Source: Ulva prolifera
Lineage: Eukaryota > Chlorophyta > Ulvophyceae > Ulvales > Ulvaceae
NCBI GenBank assembly: GCA_023078555.1
Contig: CM041201.1
Span: forward strand, 5,773,172-5,837,171
Direction of reading: 5' to 3'
DNA: 64,000 nt
Numbering within the stretch: position 1 is the stretch's first letter; each line of letters begins with the position of its first letter. Under the pieces are notes generated by a model. It worked only from the letters and a program-made list of their open reading frames with translations, ran no database searches and was not told the origin of the DNA. Shown piece after piece: positions 1 through 64,000 of this stretch. Position numbers and translations under genes: made by a program.

Positions 1-519
1 GCGGCGGCGACCACCCTCGGTGGCATGGTACGATGCCGCACCACCCGAGCCCAGCCTGCGCCGCCCTGACTTCCGCAGCGTGTGTGCGATGCCTCTGCAC
101 GGTGTGTGTGTGTGCCATGCAGCAGCACGCCGGCGTGACGACAAACCCGCAGGACATGGAGGCCGCGCGCACCGTCCAGCGCGTCTCGGCGGACGCGACC
201 GACCCCGGCCCCCCGCCCGTCGCCGGCAACGAGGCGGAGCGCGACCTCGCGTGCTTCCTGAAGTTCCAGGCCAGCGCAGACGGGCGGCTGCACCAGGCCA
301 GGGTGACCGCGGCCAGCAAGCGCCTCGCCGAGCTGGTCGGTGGCCACGACCCCGGCTCCGGCGGCCAGATCGCGTCCGTGTACTTGCGGCTCTCCAGGCG
401 AGTGGCCCATGCCCCGGGCTGGTGGCTCCTCAAGAGGCCCCTCTCCGATGAGCGACTCGCCTCGCTTCCAGGTCTGTCCCCCGTTCTCGGAGTGTCGAGC
501 CATCGTGATTCCAGCACCT

Positions 520-641
520 GTTGCCATGATCACTAGTCGTACAGCACAGACTCCTGCCAATTGGCAGTCACAGATCTTGCAGCACAACTATGCCGTGTAT
601 CTCACCTCTGCCAACATGAGCTCTGCTAGCTGCCATGCATG
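520..641. repeat. Rearranged fragment of the copia LTR
   Basis: This stretch in intron 6 of copy A contains the same phrases as the 226-bp LTRs at 5893 and 16034: TTGGCAGTCA, then GCAGCACAACTATGCCGTG, then GAGCTCTG and GATCAC with TACAGACTCCTG-like sequence before it. The order is permuted compared with an intact LTR and it ends where the CAGA microsatellite starts, so it is a scrambled remnant. Confidence 0.5.
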
Positions 642-644
642 ATC

Positions 645-677
<33 letters not shown>

Positions 678-710
678 GGCACAGGCACAGACACAGGCAC
701 AGACACAGAC

Positions 711-745
<35 letters not shown>

Positions 746-804
746 CAGACGCAGATACAGACACAGGCACAGGCACAGGCACAGACACAGGCACAGGCAC
801 AGAC

Positions 805-858
<54 letters not shown>

Positions 859-863
859 TGACT
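642..863. repeat. CAGA/CAGG(CA) microsatellite
   Basis: About 220 bp of CAGA repeats mixed with CAGGCA and CAGACA units, inside intron 6 of copy A. All long open frames here on both strands (Cys/Leu/Ser-rich or Gln/Thr/Asp-rich) are products of the repeat and not genes. Confidence 0.95.
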
Positions 864-2199
864 GACACACACACATCCTGTAAAGTTGGCGCAGTGCGCA
901 GGTGTGGTGAAAGACTACACTGTGGTCGTGCGGGAGGCGATTGCTGCCAAAGAAGCCTGGCTGGCCGCCGCAGAGGACGTCATGTTTGTGGACAAGCGCC
1001 GCCTGGACACGCTCAAGGCGGCGGCGACGCTGACACCGGAGCATGTGACGCTGGAGGATGTCGCTCAAGACTATCCGTACGGCCCGTTCGACACAGACTT
1101 TCATGAGGACGAGGAGGATGCGGGGGACGGCGACGATGCCGTCGTCCTCGATGACAGCGAGGATGACGATGGCGCTGAGGAGATCGACAGGGAATTTCGC
1201 CATGCTGTGCGCGCTGCCGCGGACATCGGCGTCGTCCCCGCCGACGCCATGGAGCTTGACCTGGCGGCCGAGCTGGCGGAGCCCGATGCGCGAGACGATG
1301 GTCCGGCGACCACCGTGGACCCGGAGGTCCAGGAGGACCCAGACGCGCCGAGAGGGGCTGTCGGGCGCACCATGGCCGCTGGCGGCAAGGTGGTGGAGAT
1401 GCACATCAGCCATCAAGTTGCCCTCGCGATCATCCAGAGCCGCTGCTTTCACGTGCACAAGCTCACCATACGCCCTGAGACCGGCAAGTCCGCGGTGCCG
1501 TACCCCGCCTTCATGCGACTGCCTCGGTCGCACGTGGAGTTCGAGGTGGACCTCATGCTCCTCTCGCATGACGACGGCCACGCTCTCATGGAAGATCTCG
1601 AGGGGGTGCTACACGGCAAACTGCCAGTGATCCCGGCACGGGCCTGCAACCTCGACGCCACCGTCCGGAAGGCGCTGGCGGCATCGAACATGTGCCTGGT
1701 CATGGGATGTCCCGATCACGTGCACCTGGGCACCGAACACGCGCTGCTGCTGTGCCCGAAGCACCGCAAGGCGGACGTCCGTGTCCGCGGCACGGAGGAG
1801 GACATGCGGCGGTGCACCGGGTGCCACAAGCACTTGGACGTGCGGGAGTTCCGTCACGGCCAAGGCATCGACGGCGACGGAGGGGTCTGCCGCACCTGCT
1901 CAGTGCACAAGCGCAATCGGGATGCTGGACGCGGGCAACAGCAGCCGCCGCCAGAGCACATGCCTGCTTCCCCGGCGGAGGTGGAGTCGGGCCGTGATGC
2001 CGATGGCTCCTTCATCCTCGAACGTCGCGCCGCCGAGCAGCAGGCCGCCCTGCGCCTCGACGTTCGTCCGGGTGAATCTCTCAACTCGCCGTACATCGCG
2101 TACGCCTTTTACGACGAGGCGCGGCGGGGTCACTTGCGCCGCTGCGTGCGCATCGGCTGCTCCGGAGAAGCCAAGCTCAAGGATCGCGACGGGGCCATG

Positions 2200-2290
2200 C
2201 AGGCAGTATTTTAGCACTTTTCGCAGCACCGACGCGGTGCGGGCGTCGAAAGCGCGGCGATTTTGGCGGCGGCGGCGGCGGCAGCGGCCC
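2200..2290 (+). other. Unit junction J1 (TTTTAGCACTT block)
   Basis: CAGG (2200-2203) followed by TTTTAGCACTTTTCGC (TAGCACTT at 2212-2219) and, about 30 bp on, GCGTCGAAAGCGCGG. The same block starts units at 12649, 39901 and 63645. Upstream sequence is copy A exon 7; downstream is the leader of copy B. It is therefore the constant 5' end of a unit joined to a truncated 3' end of the previous one. Confidence 0.75.
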
Positions 2291-2864
2291 GGGGGCGGTG
2301 CGGGAAGCGCGCGAAACCCGGACCATCTGGGCGTGGCGCAGGGGGGGCGCGCGTTCCGCGAGACCGACGGGAGACCGACGTTTCGCGGCGGGCGAGGCCC
2401 GTTAGGGACGGCTGGGGAGCCTGCGGATGGCATTCGCGTGCGTTGTTAGCACGGGCGAGCGTGCATGCGAGAGGTCGGCGTTGTTACGGACCCGGGCGAG
2501 CGACAGCGGCGTAGAGACGGCGCGGCGGCGGGTATTTTTCGCGAGAATAGGTGATACAGCGTTTGATAGTGTTTCAGAGGCTTCGTTCCGAGCGGTCGGA
2601 GGCAGGAGCGGCGGTGCGAGCGCCGAGGCAGCGCAGCGACGTGCAGCGGGTGGCGTGGCGGGCGAGCGGCGCACGGCGCGGCGAGGATCGGTCTATCAGA
2701 AGAGAATCATCGGTATTCGACTCTGTAGGCGGGCGTAGGGCGCGAAGCAGGCGTCGCGGGGCGCAGTGCGGGACGTGGGCGGTCTCCGAGGCAGCGAGGC
2801 GCGGGACAGCCCGCCACGGCCGGCAGCCGGCCGGCACGGGCAGGATATCATCTAGGAAGAAGAG
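2291..2864 (+). promoter_or_regulatory. GC-rich leader of copy B
   Basis: No gene is recognisable. Very GC-rich sequence shared with the leader of copy C (12740-13308) and in scattered phrases (for example GACCGACGTTTCG) with the leader of copy D near 41.8 kb. It lies between the unit junction and the initiator exon, so it should hold the promoter and 5' UTR. No obvious TATA box. Long open frames on both strands reflect GC content. Confidence 0.4.
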
Positions 2865-2911
2865 ATGGAGCAGGATTCAGCCGCAGAGCAGCGGAGGAAG
2901 GCCGCGGAGAG

Positions 2912-4408
2912 GTGCGCGAGGTGCTGCAGCCCGTGGATGCGTGCGTAAGGCCGCGGCGTCAGCAGGGTCGCCGCGGCGCGTGCATGCGCGACGCGCACGC
3001 GCGCCGCGCGCTGTCGACGCACCGACCGCTGCCCGCTGGCGCCGCTGCGTGGCCGTGGCGGCCGCGCCGGCGAGGTCGAGCGCACGACGGCCTCCTGTGA
3101 GGCCTCGGAGTGCCCATGTCGCCGCCAGGGCGGCGGTCGCTGCGGCGATCCGGGATATAGGGCGCGCGGACGGGGCGAGGTCGCGGTCGCGCGTGGCGTA
3201 TCCGCATGCATATCGCGCGGCAGCCGCGCCGGCACCTGCCGACCCCGCTTCGCTCGGCGATAGGGCCACGCTCGCCGTGCACGCCTGGGCCGTTCGCGTG
3301 GCAGGTGCACGGTCACGTCCTCAACAGGCGGTGTTTCAGCACCTTTCGCGCACGGCAGTGTGGTGAAGGGTGCTGCTGTCCTAGGAGCAGTCCCGCGCTG
3401 CATGCATGCGCCGTCAGAACACGCGTCCGCGTAGCCCCCGAGGGCCCATGTGGCATATCCGCACGCATATCGCGCGGCAGCCCCGCCAGCACCTGCCCAC
3501 CCCGCATCGCCCCACGCCAGGGCCACACTCGCCGTGCACGCCCGGTCCGCGTGGCGGGCTCCAGTTTGCAAGCACATTCGGGCTGTTCAGAGCCGGGTTT
3601 GAGGTGTCTGATCAGACTGGCCATGGGGCAGTCCGCCACGCCAGCCCCGAAATGCAACAGGTCATTGGCTTGTGTGACACCTAGAGGAGTGCCACGTGTA
3701 AATATTGCTGTTGATGGCTGCTATTCGTCATGCTGTGCGGCTCCAAAACGCCCCAAGAAGCATCATCTTCAAGCCTGGGCTGTGCACCTCTCCTAGAACG
3801 CAAAAGCAACACCCCGAATTGCATTCCCACTGAGGGTGTGTCGCCAGAGTTGGCTCCCTCAAGGCCAAATTTCCAGCATGCTGCATCTCCCAAGCCCGCC
3901 TGACCAGAGGTTCATACTTACATCATGTGACAGTGATGCCCTGCTGCAAGCAGAGCCTCTCACTCTGCACATCCACCTCCAGATGGCATTCTGCGTGTGG
4001 TATCACCCCCGAACATCTGTGTGCTTCACCGTTTCTTGTGCGGAAAGTTGCTATGCACTCAGTCTCACTCAACAAAGGCATTCACCGGCAGTTTTTTTCG
4101 CGTGCTTCGCGAATCCGCGATCCAGGTGTCAACAACGCTGTTGTGAAGTGCATGGCGGAGCAGTGTGGTGAGTGGTGTCGCGTGGCGCATGCTGCATGCG
4201 TGATTCCAACACCCCGAGTTTGGCTGAGGTGCACCGGTGGCATTGCAACACTTGTCGCGCGTCGCTGTGTGGTGGAGGGTGGTGCTGTCCCCGGAGCAGT
4301 CCCGCACTGCATGCATGCGCCGTCCGTACACGCGGCCGGGTCCCCCCCGTACACGGGGCGTCTGGTCGAAGCAGCAGCGCATGTGGCCCGACCTGTCGCC
4401 GCTCGCAG
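2912..4408 (+). other. Intron 1 of copy B with internal duplicated blocks
   Basis: This 1.5-kb intron separates the initiator mini-exon from exon 2. It holds two tandem versions of a GTATCCGCAYGCATATCGCG segment (3189-3306 and 3447-3561) and two TAGCACTT-like blocks, CAGCACCTTTCGCGC at 3337 and CAACACTTGTCGCGC at 4246. Each block is followed by the same GTGTGGTGRAGGGTG and GCATGCATGCGCCGTC phrases. No coding exon is supported inside it. Confidence 0.45.
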
Positions 4409-5892
4409 GCGGAGGTACGAGTTGAACCCGGCGGGCGAGGAGGCCTTCAGGGCGCTGGAGGGCGCCGGCCTGACGAGGGAGCGCATGGAGAAAGCCCGCG
4501 CGTGCCTGAACCGCGCGGCGGAGGAGGTCAGCCGGATGGGCGAGCCGTCGCGCGCGGTGTGCGCGGCGCTGAACGCCACCGAGAAGCCCGACTGCGTCCT
4601 CCCGGACCCCGCGGAGTGGCGCCTCCTGCTGTCGCGCTTCCACCGCACGCTGCCCGGCCTCGAGGACGGCGAGCGCGGCGCGCTGCGTTTCACCCGCGCC
4701 CACTACGCAGTCATGTCCCTCCGCGGCGAGGACACCGACGCCTTGCTGCGGGAGGAGACGTCCGACGACGGGCAGAAGAGCCTCGTCGTCGACATGTTCG
4801 AGGCCGTCAAGTCGTGGAGGACCATGACGAAGGACCGGTTCGTCGAGGTCCTCCACGTGCTGCTGTACAGCAAGGTCATCGGCAGCAAGGGCTCGCTGGA
4901 CGGCATCAAGTACGCGGTGGGGAACCTCATGGGCGAGTACTACGCGGCGACGAACGAGGTGCGTGCCCCGTCCGGCGTCGCCGCGCCGCTCACGGGCGGC
5001 CGCGTGGCTGAGGGCCTGCGCCTGTGGGCGACGGTGGTGCGGCCTGTCGTCCGCGGCGTCGCGGAGGGGCCCGCAGTTGTGCTCAGAGGGGCCGCCCTGC
5101 CGCGCCGCTGGCCTGTCAGCCGCCGTGGGCGGGGGCCTGCAGTCTCACGGCGCATGCGACCGCCCTGACCCCGCTGCCTGTACAGGTGGTGGAGGCTGCG
5201 AGCCCCTTCCAGCGCTACAAGAGCGTCGTGAAGGGCGTCGCGATGTACATCAAGTCGTCGGGGCTCGGCGGGACGCGCAAGATCACGCCCCTGACGGAGG
5301 GCCAGATCCGGCGGACGGTGGAGGGCATGTACGTCGGCGGGTTCGGGATGCTCCAGGCGCGCGCCGTGTTCGCGCTGACCGCCATCGTGGGCGTCCGCAG
5401 CACGTTCTTCCAGTTCTGGCGCTGGCAGGACGTGTTCCTGCAGAAGGTCCTGCTGCTGGACGGCGAGGCGGTGCAGGCCTCTGAGGAGAACATGGCCCGG
5501 AAGGACACGACGGTGCGCAGCTGCTACTCCAGACCCGCCTGCAACCCGCCGTCCGGGCCGCCTGCGCCGGATCCGCCCGCTGTGCCTCCGCCCGCCGTGC
5601 CTGCGTCCCCTGCGCTCACCCGCGCCGTTGCCTCCGCAGATCGGCTACGCTCTCGTCACGCGCCACGTGGTCACCAAGGCGCCAAACGCGTACGGCGTCA
5701 ACGTCCTCGCGCTCGACCCCACGGGCCTGCCGGCGAGGCGGGGCCTGCCGCTCGTCGGAAATGCCGTGGTCGAGCTCGGCCTGGCGATGGGCGTCTTCGA
5801 CTGGGCGGCCCTCGACGACCTCGCCTTCGGGGAGATGCTGCCGTGCAAGCCCGGGACGGAGGAGTGGTGCGCCGCAGCCTGTCACAGACTCC

Positions 5893-6118
5893 TGTCAACT
5901 GCCAGTCAAAGATCCTGCAGCATAACTATGCCGTGTGTCCCACGTGTGGCAGTCTGAGCTCTGTTAGCTGCTAGGATCACCATTCATACAGTACAGACTC
6001 CTGCTCCACGTATCACGCTCAGCACTCTGATCTCTGCTGTAGTCGGTAGAGAGACACACGGAAACAGCAAAGCATTCTCACCTGCCAATTGCCAGTCAAA
6101 TATGACCTGGAATTGACA
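5893..6118 (-). repeat. Copia LTR, 226 bp
   Basis: Bounded by TGTCAACTGCC and CCTGGAATTGACA, so read on either strand it begins TGTCAA and ends TTGACA, the usual TG...CA form. A second copy of identical length lies at 16034-16259 at the matching position of copy C. It sits on the 3' side of the copia RNase H reading frame (minus strand), in intron 4 of the host YR gene. Confidence 0.65.
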
Positions 6119-7600
6119 GCTGCGGCCTGTATTCTGTGCTCTGGGCTGCTGACCTACGGGCTGCCCGCAGACTCACACCGAAATGCATGTGATCTGCTGC
6201 ACTCGTGCATCACAGCTAAGACACGCTTGCACCAGGGGAGCTCTGCTCCCCACACACCCCCTCGTGCGCTGTCGCTCGGAGATTCAACCAGGAATTCATC
6301 CACTGCCTTTCCCAGCGCTGGACCAGCCAAAGCCTCGGCCAGCATATCAGCCTCCTGCTCATCTGTCGGCACAAACTGGACATAAATCTCCTGTCGCGCA
6401 CATCTGTTCCTAATGAAGTGATACTGGATGTCGATGTGCTTGCTCCTTCCTGGGGCGCCAGCAGTCCACCGCTTCTGCGGATGCAAAGCACTCTGATTGT
6501 CACAATATACAGTCATCTGCTCAAAACGACCATAGGTATCACCCAGCAACTTCCTCAGCCACAGTGCTTCTTTCACTGCCATGGCAGCTGACATATACTC
6601 AGCCTCTGCGGTGGACGTGCAATCCCACATGTTGGCCCTCTGTAGCGCATTCTTGGCATACTGAGGCTGCTTCAATAGCAGGCCTTCTCCAGCCAGTTGT
6701 TCAAATTCCTGCCTCAGAAAGAAATGCAGCGGTCCCGGATCCTTCACCTCAAAATGCTTGCCCAGCATCTACAGATTCTTCATCACTCCACCTTCTCCTG
6801 CCAGGATCTCAGAATCATCCACATGCACCAGCACATATCGCTCGGAGATTCAACTAGGAATCCATCTACTGCCTTTCCCAGCGCTGGACCAGCCAAAGCC
6901 TCGGCCAGCATATCAGCCTCCCGCTCAGCTGTCGGCACAAACGGTACATCAATCTCCGGTCGAATAAATCTGTTCCTAATGAAGTGATACTGGATGTCGA
7001 TGTGTTTGCTCCTTCCTGAAGCGCCAGCAGTCCTCCGCTTCAGCAGATGCAACGCACTCTGATTGTCCCAATAAACAGTCATCTGCTCAACCCGACCATA
7101 GGTATCACCCAGCAACTTCCTAAGCCACAGTGCTTCTTTCACTGCCATGGCAGCCGACATATACTCAGCCTCTGCGGTGGACGTGCAATCCCACATGTTG
7201 GCCCTCTGTAGCGCATTCTTGGCATACTGAGGCTGCTTCAATAGCAGGCCTTCTCCAGCCAGTTGTTCAACTTCCTGCCACAGAAAGAAATGCGGCGGTC
7301 CCAGATCCTTCACCTCAAAATGCTCGCCCAGCATCTCCAGATTCTTCATCACTCCACCTTCTCCCGCCAGGATCGCAGAATCATCCACATGCACCAGCAC
7401 ATCTGAGTTGTTCTTGCCTTCACCTCTGATGAACAGACATGGGTCATTCTCTGACACCATGAATCCTTCTGACAACATGTCCACATGCTGCAAACATGCA
7501 GTGCAGAGCGCACGGGATGCCGAACGCTGTTTCGTGCATGATGTCGATCTGGAACACTTAAAATTTTGACTCCATGTAACTGACAGAGCAATCACAATTT
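6119..7600 (-). mobile_element. Ty1/copia remnant: RT end fused to RNase H, partly duplicated
   Basis: On the minus strand the frame starting near 7590 reads through VLVHVDDSAILAGEG (the copia RT VDD motif), FEVKDLG, LLLKQPQYAK, then passes directly into TSTAEAEYMSAA, DNQSALHLL, RSKHIDIQYHFIRN and EADMLAEAL, the classical copia RNase H series. The normal linker between RT and RNase H is missing, an in-frame internal deletion. A second, shorter copy of the same 0.57-kb segment lies at 6154-6837, joined tail to head, so the fragment was tandemly duplicated after deletion. No integrase, gag or 5' LTR is present. The insertion lies wholly within intron 4 of copy B. Confidence 0.85.
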
Positions 7601-7996
7601 GAACGAACGCAAGCTGTGGAGCAGAGGAGTGGTCTCAGCCGAGCTGCCGTGTCCACTCGCAGCTCACCTATGACGTTTTGCAGGTACGTCATCTGTGCCC
7701 AGGACGACCTGCTGATGCTGCCCTACATCAACGTGCCGGGGACGCGGATCTCGTGGCTGGTCGCGATGGCGGGCGTTCTCGCGGACGTCGGTCCGCCTGG
7801 CCGCGGCGTCAAGGTCGGCGTCCGGGCGCTGCGTTCCTCGATGGTCTTGCGGCAGGTGCTGATGCAGATCACCTCGGATCGCGCCCCGGACGAGACCGTC
7901 ATGCGGCACGCGGGCGCCTGGGTGCAGAACAGCAACTCTGCCGCGATGGTGCACTACTTCTCCAACCGGGCGGCCGCGACCACGCTCGGAGGCATG

Positions 7997-9034
7997 GTAC
8001 GTCGCCAGCCCATCTGTGCTCCGGTTCCACTGCCTGCTGTCTAGGACTAGTTGTCCGTGGTCACTGAGCGGACCTCGATGTGCTTGATGCTGGGAAGTTG
8101 GAGGGGTATGGCCCCGGCGCGGGGACCGATATGAGCACTAGAAGTTTATGACAAGAGAGTCAAGGTTAAGAATGCGTGATAGTCAAAATCAGAACAGAGT
8201 GCATAAATGGTTGCGCCCCATCCGACCAGTAACTACTGTGTCGGACCCAGCAAGCGCACAGTATAAGTACTGTTGTGAACGCGATCATCTGCGGGAATAT
8301 CAGTAATTTGTGGTGTATAAGTGTATGTATACGACTTTAAACGCTGAGCGCGCGGAGTCTGTGCTCAGTCGTGCCATGCATGCCGGACAGTGAGGATCCG
8401 TGACCTATGAGTCCCGATATCCTGGGGTCGGAGTATAACGGGCATGCCGGAAAAGATGAGTCCGACACTTGTTGAGTACATTCTGTGTTCCACCTTGGCT
8501 CGAGCCGCCACGGTGCGGGACGCAAGGGCTTGGGCTGTGATCTGCCCGTAGCCTGTGCACACTAGCGCATGCATTGCTGAGTCTGACATGTGAGCATGTG
8601 AACCTGAGAAGTTCACAGAGCGCAGCATAGTCGCCCAGCAAGCAAGTAGTGATATACGCACCTAATTAAAGCGCTCTATGTTGTGTTCTTGTGCATGTTT
8701 AAGCGCACTTCCAATTTGAGATCGAATCGTTCAGTCGTTAGCGCAATTGTGATAATGATTGAGCTGGTCAACATTGTGCACTCGTAGCCACATCGAGCGT
8801 CAGCGCACGATGCTTTGTATGCTCGCATTTCGTGTGCACAATCTTTCAAAATTTTCAGACACGAACATGAGGTTGTACATGAGTTGTACATTGTGAATTT
8901 CATGATCAATAATTTTGAAAAGTTGTGCACATCAAACGCAACTAGTTATGATGCCCAGCCTGCGCCAGAGTGAGGTGCCACCTCACGACACCTGCCCGCG
9001 TATGGCGTCTGATTGTGCGCGCTTGCCTCTGCAG
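7997..9034 (+). other. Intron 5 of copy B
   Basis: A 1.04-kb intron between the tyrosine exon (donor GTACGT at 7997) and exon 6 (acceptor CTCTGCAG). More AT-rich than its surroundings in the second half. I see no gene or clear repeat. Confidence 0.5.
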
Positions 9035-12000
9035 CAGCACGCCGGCGTGACGGGTAACCTGCAAGACATGGAGACGGCTCGCATGATCCAGCGAGTCGCC
9101 GCCGGCGCGGTCAACTCCGGCCCGGCGCCGGTCGCTGGCAACGAGGCAGAGCGAGAGCTCGCATGCTTCCTGGAGTTCCAGGCCAGCCAGCAGGGGCAGG
9201 TGCACCAGGCGCGAGTGACCGCGGCCAGCAAGCGCCTTGCGGACCACGTCGGCGGCCATGACGACGGCTCCGGCACGCAGATCGCGACGGTGTTCCTGCG
9301 GCTCTCCAGGCGAGTGGCCCGTGCCCCGGGCAGATGGCTCCAGAAGAAGCCGCTGTCTGAGGAGCGACTGGCTGCCCTCCCGGAAGGTGTGTCCTCCGCC
9401 CCTCACGCACACTCACACTGGTGCCCGGCGAGCATGCCCGCTTGTGTCTGCTTGGCGGTGTCTATGCGTGTGTCGCTGGGGCACTGTATGCGGTGGGCAT
9501 GTACATGTGGGTGTCGACGGCGGATTGGGTTTCAGGGGCGAAGCGATGTCACTGGGAAGTCCACTGTGGGTGGGCAGGTGGGTGACGATGGCGTGCGGGG
9601 CTGCAGTGGCATCAGCATCACTGCTGCGTCGGCGCTGTTGGTGGGTGTGTGAGTGCCGACGACGGGCAGGACTGAGATGGCCCTGTTGCCCGAACTGCAG
9701 CGTTGCTGTAAGGGGGCATGCGATGCCACGGTTTGGCTGGGGCTGCAGCCGACGCACCGCCCGAACACTAGAATGGTGTTTGATGGGCACGTTCTCTGCC
9801 GATTCGGCTTGCACTGTGCGATGTTGTGAGTCGACACTGTGTGCAGAGCACCGCGCTGTGATGACTGACTTCACCGGTGTCGTGGTGGAGGCGGTCGTCG
9901 CCAAGGACGCCTGGCTTGAGGGCGCCGAGAAGGTCATGTTCATCGACAGGCGGCGCCTGAGGGCGCTGCAGGAGAAGGCTGCGCCACAACGCGCAACGCT
10001 GGACGACATCGTGGAGGACTACCCACGCGGCCCGTTCGACGCCGACGAGGTTGACGATGAGGACGACGAGGAGGAGGCACCTGAGGATGTCATCGACATG
10101 GACGGCAGCGCGGCTGAGGAGGAAGCCGAGGCAGTCGCGCATGCAGACAGAGAGCTCCGCGATGTCGTCGAGGCCGCCGCCGAGATCGCGGCTGTTCCTG
10201 CTGACGCCATGGAGCTCGAATTGGCGATGGAGCTGGCGGAGGCAGGCCCGGAAGGCGCTCCGGCAGATGCCCTCCGACGCGACGCAGCACGTGACGACGG
10301 ACCGTCAGCTTTGGCGGACTCGGCTCCGGAGGTCCCGGTGGACCCGGACGAGCCGAGGGGGGGTGTCGGCCACACCGTGTCCGCCGGAGGCAAGGTGGTC
10401 AAGATGAACGTCAGCCACCAGGCCGCCCTGGCCGTGATACAGTCGCGCACATTCCATCAGCACAGCCTCACGATACGCCCCGAGACCGGCAAGTCCGCGG
10501 TGCCGTATCCGAGCTACAGCCGGGTGCCCAAGGCGCATGCCGAGTTCGAGCTGGACCTTCTGCACCTTGCGCACGACAGCGGGGACACCCTCCTTGAGGA
10601 CCTTGAAAAGGTACTGCATGGCACGCTTCCCATCATTCCTGCGCGAGCCTGCAATCTCGAGCCCTCCGTGCGGGAAGAGCTGAACCAGTTGCACATGTGC
10701 CTCGTGATCGGCTGTCCCGACCGTGTGAAGCTGGGCACGGACCATGCGCTCCGGCTGTGCCCTTGGCACATCAGGGGCGACGTTCGCATTCGGGGTACAG
10801 AGGAGGACGTGCGCCGCTGCACCAAGTGTCACGCGCTCCGCGACGTGCGGGAGTTCCGGCACGGCGCGGGAGTCGACGGTGACGGAGGGGTGTGCAAGAG
10901 GTGCTCTGTGGTGGACCACAACCGGAAGAACCCTGGCCGAGCGCAGCCGGTCCCCGTCCACCTGCCCGTCTCTCCACAGGAGGTGGAGTCTGGAAAGGAT
11001 GCCGACCAGTCCTTCATTCTCGACCGGCGCGCGGCCAAGCAGCGCTCCGATGCCAACCTCCAGGTCCGGCCCGGCGAGTCCCTGAACTCGCCGTACGTCG
11101 CCTACGCGTTCTACGACAAGGACCGGGAGGGCCATCTCCACCGCTGCGTGCGCATCGGCTGCCAGGGGGACGGCAAGCTCAAGGACCGCGACGGGGCAAT
11201 GCTGTGCAAGAAGTGCTTTGATGTGCGTGTCCAGCCTGTCTGCCACGCGCCGCTGCTGCCTTGTGACCTGTGTGTGATTGGTGTGGACCTCATGTTGATC
11301 CCGCGGGTTGGAGTTTGACATTCCAGAGCTGGAGCCGGCGTGAGCGCCGTCGCTGGCCTGCAGGATGTGCGGGGGCTGCAGTTTGTACTCGTGGCCGTCG
11401 TGGACAACACGGGCAAGCACACCGGCAGGCTCATGTACATCCGACCGTGCAGCGCGTGCGGGCTGGGCTTGCCGCTGCAATTGTTCCGGCCCGGGCGCGC
11501 GTCATGCAGTCGCTGCATCGACAGGAACGCGGCATATCGGCGCCAGCGTGCGCCGCGCACAGAGCGTCCTGATGCCCCCGCAGGGCGCACAGTGGGCGAC
11601 GCCCGAGAACGCGCTGAGGCTGGTCATGGACCGGGAGGCTGGCGCCTGCAAGGCCGAGACCTGCACGGCAGAGGCTGCACGGAAGGGCGCAGGTCCGGAG
11701 GCTGCGCGGCGAGTGCTTCCATTGTGTCTGACGCACATGCCGGTGTGCCCCCCTCGCCACATGGATGCCAGCGACCTCTCCATGGTGCTCATTGCTATGT
11801 GTGCTGTCGAGTCCGGGAACATCTGCGTCGACACCGGGCCCCCCGTCAGTGTGCCATCTGAGACCCCAACCCGTGTGGCGATTCACCACGGCGACAGGTG
11901 GCGTTGCGAATGCAGGCATATTGTTGCATCGACCTCAAGACGGGGCGCAAGATTCGCTGGTGCTCCACCCACGGTCAGTGGGAGCCACTTGCCTGTTTCA

Positions 12001-12648
12001 GCGGGTTCTTCCGGACGTGCCAAGGCCGCCGCCTGCCGGCGACGAGCGACGAGGCGGTGGAAGCGGCGCGCGTGGCTGCAGCCGTCGCTGCAGATGCCGC
12101 TGATGCGGGTCCCGATGACGCGGGCGACGAGGATGCCTGGAACCCCGAATGGGGGCGGCAGTCGATGCTCGTGCACGGCCAGGACGCATGTGCGCAACTG
12201 AAGGGCCACCTTGGAGATGGGGTCACCAAATGGGCCGCGCGCGTGCTCGGTCGTGACCTGTCCGCGATCGACGAGGAGGACAACTTTGTCGAGGAGGCGG
12301 TCAGAAAGCTGTACGATGACGGGCAGGCACCTCGGGAGATCACGGCGACCGGCACGCCGCTGCCGCCTGCTCCGGCTTCCAGGACGTGTGCCATCTGCGA
12401 TCAGTACACGTGCCCGGCGGGCTTCGTCGGTCAGTCAGTGTGCCTCACATGCGCGGCGCGCGGCAGGGGCGCCGGGGGCCTCTCGATGATTGATGTGAAC
12501 CACGCGCTCGTGACCGGGCTGCTGTATGGGAAAGGTGTGTGGCCGCAGCCGTGCCGGTGCATGTGTTTCCGTTGGTGCTGCTCCCATACCTGCTTGCCTG
12601 AGACTGCGCGAGGGATCCACGTGCAATTGCAAGCTTCTTCCTTCTTGA

Positions 12649-12740
12649 CAGGAGAGTCTTTTAGCACTTTTCGCGGTGGCCACGCGGCGGCGGGCGTCGA
12701 AAGCGCGGCGTTTTTGGCGGCGGCGGCGGCGGCGGCAGGG
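12649..12740 (+). other. Unit junction J2 (TTTTAGCACTT block)
   Basis: CAGGAGAGTCTTTTAGCACTT (TAGCACTT at 12662-12669), then GCGTCGAAAGCGCGG. Upstream is the intron that follows exon 9 of copy B, so copy B is cut there. The CAG before GAGAGTC resembles a splice acceptor. The downstream 4 kb repeats the region after J1 almost exactly. Confidence 0.75.
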
Positions 12741-13308
12741 GCCCGAAGGCGGTGCAGGAAGCGCGCGAAACCCGGACCATCTGGGCGTGGCGCAGGGGGG
12801 GCGCGCGTTCCGCGAGACCGACGGGAAACCGGCGTTTCTAGGCGGGCGAGGCCTGTTAGGGACGGCTTGGGAGCGTGCGGATGGCATTCGCGTGCGTTGT
12901 TAGCACAGGCGAGCGTGCATTGGAGAGGTCGGCGTTGTTATTGATCGGGGCGAGCGACAGCGGCGTGGAGACGCCGCGGCGGCGCGGGCTTTTCGTATGA
13001 ATAGGTGATATAGCGTTTCAGAGCGTTTCAGAGGCTTCGTGTCGAGCGGTCGGTGGCAGGAGCGGCGGTGCGAGCGCCAAGGCACCGCGGCGACGTGCAG
13101 CGGGTGGCGTGGCGAGCGGGAGGCGCACGGCGCGCCGAGGAGCGGTCTAACAGAGGGATTCATCGGTATTGGACTCTGTAGACGGGCGTAGGGCGCGAAG
13201 CAGGCGTCGCGGGGCGGTCTCAGAGCGTCGAGGGAGGCAGCGAGGCGGGACAGCCCGCCACGGCCGGCAGCCGGCCGGCACGGGCAGGATATCATCTAGG
13301 AAGAAGAG

Positions 13309-16018
13309 ATGGAGCAGGATTCGGCCGCAGAGCAGCGGAGGAAGGCCGCGGAGAGGTGCGCGAGGTGCTGCAGCCCGTGGATGCGTGCGTAAGGCCGCGG
13401 CGTCAGCAGGGTCGCCGCGGCGCGTGCATGCGCGACGCGCACGCGCGCCGCGCGCTGTCGACGCACCGACCGCTGCCCGCTGGTGCCGCTGCGCGGCCGT
13501 GGCGGCCGCGACGGCGAGGTCGAGCGCACGACGGCTTCCTGTGAGGTCTCGGAGTGCACTTGTCGCCGCCAGGGCGGCGGTCGCCGCGGCGATCCGGGGT
13601 AGAGGGCGCGCGGACGGGGCGAGGTCGCGGTCGCGCGTGGCATATCCGCATGCACATCGCGCGGCTGCCGCGCCGGCACCTGCCGACCTTGCTTCGCCCG
13701 GCGACAGGGCCACGCTCGCCGTGCACGCCTGGGTCGTTCGCGTGGCAGGTGCACGGTCACGTTCTTAACGGGTGGTATTCCAGCACCTTTCGCGCACCGC
13801 GGTGTGGTGAAGGGTGCTGCTGTCCTAGGAGCAGTCCCGCGCTGCATGCATGCGCCGTCAGTACACGCGGCCGCGTAGCCCCCGAGGGCCCATGTGGCAT
13901 ATCCGCACGCATATCGCGCGGCAGCCCCGCCAGCACCTGCTCACCCCGCATCGCCCCACGCCAGGGCCACACTCGCCGTGCACGCCCGGTTCGCGTGGCG
14001 GGCTCCAGTTCGCAAGCACGTTCGGGCTGTTCAGAGCCAGGTTTGAGGTGTCTGATCAGACTGCCCATGGGGCAGTCCGCCACGCCAGCCCCGAAATGCA
14101 ACAGGTCATTGGCTTGTGTGACACCTACAGGAGTGCCACGTGTAAATATTGCTGTTGATGGCTGCTATTCGTCATGCTGTGCGGCTCCAAAACGCCCCAA
14201 AAAGCATCTGCACTCAGTCTCACTCAACAAAGGCATTCACCAGCAGTTTTTTTCGCGTGCTTCGCGAATCCGCGATCCAGGTGTCAACAACGCTGTTGTG
14301 AAGTGCATGGCGGAGCAGTGTGGTGAGTGGTGTCGCGTGGCGCATGCTGCATGCGTGATTCCAACACCCCGAGTTTGGCTGAGGTGCACCGGTGGCATTG
14401 TAGCACTTGTCGCGCGTCGCTGTGTGGTGGAGGGTGCTGCTGTCCCGGGAGCAGTCCCGCACGGCATGCATGCGCCGTCAGTACACGCGGCCGGGTCCCC
14501 GTACACGGGGCGTCTGGTCGAAGCAGCAGCGCATGTGACCCGACCTGTCGCCGCTCGCAGGCGGAGGTACGAGTTGAACCCGGCGGGCGAGGAGGCCTTC
14601 AGGGCGCTGGAGGGCGCCGGCCTGACGAGGGAGCGCATGGAGAAAGCCCGCGCGTGCCTGAACCGCGCGGCGGAGGAGGTCAGCCGGATGGGCGAGCCGT
14701 CGCGCGCGGTGTGCGCGGCGCTGAACGCCACCGAGAAGCCCGACTGCGTCCTCCCGGACCCCGCGGAGTGGCGCCTCCTGCTGTCGCGGTTCCACCGCAC
14801 GCTGCCCGGCCTCGAGGACGGCGAGCGCGGCGCGCTGCGTTTCACCCGCGCCCACTACGCAGTCATGTCCCTCCGCGGCGAGGACACCGACGCCTTGCTG
14901 CGGGAGGAGACGTCCGACGACGGGCAGAAGAGCCTCGTCGTCGACATGTTCGAGGCCGTCAAGTCGTGGAGGACCATGACGAAGGACCGGTTCGTCGAGG
15001 TCCTCCACGTGCTGCTGTACAGCAAGGTCATCGGCAGCAAGGGCTCGCTGGACGGCATCAAGTACGCGGTGGGGAACCTCATGGGCGAGTACTACGCGGC
15101 GACGAACGAGGTGCGTGCCCCGTCCGGCGTCGCCGCGCCGCTCACGGGCGGCCGCGTTGCTGCGGGCCTGCGCCTGTGGGCGACGGGGGTGCGGCCTGTC
15201 GTCCGCGGCGTCGCGGAGGGGCCCGCAGTTGTGCTCAGAGGGGCCGCCCTGCCGCGCCGCTGGCCTGTCAGCCGCCGTGGGCGGGGGCCTGCAGTCTCAC
15301 GGCGCATGCGACCGCCCTCACCCCGCTGCCTGTCCAGGTGGTGGAGGCTGCGAGCCCCTTCCAGCGCTACAAGAGCGTCGTGAAGGGCGTCGCGATGTAC
15401 ATCAAGTCGTCGGGGCTCGGCGGGACGCGCAAGATCACGCCCCTGACGGAGGGCCAGATCCGGCGGACGGTGGAGGGCATGTACGTCGGCGGGTTCGGGA
15501 TGCTCCAGGCGCGCGCCGTGTTCGCGCTGACCGCCATCGTGGGCGTCCGCAGCACGTTCTTCCAGTTCTGGCGCTGGCAGGACGTGTTCCTGCAGAAGGT
15601 CCTGCTGCTGGACGGCGAGGCGGTGCAGGCCTCTGAGGAGAACATGGCCCGGAAGGACACGACGGTGCGCAGCAGCTGCTCCAGACCCGCCTGCAACCCG
15701 CCGTCCGGGCCGCCTGCGCCGGATCCGCCCGCTGTGCCTCCGCCCGCCGTGCCTGCGTCCCCTGCGCTCACCCGCGCCGTTGCCTCCGCAGATCGGCTAC
15801 GCTCTCGTCACGCGCCACGTGGTCACCAAGGCGCCAAACGCGTACGGCGTCAACGTCCTCGCGCTCGACCCCACGGGCCTGCCAGCGAGGCGGGGCCTGC
15901 CGCTCGTCGGAAATGCCGTGGTCGAGCTTGGCCTGGCGATGGGCGTCTTCGACTGGGCGTCCCTCGACGCCCTCGCCTTCGGGGAGATGCTGCCGTGCAA
16001 GCCCGGGACGGAGGAGTG
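13309..16018 (+). pseudogene. YR element copy C: exons 1-4 only
   Basis: Exons 1 13309-13355, 2 14561-15110, 3 15338-15664, 4 15792-16018, nearly identical to copy B, introns included. Intron 1 lacks about 290 bp that copy B has at roughly 3765-4053. The box I Arg (AIVGVRS) and the Lys motif (VTKAPNAYG) are intact, but the exon with the second Arg and the Tyr is absent: the copy breaks off within the copia insertion at about 16485. No continuation is found on either side of the CACTA element, so this copy cannot encode a working recombinase. It is a recent duplicate of the 5' part of copy B, made after copia had inserted. Confidence 0.8.
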
Positions 16019-16033
16019 GTGCGCCGCAGCTCC

Positions 16034-16259
16034 TGTCAACTGCCAGTCAAACATCCTGCAGCATAACTATGCCGTGTGTCCCACCTGTGGCAGTCTGAGC
16101 TCTGTTAGCTGCTAGGATCACTAGTCATACAGTACAGACTCCTGCTCCACGTAGCACGCTCAGCACTCTGATCTCTGCTGTAGTCGGTAGACAGACACAC
16201 AGAAACAGCAGAGCTTTCTCACCTGCCAATTGCCAGTCAAAGATGACCTGGAATCGACA
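16034..16259 (-). repeat. Copia LTR, second copy
   Basis: A 226-bp block with TGTCAACTGCC at one end and CCTGGAATCGACA at the other, aligned base for base with 5893-6118 apart from scattered substitutions. It lies just after the exon 4 donor of copy C, as in copy B. Confidence 0.65.
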
Positions 16260-16490
16260 GCTACGGCCTGCATTCTGTGCTCTGGGCAGCTGACCTACGG
16301 GCTGCCCGGATGTGATCTGCTGCACTCGTGCATCACAGCTAAGACACGCTTGCACCAGGGGAGCTCTGCTCCCCACACACCCCCTCGTGCGCTGTCGCTC
16401 GGAGATTCAACCAGGAATCCATCCACTGCCTTTCCCAGCGCTGGACCAGCCAAAGCCTCGGCCAGCATATCAGCCTCCTGCTCAGTTGTC
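16260..16490 (-). mobile_element. Copia RNase H C-terminal fragment
   Basis: Minus-strand frame with EADMLAEALAGPALGKAVDG, the end of the copia RNase H frame seen at 6154-6370. Homology ends abruptly at about 16485, where unrelated sequence with GTTAACTCGGGGCGG (minus strand) begins. Confidence 0.8.
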
Positions 16491-17716
16491 CGCCCCGAGT
16501 TAACGGGATTGTTTTGCTCCCTTGAACCAACAGCTGACAGCCTCACGCGTTTCTCCCCTCTGCGAGCTGAGGAGCTCGTTGCAGGCGTTGTTGCCGCTCC
16601 GAATTTGTGCAGTAAAGCGTAATAATTCTGTTTTCTCACTGACCAGTTTTCCGCTGCATATAACTTGATGCGGTCGATTGAGTACTGCCGTGCATGCTCG
16701 CCTGATTGTCGCCTTAACTCAGATTTGAACGGGACACCGCGTCGCCTGACAGAACTGCACAATTCAACACTAATCTGTTGCTGACAAAACTGACAAACGG
16801 CATGTACAGCTTTGGGATATTCTCAGATTGCCCTCCTGGGCTGCACTAGTCACTAGCTGTAACGGTTACAGCTGTAATGTCTTGGCCACCACTGGCAGCT
16901 ATGAAATTGCACGTGCATTTGTACTGCGTTCATAAGGCATACAGTATATATTTACAAGCGACAATCCCACCTTCGGGGGGCTCTTACGCTTTGATATTTG
17001 TCGCTTGAGCATGAAGGTCGATGCTGGCGGAGCGCTGCAGCCAGCGTGGCCAGAGGTGCAGCGCGGCTGTGGCGCTCTGCTGCTTGACGCGTCATGCTCG
17101 AATTCGAAGCTCGTCGCAGATTGTTTCTGTAGCACTGAATATGAAGCTTAATATATGATTAGGAAACCTGATGCCTCAGCAGAGGCAGAAGTGGCCGCAT
17201 CCGTGGCGGAGCGCCGCTGAAAGCCGCGTGGCCAGAGGTGCAGCGCAGCTTTGGCGCCCTACAGCGCCGCAGAGGCACGACGCGAACGCGAAGCGACCTG
17301 CGTCGCGGTGTTTCTGGAAGCAGATGCACAGATGCGAAGCCGACGCCGAAGCCCCGACGCGGAGGCGAGGCCGGAATGGAGCAGCCGCCGGACAATAGAT
17401 ACATAGATACATGATGCTGAATATTATACTTATGATATGATACAGTGATGCTGAATATTATACTTATGATACAGTGATGCTGAATATTATACTTATGATA
17501 GATACAGCTGCAGGTCGCTGAATATTATACTTTAGATAGACTATATGGTCAGTTTCATCAGGGCCAACACAGACTTGAAAAAAAAAATGCAAATGTACTG
17601 ACCACAAACTGTGCAACCTCTGGAGGCATCGTGTATGTACGTGTGATGATGTGCCGGAGGCGCACGCTGTGCGGATCGATCCCCGTGACCTGACCGGATC
17701 CGACTCTCAGATCCGA
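16491..17716. other. No gene; left flank of CACTA element with small repeats
   Basis: I recognise no gene. Two diverged related segments (about 17020-17100 and 17200-17300) share GGCGGAGCGC and GTGGCCAGAGGTGCAGCGC. From 17411 to 17535 the phrase GCTGAATATTATACTTATGA occurs in four imperfect tandem copies, an AT-rich island in GC-rich surroundings. The CACTA element starts at 17717. Confidence 0.5.
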
Positions 17717-17746
17717 CACTAGAAGAATGGCGACACGGTGAATCGG
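17717..17746 (+). repeat. CACTA left terminal inverted repeat
   Basis: Starts CACTAG and matches the reverse complement of 35890-35919 at 27 of 30 positions. The next 300 bp are rich in short TCCG/CGGA motifs, as is the region before the right end. Confidence 0.9.
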
Positions 17747-18530
17747 AGAGCTGAAGTAGTGTGTACGGAGGGGCAGTTGGAGAGCCTTCGGAGAATCGGT
17801 GGAGGCCGGACGTAGGTTGCTAGGAGTATCGGAGACTTGTGGCGGAGGTGGGGCAGAGGCAGGTAGGATTTTCCGATTCACGTCCGGTACGCCCCAGGGC
17901 AACGCCTTTTGTTACTAGCCTGCCTTCGGAGCCCAACCGGAGGATGTACGGAAGAAAAGACGGTTCCGTTGTGCGTCCGACGGAGGGACTACGGACGCGT
18001 GCACTAAATTTCGGATCCGTCTCGGATCCGTATGGCGTCCGCCTCGGGGATGCGGGAAGTACAGGCTGGGCCGTAGGATTGGTGACCTCTTGACGTACAT
18101 GTATCCGTCTGGCTTGGGATATACTCACGTATGGTTACGAGGAGTGTGCACTTGTGGACACGCAATGCTTGACCAAAGGCGTCATGGGCGTTATTACCGG
18201 ATCAGACTTGGTCGCGCACATGTAAGCGGAGTGCAGGAAGGATCGCGGTTTTGTGGAAGCATGATGTGGTTGTTTTCTTTGTTACGAGGCACGTGAACAC
18301 GGGGCTGCAGTTGGCAACATGCCTGCATTCATATGCTGTAGGTGCTTACATGGCGCGTGCTTTCCTTGTTCATCGCTAGATTCATACATAGCTCACACTC
18401 CCACACATTTCCTCAGGACAGACTCCCTGACATTCCGCGGACAGGACCGGGCAAAGGACCTATGTATACGTACAGGCTGCAAGATGGTCCTGAGATGGCC
18501 CAAATACAACCATACAATGCACTGGCATGT

Positions 18531-21332
18531 CTACTCGTCCTCGTCCGGGAAGCCGTCAATTAAGGAGTCTTGCACCTTTGACAACTCGGCCTGCATGCAA
18601 TACCAGCTGCATGAGTGCACGGCTCTAATGCATTCGTGGTCTGAGCGACTGTCACACAAATAGTGCTACAATTGCAGGCATTGGTGTCACATGTCAGATC
18701 AAGTGTATCGGGGTAGTGACATACCGTCAATACAGCAACCTGCTGTTTTAATTTCTGCACACTCGCACCCTTGCTTCTGGGCTGATGCCTTGCCAGCTTA
18801 GCCTCGCAATCCTCAATCTTTTTCCGAATATCCCTACGCGCTTGGTGGGCGGCCTCCTTCTCTGCCTTGGCCTTTCGCTTCTCAAGAGCTTTGTTGGACT
18901 TCTGCAATGTACAGGCGCTCTTACACCTGGTCTGATGATGGGTGGGGCAAGTACAATCGGACTAGGCGTCAATTGGCACAAATCATAAGAGGACATACCG
19001 GCGCTGCGGCTTGTAACTCCATCTCCGGGGACTCGCATCGATCGTCTGCCCGCTGGGGAGAATCAGGCTCTTCCTCTTCACCCATCTGATCGTGACCCAC
19101 CTCTTCCACGTCCGGCTGGTGCTCACTGTCCTTATCAGCAGTGCGGTCTGCCCTTGGTTCTAGCCCTGGCCGCCGGGGAGAAAAGTCAGCGAGCATTGTG
19201 CGCCGTCCGCTGTTGGAATGAGTGCCCCGTCTTCCTGACTTCGATGCGGTAGGAGCCTGTACACGCATGGCTGCCTCGAATGATGGCACATGCCGCTCAC
19301 ACAGGCGCCCGTACAATCCCGGTACCACTTAATGGCCAACCTCAGGCGGGCAGTACAGCGTGTGGTGAGATTGTACCTTCTCGGTCTTCCTTTGTCTCTT
19401 GCCCCGTTGGACGGGAGAGTCAGCGGTCCCTTCGAGGGCGCGCCGGGCCGCAGCAACCTTGGCGATTCCTTCGCACACATACTCACCGTCCTCCATAGCC
19501 CAGGCCTCGGGGGTTTTCATGGGTTCGCTATCGATAGGGAAGCGGTCTCCTCTCACGGTGAACTGCGCACGAACCACATTGGTTGGAACACAGTCGCCGA
19601 ATGGCAGGTCAGTGGCCATGCAAGTGCGGATTCAAGCAGGCCGCGCCGCGCTGGAGTGGCCATTCGGCGAATGGCCACTCCGGGCGCGTGCAGTGCAACA
19701 CAATGCATGACGCGCTGGAGTGGCCATTCGGCGAATGGCCACTCCGGGCGCGTGCAGTGCAACACAATGCATGACGCGCTGGTGTGGCCATTCGGCGAAT
19801 GGCCACTCCGGGCGCGTGCAGTGCAACACAATGCATGACGCGCTGGTGTGGCCATTCGGCGAATGGCCACTCCGGGCGCGTGCAGTGCAACACAATGCAT
19901 GACGCGCTGGTGTGGCCATTCGGCGAATGGCCACTCCGGGCGCGTGCAGTGCAACACAATGCATGACGCGCTGGTGTGGCCATTCGGCGAATGGCCACTC
20001 CGGGCGCGTGCAGTGCAACACAATGCATGACGCGCTGGTGTGGCCATTCGGCGAATGGCCACTCCGGGCGCGTGCAGTGCAACACAATGCATGACGCGCT
20101 GGAGTGGCCATTCGGCGAATGGCCACTCCGGGCGCGTGCAGTGCAACACAATGCATGACGCGCTGGAGTGGCCATTCGCCGAATGGCCACTCCGGCCGCG
20201 TGCAGTGCAACACAATGCATGACGCGCTGGGGTGGCCATTCGGCGAATGGCCACTCCAACTCTGACCAAGGTGGAGGACATGCCTTGGTGTTCTGGAACA
20301 CATTCATTGCCGCGAGCAGCTTCCTCTGCTCGCGGGCGCTGGGATTCCTCCGCAGGCCCGTGTTATGGTCCCACGCCCGTCTCGAAAACTTACTGCACAT
20401 CGGGTCACCTCCGTTTGGGCGGATACTGTGTGCTTCCCTTCTCCGCCACCGTTGGGCACGGCAACAGGTACGGCATAACCCGAGCATCAGCAGAGGCACA
20501 CTCTTTGGTCACGGCGTTCAAATGGGCGTGCTGGCGGTAGAAAGCATGATTGATATTAGTAGCAGCTTCGTACGCTTCACCTGTTCTGCCGACCTGTACA
20601 CGATATCCGTCACTGCATACTGACCGCGAATGGCGACTCTGACGTGCCAAGACACTACACTGACAGTCGGTGGCATGCGATCCCGTGGCCCTGACGGGGT
20701 GGTAGTGGACCCCAGTTTGCAATCACGTTGTTAGTCGGAGACAGCAGCCGTACCCCATGTGCAGCTTTGCCGAGTGCGTCCGCCTGTGTTTTCGTTAGAA
20801 TACTCCCGACCCACACCTTCTCGTCGTCTGGGAGGGCCAGGTTCACTAGTGCCTGCACCTTCTTGCCTCGCGTGTGGGCATCGGCCATTCCCGCCACCTT
20901 GGATCTCATCCCTTCCGTCCACATCATCACCGCATCCTTCATCGTTTCCCACCGCCTGGCAGCTTCGGGGTCCGCAGTCAAGGCCGTAGCTGTGGAGTGT
21001 GCAGTGCCGACGGCTGCCGACGCTTGTCCCACGCTCCCTCTGCCCTTGCCCAGCGCCTTCACCAGCACGGGCGGCTTCAGCAGTCCAGCGATTGTGCCTT
21101 TCCTGAAGAAGTACTTTACGCACGTCATCAGTTTCTCGACACTGTCGATATCAACGGAGCTGTCTTTGTCGACGGTTGACGTCAAAGTCAACCCGTCGAC
21201 GCCGGCACCTCTGCTCCACACGTTGCTGACCAGCACGTCAAGCATCCCTGCTCCGTTGTCTGCGTCCTCTACAACTTCTTTCTCGATGACGACGGGCGCC
21301 GCGCGGAGGAACGTGAACTGCAGGTTGGACAT
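18531..21332 (-). CDS. CACTA accessory protein with coiled coil (TnpA-like candidate)
   Basis: Start ATG at 21332 (MSNLQFTFLRAAPVV...). The first exon, about 200 codons, runs to a donor near 20730. Further exons read on the minus strand: VGRTGEAYEAATNINHAF... (about 20610-20410), SKFSRRAWDHNTGLRR...FQNTK (about 20400-20280), DLPFGDCVPTNVVRAQF...RKTEK (about 19610-19370), an acidic Glu/Asp-rich segment (about 19310-19020), a highly charged coiled coil LEKRKAKAEKEAAHQARRD (18907-18725) and a last short exon AELSKVQDSLIDGFPDEDE (18590-18531, stop). The last two exons join in phase 0. The palindrome array lies in the intron between about 20270 and 19640. I do not recognise the family. Position and coiled coil fit an accessory DNA-binding protein like plant TnpA, but that is inference. 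Confidence 0.6.
19645..20262. repeat. Left palindrome array, ten copies, 64-bp period
   Basis: Ten copies of a palindrome with 13-bp arms (GAGTGGCCATTCG, one central base, then its complement) start at 19653 and recur every 64 bp to 20229. One copy (20165) has a G-to-C change in the centre. The 35-bp linkers, with GTGCAGTGCAACACAATGC, are nearly identical. Likely binding sites for a transposon protein. The long minus-strand frames across this array are repeat artefacts. Confidence 0.9.
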
Positions 21333-21669
21333 GGTGGATGATTAGACAAAGCGGAATTAACACACGTCTATGGCCGGTACTGTGGATGGTCGTATCGTAG
21401 GCACAGCTAACATATCGCGTCATTCGCACATGCTTTGCTGCTCCGTGCTTTGAATGGTATGCCGATGTAGCGTCGTCGCGCGGTCCGCCTTCAAAGGTTT
21501 GGCTGCCTCGATACCCCGGCGCCTCGCCAGGGATTGTGGCGTCAGGGCGAACATGGGATGCGACAGGGAGGTCTTCGTGGGACGTAATGCCATCATAGGG
21601 ACGACAAACACCAGAGGCCGCGCTATTGTTGAACCTCGTCACAAGAATGCTTAAGTACTGCTGGCTACC
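21333..21669. promoter_or_regulatory. Divergent promoter region between accessory and transposase genes
   Basis: A 337-bp gap between two divergent start codons (21332 leftward, 21670 rightward). It should carry both promoters. No clear TATA box or repeat is seen. Confidence 0.45.
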
Positions 21670-24600
21670 ATGGCCGGTTCGGCGAATAGACTGAAGAGGG
21701 CGGAGGTGAACGAATTGGTTGCCAAAGCGAACTGTAAGCGCCTGATCCCTCCCGAGCCGACGGGGAAGGATCCGTTTAAATACCAGTGTCTAGCCTGTGG
21801 TGAGGAGTTTCAGAGGCACAACACCGCCCAAAACCATCACGGTCCTTGCAGCCGTCGACTGAGTGCAGCAGCCGCATCGCGGAGAGCCGCTGGTGGACAC
21901 GACGTCGCGGGCCCAGACTCGAGGCCAGCCGCTGGCCCGACCTCCGCTACTGCCGATGATGACCGCAGCGGCAGACACGACGGGGCCGGTCCCTCTGGGA
22001 GATCCCCATCACCTCCAGACATAGGGGGTCCCCCCGATGAGCCTGCCCACTCCGACGACCTCTTCGACGTGCGTACCTTCGGTAGTTGACCGTGCTAAGT
22101 CCCGGTTTGCCTGATCATGATGCAGTTCGGCCTGACAGCGGCTCGTGATCACGATGGCCATGGGTGTCAGCGCGTCTGTCCCTCAGCTGTATCCTGCCTG
22201 CTCGCCCAAAGCAACTCTGATGTGTTGGGATTGTGTACAGCTGCCCCCACCGTCCGAAAGTGACTATGCCGAGGGCCCCGCACAATTTTCAGACGCCGAC
22301 TCAGACACCTCAGACGCAGACTCCATTGCCTTCTCCTCAGAGACGGACTACAGTTCTGACGAATCCGAGGTGTGTCCTCATCTTCCATTACATGCAATGC
22401 TGTGAATCCGCTCGTACTCCTCCGTGGGACTGGCCGCCTCGTTGCCCATGCAGGAGGCGGATGACGACGGCCCGCTCCCCACCACAGGGGCCCGTAAGGG
22501 CACGGGCGCCTGGTGGCATGACCAACGCATGAAACACATATACACTGGCAGCGCCCTCACCGTCCTCACGGTGTGCATGTGGATTGCCCAGTTGAAGAGC
22601 CTCTTTCGCATACAAGACGTGGTCGTCGATACGTGGTGCAGGTTCATACATTACCTCCTGCTACCCGATGGCAACTTGTTCCCCCCCTCCTTTCACCTCG
22701 TCAAGGCGGTGTTGGGTGTCCCGCCTGTTTCCTCTGTGACGCGCCACGTTTGTCCCCAATGCTGGACCTTGTTCCCCCCACTTGATCCGGGTGACCATCA
22801 CCAGCATTTGGCGGACACCTGCGGCACCCCTGGTTGTTGTCAACAGCGATTCGATGTCGATCTCACAGGGAAGGGTGTCCCAGTGCGCTCTGCTTTCTTC
22901 TTTGGCGAAGAAGCCTCGCTGAAAGACCTCCTCCTGCAGCCGGGGCTGCTGACGAGCGTACGGGAAGCCAGGGCAACAGCTGTCAAAGACAAAAGCAGCT
23001 TCCTCAACTCCCCGGCTGGAAAGGCCCTCAACCTGGCGTGTGGGGGCAAAATCCTGAAGCCAAAGCATAGGGAGCTTGTCCTGCTGTTCAGCCTCGGTGC
23101 GCTCCACCTCCTCATCTGAGCAGCTGGCTATCAGGCACACCGAAACAGCACGCCTATGCGACTCCGCGAATTGAGACCCTCTGCCTCGTGTCCCGACAGT
23201 CGCTTTTCCTGCAGGGGGGGACGGGGCCCAGCTGTATGTCAACAAGCAGCACGGTGTCACCATCTGGGGGATCCGCCTGCTTGACCTGCCGCCCCATCTC
23301 TCAAGTACCAATGTGGCCTGGATTCCCCTTGGAGTGGTGGAGGGGCCATCCGAACCAACATGCATGGCCAGCATTCTGGAGTCCGTGATGGCGTTCTTCA
23401 AGAAGCATGATCCGGGCGCGCACTCACCTTGTCTTCCTGGTCACTGCCGGGTGATGTGTACAGTTCCCGATCACGTAGTGTCTGGCCCCCGCACCACGTG
23501 ATGGCTGGAGTGCAGGAGCTGGGGGTGAGGCACTCGAAATCACACTGCCAGGGGGCGAGGTACTGCACGTGTGGCCGGTGCTGTGCTGTGTGGAGGGGGA
23601 TATCCCATGGCTGGAGAAACTTACCAACAGCATCGGCCATACAGCGAAGAGGGCATGTTTCAGATGTGCCCAAAACGGCGTGTGGGATTACCCCTCCAAC
23701 ACTGTCAGGTCCGGGGTGTTCACTTACGTTTGTAATCTCTTTCCTGCTAGTGCTGTCTCACGTACCTGTCCTGCTTATAACTGCTATCATGCATGCCACA
23801 CAGGTGGATGGGACACCATCACCCTCTGCACCAGCCCGTGCCCTGCTATGCCGACGGGCCTCTGAAAGGGAAATCACTCACCCCGGAGGAAGAAGCAGCA
23901 TCTTCGGCTGCAAACCCCCGGATGGTGCCTGGGAGTGTACAACCGGACACTGGTGGCAACCCTCCGCGGACCGCGTGGTCTGAGCCCCGGCATGTGCAGC
24001 CCTCGTCCTGGGAGTCTGACAACCGCTTGAAGTACTCGGCGGCAGAGATCCTGGCCAGGGGCCGAAAGGGCGACAAGATCGCTGCCCAGGTGCAATTCCA
24101 TCTACAGTGTCATAGCATGCAAACTGTGCACATGCCGCCTACTCCCCTGCCCCCCCTCTGTGCGCCGCAACTCATCTTGCCAACCCCTCTGTCACCGAAC
24201 AAGCGTCGTTGGTGATACGGCTCTTTTCTTGTGGTAACCCTGGCCAGGCCTGTGGTAGTGCAGGTCCACGCACCAACCTTGAAACGCTATTGCGACCGGA
24301 AGACACCGAAGTCCAGGGCCAAGCTCGCCAAAGATGAGTACAAGCTACTGGGGGTGAAAGGTTCTCCGCTGTTCAGTCTCCTCTCCTACTTCAAGTACGA
24401 GCACCCCCAGCCTGCTGCTGCCTGCCTCGCCCTTGAGTTTGGAGTTGATTATGAAATACGCTGTGGCGTTGCAGTCCCTGCCATTTCTTCCGGCTCGGAG
24501 TGGCGCACGTGTTTCTGCTCGGTGTGCTCATGGACTTCTGGAACCAGTGGCTCCCTCCCCTGGGCCGGAAGAAGTCCAAGAAGGCGCCATTGACTGGCCT

Positions 24601-26196
24601 CCGGGCCCTGTTCCGACTGCCAGAGGATGTCGTCAAGGCGATAGCTGCCAGAGCGCCCCACATCATGCAGACCTCTCTTTTCAAGAAGGTGTACACCGAC
24701 ATCACCAAGTGCGCAGTCCCATCGCCTGCACACCCTGCTCGCATCCGAGGCTGCGCCATTTGTCGGACTGTTACTTGGACACAGCTGCAGGAACCATGTG
24801 CACTCCTATTGAAGCAGCCCGTCTGAGTCAGGGTGACTGTTTGCGTAGGCACCGCAGTCGCTGGCTCATGGAAGACTGGCTGGCCTTCACCGAGACATTC
24901 TCGCTGTACCTCCTGCACGATCTCCCGTGGAAAGCCTCCGAGAAACGCATACGCAGTGTGTTTGAGCAGTCTTGGGGGCTCCTGCGAGCAGGGGCCCTCT
25001 ACTTTCTCAGATATGAAGAGGGTCAGCACACACCGGCCCGAATCACGGAAGCACAGCGATTGATGCTGCAGTACGCCAAGCTGGCGGAGGAGACGTTTGA
25101 GGGCGCCGCTCTCAGCACGTACAAGCTGCATCTGGCAGCTTGTCACCTCCCGGATCAGGTGAGGTGCTGCGGCGCATCCTTCTTCAGTCTTGAATTCTGG
25201 ATCGAGCGGATGGTCCAGCTCTTGAAGAGGCTGATCAAATATCGATCGACTCGTTGCCCTGAACAAGTATACGTGAGCGATGAACTGCTGCGCCGCACAT
25301 GTATGCGGCTGCTACATGATGCAGCTTCACTGCCTGCTGCCATGACCTCACTGTCGGATGCCATAGCGACGGAGAAACGCCGGCGGGCACGAACTCGCAA
25401 TGGAAGATCCGCTGACGGGGATCAATCAGTCGACAGCGACCGGATCTCCGGCAGGGTCGTCGGGGTGGGCAGGGCTCCTGCCCAGTCTGAGACTGCAGAG
25501 GTCCTCCCCCTTGACTTCGTGGGAGATGAGCTGACAGGGCTGCCGTACCTCCTCTTCCATCAGGATTCCCTACAGGATGAGGGCTGGCCAACTCACTGTC
25601 GCCTGGGGGTTGGATATGCACGTCGCGCGGCCATCCACCGAGCTCTGGGCCTGAAGGTGAATGGCACTGTTGATGAGGCTCGCCGTGAGGGCACAGTGAC
25701 ACTGATGAAGTTCCACCAGATGCAATCCCGCGTTGCAGACATGTTCAGCTGCGCGCAACAGGGTACGCAAGGGAAGAAAGACAACAAGTGGTGCCTCTTG
25801 AGGTACCTCATTGGGGGGGACGGGGACGGGGGTGGCGGGACAGTGACGTATTTCGTCGGGGAACTGCAGTATTTCACGAGGGCGTGTCTGCAGCCCCGGG
25901 ATGGCGTGTGTTGCGTGTCATGTGTTGCGAAACCAAACCCATTGTACCTGGGGGTTGCTGATCTGTATAATTGCACCTTGCCAGCCACCCCGGGAGCCCG
26001 CGCCCCTGATCCCGTGTTGAAACGCCCCCCTGAGTTTTTCGGTGTGGCGGGTGCAAACAGGGGGTCTCGGGCATATGCCGGCAGATACGTCGTAGACTTG
26101 GACGCAGTTCCATGCCAGTTAGTTCCAGTCCGGAGGGGTGCACAAAATGTGCAGTATTGGGCCACTGCGAACAAGGCTTCTGGCCGAACTGTGTAA
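21670..26196 (+). CDS. CACTA transposase (Tnp2-type), multi-exon
   Basis: Exon 1 21670-22068 (MAGSANRLKRAEV...) has a C2HC-type finger, CLACGEEFQRHNTAQNHHGPC-like in spacing (Cx2C, H, C). Exon 2 22241-22369 is acidic. Exon 3 22454-23096 has HYLLLPDGNLFPPSFHLV and CPQC...CGTPGC, the Tnp2 zinc region. Exon 4 from 23215 begins GGDGAQLYVN...GIRLLDLPPHL, matching the Tnp2 first Asp and the NLPP-like segment. The next exon has VLCCVEGDIPWLEKL (second Asp, about 23599) and ACFRCAQ. Later exons carry GVKGSPLFSLLSYF, CHFFRLGVAHVFLLGVL and (24830-25430) HLAACHLPDQV...FWIERMVQLLKRL, the conserved C-terminal helix region. The frame ends at 26196. Role: excision and insertion of the CACTA element through its termini. 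Several middle splice sites (23400-24800) were not fixed. Confidence 0.8.
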
Positions 26197-26528
26197 TTGT
26201 ACAAGACCACCGCCGCATATGCCTTCGTCAGCAATCCCAGTTGACTGCAATCCCAGTTGTGCCCACTTTGCATTTTCCATACTTGCCAGACGGCCACGGG
26301 GGGGACCAGAGTCCCCGCCAGTGCGTGTCTACAGGCGCCACCCTCGTTGGAGCCATACAACCCACGTCCTGCGTCGTGCGCTCGTGGCCACTTTCGCTCC
26401 CTCTTCAAGCGTCGGTGTCGTCTGTTAGTGCACGTCGCAGGTCCATCGGACGGATTAATGGTAGGTGCAAGGTCTGATGCAGTTGATGTAGGAAGACTGC
26501 GTCGCGATAGCGCGGATAGAACGTTTCT

Positions 26529-29500
26529 GTGCGGTGTACAGTCCACACGATGTGTGCCAGTATGATAAAGGACGCGGACTTGCGGGCCTACCTTGCGACA
26601 ATTCGTAGTAACCGTTCGTGTGACTCGTCTTTCAAGCGGTTCCTGGAAACCGCCCTGCAGGGTAACTGGACGCCTGGCCAGCCGATCCCAGCACTAACGA
26701 TCTGTACCCGGAAGCCCGGGTTCCCGATAGACTTCATGGCCAACGCCTACCTATTAACGACTGTAGATGTTTCCATGGTGGGCTGTATAGTGGAGGCCGG
26801 GGGGGAAGGGTTAGCAATGTACCTGGACTCGATCCGGGCGATGAAGGAGAGTGTAGAGGCTTCACAAACCGCCGACCACGCCGCGCGGGTAGAGCAGAAG
26901 ATGAAATCCCTCTGGCACGACCTCCGGATGATCGCATTCGAGCGCGCGGTCCATACTAAGGCCCCGTGCAAGCCACAGGAGATCGTGCTGTACCGGTCTT
27001 GCCAGGTCGGCGCGGGCATCATAGAAGACGCTGGCGGCCTGCTCGAACGTGTGCGGCACACGGGCGGGACAGACTTGATCTGCGAGTGGATACAGTGCGA
27101 GGCAAACTTCGCACGGACTCCAAATCCTAAGTGGCCTCGCTCCGAGGTGCAGGTGGGGCCTCTTCAGGCGCCCATGTTGGCGTTACAGCTAGAGAGGGGT
27201 GGGGCGGGCGGGTCGGACGGTGAAGACCGGGGGGGACCCGACGCCGCTCTTGGGGGCGTCACCGGCACCGCCACAGCCCCAGGACCGGGTGCAGTCGCTG
27301 CCCCGCCGCCAACAGAGTCCATCGCCACCAGTATAGGCCCGGGTGACCGAAGGCAGGGGCGTGGCAGACACACCCATCCGCGGCAGCAGCAGCGGGTTGG
27401 CGAGGCACGAGGGGCACGGGCACCGGGTAGAGGGCGCGCAGATCGGGGCACCAGTCTTCAGCAGCCCGCACGAATTAGGTTGCCCAGGGGGGCACGGGGT
27501 GCCGCACGGGGGGGGGCTGCGGCCGTAGCGCAGATCCTTAGCCGGGATCATCCGCCGCCAGAGGGGCCGGCTGCAGTAGGGGTTCCCCCTGTGGCGTTGC
27601 CCCCGCAGTCCCCACAGCCGGTTGGCCCTGTGAGGCCGCCGTCGCCGTCGCGGACCAGTGGCTGTCTGCCGCCGCCACGGCTGGACGCTGCCAATCAGGT
27701 TCCATCCGTCACCCCTGATGATGGCCCTAGCGAGGGGCCCCAACCTGCCCCTGTCGGTGCAGCCATCTGCTCCATCGGCGAGGCCCCCCCCCCGCTCCGG
27801 TCCTCTCCGGAGCCTGCTTGTCCAGCACCCGGTCAAGAGGGGCCTATCCTGTCCGCACTTCCTCCTGCCCCGGACGTCCCGCAGCCTTCGGCCGCCGGTA
27901 AGGTTAAGCCGCGGCTGTCAGCTGTGTCCCTCCTGGCACACCCTCCGGTGGTGCCACCGGATTGGGTCACAAACCTCCCTGCAAAGCCTCCGGGCAAGCT
28001 GAAGCAGCAGTGGGGGTCCACTTCCAAAGACGCCGGTTCATCCGCTGCCGACACGACGCAGGAGGCAGCTGAACCGACCGTAGTGTCCTCCGGCGACGAG
28101 GATGGGGAGAGGTTCCCGAATGTGGTGGGGGGTGTGACCTTGCAGCTAGGGCATTTTGGGGATGCTCGGGTGTCTGTTACAGTCGGTCTGGACACCCTCG
28201 CGAGAGGCTGGCCCACCGCATGGGCCGAGAGTGCACACGTTGACTACGCCTTGAGTAGGTGTGTCGCGCTGGCCGGGCAGGGCGTCATTGCAACGCCTAG
28301 CCAGAATATGGCTGGGATATGTACTGGGGATGCGGACACAGACTGGTCAAGCGGACGCACCAGATTTATGGGGCGGTGGATGTTCAGAGCTCACACCTTT
28401 GAGCAAGAATGCGTCTTAGTCCCTGTTCCCCGGAACAGCCACTGGATGTTGGCTGTCATCTGGCACCCATGTACGCTCTCCCGCGGCAGCTGACAATGTG
28501 ATGAGGTAGCCTGCTGTGCGAGGGACTGTCATATGCCCCCCCCACCCCCCCCCCCCCCCCCCCAACAGACGCCCACTGAACGCCACTACTGACGTTTCAG
28601 CCATAATGCAGGGCGTATGAAGCAGAATAAGGCGCCGACTGTGTCGTTCTTTGACAGCCTGAAAAGCGCCGACTCAGGGACCGCTGAACGGGCCAGGGAC
28701 GTCTTGAGTGAGGCTCTGTGCATGGCGCTTGACTGCCCCGAGGGCCGGGCCCCCTCCCCCCCGGAAGACCCCCCATCTACCACCCGGCCTCGGGTAAAAG
28801 CAGTGGGCCGCCGACACAACGTCCGACTGGCCACCCGGCCGACCGAATCCACCGCTAGGATAACCCTGAAGTTGGCGAAGGTACAATGCTCACGTCCCAC
28901 TGTTCGCCTGCGATACCATCCACACAGATGCTGTCCTCTGACCCTTGACAGTCGCGCATATTACCAAATGGACTGCAATCGTTGACACAACAGCACCCTC
29001 TGATTGCGCCCACCAGACTCCCCCCCCCCCCCCCCCCCCCCCCCCCTCTCTGCCCGAAACCGGACAGCGTACTGCTTTGGAACCACCCCGCGTCCAAGGT
29101 CTGCGGTGGACCTGATCTGTTGACGTAACATTAGCATTATAACCGTCCCCCAATGGTGTCCAGGTTGGAGGAACCCCGCAGCAACCAAACGGCCACGACT
29201 GCGGGATTTTCACATGCATGCTGGCCGACGCTGTGTGCGACGTCATCCACCGCATGCGACAGGAGGGGGGAACTGTGTTCAGCAGTGACATCCACGGTGT
29301 CGAGGCGACTCGAAGGGTCCTGTTACTCACCAACCGCGTCAAGGTGCAGCACGCGGTGCTGTACCGTATCGTCCTCACTCGAGCCCTCATTCAAGAGTGG
29401 CACCGAGGCGGGAGAGGGGGCGACAAGTTGGGACACTTATCAGTCGAGGACGGCACCAAGATGCTAGCCGACGCTAGGTGGGACCGCCACCTCCCGACAC

Positions 29501-29631
29501 CGCCATTCAACGACTTTTCCGAAGAGGGGCTGAGGTGCGGGCGACTCGATGCACCTGCCATGTCCACCGCAGCATTGTCACCATCTATCCTCTGGCACCC
29601 TCTTGGAGGCCCGGTGGGGACCTTTGCCTGA
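26529..29631 (+). CDS. Ulp1-like C48 cysteine protease gene of the CACTA element
   Basis: Three exons in agreeing phase: 26529-28470, 28612-28880, 29164-29631. The start may instead be ATG 26550 or 26562. The first 230 codons form a unique domain; a Pro/Ala/Gly-rich linker follows (about 27190-28080). The protease domain is split by both introns: VPVPRNSHWMLAVIW (His at 28440), then TVSFFDSLKSADSG (Asp at 28653), then GGTPQQPNGHDCGIFTC (Gln 29179, Cys 29200). This is the full Ulp1/SENP order His-Asp-Gln-Cys. Known CACTA elements of plants and algae often carry such proteases; whether it cleaves SUMO conjugates or a transposon product is unknown. Both introns contain very long C runs before the acceptor. 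Confidence 0.85.
28536..28563 (+). repeat. Poly-C tract in Ulp1 intron 1
   Basis: C8, one A, then C19 inside a 141-bp intron whose acceptor is at 28611. It lies about 50 bp before the acceptor and could serve as part of the pyrimidine tract. Confidence 0.85.
29020..29046 (+). repeat. Poly-C tract in Ulp1 intron 2
   Basis: An uninterrupted run of 27 C within the 283-bp intron 28881-29163, about 120 bp before the acceptor. Confidence 0.85.
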
Positions 29632-30360
29632 TGAAGCTGCTGGATCTGCAGGGAGTGGTACCTGCAGGCGCGCTTTGACACCTTCCTGGAGAAGGCGAGC
29701 CCGGTAGTGGCTACCCTGAGTCAGCAGTATAACAAGCTGATGGCTATTTCGCTGAAGACGCGTGTATGAGTCACTGAAGGGTGGCATCCGGGACATTCCG
29801 ACGCCACAGGCCAGGTGATGCCATTTCGCTGCAGCTGCACTGAACCTCGGTGTATCTGCAGCGCTGCGGGCTGCTGCCAGGCAGGCACAGCTGAAACTGT
29901 TCTGAACACATTGTCTACAGAAGACAAGACGCCACAGTTTGCGTACGGAGTTCGACTCAGTATTCTAATCGTTATTTCGTGTAAAAAATCCTATCAATCC
30001 TCAACGGCTACACCAGGTCGGCGCTGTAGGATTAGAGGGGTACAACGGTGAACCCCTGCATTATAGCAGAGCGTATGACACTAGTAGACGGGGCTGCATC
30101 ACTGTACAGTGATGTGGCCCACCGTCCTTGTATTACCGCCGAACTGGGAAGAATTGTGACGTATTCCCGTAGCATCTGCATTAACAAAGTGACTGTGCTG
30201 ATACTGCCGGGAAGTGCTACGCGTGATGGCTTAGCGGACACTGCACGCCGCATTAAAGTGTACTCCCACGCAGCTGTGCTACCGGCACCCCCATCCCCCA
30301 GGGACTTAGCTCATCAACCAGTATTCACCACAGGCCCCCATCCCCCAGGGACTTTGCTCA
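29632..30360. other. Convergent intergenic region
   Basis: Gap between the stop codons of the Ulp1 gene and the leftward gene. It holds a 41-bp direct duplication near 30288-30378 (CCCCATCCCCCAGGGAC... with ATCAACCAGTATTCACCACAG) and no gene that I can support. Confidence 0.5.
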
Positions 30361-33300
30361 TCAACCAGTATTCACCACAGGATCCGGGGCTGGGACGGCT
30401 TCGCTGCCCTCTGTAGAATTGCGTCCCTGCACGGTCAACATCTGTGGGTTCTGTACGTCTGCCTTGGGAGCGGGAGTAGAGAATTGGCCCACCACGGCCA
30501 TGCGACAGACTGGCCAGGGGGGGGGGGGGGGGGGGGGGGCGGGGGTAGTTTGCTTGGAGGAGCGCACCGTCTGAATCAGTGACACAACTTCGGATACAGT
30601 GTCTTCATCTGGTTGGAGCCCGTACGCCGATATGATCGACTTCATGCGGACCAAGCGCTCCGCTTTAGTCAAATCCATGCCGGCGGTGCTTACCAACATC
30701 AGGTCAACTGCCACGACAATGAGCCGCAGTTGAGCAGCACGCCCGACCGAACCACCCGGAGGAGATACGAAAGTGGCGGCCATGCGCAGGGTAGTCTTCT
30801 GCTCCTCGAAGGACTCGTCCACGGTTAGACGAACTGACCCCGAACTATCGTGCAGGTAGATTATTTGGGACGGCCTAGTCTCAGGGTCCTCTGTCGCCAC
30901 TTCGTGCACAGCGCAGCGGGGGTCCGCTGGGTCAGAACGATCCGAATCGTCATCCAAACTGATGGATCCGAAATCATCTGAGGAGTGGTCTTCCGGATAC
31001 AGCACTGCCTCAGCGAGAGCATCTGCAAACATGGCGTCTGCTACCGGATCGTACACCAGACCCCCACTTCCTTCCGCACTGTCCGGTTGCATAAACCCTG
31101 TAGGGACGGGTTCCGGTCCGCCCGCCGGCACGGGGACAGGCAGGCCAAAGGGGCCCACTTCTGGACGACCGGTAGCGTCCTGACCCTGCAAGGGGATCCC
31201 CGCAAAATCCCCCACAACTTCCCCCCCCACTGGTGGGTTCAACCCGCCACGCGCCGCCATGTCTGCCATAGCTTCCGCAGCCCGGCCCCCCCCAGCCCCC
31301 CCCCCCCCCCCGCCCCCGCCACCGTTGGGCTCAACCCGCCCTGCCCCGCCAACCCTGCCTTAGCCTCCGCGCCCCCCCCCCCCCCGCCTCCCCCGCCACC
31401 GTTGGGCTCAACCCGCCCTGCCCCGCCAAGCCTGCCGTAGCCCCCGCGCCCCCCCCCCCCGCTGCCCTCCCCTCCACGGGACTCAGTCCCGCCTTCAGCG
31501 CTGTGACTGGCAATGCCTCCGCAGCCCCCCCAGTGGCTGCCACCCTCACAGTGGGGTTCAATCCCGCCTTCGCCCCCGAATCTGCCACCGCCGCTGCTTT
31601 CCCCCCCAAACCACCCCCCGCCCCACAGTCAGGCTCAACCCCCCTGTCGCTGCCGTGACCGGCACAGCCGCTGCGGGACGGCCACACGCACCCCCCCCCC
31701 GGCTGGGAGACTGCCCCCCCCTGCCCCGGTCCCGCAGCGGAACCCAGGCCGAGCACCTCTGGCCCTGTGGCCACCTTGGACGCAGGGCGGGTGGTGCCCC
31801 TGTCCCCACCGGATTCCTGAGTGTCGCTGCCGTCGGTATCGGTGCCGCCAGCGGCTGTGTCCCCCTTCTTGGCTGGTGGCAGCCCCATCTTACGCAGCAT
31901 TAGCGACTTGGTACGTGCTTTAGCTACCTCGTGCTTCCCGGTTCGTCGACGGTTGCGCTGGCCAGAGGCAGGGGTGTCACCGGCACCCCCTGCCCCAGGG
32001 GTAGGCTGGGGTGCTACGACAGGCGGCTGCCGGAAGTCCTCGGGCAGGGTGGCGAGGATACCTTCGGGAATGTTATTGAGCTCCGCCCTGTAGCATTAAC
32101 CGGAGTCGCCAACAACAAACAGAACACGCTGGTAGTCCCAGGGCCCGTGCATGTCAACTCTGGATCAACTAACAGCAGCACATGCTCCCGTTGGTGAAAG
32201 AACAGGAGGACACGATGGCCAGTACTCAGTCGCATACGACTGAACATGCAGGGAGCATGTTCTGCAAGAGACACTCCTGGACTCTGTAGGGACCATCACC
32301 GGGGGTTCGCACATGTAACACTTTGAGCTCTGCATCCCCTTGGCCAAGGACAGCTTGGCAAGCTCTTCAGCGCCGGCATAATCCCAGTCCTTGATCTCGG
32401 GGAATGATCCTGGCCTAAGGCGGACAACCGGCGGGGATGCTGATTTCCCGGAACTGCTCCCCGCGGTGTCTTTCTGCCCCACGCTAAGGTACCGCCAGCT
32501 CCTGAGCGCCCAGTGCCACAGCGTGTGGGGCGGGCACAAGGGGATCAGGTCGTCGGCCAGCCTCTTAACGGGCTGACCATACCCCGATTTCACCAAACCT
32601 GGATGCACCGCGTGGTTCAGACGAGAGCACTGTCTGCAAAGCTGAGTCTTGCCCCACATCGGGGCTACAGCAGGTAACAACTGAATCCTGAACAATGGAG
32701 AAGAAAAGGTTGGTAGCGCACTGCTGGTATTTACCGTGCACACCAGGATGGCGGCAAAGGCGGGATCCAGGAGGCTGGGCTCCAAGGCTGGAATGTCCTG
32801 CACACGCCGCCTCTCCAGGACAGGCGCCCCCGGGTCCCCTGTCACAGCCGCGGCGACGAGGCGCCGATAAGCATGCATGAACAGGTGGATCCCATTCGTG
32901 GCGAAGGACGCCAGTTCCGTAGAGGTCAGCTGCAGCCCTTCACATGCCCACATGATGTGGGAGTTGAATGCCTGGACAGAACTCCACGCCGGACGGAGAG
33001 CTCGGGCTACTCGGTCACCCTGCACGGCGAGATCCAGGTATACTCAACAATGGGGGACGGGCAACAGAAAGCATATACAGCTCTGCACAGACACGCAGCT
33101 CTCGATGGCATGTACAGGTCAGTGGCACCTCGCACCTCTGCACAATCAAACAGAGGGTGCTCCGCCGCATAAGCCAATACCCAGGGTCCTAAGTTGTCGA
33201 GCGCCGCGACAAACTCACCGAGGATCTTGACATCCTGCACGCAAAGAGACCTGACTACACAGCTCGAGCCCAGGCCGGTGACAGGCCAGACTTGAGGGAT

Positions 33301-34668
33301 CAACAGAAACAGGGCCCGGGGCACCATGGCCACGATCATGCATGCGATAAGGCACAAATGCCTGGTAGAACAGGACAGCACACAGACCAATAGGCAGTCC
33401 CCCTGTCCATGCCGGAGTCATGGAAAGTCACAGGAGCGCACGAAAGCTTTGATGAGGTCCGAGTGCGAGGTGTGCATGTCAGCTAACACCGGCACGCCCG
33501 AGGTCAGCTGGAAAACCGGCTGTGCAGGGACCCCGTTTGTGTTCGCCAACATCCTGTGGCACCGGTCCCCAATGTGCCGTGCTATCGACTGACACGGCTC
33601 GAGCTCATCTTCGTCCATGCTCTCGAGCTGGAGGTAGTGTGCGTGTTCATACAGCACCCACGCCACCAGCGGGTTCAGGTCCTCTGGGAGGTTGGATGTG
33701 GGTCTCTCCCTGTGCCTGGAGGACCCGTGACCCTCCACCGCGGGAGACGCCTTTCCGGCTGTCCACAACTTGGTGCGATGAGGGGACAGCCCAGACATGA
33801 AGGAAGCCCAGGCCCACACGACGTGTCGCGGGGTGGAGCAATGATACACTGCACCGAGAACACCCATGTCACTTGTGCACAAATGCGGAGGCCATGCCGC
33901 GCACGATGTGGGGACAGCATACGTGACTGCGTTACATAACAACATGCGTGCAGAGAGCACACCGTCTGGACGCGGGGGGTCCGGGCCTTTTCGCTTTCCC
34001 CCCACGTTGATCTGAGGAAGATCGAACCGCTGGCGAAGCTCCGGATCTCTCTCCGCTGTGATTCTGGTCTTAGGGAGGCCAGACTCACTTACGTGGCCGG
34101 TGATCTCAACCTGCACAAATGGCGGCACTGAGTCGTGGCCCCACTCCACAGGTTAGCCGGGCCCCGTGTCAGTGGACTGGCAGTAAATGCAGATCGCGCT
34201 CAGCTGATCCACCAGCACACCGGGCACACACACCTCTGTCTTTCCCGACAGGGGCTTCCACCGCCGGGGCACCAGGCAGCCATGTGGGGTCTTCCCTTTG
34301 CCCTCCCACGAGGACACGAGCATTGCCTGCTCGTGCAGCCAGGAGGAGAGCACGAGACAGGTAGTGACAATCACTTCCTTGGCCGTACCCAGCTCCCTCG
34401 TCCGACTCTCCACCACGTCGTCTCGCAGAACCACCCCCAGGGACCACCACACCGACACCCCAGGACCGGACAGTGGACCGTCGTTGCGGCCGACGCGGGC
34501 ACGATCCGTAAAACGCCCGTCCCTTGAAATCAAAGTACCCACTACAGGGATTCTCTGAGTACGCATGCGACCGACGAGTAAGTCTCCGCTGCGCGCGGAA
34601 GTAGGCCCATTCTGGGTACTTGACAGCCCTGCAACTGCTGCAGCATGGCGCGGATCCATTGTTTGCAA
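30361..34668 (-). CDS. Large CACTA-encoded protein of unknown function
   Basis: Start ATG at 34668 or 34659 (MDPRHAAAVAGLSS...). Open minus-strand segments follow in order: 34668-34160, 34110-33420, 33390-33010, 32990-32170, 31900-31490 and 31269-30361, each with codon use typical of coding sequence here and separated by probable introns. Visible marks: CVPGVLVDQLSAICIYC near the N terminus, LCRQCSRLNHAVH and SKCYMCEPP...SCRTCSLH (Cys pairs, possibly zinc-binding) in the middle, a Gly/Ala-rich low-complexity stretch at 31900-31290, and an acidic segment DDFGSISLDDDSDRSD near the C terminus. A 22-bp run of C on this strand precedes CTGGCCAG and may mark an intron acceptor at about 30510. I recognise no family. 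Its location between transposase genes and the right end suggests an element-encoded accessory protein. Confidence 0.5.
31280..31470 (-). repeat. GC minisatellite in the large CACTA gene
   Basis: Two to three tandem units of about 60-75 bp, each with GTTGGGCTCAACCCGCCCTG and a long C run on the + strand. On the minus strand they would encode Gly-rich repeats or be part of an intron. Confidence 0.6.
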
Positions 34669-34909
34669 ACAAATATTCTAGTCACTGCCGGATGCGGTAA
34701 CTGGTCACGAGCAGCGCAGCTAGGCGAAGGAATTCGACGCCAGCAGGGACGCGGTGCACTGAAACGCCAGGTGAACTACAAACGCTGGACGTTAGCCGTA
34801 TCATACACAATATCCACCGTTTGTCCCTTTCATGAAGCACGACCCAAGTTGGGGGCCCCGAATGCAAAGGCGCCTGATCACTCGGGTAGGGCAGGGTGAG
34901 ATCAACCGC

Positions 34910-35390
34910 GCTGGAGCGGCCATTCGGCGAATGGCTACTCTGGACCAGCGCATGCACTCGCATCCAGATACTAATCGGGATGAGCTCACTCGTTACCTGG
35001 AGCACGATGACGTCATCCCGCCAGAGCGGCCATTCGGCGAATGGCCGCTCTGGATCAGCGTATGCACTCGCAGCCAGGTACTAATCGGGATGAGTTCACA
35101 CATTTGCTTGAGGACGATGACGTCACCCCGTCAGAGTGGCCATTCGGCGAATGGCCACTCTGGACCATCACATGCATTCGCGTCCAGGTTGACGAGCGCA
35201 CGCCTTACCTGGAGCATGATGACGTAACTCCGCCAGAGTGGCCATTCGCCGAATGGCCACTCTGGACCACCGCATGCATTCGCGTCCAAGAGGACGAGCG
35301 CACGCCTTACCTGGAGCGTGATGACGTAACTCCGCCAGAGTGGCCATTCGCCGAATGGCCACTCTGGACCACCGCATGCATTCGCATCCA
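34910..35390. repeat. Right palindrome array, five copies, 102-110-bp period
   Basis: The same 27-bp palindrome as in the left array at 34914-34940, 35024-35050, 35134-35160, 35236-35262 and 35338-35364. The first two use GAGCGGCC instead of GAGTGGCC, and the first is imperfect. Linkers differ from those on the left and contain GATGACGT and GCATGCAYTCGC. These are subterminal repeats about 0.55-1.0 kb from the right terminus. Confidence 0.9.
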
Positions 35391-35889
35391 GGAACCTATG
35401 TGCACGCTTTTCCGGCCACCATTCACAGGGCGACGACCAACACTACATGGACTGCTGCCGAGCCTGAAACACGGACCAACGCTATCTTGGGCGATGCAGA
35501 AAGTCACCGCTATTGTGAGCCTGCCTCCAGCTTCGTCTCCTGCCCAAAGTCGATGTCAGTTGCCATGAGTATGGGTCCACATATACCTGCACCGTGTCCA
35601 ATCCAGTCGTTTCCAGATACGCGTGTAGTAATAAAGTAACCAATAGTATCATTCGATCCACTGTCAGCGCGGGCTTGGCCCGAAGTGACCTCGTATCATG
35701 GCAGCCGGCACAGACACGCGAAGGCCACTTGCAGCGGTAAGGTACGTCCACAGTCCGGCAGATTATACCTGGGTCGGCGGATGATTCGGTGCCAAAGTCC
35801 AAGGTCCATCCGACTGCTCGCTTCCGATGACGCCGGAGAGGTATCAGAGAGTGAACGGACTTTCGGAATCTGGCGGACGACACCCGGAT
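35391..35889. other. CACTA right subterminal region
   Basis: No gene supported. Contains many TCCG/CGGA motifs near the terminus, mirrored by 17780-18060 at the left end. Confidence 0.5.
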
Positions 35890-35919
35890 CCGTTTCGCCG
35901 TGTCGCCATTCTCCTAGTG
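35890..35919 (-). repeat. CACTA right terminal inverted repeat
   Basis: Ends ...CGCCATTCTCCTAGTG; its reverse complement matches 17717-17746 at 27 of 30 positions. Confidence 0.9.
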
Positions 35920-38061
35920 GGAAGTGAAATGGCCCCGCAGGCCATTCCTTGACAGATAGTATTTTAACGCCACAGGATAGATTTTTGCAGTTGATATGAG
36001 ATGCCCGCAGATCGCAGCGCGCGTGTTGGCAGGGTCGGCTCGCGGGGGCCCCCGGGGGGCCGTGCGAGACGCCCGGGGGCTGCTTACGCGTCTGGGACGA
36101 GCGTATTTTTACCAGTTGTCGTGACTTCGTGTGCTTTTGTGGCCCCTGGAGGGCGTGGGGAGCGAGTTGAGCGAGGGCGCTTGTCTGGGCAGAGAGGAAC
36201 CCCCGTCGCCACGGCTTGGGCAGTGACGAACCCCCGTCGCCACTAGGCTGGACTGGGGTGCCGTGTAACCACCGTCTCTGGCTTCAGATGCCCGCGGCAC
36301 GATGTACATGATAGCGATTAATCTATATGGAGCTGATAACATCGGTGATAGCCGTGGATTGGTGATACATGCCTTTGCAGAGGCGTCCGTGCGCAACAGA
36401 CTGACAGAGGTCGCTTTCTGTGGAAAGCCCTGAAGGCGTACTTTCGTGCCGTCGTACCATTGACGTGAATCACGGCCAATAAGGGTCGTTCACGTGGTGT
36501 ATGCCTGATGCGGTGTGCTGGATCTGTGACAGACAGTGGCAGACGTCCGCTGGCCGGATCTGCGACAATCTTGCATCCCCGCTGGCACACCACGGTATAC
36601 GATTGGTTGTTTGTATTTTCTTTATTATTATCTTGGGGCTGTGCGGACAATAGAGTTTGCGAAGCTTCCGCGTTACACTTGCACCTCGCTCCCTGCGAGG
36701 TCGATCTCCGATCATGCGCGAGCAAATATCCGCGCAGACGCAGGATAGCAGCAGGAAATGTCATAAAATACTGGGCTTGACAGCGGACTCCTGGAGGTGG
36801 AGGGTGTGCTCCTGCAGCAGCGGCACTCATCTGAGAGGCAATTGCGTCCCCTCGACGCCAGGCGCTAGATATCTCTTGCATAAGCAGCTGAAAACGCGCT
36901 GACGGTGCTGAATACGTCTATGTACGCCAAAGTTCGTTTCAGTCTGCTATGTCGTGACCTCATGGGAACTGCAGATCGAAGCGCATCGGCCATGCTGAAG
37001 GTCCCCAGCCACACCTGTATAGCGCCTATCTTAACCAGGCCCAACGCGCCGACGCCACAGGTTTCATGCCGCATTTGTGACAGTGAGTCAGATCATACGC
37101 TGAAAAACAGCCTCACAGCCAGGCAGACTTGTGCGAAGCATGTCACTGCCTAGACCCATCTCATATGAGTGCACTAGCTGCCTGGCACAAATGCTGTCGA
37201 CACAGGCTGTCCGTGCGCCATCGACCTGATCTGCTGCAGAGTATCAGATAAATATTAGGTAGTGTGTGTTTCATCAGTGACTCATCACAAATGAGTCTCA
37301 TACGAAACATCTTCGAGGCGGGCGGGGATACCGCACGGATACACTTTGCCTTAGCTGCAGCAGCTTGCAGTTGGGGCACCTGGGGCGCAACGGAAAATGG
37401 CGTTCACAGAAACATGCATGTCCGCTGCGGTACGATGTCCTACTGCAGCGCCGTGCCGTTTGTCGGAGCAATTGCACGGTGGAATTGTGTGATCTGCGTA
37501 TTGGTGTTCAAGTGTCGTTTGAATTGACCAGCCCAGCAGACATCCTCCGTCGACGAGGATCCGCTCACACAATCACACTCTGGGTCATGATCACTGCCCG
37601 ATCACACGCCGCTTTGAACAGAGACACGATCGCAATAGATCACTTGACCATCACTGCGCCTTCAGAGCTGCACGTACGGAAGCAGGCATGCACCGGACAC
37701 AGAGCTTGGGGGTGGGTGCGCGTGGAGGTGCGTGTGGGGGTGTGCGGGAGTGGGGGAGTGTGTGGGTGCCTGTTGTGCCGTGTGTGCCTTGGCGTTGGCT
37801 GTTGCTCTCTTGTTGCGTGCGCATTGCGTTGTTCGTGCTCTCCCTCTTGGTCCTAGCGGTGCTACCAGCCCCTCCGGCGTTTTCCTTTGTAACACACACA
37901 CAGAGCTACACACAATCACTTCCACATGCCCAGTCGTATACATAGCAGACGCCTCTGCTCAGAACAGAACCTTTTGTTGTTGTATTTCGAGCAGAACACA
38001 CAACCTGGCGCGGCATCACAGTACAGCGTATAGCTGCCGAATCAACATCTCGTTAAATATG
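35920..38061. other. Right flank of the CACTA element, no gene recognised
   Basis: Continuation of the pre-insertion DNA. It has a GC-rich patch at 36001-36250 with a small direct repeat (AACCCCCGTCGCCAC twice), and a G/T-rich strand at 37700-37800. Short open frames on both strands have no recognisable motif. No YR exon is present, so copy C is not continued here. Confidence 0.5.
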
Positions 38062-38110
38062 TAGCACTTTGGAGGATGTTTTTGGTCGAAAACGCGGTGC
38101 GGTTGAGGTT
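38062..38110 (+). other. Unit junction J3, variant block
   Basis: TAGCACTTTGGAGG (38062) followed by GTTTTTGGTCGAAAACGCGG and GTGCGG. This is the variant also seen at 45802 and 57879. No recombinase exon follows before the next junction at 39901. Confidence 0.6.
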
Positions 38111-39669
38111 TGGGGCCGGAGGCCGGCCGGGCTGTGGAGGCGGGACGAAACGGCCCCCAGGACACGACCGGGGCGCTGGCGCTGCGCTGGGAGGCCCTGG
38201 GCACGTCACTGGCATTAAGACTGCTGTTTTGATGGTTTGGGCTGGGGGGGGGGAGCATTGTTGACCTCCTGCACAGTACTGCAGTGATGCAGATCTGCGT
38301 GCGTCCGGTCTCTGAAATGGACAAAGAAGGCATACACAGGAAACAGAGAGGCAGGCATACCTAGCACCTCATGATCAGGTGGCAGTATAGGGTAGCACCA
38401 TGTGCATGCACAAACAGGAATTTCACGCTGCCTCTCTGGCTTCATAGTTTTCAGTTGGAGCAGAAACAGTAACAGCAACCCCACACAGGCAGTCATGTGT
38501 TACAGCATGCCGCAGCCTGAGGGACAAAGCTTAAGCCTGAGTGTTACACGGCCAAAGCGAGCGAGGCACGCAGCACCGCGGGCAACAACCAGGGAAACCG
38601 CACACCCACGCAACCAGCAGCAAGCAGCCCATACCAACACACCCATGCTATGCTTGTGTGTCACTCCAATCAGCAGCAGCAGTGTCCCTTACCCATGCAT
38701 GCAATGCAGCCTCTAGAGCTGGGCATGCCTGGAGCCGGCCGGCTGGCGTCACACTGTGCTGCAGCAGAGGCATGCCGCCGCTCCGCTGCTGCGTTCAACT
38801 TCAAGGAGTTCCAATGAGTTTACCAATATATTATGAAGTGTGTACATAATGTTGGATACATACTTTGAAGTTCATAAGCACATCGAGGGGCACAGCTGTG
38901 CGTGTGTTCTGTACCTGTGCATTCTGGCGAGCTACACGCAGTGCATAATTACATACAACCATGACTGTCTAGACAATATAGCTTTACCTGCGTACTGCGC
39001 ATAGCTCGACAGAACGCATTGGTTTGAACCTGTGGAACGTACGCGTGGACAAGATCGCCTATGTGTACGATAGATCTATCGAGTGTCCCTACTCGAGTGT
39101 CCCTGGTGCACATGCATGCATGTACGACATATGTATGTATATGCCATATGGCAAGCAATATGTGATCGAAATATCACCTGACGAATAGTGGCTGCTCATG
39201 GTATGTGATGATGTACTTTCGATCGCGAGGCACGCTGCAGCTCCTGTGGAGCCTCTGGTAGCCACACATACGTGTACCAGGTATACCAGGTAAGGAGCAT
39301 CCTCGTTCACATGCAGATGACAACGTCATGCAACATGTCGCCAGCAGCATCATGATGGCGATATCGATGGACCTTCAACGCTGCGCTGCACTCCCTCATG
39401 CATCGAGGGGCAGATGTCTGCGCTGAATTCATTAATAAGGAGCGGAGACAAAACATGATGCGCAGCAATTGCACATGTGGGTCATCTGCTCCAGGCTGTG
39501 ATGGCAGCTGCAATGCTGCAGTCACTAACATGGATGTTGCAGAACCAGAGTTTTGCTGCGTAATGTACAGTTAACTACACACTGCACAATTGGTGTCAGA
39601 TTCGAAGGCGTCTTCTTGACAAGGGCACTGGCGTCTGCGGCATTGTGAGCATCGTGTATGTGCTGGGCA
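38111..39669. other. No gene recognised
   Basis: About 1.5 kb of mixed composition after junction J3. It contains a short duplication CTCGAGTGTCCCT (near 39080) and no supported exon. Confidence 0.4.
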
Positions 39670-39903
39670 ACCAAAGACAATCCCTGGCTGCACATGTCTG
39701 GGGGCTTCAGCAAAGTATCGTACAGCATGCATTGGCCACCGTGCCTCTCGTTGGACCTGGCGTGCCAAAACAAACGATGTGTGCTGACTAAGGCAACATG
39801 ATGCAGCACAACTTTCTGCATGTTCGGCAGTGGTCATCTGCCTATGAGGGGCGAGGCATGCATAGCACGAGGTCATGCACATACAAAGTGGGCTGCTCGG
39901 CAG
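39670..39903 (-). repeat. Dispersed 230-bp repeat, copy 1
   Basis: Its reverse complement is present at 45033-45262 with only scattered differences. It ends exactly at the CAGG of junction J4, so it represents the truncated end of the preceding unit. Confidence 0.8.
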
Positions 39904-40045
39904 GAGAGTCTTTTAGCACTTTTCGCGGCGGCCACGCGGCGGGCGGGCGTCGAAAGCGCGTGGCCGGGGGCGGGGCCGCGCCCGGCGGGCCGCGGCGCGC
40001 GGTCGAAACGCGGGCCTCCCGGCGGGCAGGCGGGCGGCACCGTCT
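39901..40045 (+). other. Unit junction J4 and GC-rich leader
   Basis: CAGGAGAGTCTTTTAGCACTT (TAGCACTT 39914-39921) followed by GCGTCGAAAGCGCG and a very GC-rich stretch with GGTCGAAACGCGGGCC. The block is nearly identical to 63645-63790. It leads straight into the TATA-bearing monomers. Confidence 0.75.
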
Positions 40046-40800
40046 GCAGGGACCGGGCCGTATAGAGCCAGCGCGACATGTATGAAACACTTGTATGTAA
40101 TGTATATAAAAAAAACGCGGGCGATCGAGGCGGGCGATGTGGCGTCGACAGAGCGGCCGCGTCGCTCTCGACCTCAACAGGTGACACCGATGCCGTCTTC
40201 AGGGACCGGGCCGTATAGAGGCAGCGCGACAGGTATAAAACACTTGTATATAATGTATATAAAAAAAACAGCAGCGATCGAGGCGGGCGCTGTGCCGTCG
40301 ACAGAGCGGCCGCGTCGCTCTCAACCTCAACAGGTGACACCGATGCCGTCTGCAGGGACCGGGCCGTATAGAGGCAGCGCGACATGTATGAAACACTTGT
40401 ATGTAATGTATATAAAAAAAACAGCAGCGATCGAGGCGGGCGATGTGGCGCTGTGCCGTCGACAGAGCGGCCGCGTCGCTCGCTCACCAGCACCGATGCC
40501 GTCTTCGGGGACCGGGGTGTCCTGGGAGAAGGCCGTATAGACTCAGCGCTCTATATATGTATAAAACAAACAATGCGAGCGATCGAGGCGGGCGATGTGC
40601 CGTCGACAGGGCGGCTGCGTCGCTCGCTCACCAGGTGACACCAGCACCGATGCCGTCTTCGGGGACCGGGGTGTCCTGGGAGAAGGCCGTATAGAGGCAG
40701 CGCGATATGTAGTATTTTAGCACTTGTATATAATGTATATAAAAAAAACAGCAGCGAGCGAGGCGGGCGATGTGGCGCTGTGCCGTCGACAGAGCGGCCG
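40046..40800 (+). promoter_or_regulatory. Five tandem TATA-bearing monomers
   Basis: About 150-160-bp units start near 40048, 40201, 40353, 40507 and 40667, each with GGGACCGG, GGCCGTATAGA, (A)CACTTGTAT, GTATATAAAAAAAAC or a variant, then GATCGAGGCGGGCGATGTG, GTCGACAGAGCGGCCGCG and a GACACCGATGCCGTC end. The TATA-like TATATAAAA recurs at 40103, 40256, 40409 and 40739; the fourth unit has a degenerate version. The fifth unit contains TTTTAGCACTTGTATATAA, linking the junction motif to the sequence just upstream of the TATA box. The array looks like repeated promoter monomers of the element. Confidence 0.65.
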
Positions 40801-42387
40801 CGTCGCTGATCAGCACGTCGCAGCGTGGCGGTGCAGCTGCAGCTGCAGCTGCACGATGCTGAAGAACGAGTATGTGAGTGTGTGACGCCGCAGATAGGGC
40901 CACCACGCATCAGGCAATCGGCCTCCAGGTCGTGAGTCGACGCAACTGCATCGCCCATGTCCGCCACCAGCGACACCGTCCTGCCACCAGCGACTGATAG
41001 CAAGAATCGATGTCGTTCTAAAAGGGATGCAGACATCGATGACGTGTGGAGAGCTGGCGCGAGGGTGCCTGGACCTGACTCGCACACACGAGGAACACAC
41101 GCACACCTGCAACCGCGGCACCGTGCGCAAACCATACGATCAACATCGCACGCTCGAGCAAGCCTCGCCATGTGTTGGATGTCGACGCTGCGATCCTCGG
41201 CTGTTGTATCGGAATGGCAATCAACGGGGGGCTGCAGGTGGTACTCGCGACCGCCACAGGTGACACCAGCACCGCAGGAATCGTGTGATTCCATATTGTT
41301 TTCCTAACGTCGTCATGTTTGTGCTGGTAAATTCCGCGGCTCTCGCGGCCTCTCGAAGCGAGCAGGGAATGCCCGAGTGTTCTGTTGACCTGTCGCCCGA
41401 GACACGCAGCGACGGCCCTGCGCGGATCGCCAAAGAGTAACGGATCTCAACAACAAGCAGTATATGCAACGGCCTAAGGTTTCACACGTAAGTCACGAAC
41501 GTCCACCTCGCCGGCCAGGTCCGGCAGCGCAGCGACAGGTTCTCGACAGAATCGGCCCTGGCATCTGCACGCACCGCGGCTCGAAGCTAACGCCACGATG
41601 AGAACGAAAGATAAAGAGCTACATGGGCGTGTTACTGTGTTCTCGCTGCTGTCTCCCTGCCCGTGCCAGGGATGTGGATGTGCCTGCACGGAAGCGAGGG
41701 TGGCTGAGGGGGAGGCGTCATCGGGGTGGCCGCGGCGCGTGCATGTGGGGCGTACGCGGCGTCAAATGCGCGCGGTCGAAACGCAGGCCGCCCGGCCGTG
41801 GCGCAGGGGGTGGAGATCTCGACGGGAGAGCGGCGACCGACGTTTCGTGGGACGTATAAGGGAGCGACGGGGAGCGGGCGGAAGATTCGCAGGAGCGATG
41901 TTGGCAGGCGAAACAAGTCGCAGAGCGCAGTCGGGATTGCAGAAACGTCCAGCTGTTGAGAGGTCGGCGGTGCACGCCACCCAGAGTAGCGTAGGAGGCG
42001 TGGAGGCCTGCAGCCGTGTCCGATCTCCGCCCGAGTAGGCACGGAGCTCTGTAAGAAGGAGGTACGGCGTTTTAGAGGGCCAGCGGCGGAGGCAGCGGGG
42101 CAGGAGCGGCGGGGCGAGCGCTCGCTTGCTCGGCGCTGTCGAACGGCGTGCAGCGGCCCGCGGCGCCGGCGACGGGCCGACGGCGCGGCGGAGGGGCATC
42201 AGGGAGTGAGTCTGAGCGTGCAGCGGGTGGCGGAGGCCGCGGGAGTGCGGCGGAGGGGCGCAGGCGAGGCGCTGGGCGACCGTCGGCGAACGGGGCACGC
42301 GGCGAGGCGCACGGGAGCGCCACGGACGCGGCCGCCGGCTGCCAGCAGGCACCTCCACGGCAGGAGGAGGCTCTGCAGCGGAGGAGG
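40801..42387 (+). promoter_or_regulatory. Leader of copy D
   Basis: No gene recognised. The second half (41700-42380) is GC-rich and shares phrases with the leader of copy B, including GTGGCGCAGGGGG, GACCGACGTTTCG and a run ending just before the initiator exon. Probable 5' UTR. Confidence 0.4.
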
Positions 42388-42440
42388 ATGGCAGGCACGG
42401 GCCAGGCGGCCGATGGACGGCGGGACGAGGCCCTTGACAG

Positions 42441-43759
42441 GTACGCGAGCTGCTGGATATCGTGGGGTGTACGTAAGGGCGCGGCGCGGGGCGGGGTCGC
42501 CGCGGCGCGTGCATGCGGGCCGGGATAGAGCGTGCAACGCGCATGCATACAGCGCGCGCCAGCGCCGCTTCGGCCACCGTCGCGGTCCGCATCGGTGCAT
42601 CGCGAGCAGCTCAGAAAGCTCCAGACAACGCGGAAACGTCCTGTAGACTCACAGTGACCACCGCCTGAATCGATTGTCAGCAGTCTGGGCGAAACTGGTG
42701 AAAACGCCCAGCGCAACCAGCGACGGCGTAGATGGCCTCGAACGGTGCCCAGCGTATGCCCGTCGTGCTCAGCGGCCAGAGAGCACTCCAAAAACACCGT
42801 AACGTGATGCACTGATGTTCCACTGTCTGCCAACTGCACTTGTGTCACCGTGCGGTGTTCGCGTCCGACCAGCATCACGGCGGGCGACCATACTGGCGGG
42901 ATGAATCCCAACGAGAACCATGCTTTCCACGAGCTTATCGAGCTATTAGCAAACATGCAGCTCTGTCCTGTTTGGTGAACAAAACGCACGTGGACGAGGT
43001 GCTCCTTGCAGAGACTCTAAACATCGCAGCAGCTCCAATGTTGTGAGCTTCACCTGAAAAACAGTGTTGATGTGTTACTACCTATAACTTGATGCCCGTC
43101 CATACAGTACCGCGTGAACCTCCGGTCGGTCAATGTAGCATGCTACACTGCAGTGCTCCTTTACACCATGAGATCGCAGGGACATCACCACCACCAGGAA
43201 TGTTCAAAAGCGATCAGAGGTGTACATGTACATGCCTATCATCAGCATGGACTGCAAGCAGGCACCATTCTACAAGATGGGAGGCTTGTGTAGGCACGTC
43301 ACTGTTCGCCTGAGTCCACACCGACATGCAGTAGAGCCACGCACCGTTTTACGAGACAGCCTGCCTAATGGTCCTAAACAGTGCCTGATCTGCTGACGAG
43401 GGCGATACACTGCTTTCCAGTGGTACGGAGTCACACGTGTATGCAACAAGGTCGTCACACGTAAGCTGAATGGAAGGACAAGTGTCACATATGCTATCAG
43501 GACGTGCCAATCGCATGTGCTGCAGAGTCTGTGCCTGGCACTGTCGTGATTGCCTGTTGACAATGCCCAGCACTATGGAGCACAAAATGCAGCAGCCAAT
43601 CTGCCCAGCCAGACCGACAGAGAGCAAGCAATGATCTCGCCAGACCAGATGATCCAACCAGCTGTGTCCGGTTTAACAATTGACGGGCAGCAGTGTCCCC
43701 GTGCATGCTTTCGCCGCTGCGGGCGGACGCCTGTGAGCGACCGGTCGTCGCGCGTGTAG
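42441..43759 (+). other. Intron 1 of copy D
   Basis: A 1.3-kb intron between the initiator mini-exon and exon 2. No repeat or gene recognised. Confidence 0.45.
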
Positions 43760-45032
43760 GAGGCGGCGGTACGAGCTGAACCCCTCGGGCGAGGTGCTCC
43801 TGGAGGGGCTCGTGGCGTTGGGCCTCACGAAGGATCGCCTGCACAAGGCCCGCGCGTGCCTGAACCGCGCCGCGGAGGAGACCAGTCGGCTCGGGGAGCC
43901 GTCACGCGCCGTGTGCGCGGCGCTCAACACCACCGAGAAGCCGGACTGCACCCTCCCGGAGCCCGAGGACTGGCGTCTGTTGCTGTCGCGCTTCAACCGC
44001 ACCCTGCCAGGCCTCGAGGACAGCGAGCGCGGCGCGCTGCGCTTCCTCCGCGCCCACTACGCCGTCATGGTCCTGCGCGGGGAGGACACGGACTCCCTGC
44101 TCCGTGCGGACGCCGTCGGGGACGACGCCTTCGTCGTCGACATGTTCGAGGCCGTCAAGTCGTGGCGGGCGATGACGAAGGACCGCTTCGTCGAGGTCCT
44201 CCACCTCCTGCTCTACACCAAGGTCATCGGCAGCAAGGGCTCGCTGGACGGCATGAAGAAAGCGGTGGGCGATCTGATGAAGGCGTACTACGCGGCCGTG
44301 AACGAGGTACGTGCCGCCCGTGTGAAGCTGCGCCGCGGCGCGCCTCCTGTCCTCCGATGCGGACAGTCCTGCCCGTCGCCCGCAAGGCCGCTGTAGTGAC
44401 ACCGCGTGCGCGCAGGCGGTTGAAGATGCCAGTCCCTTCCAGCGCTACCAGAGCGTCGTGTCGGGCGTCGCCATGTTCATCAAGTCGTCCGCCCTCAGCG
44501 GGATCCGCAAGATCACGCCGCTGTCGGAGGGCCAGATCCGCCGCATGGTGGAGGGCATGTACGTCGGCGGCTTCGGGATGATGCAGGCGCGGGTCGTGCT
44601 CTCGCTCACCGCGATCGCCGGCGTCCGGAGCACCTTCTTCCAGTTCTGGCGCTGGGAGGACGTGCACCTCCAGAAGGTGCTGCTGCGGGACGGCGAGGCG
44701 GTGCCAGCGTCCGTGGACAACCTGTCACGGGGGGACTGCACGGTGCGCACCTGCGGCCCTCGCTTATGTGTCAATCACACATTAGCACATTCGCTCAAGT
44801 GCAGGAAGGAGGCTTCTGTCTTGCATTCTCGTGCCTGTTGTGTAGCGCTGCCGGAGGTCTGTGTTGTTTTGTGCCTGCGTATATCCTATCGAGGCGTTTC
44901 CGTTCTATCTTGCCAGGCGCCACGCCTATAGCTATGCATTGGCAGCGAATGTGTGATGGGATAGTGTATTATTTTGTAATAAGTGTGTGCGATTCTCCTG
45001 TGCAACCAAAGTCGCAGCATGTCCTCCTACTG

Positions 45033-45262
45033 CCGAGCAGCCCACTTTGTATGTGCATGACCTCGTGCTATGCATGCCTCGCCCCTCATATGCAGATGAC
45101 CACTGCCGAACATGCAGAAAGTTGTGCTGCATCATGTTGCCTTAGTCAGCACACATCGTCTGTTTTGGCACGCCAGGTCCAACGAGAGGCACGGTGGCCA
45201 ATGCATGCTGTACGATACTCTGCTGAAGCCCCCAGACATGTGCAGCCAGGTATTGTCTTTGG
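45033..45262 (+). repeat. Dispersed 230-bp repeat, copy 2 (inverted)
   Basis: Reverse complement of 39670-39903. Lies in intron 3 of copy D, 70 bp before exon 4. Confidence 0.8.
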
Positions 45263-45783
45263 TTCACGTCATGATCGTTCTGCCACATGACGTGCACCTC
45301 GTATCGCGACGCCACGGCCGCCGGTGCAGATCGGCTTCGCCCTCGTGACCCGCCACGTCGTCACGAAGTGCCCGAACGCCTACGGCGTCAACGTGCTGGC
45401 GCTCGATCCGACGGGCCTCGCGGCCAGGCGGGGTCTGCCGCTCGTCGGCAACACGCTGGTCGAGCTCGGCCTCGCGATGGGGGTCTTCGACTGGGCTGCC
45501 GTCAACGACCTGGACTTCGGGGAGATCGTGCCGCGCAAGCCGCAGACGCGGGAGTGGTGCGCCCCCCCTGCGTGTCGCTGCTGCCCTGCTGCCATGCGCC
45601 CCCTGCCCGTGTGGCTTCCTGTGTGCCACGGGCCCCACGGCGATGTGGCCCGCACCACAGGGCTCACGGGGTGCAGGTACGTCATCTGCGCCCAGGACGA
45701 CCTCCTCATGCTGCCGTTCGTCAACGTCCCGGGGAACCGCATCTCCTGGCTCGTCGCGATGGCGGGCGTGCTCGCGGACGTCG

Positions 45784-45850
45784 TTGTCGTGTCATTTTAA
45801 TTAGCACTTAGGAGGTCAGTTTTTGCGTCGAAAACGCGGTGCGGAGGAGG
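45784..45850 (+). other. Unit junction J6, variant block
   Basis: TTTTAATTAGCACTTAGGAGG (TAGCACTT 45802-45809), then GTTTTTGCGTCGAAAACGCGG and GTGCGG. It interrupts exon 5 of copy D and opens the unit of copy E. Confidence 0.7.
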
Positions 45851-47257
45851 TCGTGGAACGTCGACCGACGAGGCGGGTCGAAGCCCGGCCCCAGCGAGGC
45901 GAGGGAGGCTCGGGGACGGCGCCTGGATGCACGAGACAGGCAAACTGGCACGCGGAGGCCCTTTTTGGACAGGGCTGCGCGTGTTAGGGGTGCCGAAGGC
46001 AGCGTGGGGCGCGCGGCGAGGGGACAGCGGGCGGGACGTGGGTGGCGGAGGTCCCAGGCGCGCGGTGCGAGGCGAGCGGGCGAACGCGGGGCACAGAGGG
46101 TCAGAGAGACACGGATGTTTGCGCTGGCCGGTGCTGAGCGGCGTGGAAGGCGGCGTGGAGGGATGCAGGAGGTGGACGAGGTCGTGGCGAGCTGTACGCC
46201 GTGCGGTGAGCGCCGAGGCGCAGCCGGCGCCGTGAGGACAACAGGAAGATGCAGAGGTCGTTGGAAGAGACACGATCGAGCGCATATGGCGTCGCAGAGC
46301 TGGCGGTCGTGCGTGCAGGCGTCGCGGTGCGTGTCGTGTGAAGGCACCAGTTCAGGCCAGGTCGCAGTGGCAGGAAAAGAGCCTGCGAGCAACAGGAAGA
46401 TGCAGAGGTCGTTGAAAAAGACACGATCGAGCACATGTGGCGTCGCAGCGCTGGCGTTCGTGCGTGCAGGCGTCGCGGAGCGTGCCGTGTGTATGCACGA
46501 GCGCAGGCCTGGTCGCACAAGCGGCGTGGCAGGAGCCTGCGAGGTCAGCTCGAGGACGGAAAAGATAACCTTCCAAGAGCTAATTACCTTTGCGCGACAG
46601 GATGTGGTGTATGCGACGTGGGCGGACGGGGACGCAGCGCAGAGGCGATCGCGGCATTGCAGCAGGTGGCGACAGGCGCAGCTACCGCAAGGTTCGGAGA
46701 TGTACGCCATCGCGCGAGCAACGACCGCGGACGTGTCGGGATACATCTATCAACGCAGCACGGGCGACGGTGCTGTATTGCGTATATCCCGGGTCGCAGC
46801 GGGAAACCAGATAACACATTCAGGTCGTCAGCCAACTCTACCGGCGCCGTTGCAGCGCACCGGTAGCAGCGTTCTTCGTAACACCGCCGCTGTCGTGTTC
46901 TCGGTGGGTAATTGGTAATAGGTGTCGTTCTGTCGTGTGGCACGGCTGCGTCAGGCGTCGTAGCGGTCGGGGCGTTCGACGCCAGCCTCGCACGTGTGCG
47001 ACCAGGTCCCAGCGAGGTCACCACGGTGGCGCGCCCTTCGTGAAGCCCGATCCCCAGCATACGCACGCAGTCACAGAGGGTGACGTTCTTACACCGCTTG
47101 CAAGAGGCCGTGTCCGTGGGAGCAGCGGATCGTCACACAGTCGGTCGGGACGACCTAGGTCAACCGGGCGAGCAGACCGTCGCCTACACTGGCCACGACG
47201 GCTCCGCAGGCGTGCACAGGCGCAGTCTGTCGTCGTATATAGCCGCGGGAGGAAGGC
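45851..47257 (+). promoter_or_regulatory. Leader of copy E
   Basis: GC-rich, no gene supported. An imperfect duplication (GACGCGATCGAGC... region) spans about 46210-46340 and 46375-46500, both with CAACAGGAAGATGCAGAGGT and GACACGATCGAGC. Probable promoter and 5' UTR. Confidence 0.4.
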
Positions 47258-50200
47258 ATGGCGACTGCAGAGGCCGAGGAGTTGTCCAAGCGGTGCGTTC
47301 CGTGGCAAGGCGCCCAGCCTGGTCGCGGCTGGTTGCGTAAGCGCATGCATAAGGGGCGCGTCGGTACGTAAGGGTCGCTGTCGGTCAGTGGCGAGCTGGC
47401 GACGATGCAGGCGCTACACAAGGCAACGTAGGCATAGGCTGCATTCGTGTTTGGCACACCAGCATCATCCGGGCGAACGGGAAGATGTTTATCGTGCGAC
47501 CTTGAGCGTGCCGCTCGTCCGCCGATGGCATGGCATGCGCGCGCGTTGGTAAACTTGCCCCGTGTGGGCGCGGCTGTAGTGTGATCGTGTGTGTCTCGAT
47601 GATGGTTCGGATGAGATCCTTCTGCGGTATTTGTCTTTTCCCGTTCACTGTCGCCGCGGTTTCTGGTCCGGTATACATACCAGTCTCGTCTCTCGACGCA
47701 GGTTATCTTGTTTAACAAAAGAGTGAACTGGAGAAGACAAACGCCGAAACCGAATCTAATTCGAATCAACAGCCTTATCTTATCTCGCAGACAGCTGCGG
47801 TGCATTGCTAATAGCAATTTGCTATGCCAAGCATGTATCTGCGCAATGCATGTACACACGTCTGCGGCATCACAACTCCACCCACACACAGATGCATACT
47901 TGTCTCCACCATGTTCTTTGCCGATGGATGGATGGGACTCATCAGACTGGTCACAAAAGAGCCCGACCCCTACTCAGTGAGCGTCGGCCTGTACAGCTAC
48001 ACCAAACAATTTGACCACTCTCCTACCCCCCGTGTCCGCTACTACATTCGTCTGTTATTGCAATGCATTGTGCAGAGGCACCTGCCGTTTTTATGCGTGA
48101 GGCATGTACAAGTGCTAGTATGGGTCTGGTTGGGCCTGGTAAGTCAAGCAGGGCAGCCATGCATGTAACGATCCAGGCGCTCGAGAATGGTCGGTGGGGC
48201 ACCAACCATTCGGGCAGTCATGCATGTAACGATCCAGGCACTCGAGAATGGTCGGTGGGGCACCAACCATTCGGGCAGTCATGCATGTAACGATCCAGGC
48301 GCTCGAGAATGGTCGGTGGGGCACCAACCATTCGGGCAGTCATGCATGTAACGATCCAGGCGCTCGAGAATGGTCGGTGGGGCACCAACCATTCGGGCAG
48401 TCATGCATGTAACGATCCAGGCGCTTCAGAATGGTCGGTGGAGCACCAACCATTCGGGCAGTCATGCATGTGACGATCCAGGCGCTCCAGAATGGTCGGT
48501 GGGGCACCAACCATTCGGGCAGTCATGCATGTGACGATTCATGCGTGGCGTGGCGACTAAGAATGACTGGTAAGGGTCTGGTCTGGCAGCACGCGGGTTT
48601 TTTGTTACCGTATCTTGCTGCTGGGTGTGTATTCCCCAGCCCCAGTTACCCGCACTCTGCCCTCGCACCAGCTGCAGCCTCCCGCCCCTGACCGGTCCGC
48701 TCGCGTACTGAATCGGCCCCGTGCGTCGGTGTGATCTAGCCGCGTCGGCGTATGTGCCAGAGACGGACTCTTGTGTAGGGAGCGCTACGAGCTCAACCCC
48801 GCGGGCGAGGCGCTGATTGAGGAGCTGGAACGGAAGGGCATCACGCTGCCGCGCATCCAACAGGCCCGCGCTTGCATCAATGCGGCTGCGGTCCGAGCTG
48901 GCAACCGCGGGGAGCGGTCGCGTGCTGTCTTTGCCGCCGTCAGTGGCGTTTCCTTGCCGACGTTCTCTCTACCTCAGCTCGATGACTGGCGCCTGCTGAT
49001 GAGCCACCATTACCGAACGTTGCCGGGGCTCGAGAATGCGGAGCGCAACGTGCTGCGGTTTGCGCGGGCCCACTATGCTGTGCTGAGCTCGCGCGCTCTG
49101 GAGACTGAACACCTGCTCAGGCCTGACACCATGCAGGTGTGTCACTTTTTGGGGGCTCGACGGCGCTTCCAGGTAACTGTTGCGTGCATTTGTGATGCCA
49201 GTGTTTGTACTCGCGGAGCTGCCAGTCCACCGCGAATTGTCCTTGTACACTCGCAGGTCATACGTACCTATGAGCTGACACGGTGTCATGGTGTGCAGCT
49301 GGACATGTTCAAGGTGATTGAGTCGTGGCGCGTGATGCCGAAGGATGTCTTCACCGCGACGCTGCACGTGATGCTATATACAAAGCAGATCGGCAGTGAC
49401 AAGGTGCTGGACGCGTACGAGCACACGATCAGCTGCTTGTGCAGAGATTACTATGCGGCCAAGGATGAGGTGCGTGTGTCCATCAGCTCTGACAGCAGTT
49501 CTTGATGTAGTTGCTATGACTGCTGCAGTGTGAGGTGTGTTATGTAAGTGCCCGTCGCATGCGGTGAGGAGATCGTGGCATGTGTAGGTCCTCGGGTGCG
49601 GCGCTGTATACATTTTTTAAACAGGCGAGTGCCGCAGTGCAGGTCGTGGAGTTTCCGAGTCCGTTCAAGCGTTTCAAGGCGCTGGTGAGGAGCGTACTTA
49701 TGTACATCAAGGCTTCGCCGCTCGGAGGTGTGCGCAAGATCACGCCCCTGACGCAAGGCCAGATCATACGCACTGTGGAGTCGATGTACGTCGGGGGCTT
49801 TGGCATGATGCAAGTGCGCAGCGTCCAATCCGCCCATGCCGATGCAGATGCTTGCTTGATCAACCATCCTGCCCATGCCGATGCAGATGCTGGTCTCGAG
49901 AGGTTTGTTTGGCGCATATGACTTGGCCTCACTTTTGCAGGCGCGTGTTGTGTTTGCGCTAACTGCGCTTGCTGGCCTGCGCACGACATTTTTCCAGTAC
50001 TGGCGCTGGCGGGACGTGGAGCTCGTGAAAGTCCCTATGCTGCGAGGACAGGTGAGGGAGGCGACTGAGGAGGTGGTGCACGATGACGACACGCTGGTGA
50101 GCACTGATGTCCTAGTTGAAGCCGTTGCAGAATAGATGTGTGAACATCCATCGGGCTGCCTGTCCCAGTCTGTATATCATGTGACTGCCGGATGAGAGTC

Positions 50201-53200
50201 GGTGCCAGTATTTGTTTTCTCCCATTCACTCTTTTGTAATCTCATGTGACTGCCAGCTAAAGGTGTCTGGCTGTACCTACACATGGCTGTGCAGAAGTAT
50301 GTTCGTCCACACTGTGTGACTCTGGCGATGTCCCCCACGTATTGCCTCACCCGTACAAGCATTATTTCGCATCGTTCTGGCACAGCTGTGTCACTTGTGG
50401 ATCGCTGCTGCTGATGCTGTTGCAGCGCTTAATGTGCACTGCACTTATTGGTGCTGTGCAGATTGGCTTTGCCTTTGTGAGCCACCACGAGGTCAACAAA
50501 TGTCCCAATTCGTATGGTGTGCCGGTACTGGCACTGGACCCGACGGGCCAGCCAGTCTCGCCGTCCATGCCGGTCATCGGCAGCCTGCTTGTGCAATTGG
50601 GGCTGGCCATGGGGGTGTACGACGCGGACCAGATCCAGAAGTTGCAGTACAACCAGCGCCTTTGCCCGAAGGAACATGCACAGGACTGGTGTGGTCCTCG
50701 GTCAGTGTTGTTGTCAGGGATCACTACGCTGGTCAACCTCACTTGTGTGCCCATCCATTGTCAACGTGACATCCCACCTGACCCCTTGCCCAATCCTGAC
50801 ATAGAGCATCTCTATGATATCGGCATTTCGGTTCAGCACATATAGCAGATGCATTTTTACACTGTCTTCTAACATGCAGCTCGGTGTTGCAGGTATGTCA
50901 TCTGCACGCAGCATGACATGCTGTTCTTGCCCTACATCAATGTTCCGGGACCTCGGATCTCGTGGCTGGTCGCCGTGTGTGGACTTCTCGCAGAGCCTGA
51001 AGGCGGAAACGCCGAGCAGGAGAAGCCTACTGGCAAGGGTGTTCGCATGGGGCCGAGGGCGCTTCGGTCCTCCATGGTTCTGCGCATGGTCTTGTCAAGG
51101 ATCGTGTCAGATCGAGCCCCCGATGAGGTTCTGATGCGCCACATTGGCACGTGGGTTCAGAATGCGACAGCCGCGGCAATGGTGCACTACTTCTCAAGCC
51201 GTGGCGCGGCGTCCACGCTGGCTGGCATGGTGTGCATCAACGCCTTGTTTTTTCTGGCACGCAATGCGCGTGCCACTGATGGTGCTGCAGACCTACATGT
51301 AGGTCTCAGTACCCAGACATGCGGTGGGGGCCATGGCGGGCGGCAGTGTTCCAATGCTGCATGATGTGGTGTCATCTGGGCCTCGTGGGGACATTGTCCT
51401 CTCATGTCCAGGGTGCTGATGTCCGTGCCATGGTTGCGTTTGCGAGGTTGCACTGCATATGTACACGTAGCACGTATGCGGCTGTTTGGTGTCAGTGCTC
51501 ACAGTATTGCATGGCTCCTTGCGAATATTGGTGGCATTGGTAACAGTCATAATCCCCATGTGCAGGCACAGGTCAACATCACGGGGGACGCACAGGGTAT
51601 GGAGCGCGCGCGCACAATTGCACGCTTTGGTGGAGATGCGGGCGGATCAGGCCTGTTGGCTACGGCGCGCGACCAGCCCGAGCGCGAACTGTTCTTGTTC
51701 TTTGCCTTCCAGAATTCCAGGGAAGGCGCAGCACAACAGGCGATCCTCACCGAGAAGTCGAAACGCCTCGCTGACTACGTGGGTGGTCACCAAGCCGGCG
51801 ATGGCACCCAGATCGCGACGGTGTACCACCGTATCATGCGCAAGGTGGCACCGTATCCGGGCAAATGGCTGCTCCAGAGGCCACTCTCCGGTCATCGGCT
51901 GGCTCAGTTGCCACAGGTGGCGCGGGAACTCACCCAGGCAGTCGTGGCTGCCAATGGTGCCAAGGACAAGTGGCTGCGCAGCACGCTGCAAGTCATCGGC
52001 GTTGACAAGGTCGGGCTGCGCACGGAGCAAGGGAAGGCGGCGTTGGCAGCGCCGTGTGCGACTGTTGAAGATGTGGAGATCGACTTCCCGCACGGCCCCT
52101 TCGGCGAGCATGAGGACATGGATGGGGACGACGCCGTTGATGATGGTGACGTCGAGATGGAGGGCTGCGATGACAGCCATGCCGACGTGTCACAGCACCC
52201 CGACGAAATCGCCGATGCTGAGCTTCAGGAGGTAATGGGGGGTGTCGCTGAGCTCGCGGCCCTGGGGACTGCTACCGAAGAGACGGTGTATGATGCTGTG
52301 GAGGAGGAGCTCAGGCGTGAGGCGGGCCTCCGATGCGCAACGGAGCAGCCGTCGGTTGCCACTGACAGCGGAGTCGCTGTGGCTGAAGCGGATCCAGGCA
52401 TGTCGGCGGAGGTGCCCGCGCCTGCTGGCGAGGCTGCGTCCGGGGAGCCAGAAGGTGCCACGGCGCATTTTACCACAGCGTCAGGAGAGACGATGTACCT
52501 GCACCTGTCGCACCAAGCGTCCCTGGGTGTGCTGTCAACTCGCCAGTATCAGGTGCACTTGCTGACGATCAACCCAGACACCGGGGAGTCCGTTATCCCT
52601 TATCCGCCTGGCATGCGTGTGCCCAAGGGGGACCCCGTGTTTGAGACGGACTACCTCACGAAATGGGCACACAGCAGCGGTGAGCAGCTGATGCAGGAAG
52701 TGCGGGCTGTGCTGCATGGGTCACTCCCGATGGTGCCGGCGCGTTTCGCCAACATGTCCCTAGCTGTTCGGCGTGCGCTCACGGCATCGAAAATGTGCAT
52801 CGTGCAAGGCTGCCCGTCGTATGCCACCACTGAGACGACCAACCACAGTCTGCACCTGTGCGAATTACACCAGGGCGACGACATCCGCGTGATGAACACC
52901 GAAGAGGATGTCCGTTTGTGCACTGCCTGCCACGGGCTGCGTGCTGTGGAGGAATTCCGTGAGGGCCAAGGCAGCGAGACCACTGGCGGAGTTTGCCACA
53001 GGTGCCTTGTCATTCGCAGAAACACGGCCATCACCAAGAAGAACGCAAGAAAGGGCACGTCAGTTCCAACACTCCCCGTCCCCGAGCACAAGCCCCCGTC
53101 TGCGACAGAGATCGAGAATGGCATGGATTGCACCCAGGCGTATATCTTGGAGCGACGTGCAGCGGCACAATGTGCTGCCCCCATCGGCACGCGCCCCGGT

Positions 53201-55299
53201 GAGACGCTGTCGGACCCGATGTTGGTGCTCGCGACGTATGCTGTTGAGCGGCGGGGCCACGAGCACCAGTGTGTGCGGGTGGGCTGTATCAATGACAGCA
53301 AGTCCTCGAAGCCCGCGACCCTGTGTCGAGCTTGCTGCAAGGTGCGCGGCGACTGAACTTGTGTATACACCCCGGTGCATCTGGTTTTCATTGTGAGCCC
53401 TGTCACAGTTGTCAGAATTCTGGCGTGTGCTTTTGTGGATGCATAAATGCCTCTCTCGAGCCCCGGTGTATCCTCTGATGCGTGTGCATGTCGCAGAGTG
53501 TGCGGGGGCGGCATTACGCCCTCGTCGCCGTTGTGGACGTTGATGGACGTCCAACCGGGGAATACATGTATGTGCGATACTGCAGCGGTTGCCGGCGGGG
53601 GCTTCCGCTGCACATGTTCAGGGATGGCCTGGCTCAGTGCAATCGCTGCGTCGACGGTGACGCCGAGTATCGCCGGCGAGCGGCACAGGAGTCGCTGCCG
53701 GGGCGACCCCCGGACGTCAACACGGATGATCTGGAGTATTCCACCCCAGAAAAGGCTCTGATCATGGACTACGCCTACGGCCCCGGACTGTGCAAGGCGA
53801 AGAACTGCCGAGAGGAGGTTGCTCGAATCGGAAGTGGCCCACAGAATACAACGCGCGCAGCGCCGATGTGTGGGCCTCACCTCAGGGTAGCGTCTCCTCA
53901 CTGGACCACCACATGTCGCCAGGCGTGTCTTACAGAAATGCTACAGCCACAGGGGGTACTTGTGATCTAACACTGTGTTGTACGGAAGCTGTTCCATTGT
54001 TTACACGCCAATCACCTGCAGGCTTTCTATGTCAAAGTGGAGAAGACCGGGCTTCTGCAGCGCTGGTGCACGGGCCACAAGATGTGGGAGCATCCGGACG
54101 TCTTTGGGGGCTTGGTGCGTGCGTGTCGCCACCGTTTTGTTACCAGGTCACTACCTGTGACAGGGGCTGCCGGCGAGCAAGGCGCTGCCGGCGAGCAAGG
54201 GGTTGACAGCGCTCATGATGCCGATGTTGCCCGTCCCATGCCTGCAGTCGCAACGCCCGTCGCCGGGCCGCTAGCGCTCGCCGAGTCTGTCTCGGGTGTT
54301 GCCATCGAGGGCACAGCGAGTGACAGCCCGGTGGCTGGTGTATCGAGCTCTGGGACACTCGCGCATTGCGCGGCTCCCGTATCTGCTGTCAATACGCTCA
54401 TGCATGAGACCATTTCTGTTGCCACGCCCACCACAGCTGAAGCTGGTGGTTCCACAGAGGAGTGGCAGGTGGCATGGGGGTGCCAGACTGCAATTCTCGG
54501 TGGATGTACTGCGGCCAACCAAGTCCAGGCGTACCTCGGAAGACAGGGGGCGGCCGCTTTTGCGAGGAGCATCCTCAACCGGCCTGATGCCTGCGATGAG
54601 GCCATGGGGGCCGCAGTGGACGATGCTGTGAAGAAGCTATACACCACGCTCGCCGCGGAAGGCGGCCCCACCACACCAGCGATTGGGTTTCCGGTTGCGC
54701 CTGTGCGCGCACCAACGACATGTGCGCGCTGTAGCAAGCCTACATCGGCTGACGCGTTTGTCGGCAAGTCAATGTGCCTGTGGTGCGCTGCGGGAGGAGC
54801 TGAGAGCCTCTCACTGGTGGACGTTGGCAGTGCGCTCGAGTCTGGGATGTTGTATGGCAAAGGTGCAGTCCATCATCCATGTGTGTTCGGTTGTGACTGT
54901 GGGCGTTGCAGCATCAGCTGTGGTGTTGCAGTGGTGTGCGTTTACAATGTGGAGAGACCTGGGCCATGGCGATGGCCAAGCAGCAGTGCAATGTAGTGAT
55001 GCAGCTGTTGTTTGTGCCAAGGGTTTTGGTGGACACTCTGACTGGTACACCTTGCAGGGCGGAGAGTCAGGAGGCAAGCTGTCCGCACGGACCCGAAGCT
55101 ATCCGCGATTGGCGGGGTCACAGTGGCGCATGCCCAGGTGGCTAAGAGCCTCACGAAGAGGAGGTCCGTCAGTGTTGCTGGCGTCGCAGGCGAGCCTGCG
55201 AAGAAGCGTCAACGACACACCAGCAGCCAGAGCGCCCGACTCAGACACCAGCGGAAGGTTGTGCAGGATGGCTTGGCCCTGACGCGGTGTGCAGACTAG
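47258..55299 (+). CDS. YR element copy E: most complete tyrosine recombinase gene
   Basis: Exons: 1 47258-47292 (MATAEAEELSK), 2a 48779-49136, 2b 49299-49469, 3a 49643-49813, 3b 49941-50096, 4 50462-50688, 5 50893-51229, 6+7 51566-53341 (no intron, unlike A, B, F), 8 53497-53886, 9 54022-54862, 10 from 55058 with a stop at 55297. About 1,560 residues, no frameshift seen. Core: TALAGLRTTFFQYWRWRDV (box I Arg, about residue 259), VNKCPNSYG (Lys, about 310), RALRSSMVLR (Arg, about 431; box II His replaced by Arg), HIGTW (about 456-460), MVHYFS (Tyr, about 472). Exons 7-9 add acidic stretches and Cys pairs (LCTACH...CHRC; YCSGC...CNRC; CARC...CLWC), probable zinc ribbons for DNA binding. The last exon is basic (KSLTKRRS, EPAKKRQRH), a possible nuclear signal. 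The order matches YR integrases; cousins may be Cryptons, but a distinct family is likely. Confidence 0.75.
47293..48778 (+). other. Intron 1 of copy E
   Basis: A 1.49-kb intron between initiator exon and exon 2a. It contains a short dispersed segment at 47606-47650 (TATTTGTCTTTTCCCGTTCAC) with an inverted relative at 47722-47757, and the 61-bp tandem array at 48155-48543. Confidence 0.5.
48155..48543. repeat. Six tandem 61-bp repeats with an imperfect hairpin
   Basis: The phrase GAGAATGGTCGGTG recurs at exact 61-bp intervals (48183, 48244, 48305, 48366, 48427 region, 48488 region). Each unit holds GAATGGTCGGTG and CACCAACCATTC around GGG, an imperfect 12-bp inverted repeat, plus CATGCATGTRACGATCCAGG. 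It lies about 240 bp before exon 2a of copy E. Confidence 0.9.
50097..50461 (+). other. Intron 3 of copy E
   Basis: A 365-bp intron. Contains GGATGAGAGTCGGTGCCAGT followed by TATTTGTTTTCTCCCATTCAC, a relative of segments near 47606 and 60012. Confidence 0.5.
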
Positions 55300-55499
55300 G
55301 AGGACCACGTACGTGCAGGTGAGCCATTTGATTGCTCATTCCTCGCTGATTGACCCTATGTTGCGTGCGCACGTATTGGCTGGTAATGTATCATTGGCAG
55401 CATCGTCCCTTGTACAGTCTGTTGCCCTGTCCCAATGCATTTCTGGAAGGGCGCATAGGGCTTTCTGTGGTCGGACTCGCTGTCACTTTGATCCTGCAG

Positions 55500-57878
55500 T
55501 TCATCAGTGCACGTTTCATCTTGGTACCCGACGACGTCGACCACGAGCTATGCAGAGAGCGATGATGAGGATTCGGAGCCACCGGAACCGGCAGATGCAG
55601 ACTTGACCATGCTGGCCGCTGCCCGTGCGGTGTATGCGCACGGCTTGGAGTGGTTGGCGAACACCGACTGTACTCACGCCGCCATGGAGACCGTCGAGGA
55701 GCTCCTCCCTGCCTTCGCACGCCGTTTCGGAACGAACAACTTCGCGTCCTTCGCTGTGGTCGATGCGGCCGGTCCGCGGCCAATCCTTCGAGCTCGGCAG
55801 AGCGATAAAGGTGGATGGCAACAGGTTCGCTTCTTACACAATGCTGTAAAGCACTGCCCGGAGAATTTGTGTACTGTTCGCGGTAGCACGCCGAGGGGCC
55901 AGAAGTGCGAAATAGTGCTGTGCTAGCTGTGGCTGCCAGTTTTGGGACACTCGAGCTCTGACGGGGTGATCCTGTACGCGAAGCTGTATACCGGCAGCGG
56001 ACCAGATCTTCAGGGCCTGGACTGATGAGGTTTACGTTGAGATGCAGGTGATTTGTGCTCGCCCCCCCGGGCTGCGAGGTCGCAAGACGCATGATTCGGA
56101 CACCGTCACTGACAGCACGTGGTTTGGGGGCTATGGTATCCGTATGAAGGACAACGAGCTTTGCGGTGACGTGCTGGTGAGGGACAAGAAGCCTCGTCGC
56201 ATTGCAACAGGATTGCCTGGTCAGGACCCGGACCAGGACGCGGCGGTGCAAGTGGCGCGCGACACGTTTGCGTTGCTGCTGGATCGCCTGCACAATGTGC
56301 TCGGACCTGTGCCAATGAAGCCGGTGCATGTGCTGTCGCTGGCCTTCCTCGAAAACTGCAAGATCAAGGTTCCAGCGATCGAAGACCGCCATCAGACGAC
56401 GTTGCTGATGACTGCTCACCTCTACACTGCGGTGATTGCCCGTCACAGGCAAAAATATGTGGAGAGCGGCGATGGTGCGCCTGATAGGAGCAAGGTTGCC
56501 CATGTTATCGGTTACTGCACAGCACGCCTCGCTTGTGGCCTGCGAGAGGCCAGCAAGCCCTCCCCTCTCCCGGCGTCAGTCTGGGAGACTGTCCGTGGGG
56601 CTGCAGTTGCCACGATGACCGCATTCGAGTCACACGGCCAAGCCCTTTATGCAGCGGGAGCAAAGCTGTACTGCGGGCGTGCAAACGCAGCGTTCCCTGA
56701 AGAGGTGTTGCTGACGCGTCACAAAGCTATCTTCTCGGGCCTGGTGATGGCAGGGATTGTGGGTGGCGGGCCCAACACAGCAGAAGCGCTGCGCGAATTT
56801 GTTGCAGGTGACGCAGCACCCGGCACCGGGGTTGTGCCGACGCGATCCTACGCAGATGACAGCGTCGCCCATGCAGACGACAGCGTTGCAATGTATGCAG
56901 TGCGGTCTGATTCACGTGGCTGCGTTGGAGTGGCCTGCGGCGGCGGCACTTCCGATGCAGTCGGCTCCTGTGCAGCTGGATCGTCACAGGCCATGCTCGC
57001 TGGTAGTGGCTGTGGTGGTCTGCAGGCACCCTGGTCTGACACCACTGCAATTACAGCAGTTGTTGATCATCCAGCGATTCGTGTCACAGGTGTGGCGGAC
57101 GCGCCACCCGTTGAGAAGGTGAAGGCGAAGACTGAGCCTGTTGCCACGTCTTGCCTTGAAGGAGTCATCACCGTGTCTTCGGATGAGGAGGCCCCGCCAA
57201 CTGCAGAACAGGGAGCGCCCGCAGCTGCACCGACGGCAGAGCCGGCAGGTGATGCTGCGCAGCTGGCTGCTGTCGATCTCGGTGCAGCACTGCAGCGCCT
57301 GGAACCTAGCCCACGGTCTGCTCACGAGTCCTTGCCGAATGACCAAGTGCCGTCACTGAGTGATGTGGAGGCATCGCAGCACCACATTAACATTGACACG
57401 TACAAGTACGATCTGACGGAGTTGGCAGCAGATGTCCGCGCCGCGATCAAGGCTGTCACGCCTGCGGTATGTTCTGGTCGTGCCCATGTTGTTGTGGCAG
57501 TGCAGGTGGTGGCAGTCGGCATGTGCGTGCATTTTCTGGAGTCGGGGAGTTTTGTGCAGTCTGCTGTTGTGTATTTTCTTTTATGAGAAGCTGCATGCAG
57601 GAAGTCTTTGCTGTGTTGGCAGACGGCGCATACGATGCCGTGATTCTGCTCGGCCCCGGCGGCTGTGGCAAAACGGTGCTGGGTGAGAATGTACACGGGC
57701 GAGCGGTCATAACATTCGGCGAAGAGGGGGCGGCACGGTGTGCGCAAAGTGGCAGGCACGCAGCGAATGCAAGGTGCATGACGTTGGCACGCCGTTTCAG
57801 GTATGGTTCGTATATGCAGCGAGCGCAGATATACCTCAACCTGCAGGCTGCCGATGAGGTCGTCGTCTCACGACACTT
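55500..57878 (+). CDS. Second gene of copy E: unknown domain plus P-loop NTPase start, 3'-truncated
   Basis: Open segments: about 55550-55820 (SDDEDSEPPEPADAD... to QSDKGGWQQ), about 56000-57465 (from AWTDEVYVEMQVICARPPG to AADVRAAIKAVTPA) and 57601-57870. The long middle exon starts with a compact domain (GGYGIRMKDNELCGDVLV...HVLSLAFLENCKIKVPAIED) that I do not recognise, then an Ala-rich linker, then HHINIDTYKYDLTELA. The last exon reads YDAVILLGPGGCGKTVLGEN, a Walker A P-loop, after which the copy is cut at junction J7. The fold could be a helicase or AAA-type ATPase; the rest is missing. Splice sites between 55820 and 56045 are unresolved, and it may instead be the continuation of the YR gene by splicing around the stop at 55297. 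Confidence 0.5.
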
Positions 57879-57930
57879 TAGCACTTAAGAACCTGTTTTG
57901 GCGTCGAAGCCGCGGTGCGGGAGCGGCGGC
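57870..57930 (+). other. Unit junction J7, variant block
   Basis: CACTTTAGCACTTAAGAACC (TAGCACTT 57879-57886) then TGTTTTGGCGTCGAAGCCGC and GGTGCGGG. It cuts the P-loop exon of copy E and opens the unit of copy F. Confidence 0.7.
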
Positions 57931-59765
57931 GGCGGGCGGGGGGTCGAAGCGGGGACCCCGGCGGCGCCGCGCGCGGCGCCGCGGCGCACGGGACGTGACG
58001 TGACGTGAGGGAGGCGCGTGGCACCGCGCGGGGCAGGTGACGTCGCGACGCACGAGGGCTATGGGATCGTTTTTGGAGAAGGCAAAAGGACCGACGGTGA
58101 GCGAAGCGAGCACACCCAGGCGACTCGTGCGACGTGGCAGGAAGATACGGACGATCGCATCGGGCGTGCGGGCCGTGGACGTGCGCGCATGTGTTACATG
58201 TACAGGGGAGCGGGATAAGGACGCGGGCGCGGCAGTGCACTGCCATGGGCCGCGGATTCGTACATGGAGATGGATATGGACGTCGACGCGGGGCGCGGCA
58301 GCGTGAGGCGTGGGCGTGACGTGGCAAGGATACCCAGCGCGCGCGCACCGAGGCCGGCAGCTGTAACGGCCAGCTGCGGCGACGATCCTGCTGCGGTCGC
58401 AGAGGTACATACACCGCACTGGACGCGGGCGAGGCCCGGGGGGCCGCGGCGAGGCACGACGGGAGGCGGCAGGTGCATGCAGCTGCAGCGACGCGACCGC
58501 GCGGGACCCGCGAGGCCTGCCAGATGGGGATAAGCCAGGGATAACGGTGATGGGACGGGGATAAGGGGGATAGGGCGGGGGTGGCCCAACACGACGGGCG
58601 TGGATGTCATCCGAAACAGCAGCCGCTCACTATAGGGGCGCCCAGGCCTCAGGCCGGCAGGCCCGCGGGCTCTGGGCGCGCGCGACACGTGGGTGGCACC
58701 GAGAAGGCGGGGTGACGTACGTGCGAGGTGGCCACGCGGGCCGGGCTCGGCAGGCAGGTGGCAGGTAGGCACGTGGATTGCAGGCAGCGTGCGGCAGCAC
58801 GCAGGACGCGGGGCCGGCAGCGGGCGGCGACGCGCCTCGGCACGGACGTATCTCGAAACACGCCGCCCTGGAGGCGGGCGAGGTCCGGGAGGCGGCACCG
58901 GCGGGCCACGGCGGGCAGGGGCGCCTCCAGCGACGCGACCGCGCGACACCCCATCGCCGTAGGAGCGTGAACACGGGCGGGCTCCCACCACAACAGGGGG
59001 AGCTTATCCGGATCGAAGGGCTGAGACACACGGCTCGCAACAGCGGCGCCCAGGCCTCCGGCCGGCAGCGCCGCGTCCTCGGCGCCCGCGTGACATGGTG
59101 GTGGCAGCGAGAGGACGGGGTGACGTACGTGCGAGGCGGCCACGCGGGCCACGCGCGGCAGGCAGTGATCCACGGCAGGCGTGGACGACCTCTGCAGCGG
59201 CGTGGGCGTGTGCGCGGAGTGGGGGCGAGGCGAGACGGGAGGCAGCGGCTGTGGCGCCGCGAGGAGCGGCCGCAGCCGATCGGAGCCCAAGTGGCACCGG
59301 TGTAACGGGGCCATATCGTCGACCGCTCGCACCCTCGTTCACAGGCGCGAGTGCGGGTTCGCGGACAGAGGGACGGACTGCATTCGAAGGGGGGGCGCGA
59401 TTGCTATAAAAGGGGCGACGCGACGGAGAGAGCGTGTGTACATCAGCTTGGGTCGCCAGCGACGGTGACTCGCAAGCAGAGTAGAGCAGCGCGGACGGGG
59501 TGAATCTGTCGTCAGACGGCATCTGCAGCGTCGAGCGACGTGCCCGGAACCCATCGAACTGCCATCAGTGGAGTCGAGGTTTCAGTGTTTGTTTCCTCTC
59601 CCGTTCACGCCTTGCGAAATTGTGTCCATCAGTGGAGTCGAAGCGTCGCGCCGTCGTTAACGCGAGTCGTCGGTCCTACACGCCATCGACCGGCGTCAGC
59701 CGGTAGCACGCGGGCACACGACACACCGCCCCAGGGGGCACCGCGACGGAGAGAGGGAGGCCGGG
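57931..59765 (+). promoter_or_regulatory. Leader of copy F with a 0.4-kb tandem duplication
   Basis: Very GC-rich, no gene supported; long frames on both strands are compositional. A segment starting CAGGCCTC at 58643 recurs from 59051 with the shared phrase GGGGTGACGTACGTGCGAGG and CCGCGTGGCC-type sequence, a tandem duplication of about 408 bp. A TATA-like CTATAAAAG occurs at 59403. Probable promoter and 5' UTR. Confidence 0.45.
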
Positions 59766-62700
59766 ATGGCCAGCGACGACGCCGGCATCGCCGCGATGAG
59801 GTGCGTTTATTGTTAATAACGTTCGGTGTTTGCAGCGCGACCCGGTGCTCGCGGCTTGTGCACGCGTGCGTACGTGCGTGCCGTTGACTGTCGGCGGTGT
59901 GGTCGTGCTCGAAGCGTATCTCGAGACACCGGCCGTGCCCTCGAGGGGGGTCGATTCGACATGCATGGCGGTGTGTGATCGGGTGGGTTTGTACGTGTTG
60001 CTGTTCATTCGGATGAGCTCGTCAAGAGTCGGTGTGGGTATTTGTCTTCTTCCGGGACACCCGCAACCGCAGTCGCAAGCGCCCGGGGGGGCAGGTGCGC
60101 CAGTGGCGCGGCTCCGCTGACCAGGCGTAACAGCTGACGGGGCAGGCGGCGCGGCTCAGGCCCGTGCACGCGCACCGCACGCGCAAGCCTGCGCACATGG
60201 TCATGCGTGGGCGTGCCGCCGACGGCGACGTGTCTGTGCAGGGCACGCTACGAGCTCAACCCCGCGGGCGAGGCGCTCGTGGAGGAGATGGCCCGGAGGG
60301 GCATCACGGTGGAGCGCGTGCAACAGGCACGTGCGTGCGTCAATGCCGCTGCAGTGCGAGCCGGCGAGCGCGGGGAGCCCTCGCGCGCCGCCTTCGCTGC
60401 GGCCGGCGGCGTCCCCCTGCCGACACTGTCGCTGCCAGCCCTCGACGACTGGCGGCTGCTGCTCAGCCGTCACCACCGCTCCTTGGCGGGGCTGGAGGCT
60501 GCAGAGCGCAACGTTCTCCGGTTTGCGCGCGCACACTTTGCCGTCCTCAGCACACGCGGGCTCGACACCGACCATCTGTTGCGGCGAGACACGATGAAGG
60601 TGTGGGCGACCTGCGCCGTACAGGCACTAGTGGCATGGGGCCACCCCATCCCCGGCCAGCGTGTGTCCGGCGCTGACAGTGTGAGCTCGTTTGCAGCTCG
60701 ACATGTTCAAGGTCATCGAGTCGTGGCGCACAATGGCGAAGGATGTCTTCACTGCGACCCTACACTTGATGCTGTACACGAAGCAGATCGGAGCCCGGGG
60801 GACGCTCGACAGCTATGAGCATGCCATCAGGTGCTTGTGCAGAGCGTACTATGCGGCGGCGGATGAGGTGCGTGTCCGAAGCCTGCTTCTTGTTTGTGTC
60901 GGCCTGCAGCCGGCACCAGTGCTCCTGCCTGTCGCGCAGGCGCACATGCATGGTGCCTGGACGCCGCGCGGGTCCTGCGCCAGTCCCCGAGGGAACGTGG
61001 GCTGGCATACTGACCTGCAGGTGCGAGTGGCCTGAAGGGGGGGTGGTGTGCAGGTGGTGGATCAGCCGAGCCCATTTCAGCGCTTCCTGCCGATCGTGAA
61101 GAGCATTCGGATGTACATCAAGGCCTCGCCGCTCGGCGGCACTCGCAAGATTACCCCCCTCACCCAGGGCCAGATCATGCGCGCAGTGGAGTCGATGTAT
61201 GTCGGGGGCTTCGGCATGATGCAAGTGCGCCACCATGCCCTCTCCCGAAGCTGCTTTGCGGTCATTGTGGCTGCGGCGCAATGCTAAATTGTATCGGCAG
61301 CCTTGGCCTGTCAGTCAGCATGTCCAAGGGCTGCACTGTGATGTCGGGCACGGTGCCCGAGTGTGTGCGCGCTACAGTAGTGTGCCAGCCGTTCTGGAAG
61401 ACATCCTTGTGCTGTGCTTGTGTCCTTGGCTAGCCGTTTCACAGGAGGCCACGTCTCACCCTGTGTTGATGTTTCCAGGCGCGCGTGGTGTTTGCCTTGA
61501 CTGCGATCGCTGGCCTGCGCACCACATTCTTCCAGTACTGGCGCTGGGAGGACGTGGAGCTGATCAAGGTCCCCATGCTGCAAGGCGAGGTCAAGGATGC
61601 GACGGAGGAGGTGCTGCACAACAGTGACACGCAGGTGTGGCGCCTGCCAGTGTGGCTCGTGGGATTCCGCAGTGACTGCCGCTTCCGCCGCGGCTGTCGG
61701 GGCTGCAGCACGTTTGCTCTCCTGCCTGTTGCCTTGCTGGATATTGCTGTTGTGTTTTTCTGCTGCGCACCCTGGCCTTTGGCGGTGCTGCGGTGGCGTT
61801 GCTGTGGTTCGGCCGCGTGTCACGTCGTCGCTGGCGGGCACCCTGTGTGCGTGGTGCCGCTACCAGTGTTGTGGTGCCGCTATCAGTGTCGTGGATGTTT
61901 GTGATCTTCCCTATGCATGCTGCCGCTGGCAGCCTGCGCTGCTGCGGCAACTGCTGTGACGGAAGGCTAACCGGAGTGACACTGTGCAGATGGGCTTTGC
62001 CTTTGTCAGCCACCACGCTGTCAACAAGTGCCCCAATCAGTACGGGACACCGGTGCTGGCGCTCGACCCGACGGGGCAGCGCATGTCGCCCTCCATGCCG
62101 GTTGTCGGCAGCCTCCTCGTTCAGCTAGGGCTGGTGATGGGCGTGTATGATGCGGAACAGATCACGCGCCTGCCGTACAACGCGCCCCTCCGCCCGAAGC
62201 CGCATGCACAGCATTGGTGTGCATCTCTGCTTCGTTGTATGGCTCTGCGTGTGACGTAGTGTCCGCATGTGGTTGCGCTGGCATCATGCATGATGCAGCG
62301 CTGCTTCCCTCGCTGTGGCGTGCTAGCGCTGAGCCCACAGATGTTCACATGTGTGACCCGCTGTAGGTATGTGATATGCACACAGCATGACCTGATGTTC
62401 CTGCCATTCATCAACGTGCCTGGCGTCCGCATTTCCTGGCTGGTCGCGATGTGCGGCCTACTGGCCGAACCTGAGGACGGCGCGGAGCCGCATGGCCGGG
62501 GCGTGCGAATGGGACCCCGCTCACTGCGGTCGTCCATGGTGCTGCGCATGGTCCTCGGGCGCATCACGTCGGACCGCGCGCCTGACGAGGTCCTCATGCG
62601 CCACCTCGGCACGTGGGTCCAGAATGCAACGGCTGCAGCCATGGTGCATTACTTCTCCAGCCGCGGCGCGGCAGCAACTCTGGCTGGCATGGTGCGCACT

Positions 62701-63279
62701 CCAGGATTTGATCGAGGGCTGTAGGCTGCTGTGCAAATGAGCTCAACACTGGCTGTTGATGGTGTGGTAGACTGCTTGCGCTCTATGCAATGGGGATGCA
62801 CCACTGTGCCACTGTGGGCACCTGTCGCTGGCCGCTGCAATGGGTGCATGTGCTTGTGTGCCGCAGACAACGGTTGCCGTGCTTGTTGCTAGACAGGCGC
62901 CCGCGGTGGTGACGGCAGCTCGCCGTGCAGGCACAGGCCAACATCACGGGCAACGCTCAGGGAATGGAGCATGCACGCACGATTGCGCGCATCGGCGGGG
63001 ATGCCGTTGGGCCCAGCCTACTGGCCACCGCGCAGGAACAGCCCGAGCGCGAGCTCTTTCTTTTCATCGCGTTCCAGAAGTCCAAGGACGGCGCCGTGCA
63101 GCAGGCTGTCCTCACAAAGATGTCCAAGCTCCTTGCGGACCACGTTGGGGGCCACCTGGCCGGCAACGGCGGGGCGGTCGCGTCGGTGTACCATCGCATC
63201 ATGCGGAAGGTGGCACCGTATCCGGGGAGGTGGCTCCTCCAGAGCGCGATGCCAGCCCACCGCCTCGCCCAGCTCCCAG
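59766..63279 (+). pseudogene. YR element copy F: catalytic part complete, truncated after exon 6
   Basis: Exons: 1 59766-59800 (MASDDAGIAAM, phase 2), 2a 60242-60599, 2b 60697-60867, 3a 61054-61224, 3b 61479-61634, 4 61990-62216, 5 62367-62691, 6 62931-63279 (ends in phase 1). Exon lengths equal those of copy E for 1-4. Core motifs: TAIAGLRTTFFQYWRWEDV, VNKCPNQYG, RSLRSSMVLR, HLGTW, MVHYFS, so the whole YR domain is intact and uninterrupted by stops. The zinc-ribbon exons are absent: the intron after exon 6 runs into tandem repeats and junction J8. As a copy with all catalytic residues but no C-terminal module it could still yield a short recombinase if exon 6 is read through or spliced into the next unit; this is inference. 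Confidence 0.75.
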
Positions 63280-63304
63280 GTGCAGCACTACATCTCTGTG
63301 CGCG

Positions 63305-63643
63305 TGTGTTGCCATCCCGTGTTTCCGTGAGTCCACCTGCTCTGCTGCATCTCTGCATGCGTGTGTGTTTTTGTGCTGTGTTCGGCCCGTCCGCCTGCTC
63401 TGCTGCAACTCTGCATGCGTGTGTTGCCATCCCGTGTTTCTGTGAGTCCACCTGCTCTGCTGCATCTCTGCATGCGTGTGTGTTTTTGTGCTGTGTTCGG
63501 CCCGTCCGCCTGCTCTGCTGCAACTCTGCATGCGTGTGTGTTTTTGTGCTGTGTTCGGCGCGCCGCCTGCTTTGCTGCAACTCTGCATGCGTGTGTCGCC
63601 ATCCCGTGTTTCTGTGAGTCCACCTGCTCTGCTGCAACTCTCG
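63305..63643 (+). repeat. Tandem repeats in the last intron of copy F
   Basis: Alternating units of about 56-60 bp with CTGCATGCGTGTGT, CCATCCCGTGTTTC and CTGCTCTGCTGCA, six copies up to the junction. Confidence 0.85.
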
Positions 63644-63644
63644 A

Positions 63645-63790
63645 CAGGAGAGTCTTTTAGCACTTTTCGCGGCGGCCACGCGGCGGGGGGGCGTCGAAAG
63701 CGCGTGGCCGGGGGCGGGGCCGCGCCCGGCGGGCCGCGGCGCGCGGTCGAAACGCGGGCCTCCCGGCGGACGGGCCGACGGCACCGTCTG
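63645..63790 (+). other. Unit junction J8 and GC-rich leader
   Basis: CAGGAGAGTCTTTTAGCACTT (TAGCACTT 63658-63665), then the same GC-rich leader as 39901-40045 with small differences. It begins another unit that runs out of the window. Confidence 0.75.
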
Positions 63791-64000
63791 CAGGGACCGG
63801 GCCGTATAGAGGCAGCGCGACAGGTATAAAACACTTGTATATAATGTATATAAAAAAAACAGCAGCGAGCGAGGCGGGCGATGTGGCGTCGACAGAGCGG
63901 CCGCGTCGCTCTCAACCTCAACAGGTGACACCGATGCCGTCTTCAGGGACCGGGCCGTATAGAGGCAGCGCGACATGTATGAAACACTTGTATGTAATGT
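63791..64000 (+). promoter_or_regulatory. TATA-bearing monomers, start of a second array
   Basis: One complete and one partial monomer of the type at 40046-40800, with GGGCCGTATAGAGGCAGCGC, ACACTTGTATATAATG and TATATAAAAAAAAC (near 63845). The array continues beyond the window. Confidence 0.65.

What the first reader, a model, noticed from the sequence alone, without database searches (positions are those of the whole stretch)
2200..63790. Constant TTTTAGCACTT 5' junction joined to variable 3' truncations, all head to tail
Seen: units begin with the same block at 2212, 12662, 39914, 45802, 57879 and 63658, and the preceding copy is cut at a different place each time (exon 7, intron after exon 9, unrelated repeat, exon 5, P-loop exon, intron after exon 6). 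All units face the same way. Inference: units attach by one fixed end to a broken or eroded end, as telomeric elements do, or move by one-ended replicative transfer. The missing 3' pieces are not found after the next unit, which argues against simple nesting.
Basis: partly seen in the sequence, partly recalled or inferred. Interest (0 to 1): 0.88.

Follow-up and report, generated by a model that had tools for sequence, protein, structure and literature searches.

The report
tRNA-anchored stacks of recombinase-like elements
In this eukaryotic (probably green-algal) chromosome, large mobile DNA elements with an integrase-like gene and a helicase-like gene start directly behind tRNA genes and pile up in one direction, each front end joined to a neighbour whose back part is missing, much as bacterial genomic islands use tRNA genes.

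Summary
Units share a conserved 5' end, face one way, and follow neighbours cut at different places; near-identical uncut copies fix four cuts in or beside the window to the base. Coding exons of the missing 3' parts were not found in the 200 kb beyond the window. On contig C6 exon counts fall 17, 13, 8, 3 along the element, and 24 of 24 downstream exon hits have an upstream exon nearby, so no orphan 3' part shows there; other contigs have some.

The telomere idea fails: the window is 5.77 Mb into an 8.80 Mb contig. The 5' end is an integration end. Of eight tRNA genes examined (six tRNA-Ala by pattern, two tRNA-Ile), seven have an element 5' end within 40 bp downstream, same strand: five of the TAGCACTT kind, two of a repeat T that also starts in the window at 16495. 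For the eighth, at this cluster's left edge, it is about 650 bp away.

Units encode a protein with tyrosine-recombinase motifs (motif evidence only) and a PIF1-like helicase. Best reading: integration behind tRNA genes, co-oriented stacking, then deletion between a 5' end and its upstream neighbour. The deletion step is inferred; nesting with later loss is the main rival.

The parts
1..2200 (+). Unit 0 (family Ia): YR-gene exons 6 and 7; cut after ..GGGGCCATGC by unit 1. Its 5' end is left of the window (L007, C6:5767120).
   Evidence: 97-99% to unit D within 70014-72629 of window plus flank; uncut sequence
2201..12645 (+). Unit 1 (family Ib): constant 5' end at 2209, YR-gene exons 2-8 by search and exon 9 by eye; cut near the start of exon 10 by unit 2 (right limit approximate, no uncut copy of this site)
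7685..7996 (+). Unit 1 exon 5: C-terminal half of the tyrosine-recombinase-like domain (RALRSS..MRHAGAW..MVHYFS)
12646..16484 (+). Unit 2 (family I): 5' end at 12659, exons 2-4; cut inside a Copia-like fragment that it shares with unit 1
   Evidence: 97.1% to 4054-6361; exons
16495..16691 (+). Start of repeat T; 95.4% identical to the sequence behind tRNA-Ala(TGC) at C6:1172.1 kb and 84.3% (16501-16682) to that behind tRNA-Ala(AGC) at C7:1853.2 kb
38058..38110 (+). Further 5' end of the TAGCACTT kind (TATGTAGCACTTTGGAGGATGTTTTTGG), related to unit B; only a short stub recognised
39896..45783 (+). Unit A (family Ia, as D and unit 0): exons 2-4 and residues 1-35 of exon 5; cut by B after GCGGACGTCG
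   Evidence: 97.3% to D
45784..57862 (+). Unit B (family II): 5' tail TTGTCGTGTCATTTTAATTAGCACTT, YR-gene exons 2-8, second gene; cut by C in the helicase P-loop exon after GATGAGGTCG
   Evidence: 99.1% to E over 7.8 kb; first 1.4 kb 99.6% to the unit directly behind tRNA-Ala(TGC) at C6:5632775
51917..53344 (+). Unit B YR-gene exon with cysteine cluster; weak SBP-like zinc domain match (PF03110 E 0.00037, below the Pfam cut-off)
56045..57862 (+). Unit B second gene: N-terminal part and P-loop (LLGPGGCGKT) of a PIF1-like helicase
   Evidence: domain assignment from a relative
57863..63639 (+). Unit C: 5' end at 57879, YR-gene exons 2-6; cut by D before exon 7
63640..64000 (+). Unit D (family Ia): start; continues to about 77284 of window plus flank, where unit E begins

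Best explanation
The units are copies of large two-gene DNA mobile elements (about 15 kb in the one copy traced from end to end). Gene 1 is a multi-exon protein with the motifs of a tyrosine recombinase (YR) and a C-terminal cysteine cluster; gene 2 is a PIF1-like helicase. The constant block is the element-side half of an attachment site. SHOWN: element 5' ends lie directly behind tRNA-Ala and tRNA-Ile genes on the same strand, and the window's cluster starts at two tRNA-Ala genes. INFERRED: the YR integrates circular copies there in one fixed orientation; repeated integration at the same tRNA end, or at the 5' end of a resident copy, builds a co-oriented stack; recombination or break repair between a unit's 5' attachment site and a site inside its upstream neighbour then deletes the 3' part of that neighbour, leaving a constant 5' end joined to a variable truncation.
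For: tRNA anchoring: C-type 5' tails directly behind tRNA-Ile(AAT) on C10 and C1; an exact 28-base 3' part of this gene occurs twice in the genome, and both are these. tRNA-Ala(AGC) directly before family Ia at C1:12148.1 kb, tRNA-Ala(TGC) directly before family II at C6:5632.8 kb, tRNA-Ala(TGC) at C2:10551.2 kb followed by a 19-bp family II stub (by eye) and then family Ib within 40 bp. A tRNA-Ala pattern with up to 2 mismatches finds 6 genes: these three, C6:5625.8 kb (below), and two that carry repeat T after 13 and 24 bp. Rough expectation under random placement: 0.0002 same-strand listed tRNAs within 50 bp upstream of 11 cluster starts; 5 TAGCACTT-type cases seen, at 5 of the 7 clusters if the C6 cluster is counted by its second tRNA. 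The tails hold inverted repeats (GTGTCATGACAC; CGTC-A-GACG; TCGG-TCTTT-CCGA; CTCG-AGCCAGA-CGAG), as expected of YR core sites (noted by eye, no shuffle control). Co-orientation: 17 of 17 junctions with a recognisable unit on the left. Loss of 3' parts on C6: exon 2 in 17 units (one by its second half only), exon 5 in 13, exon 7 in 8, P-loop in 3; 24 of 24 downstream exon hits have an upstream exon within 4-8 kb. On C10 the unit is cut in the helicase by another 5' end, and the rest of the helicase is not in the 14 kb fetched beyond. Stacked 5' stubs of 19, about 30, 22 and 344 bp next to other 5' ends (L005, L012, L014/L015). YR motifs invariant in 5 families, kept in a distant relative on C8. 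PIF1: PF05970 E 9e-5, below cut-off; PDB PIF1 E 0.0045.
Against: No Pfam, NCBIfam, PHROGs or PDB sequence match names gene 1 as a YR; a fold prediction could not be run. Junctions do not fall at one base: 6 to about 27 bp of element tail are kept, and L003 has some 35 bp of filler, which looks more like end joining than clean YR exchange. At C6:5625.8 kb, the left edge of the window's own cluster, the first BLAST-recognised 5' end is about 650 bp behind the tRNA; the sequence between resembles family I only by eye. Orphan 3' exons exist elsewhere: in the six other clusters 9 of 32 hits lack an upstream exon within the limits used (2 of 13 exon 5, 4 of 12 exon 7, 3 of 7 P-loop); hits on C3, C5 and C8 were left out of that count, and the C5 pieces (exon 7 region at 5.916 Mb, 94% to the C10 type by DNA; P-loop region at 3.564 Mb) have no exon 2 or exon 5 hit beside them. 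No tRNA was found in 4 kb fetched at the C8 relative. The first units of the C9 and C2:10.85 Mb clusters were not fetched. No tRNA lies in the window.
Confidence: 0.57

Rival explanations
1. Nested integration (Russian dolls): each unit inserted as a whole into a secondary site of its neighbour, and the right halves were lost later by unrelated deletions, or lie elsewhere.
For: Inside the window alone it cannot be excluded, because D runs off the right edge. Other clusters hold orphan 3' exons (9 of 32), for example exon 7 hits on C1 at 12101333, 12095720 and 12088282, and C5 holds isolated 3' pieces. DIRS-1, another YR element, is reported to insert into its own copies (PMC5006619, passages).
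Against: On C6 no orphan 3' exon was seen (0 of 24), although 14 of 17 units lack the P-loop exon. 17 of 17 junctions are co-oriented, which free choice of pseudo-sites does not predict. L002, one of the apparent orphans, looks like an internal deletion.
Confidence: 0.3
2. One-ended transfer: a linear or rolling-circle copy is attached by its 5' end to a break, and its other end is never joined precisely.
For: Constant 5' end, variable joins, short tails of variable length and filler.
Against: On C1 a unit can be traced by hits from its tRNA at 2754.3 kb to a 3' region shared with a C2 copy, so elements with both ends seem to exist. No replication-initiator domain was among the Pfam hits; it was not searched for otherwise.
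Confidence: 0.08
3. Telomere-associated or break-healing elements at chromosome ends.
Against: Interior position on an 8.80 Mb contig; clusters on C1, C2, C9 and C10 also lie more than 0.5 Mb from contig ends; tRNA anchors.
Confidence: 0.01
4. Assembly artefact joining similar repeats.
For: The region is repetitive and reads were not available.
Against: Joins occur at many different positions, with family-specific tails, in several clusters and at several tRNA genes; the unequal cut positions rule out one collapsed repeat.
Confidence: 0.04

Closest known systems
Bacterial and archaeal genomic islands and prophages with tyrosine integrases at tRNA genes (recalled; no call)
   Same: Element end at the 3' end of tRNA genes, fixed orientation to the tRNA, stacking
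   Different: Here a eukaryotic nuclear genome; genes with introns; a duplicated tRNA 3' end at the far side was not looked for
Cryptons (eukaryotic YR DNA transposons; PMC3212892, passages)
   Same: YR-type motifs; no reverse transcriptase among the Pfam hits of genes 1 and 2
   Different: No DUF3504 or other YR profile match; much larger; PIF1-like helicase and SBP-like domain; 'tRNA' and 'helicase' have 0 occurrences in that paper's main text
DIRS-1 of Dictyostelium (YR retrotransposon; PMC5006619, passages)
   Same: YR element with preference for existing copies; clusters reported at centromeres
   Different: Retrotransposon with inverted terminal repeats; not described as tRNA-targeted in the passages seen
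Zepp / ZeppL LINE clusters of green algae (PMC8226300, passages)
   Same: Localised clusters by nested insertion, one element end constant and the other truncated
   Different: Non-LTR retrotransposon, constant 3' end; no YR, no tRNA anchor mentioned in the passages
YR-encoding polinton-like viruses of cryptophytes (PMC12220804, passages)
   Same: Large YR-encoding DNA elements in algal nuclear genomes
   Different: Authors scanned 1 kb on both sides of all inserted elements and found no tRNA genes near integration sites
Dada transposons at tRNA and snRNA genes (PMC8869645, passages)
   Same: DNA transposon targeting tRNA genes
   Different: DDD/E transposase; five lineages insert inside the tRNA gene (nucleotides 8-13)
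Majanivirus YRs at telomeric repeats (PMC10871703, passages)
   Same: YR of a large eukaryotic element with a site-specific genomic niche
   Different: Virus-derived, crustacean, telomeric or rDNA targets

Membership tests
Tyrosine recombinase | Catalytic R, (H/K)xxR, H/W and Y in order | tested here: inconclusive
   R246, R415, W444 and Y456 (GLRTT, SLRSS, HLGTW, VHYF) invariant in 5 families, kept in the C8 relative; the usual His before the second Arg is Arg here; the motif order is recalled knowledge
Tyrosine recombinase | Profile or sequence match to a known YR | tested here: not met
   No YR match in Pfam, NCBIfam, PHROGs or PDB sequences
Tyrosine recombinase | YR fold | not tested
   Structure queue full at all seven tries
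Crypton | DUF3504 or Crypton-type YR | tested here: not met
   No Pfam match up to E 10 for two families
Crypton | Short direct repeats at both ends, no TIR | tested here: inconclusive
   5' ends defined; 3' end only roughly located from two copies
tRNA-integrated element | Element end immediately 3' of a tRNA gene, same strand | tested here: met
   5 tRNA genes for TAGCACTT-type units and 2 for repeat T within 40 bp; 1 more with the recognised 5' end about 650 bp away
tRNA-integrated element | Duplicated tRNA 3' end at the far side | not tested
   Far sides were cut or not searched for it
PIF1-like helicase (gene 2) | Walker A/B and SF1 motifs, profile match | tested here: inconclusive
   PF05970 E 9e-5 but below the curated cut-off; PDB PIF1 E 0.0045
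Telomere-associated element | Location at chromosome ends | tested here: not met

The most novel reading that the evidence does not exclude
A new superfamily of large nuclear YR-plus-helicase transposons that behaves like bacterial tRNA-integrated islands: families match particular tRNA genes (Ia with Ala-AGC in 1 case, II with Ala-TGC in 2, C-type with Ile-AAT in 2), nearly every tRNA-Ala and tRNA-Ile gene of these kinds is occupied (7 of 8 within 40 bp, counting repeat T), and the stacks grow behind them with deletion of 3' parts by the element's own recombinase.
Probability: 0.48. Interest if true: 0.87.

Novelty: new variant of a known kind. Interest (0 to 1): 0.76.

Why it matters
Use of tRNA genes by tyrosine integrases is a hallmark of prokaryotic islands (recalled). 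I found no report of a eukaryotic nuclear DNA transposon of YR type doing so in searches (open-licence PMC papers only; I saw the listings, and passages of six papers, none in full); the closest paper looked for tRNA genes near YR elements and saw none. If true, it links family-specific tRNA choice, co-oriented stacking and loss of 3' parts in one testable system, and gives another route, besides Zepp and DIRS-1, by which one chromosomal site turns into a repeat cluster.

Tried and rejected
Telomere association: rejected by contig position and tRNA anchors. TTTTAGCACTT at 40715 as a unit start: rejected, internal repeat. GACAGGAGAGTC as a pure target sequence: first suspected; uncut copies and the tRNA joins show that much of it is the element's own 5' tail. 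A common 3' terminus at C10:1204050: rejected, because the C1 and C2 copies continue past it and C10 is cut there by another 5' end. Viral relatives: none confirmed among 45 pattern matches. 3' ends of families I and II from L045, L046 and E: no clear terminus. Organism: not identified; the green-algal guess rests on introns, G+C near 0.6, the weak SBP match and the style of repeats, and is inference.

For the first two I lowered the best explanation from 0.60 to 0.57 and the novel case from 0.50 to 0.48, and raised nesting from 0.28 to 0.30 and artefact from 0.03 to 0.04.


Full report
WHAT WAS CLAIMED AND WHAT IS THERE. TAGCACTT stands at all six stated places, on one strand; the 11-mer TTTTAGCACTT is exact at 2209, 12659, 39911 and 63655 and also at 40715, where it is part of an internal repeat. 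Two starts were missed: 38062, and a second repeat, here called T, at about 16490. Self-comparison of the window with 200 kb of right flank shows that A and D are 97.3% alike over 5.8 kb, unit 0 and D 97-99% in two pieces, and B and E (in the flank) 99.1% over 7.8 kb. These pairs, and a B-like unit left of the window, give the uncut sequence at four cuts in or beside the window: unit 0 after GGGGCCATGC, A after GCGGACGTCG, B after GATGAGGTCG, and the B-like unit cut by the start of unit 0 (L007) after ATCAACCAT. L006 and L013 give more of the same further away.

WHERE IT IS. The genome held for the window has 88.9 Mb in 44 contigs; the window is C6:5773172-5837171 of 8.80 Mb. The 16-mer TTTTAGCACTTTTCGC occurs 15 times, on C1, C2, C6 and C9, in one orientation within each cluster. 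Protein searches place most copies in seven clusters (C1 2.75-2.80 Mb +, C1 12.09-12.15 Mb -, C2 10.55 Mb -, C2 10.84-10.90 Mb +, C6 5.63-5.92 Mb +, C9 1.03-1.08 Mb -, C10 1.19-1.20 Mb +). Outside them are a distant relative on C8, a weak hit on C3, and pieces on C5, one of them 94% identical to the C10 type.

WHAT THE UNITS ENCODE. Gene 1 has about ten exons (by eye and by search). Five families aligned over 474 columns keep the order GLRTT, SLRSS, HLGTW, VHYF that I recognise (recalled) as the arginine, arginine, tryptophan/histidine and tyrosine positions of a tyrosine recombinase; the C8 relative keeps them too. No library named it: Pfam, NCBIfam, PHROGs and a PDB sequence-profile search were negative, and seven attempts to queue a fold prediction failed because the machine was full. 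The YR label is therefore motif-based. The C-terminal exon has a cysteine cluster with a weak SBP match (PF03110, E 0.00037 in unit B, 0.042 in unit 1, both below cut-off). Gene 2 is PIF1-like (PF05970 E 9e-5, below cut-off; PDB PIF1 E 0.0045). In unit E it has an in-frame stop. A copy on C1 can be traced by hits from its tRNA at 2754.3 kb past the end of gene 2 to the place where it and a C2 copy stop matching, about 15.4 kb; only its ends were read as letters.

THE ANCHOR IS A tRNA GENE. The C10 unit starts directly behind a tRNA-Ile(AAT) gene, and so does a different C-type unit on C1; the tRNA genes are alike but their upstream flanks differ. An exact 28-base 3' part of that gene occurs twice in the genome, at these two places. 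Of the 15 loci around exact 16-mers, two, L004 and L005, have a tRNA-Ala gene just upstream (one search covers 11 of the 15; the other four lie in the window or its flank). A scan with the Rfam tRNA family listed 60 tRNAs (63 of 1780 candidates scored); among them are C6:5625795 and C6:5632775, at the left edge of the window's own cluster. Behind the second, tRNA-Ala(TGC), comes directly a family II unit whose first 1.4 kb is 99.6% identical to unit B of the window. Behind the first, tRNA-Ala(AGC), the first BLAST-recognised 5' end is about 650 bp away; the sequence between looks related to family I by eye only. A tRNA-Ala pattern with at most 2 mismatches in 34 places finds 6 genes; diverged tRNA-Ala genes would be missed. 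Four are those just named. The other two carry, 13 and 24 bp behind the tRNA, the sequence that begins at 16495 in the window (95.4% and 84.3%). So 7 of 8 genes examined (6 Ala, 2 Ile) have an element or T start within 40 bp on their 3' side, same strand, and the eighth has one at about 650 bp. A crude expectation for chance is 0.0002 such pairs for TAGCACTT-type cluster starts; 5 were seen. The two T cases could in principle be duplicated tRNA flanks, but the window copy of T has no tRNA. Five of the seven clusters have a tRNA at the start that I could read; the starts of the C9 and C2:10.85 Mb clusters were not fetched.

HOW THE JOINS LOOK. Tails behind the tRNAs: family Ia AATTCTCGACAGAAGAGTC-TTTTAGC; family II TTTTGTCGTGTCATTTCAATAAGC; C-type TTTCGTCGTGTCATGACACTTTAGC; C10-type TCTTCTCGTCAGACGTAGGATAAGC; T TTTTCGGTCTTTCCGAGATAACGGG and TTCTCGAGCCAGACGAGTCGATGTAACGGG. 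Several hold inverted repeats around a short spacer (by eye). At unit-unit joins 6 to about 27 bp of this tail remain, L003 has filler, and L041 keeps only half of the repeat. This scatter is not what a clean site-specific exchange gives and is the weakest point of the model.

ORIENTATION AND LOSS. In 17 of 17 joins with a recognisable unit on the left, both partners face the same way (u0|u1, u1|u2, A|B, B|C, C|D, D|E, L003, L005, L006, L007, L012, two in L013, three in L014/L015, L041). Some left partners are stubs of 19 to 30 bp. Left out: L001, L002 and L010, whose left neighbour I could not place, L040, L047, and joins to T and to family Z. On C6 exon counts fall from 17 (one by the second half of exon 2 only) to 13 to 8 to 3 along the element, and 24 of 24 exon-5, exon-7 and P-loop hits have an upstream exon within 4, 4 and 8 kb; some of these hits are partial. 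Under plain nesting each cut unit should leave a right half. On C10, where I hold 14 kb past the cut, the rest of the helicase is absent. Against this, in the other six clusters 9 of 32 such hits lack an upstream exon within 4.5, 4.5 and 9.5 kb; inserted repeats and internal deletions (L002) may explain some. C3, C5 and C8 hits were left out of that count, and the C5 pieces are themselves 3' parts on their own. Nesting may well occur outside C6.

MODEL. Shown: tRNA anchoring, co-orientation, constant 5' tails, variable cuts, loss of 3' exons on C6. Inferred: integration by the YR-like protein; stacking at the tRNA side (5' stubs of 19, 22, about 30 and 344 bp beside other 5' ends in L005, L012, L014 and L015 suggest a hot spot there); deletion in cis between a 5' attachment site and a site in the upstream neighbour. 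Only direct repeats delete, so this step explains the orientation, which free insertion into pseudo-sites does not. Nesting with later loss is the main rival.

COMPARISON. It works like tRNA-integrated islands of prokaryotes (recalled). It is not filed as a Crypton, since the profile test was not met. Nearest published behaviours are DIRS-1 self-insertion, Zepp clusters, Dada at tRNA genes, and YR polinton-like viruses, for which the authors report no tRNA genes near the sites (passages only).

Noticed in passing
window 18500-36000: A large separate transposon with a Ulp1-like C48 peptidase piece (PF02902 E 0.00014, above its cut-off) and a weak DUF4218 match (E 0.078), flanked by arrays of palindromic repeats GAGTGGCCATTCGGCGAATGGCCACTC (64-bp units at 19647-20257, about 110-bp units at 34914-35392); CACTA/KDZ-like by recall.
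   Followed up: partly
window 39669-39906 and 45027-45264: A 238-bp repeat (97.9%) lies directly left of unit A and again, inverted, inside unit A between two exons.
   Followed up: no
window 6272-7402: Two tandem pieces (94%) of a Copia-like RNase H region on the minus strand inside unit 1 (by eye); unit 2 and the unit at 141535 of window plus flank share the insertion.
   Followed up: no
[not shown]
   Followed up: partly
L049 and L050 (C8:4048000-4053100 in part): Distant relative of gene 1 with long microsatellites beside its exons and no tRNA in the stretches fetched; possibly a host gene or an old copy.
   Followed up: partly
L016-L035 (C6:5837172-6037171): From about 97 kb of window plus flank on there are LTR-retrotransposon-like repeats, including one at 97507-104443 with an inverted 96.6% copy at 134378-141295, and tandem copies with 6.2 kb spacing near 150-163 kb.
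   Followed up: no
L002 (C1:12088781-12091796): A family I 5' end of about 630 bp joined directly to a unit-1-like exon 7: looks like an internal deletion.
   Followed up: partly
C5:5915130-5917523 and C5:3564151-3564839: Isolated pieces of C10-type 3' regions (94% and 87% by DNA) away from the clusters.
   Followed up: no
window 48151-48545: A 61-bp tandem repeat in the 5' region of unit B, also present in unit E.
   Followed up: no
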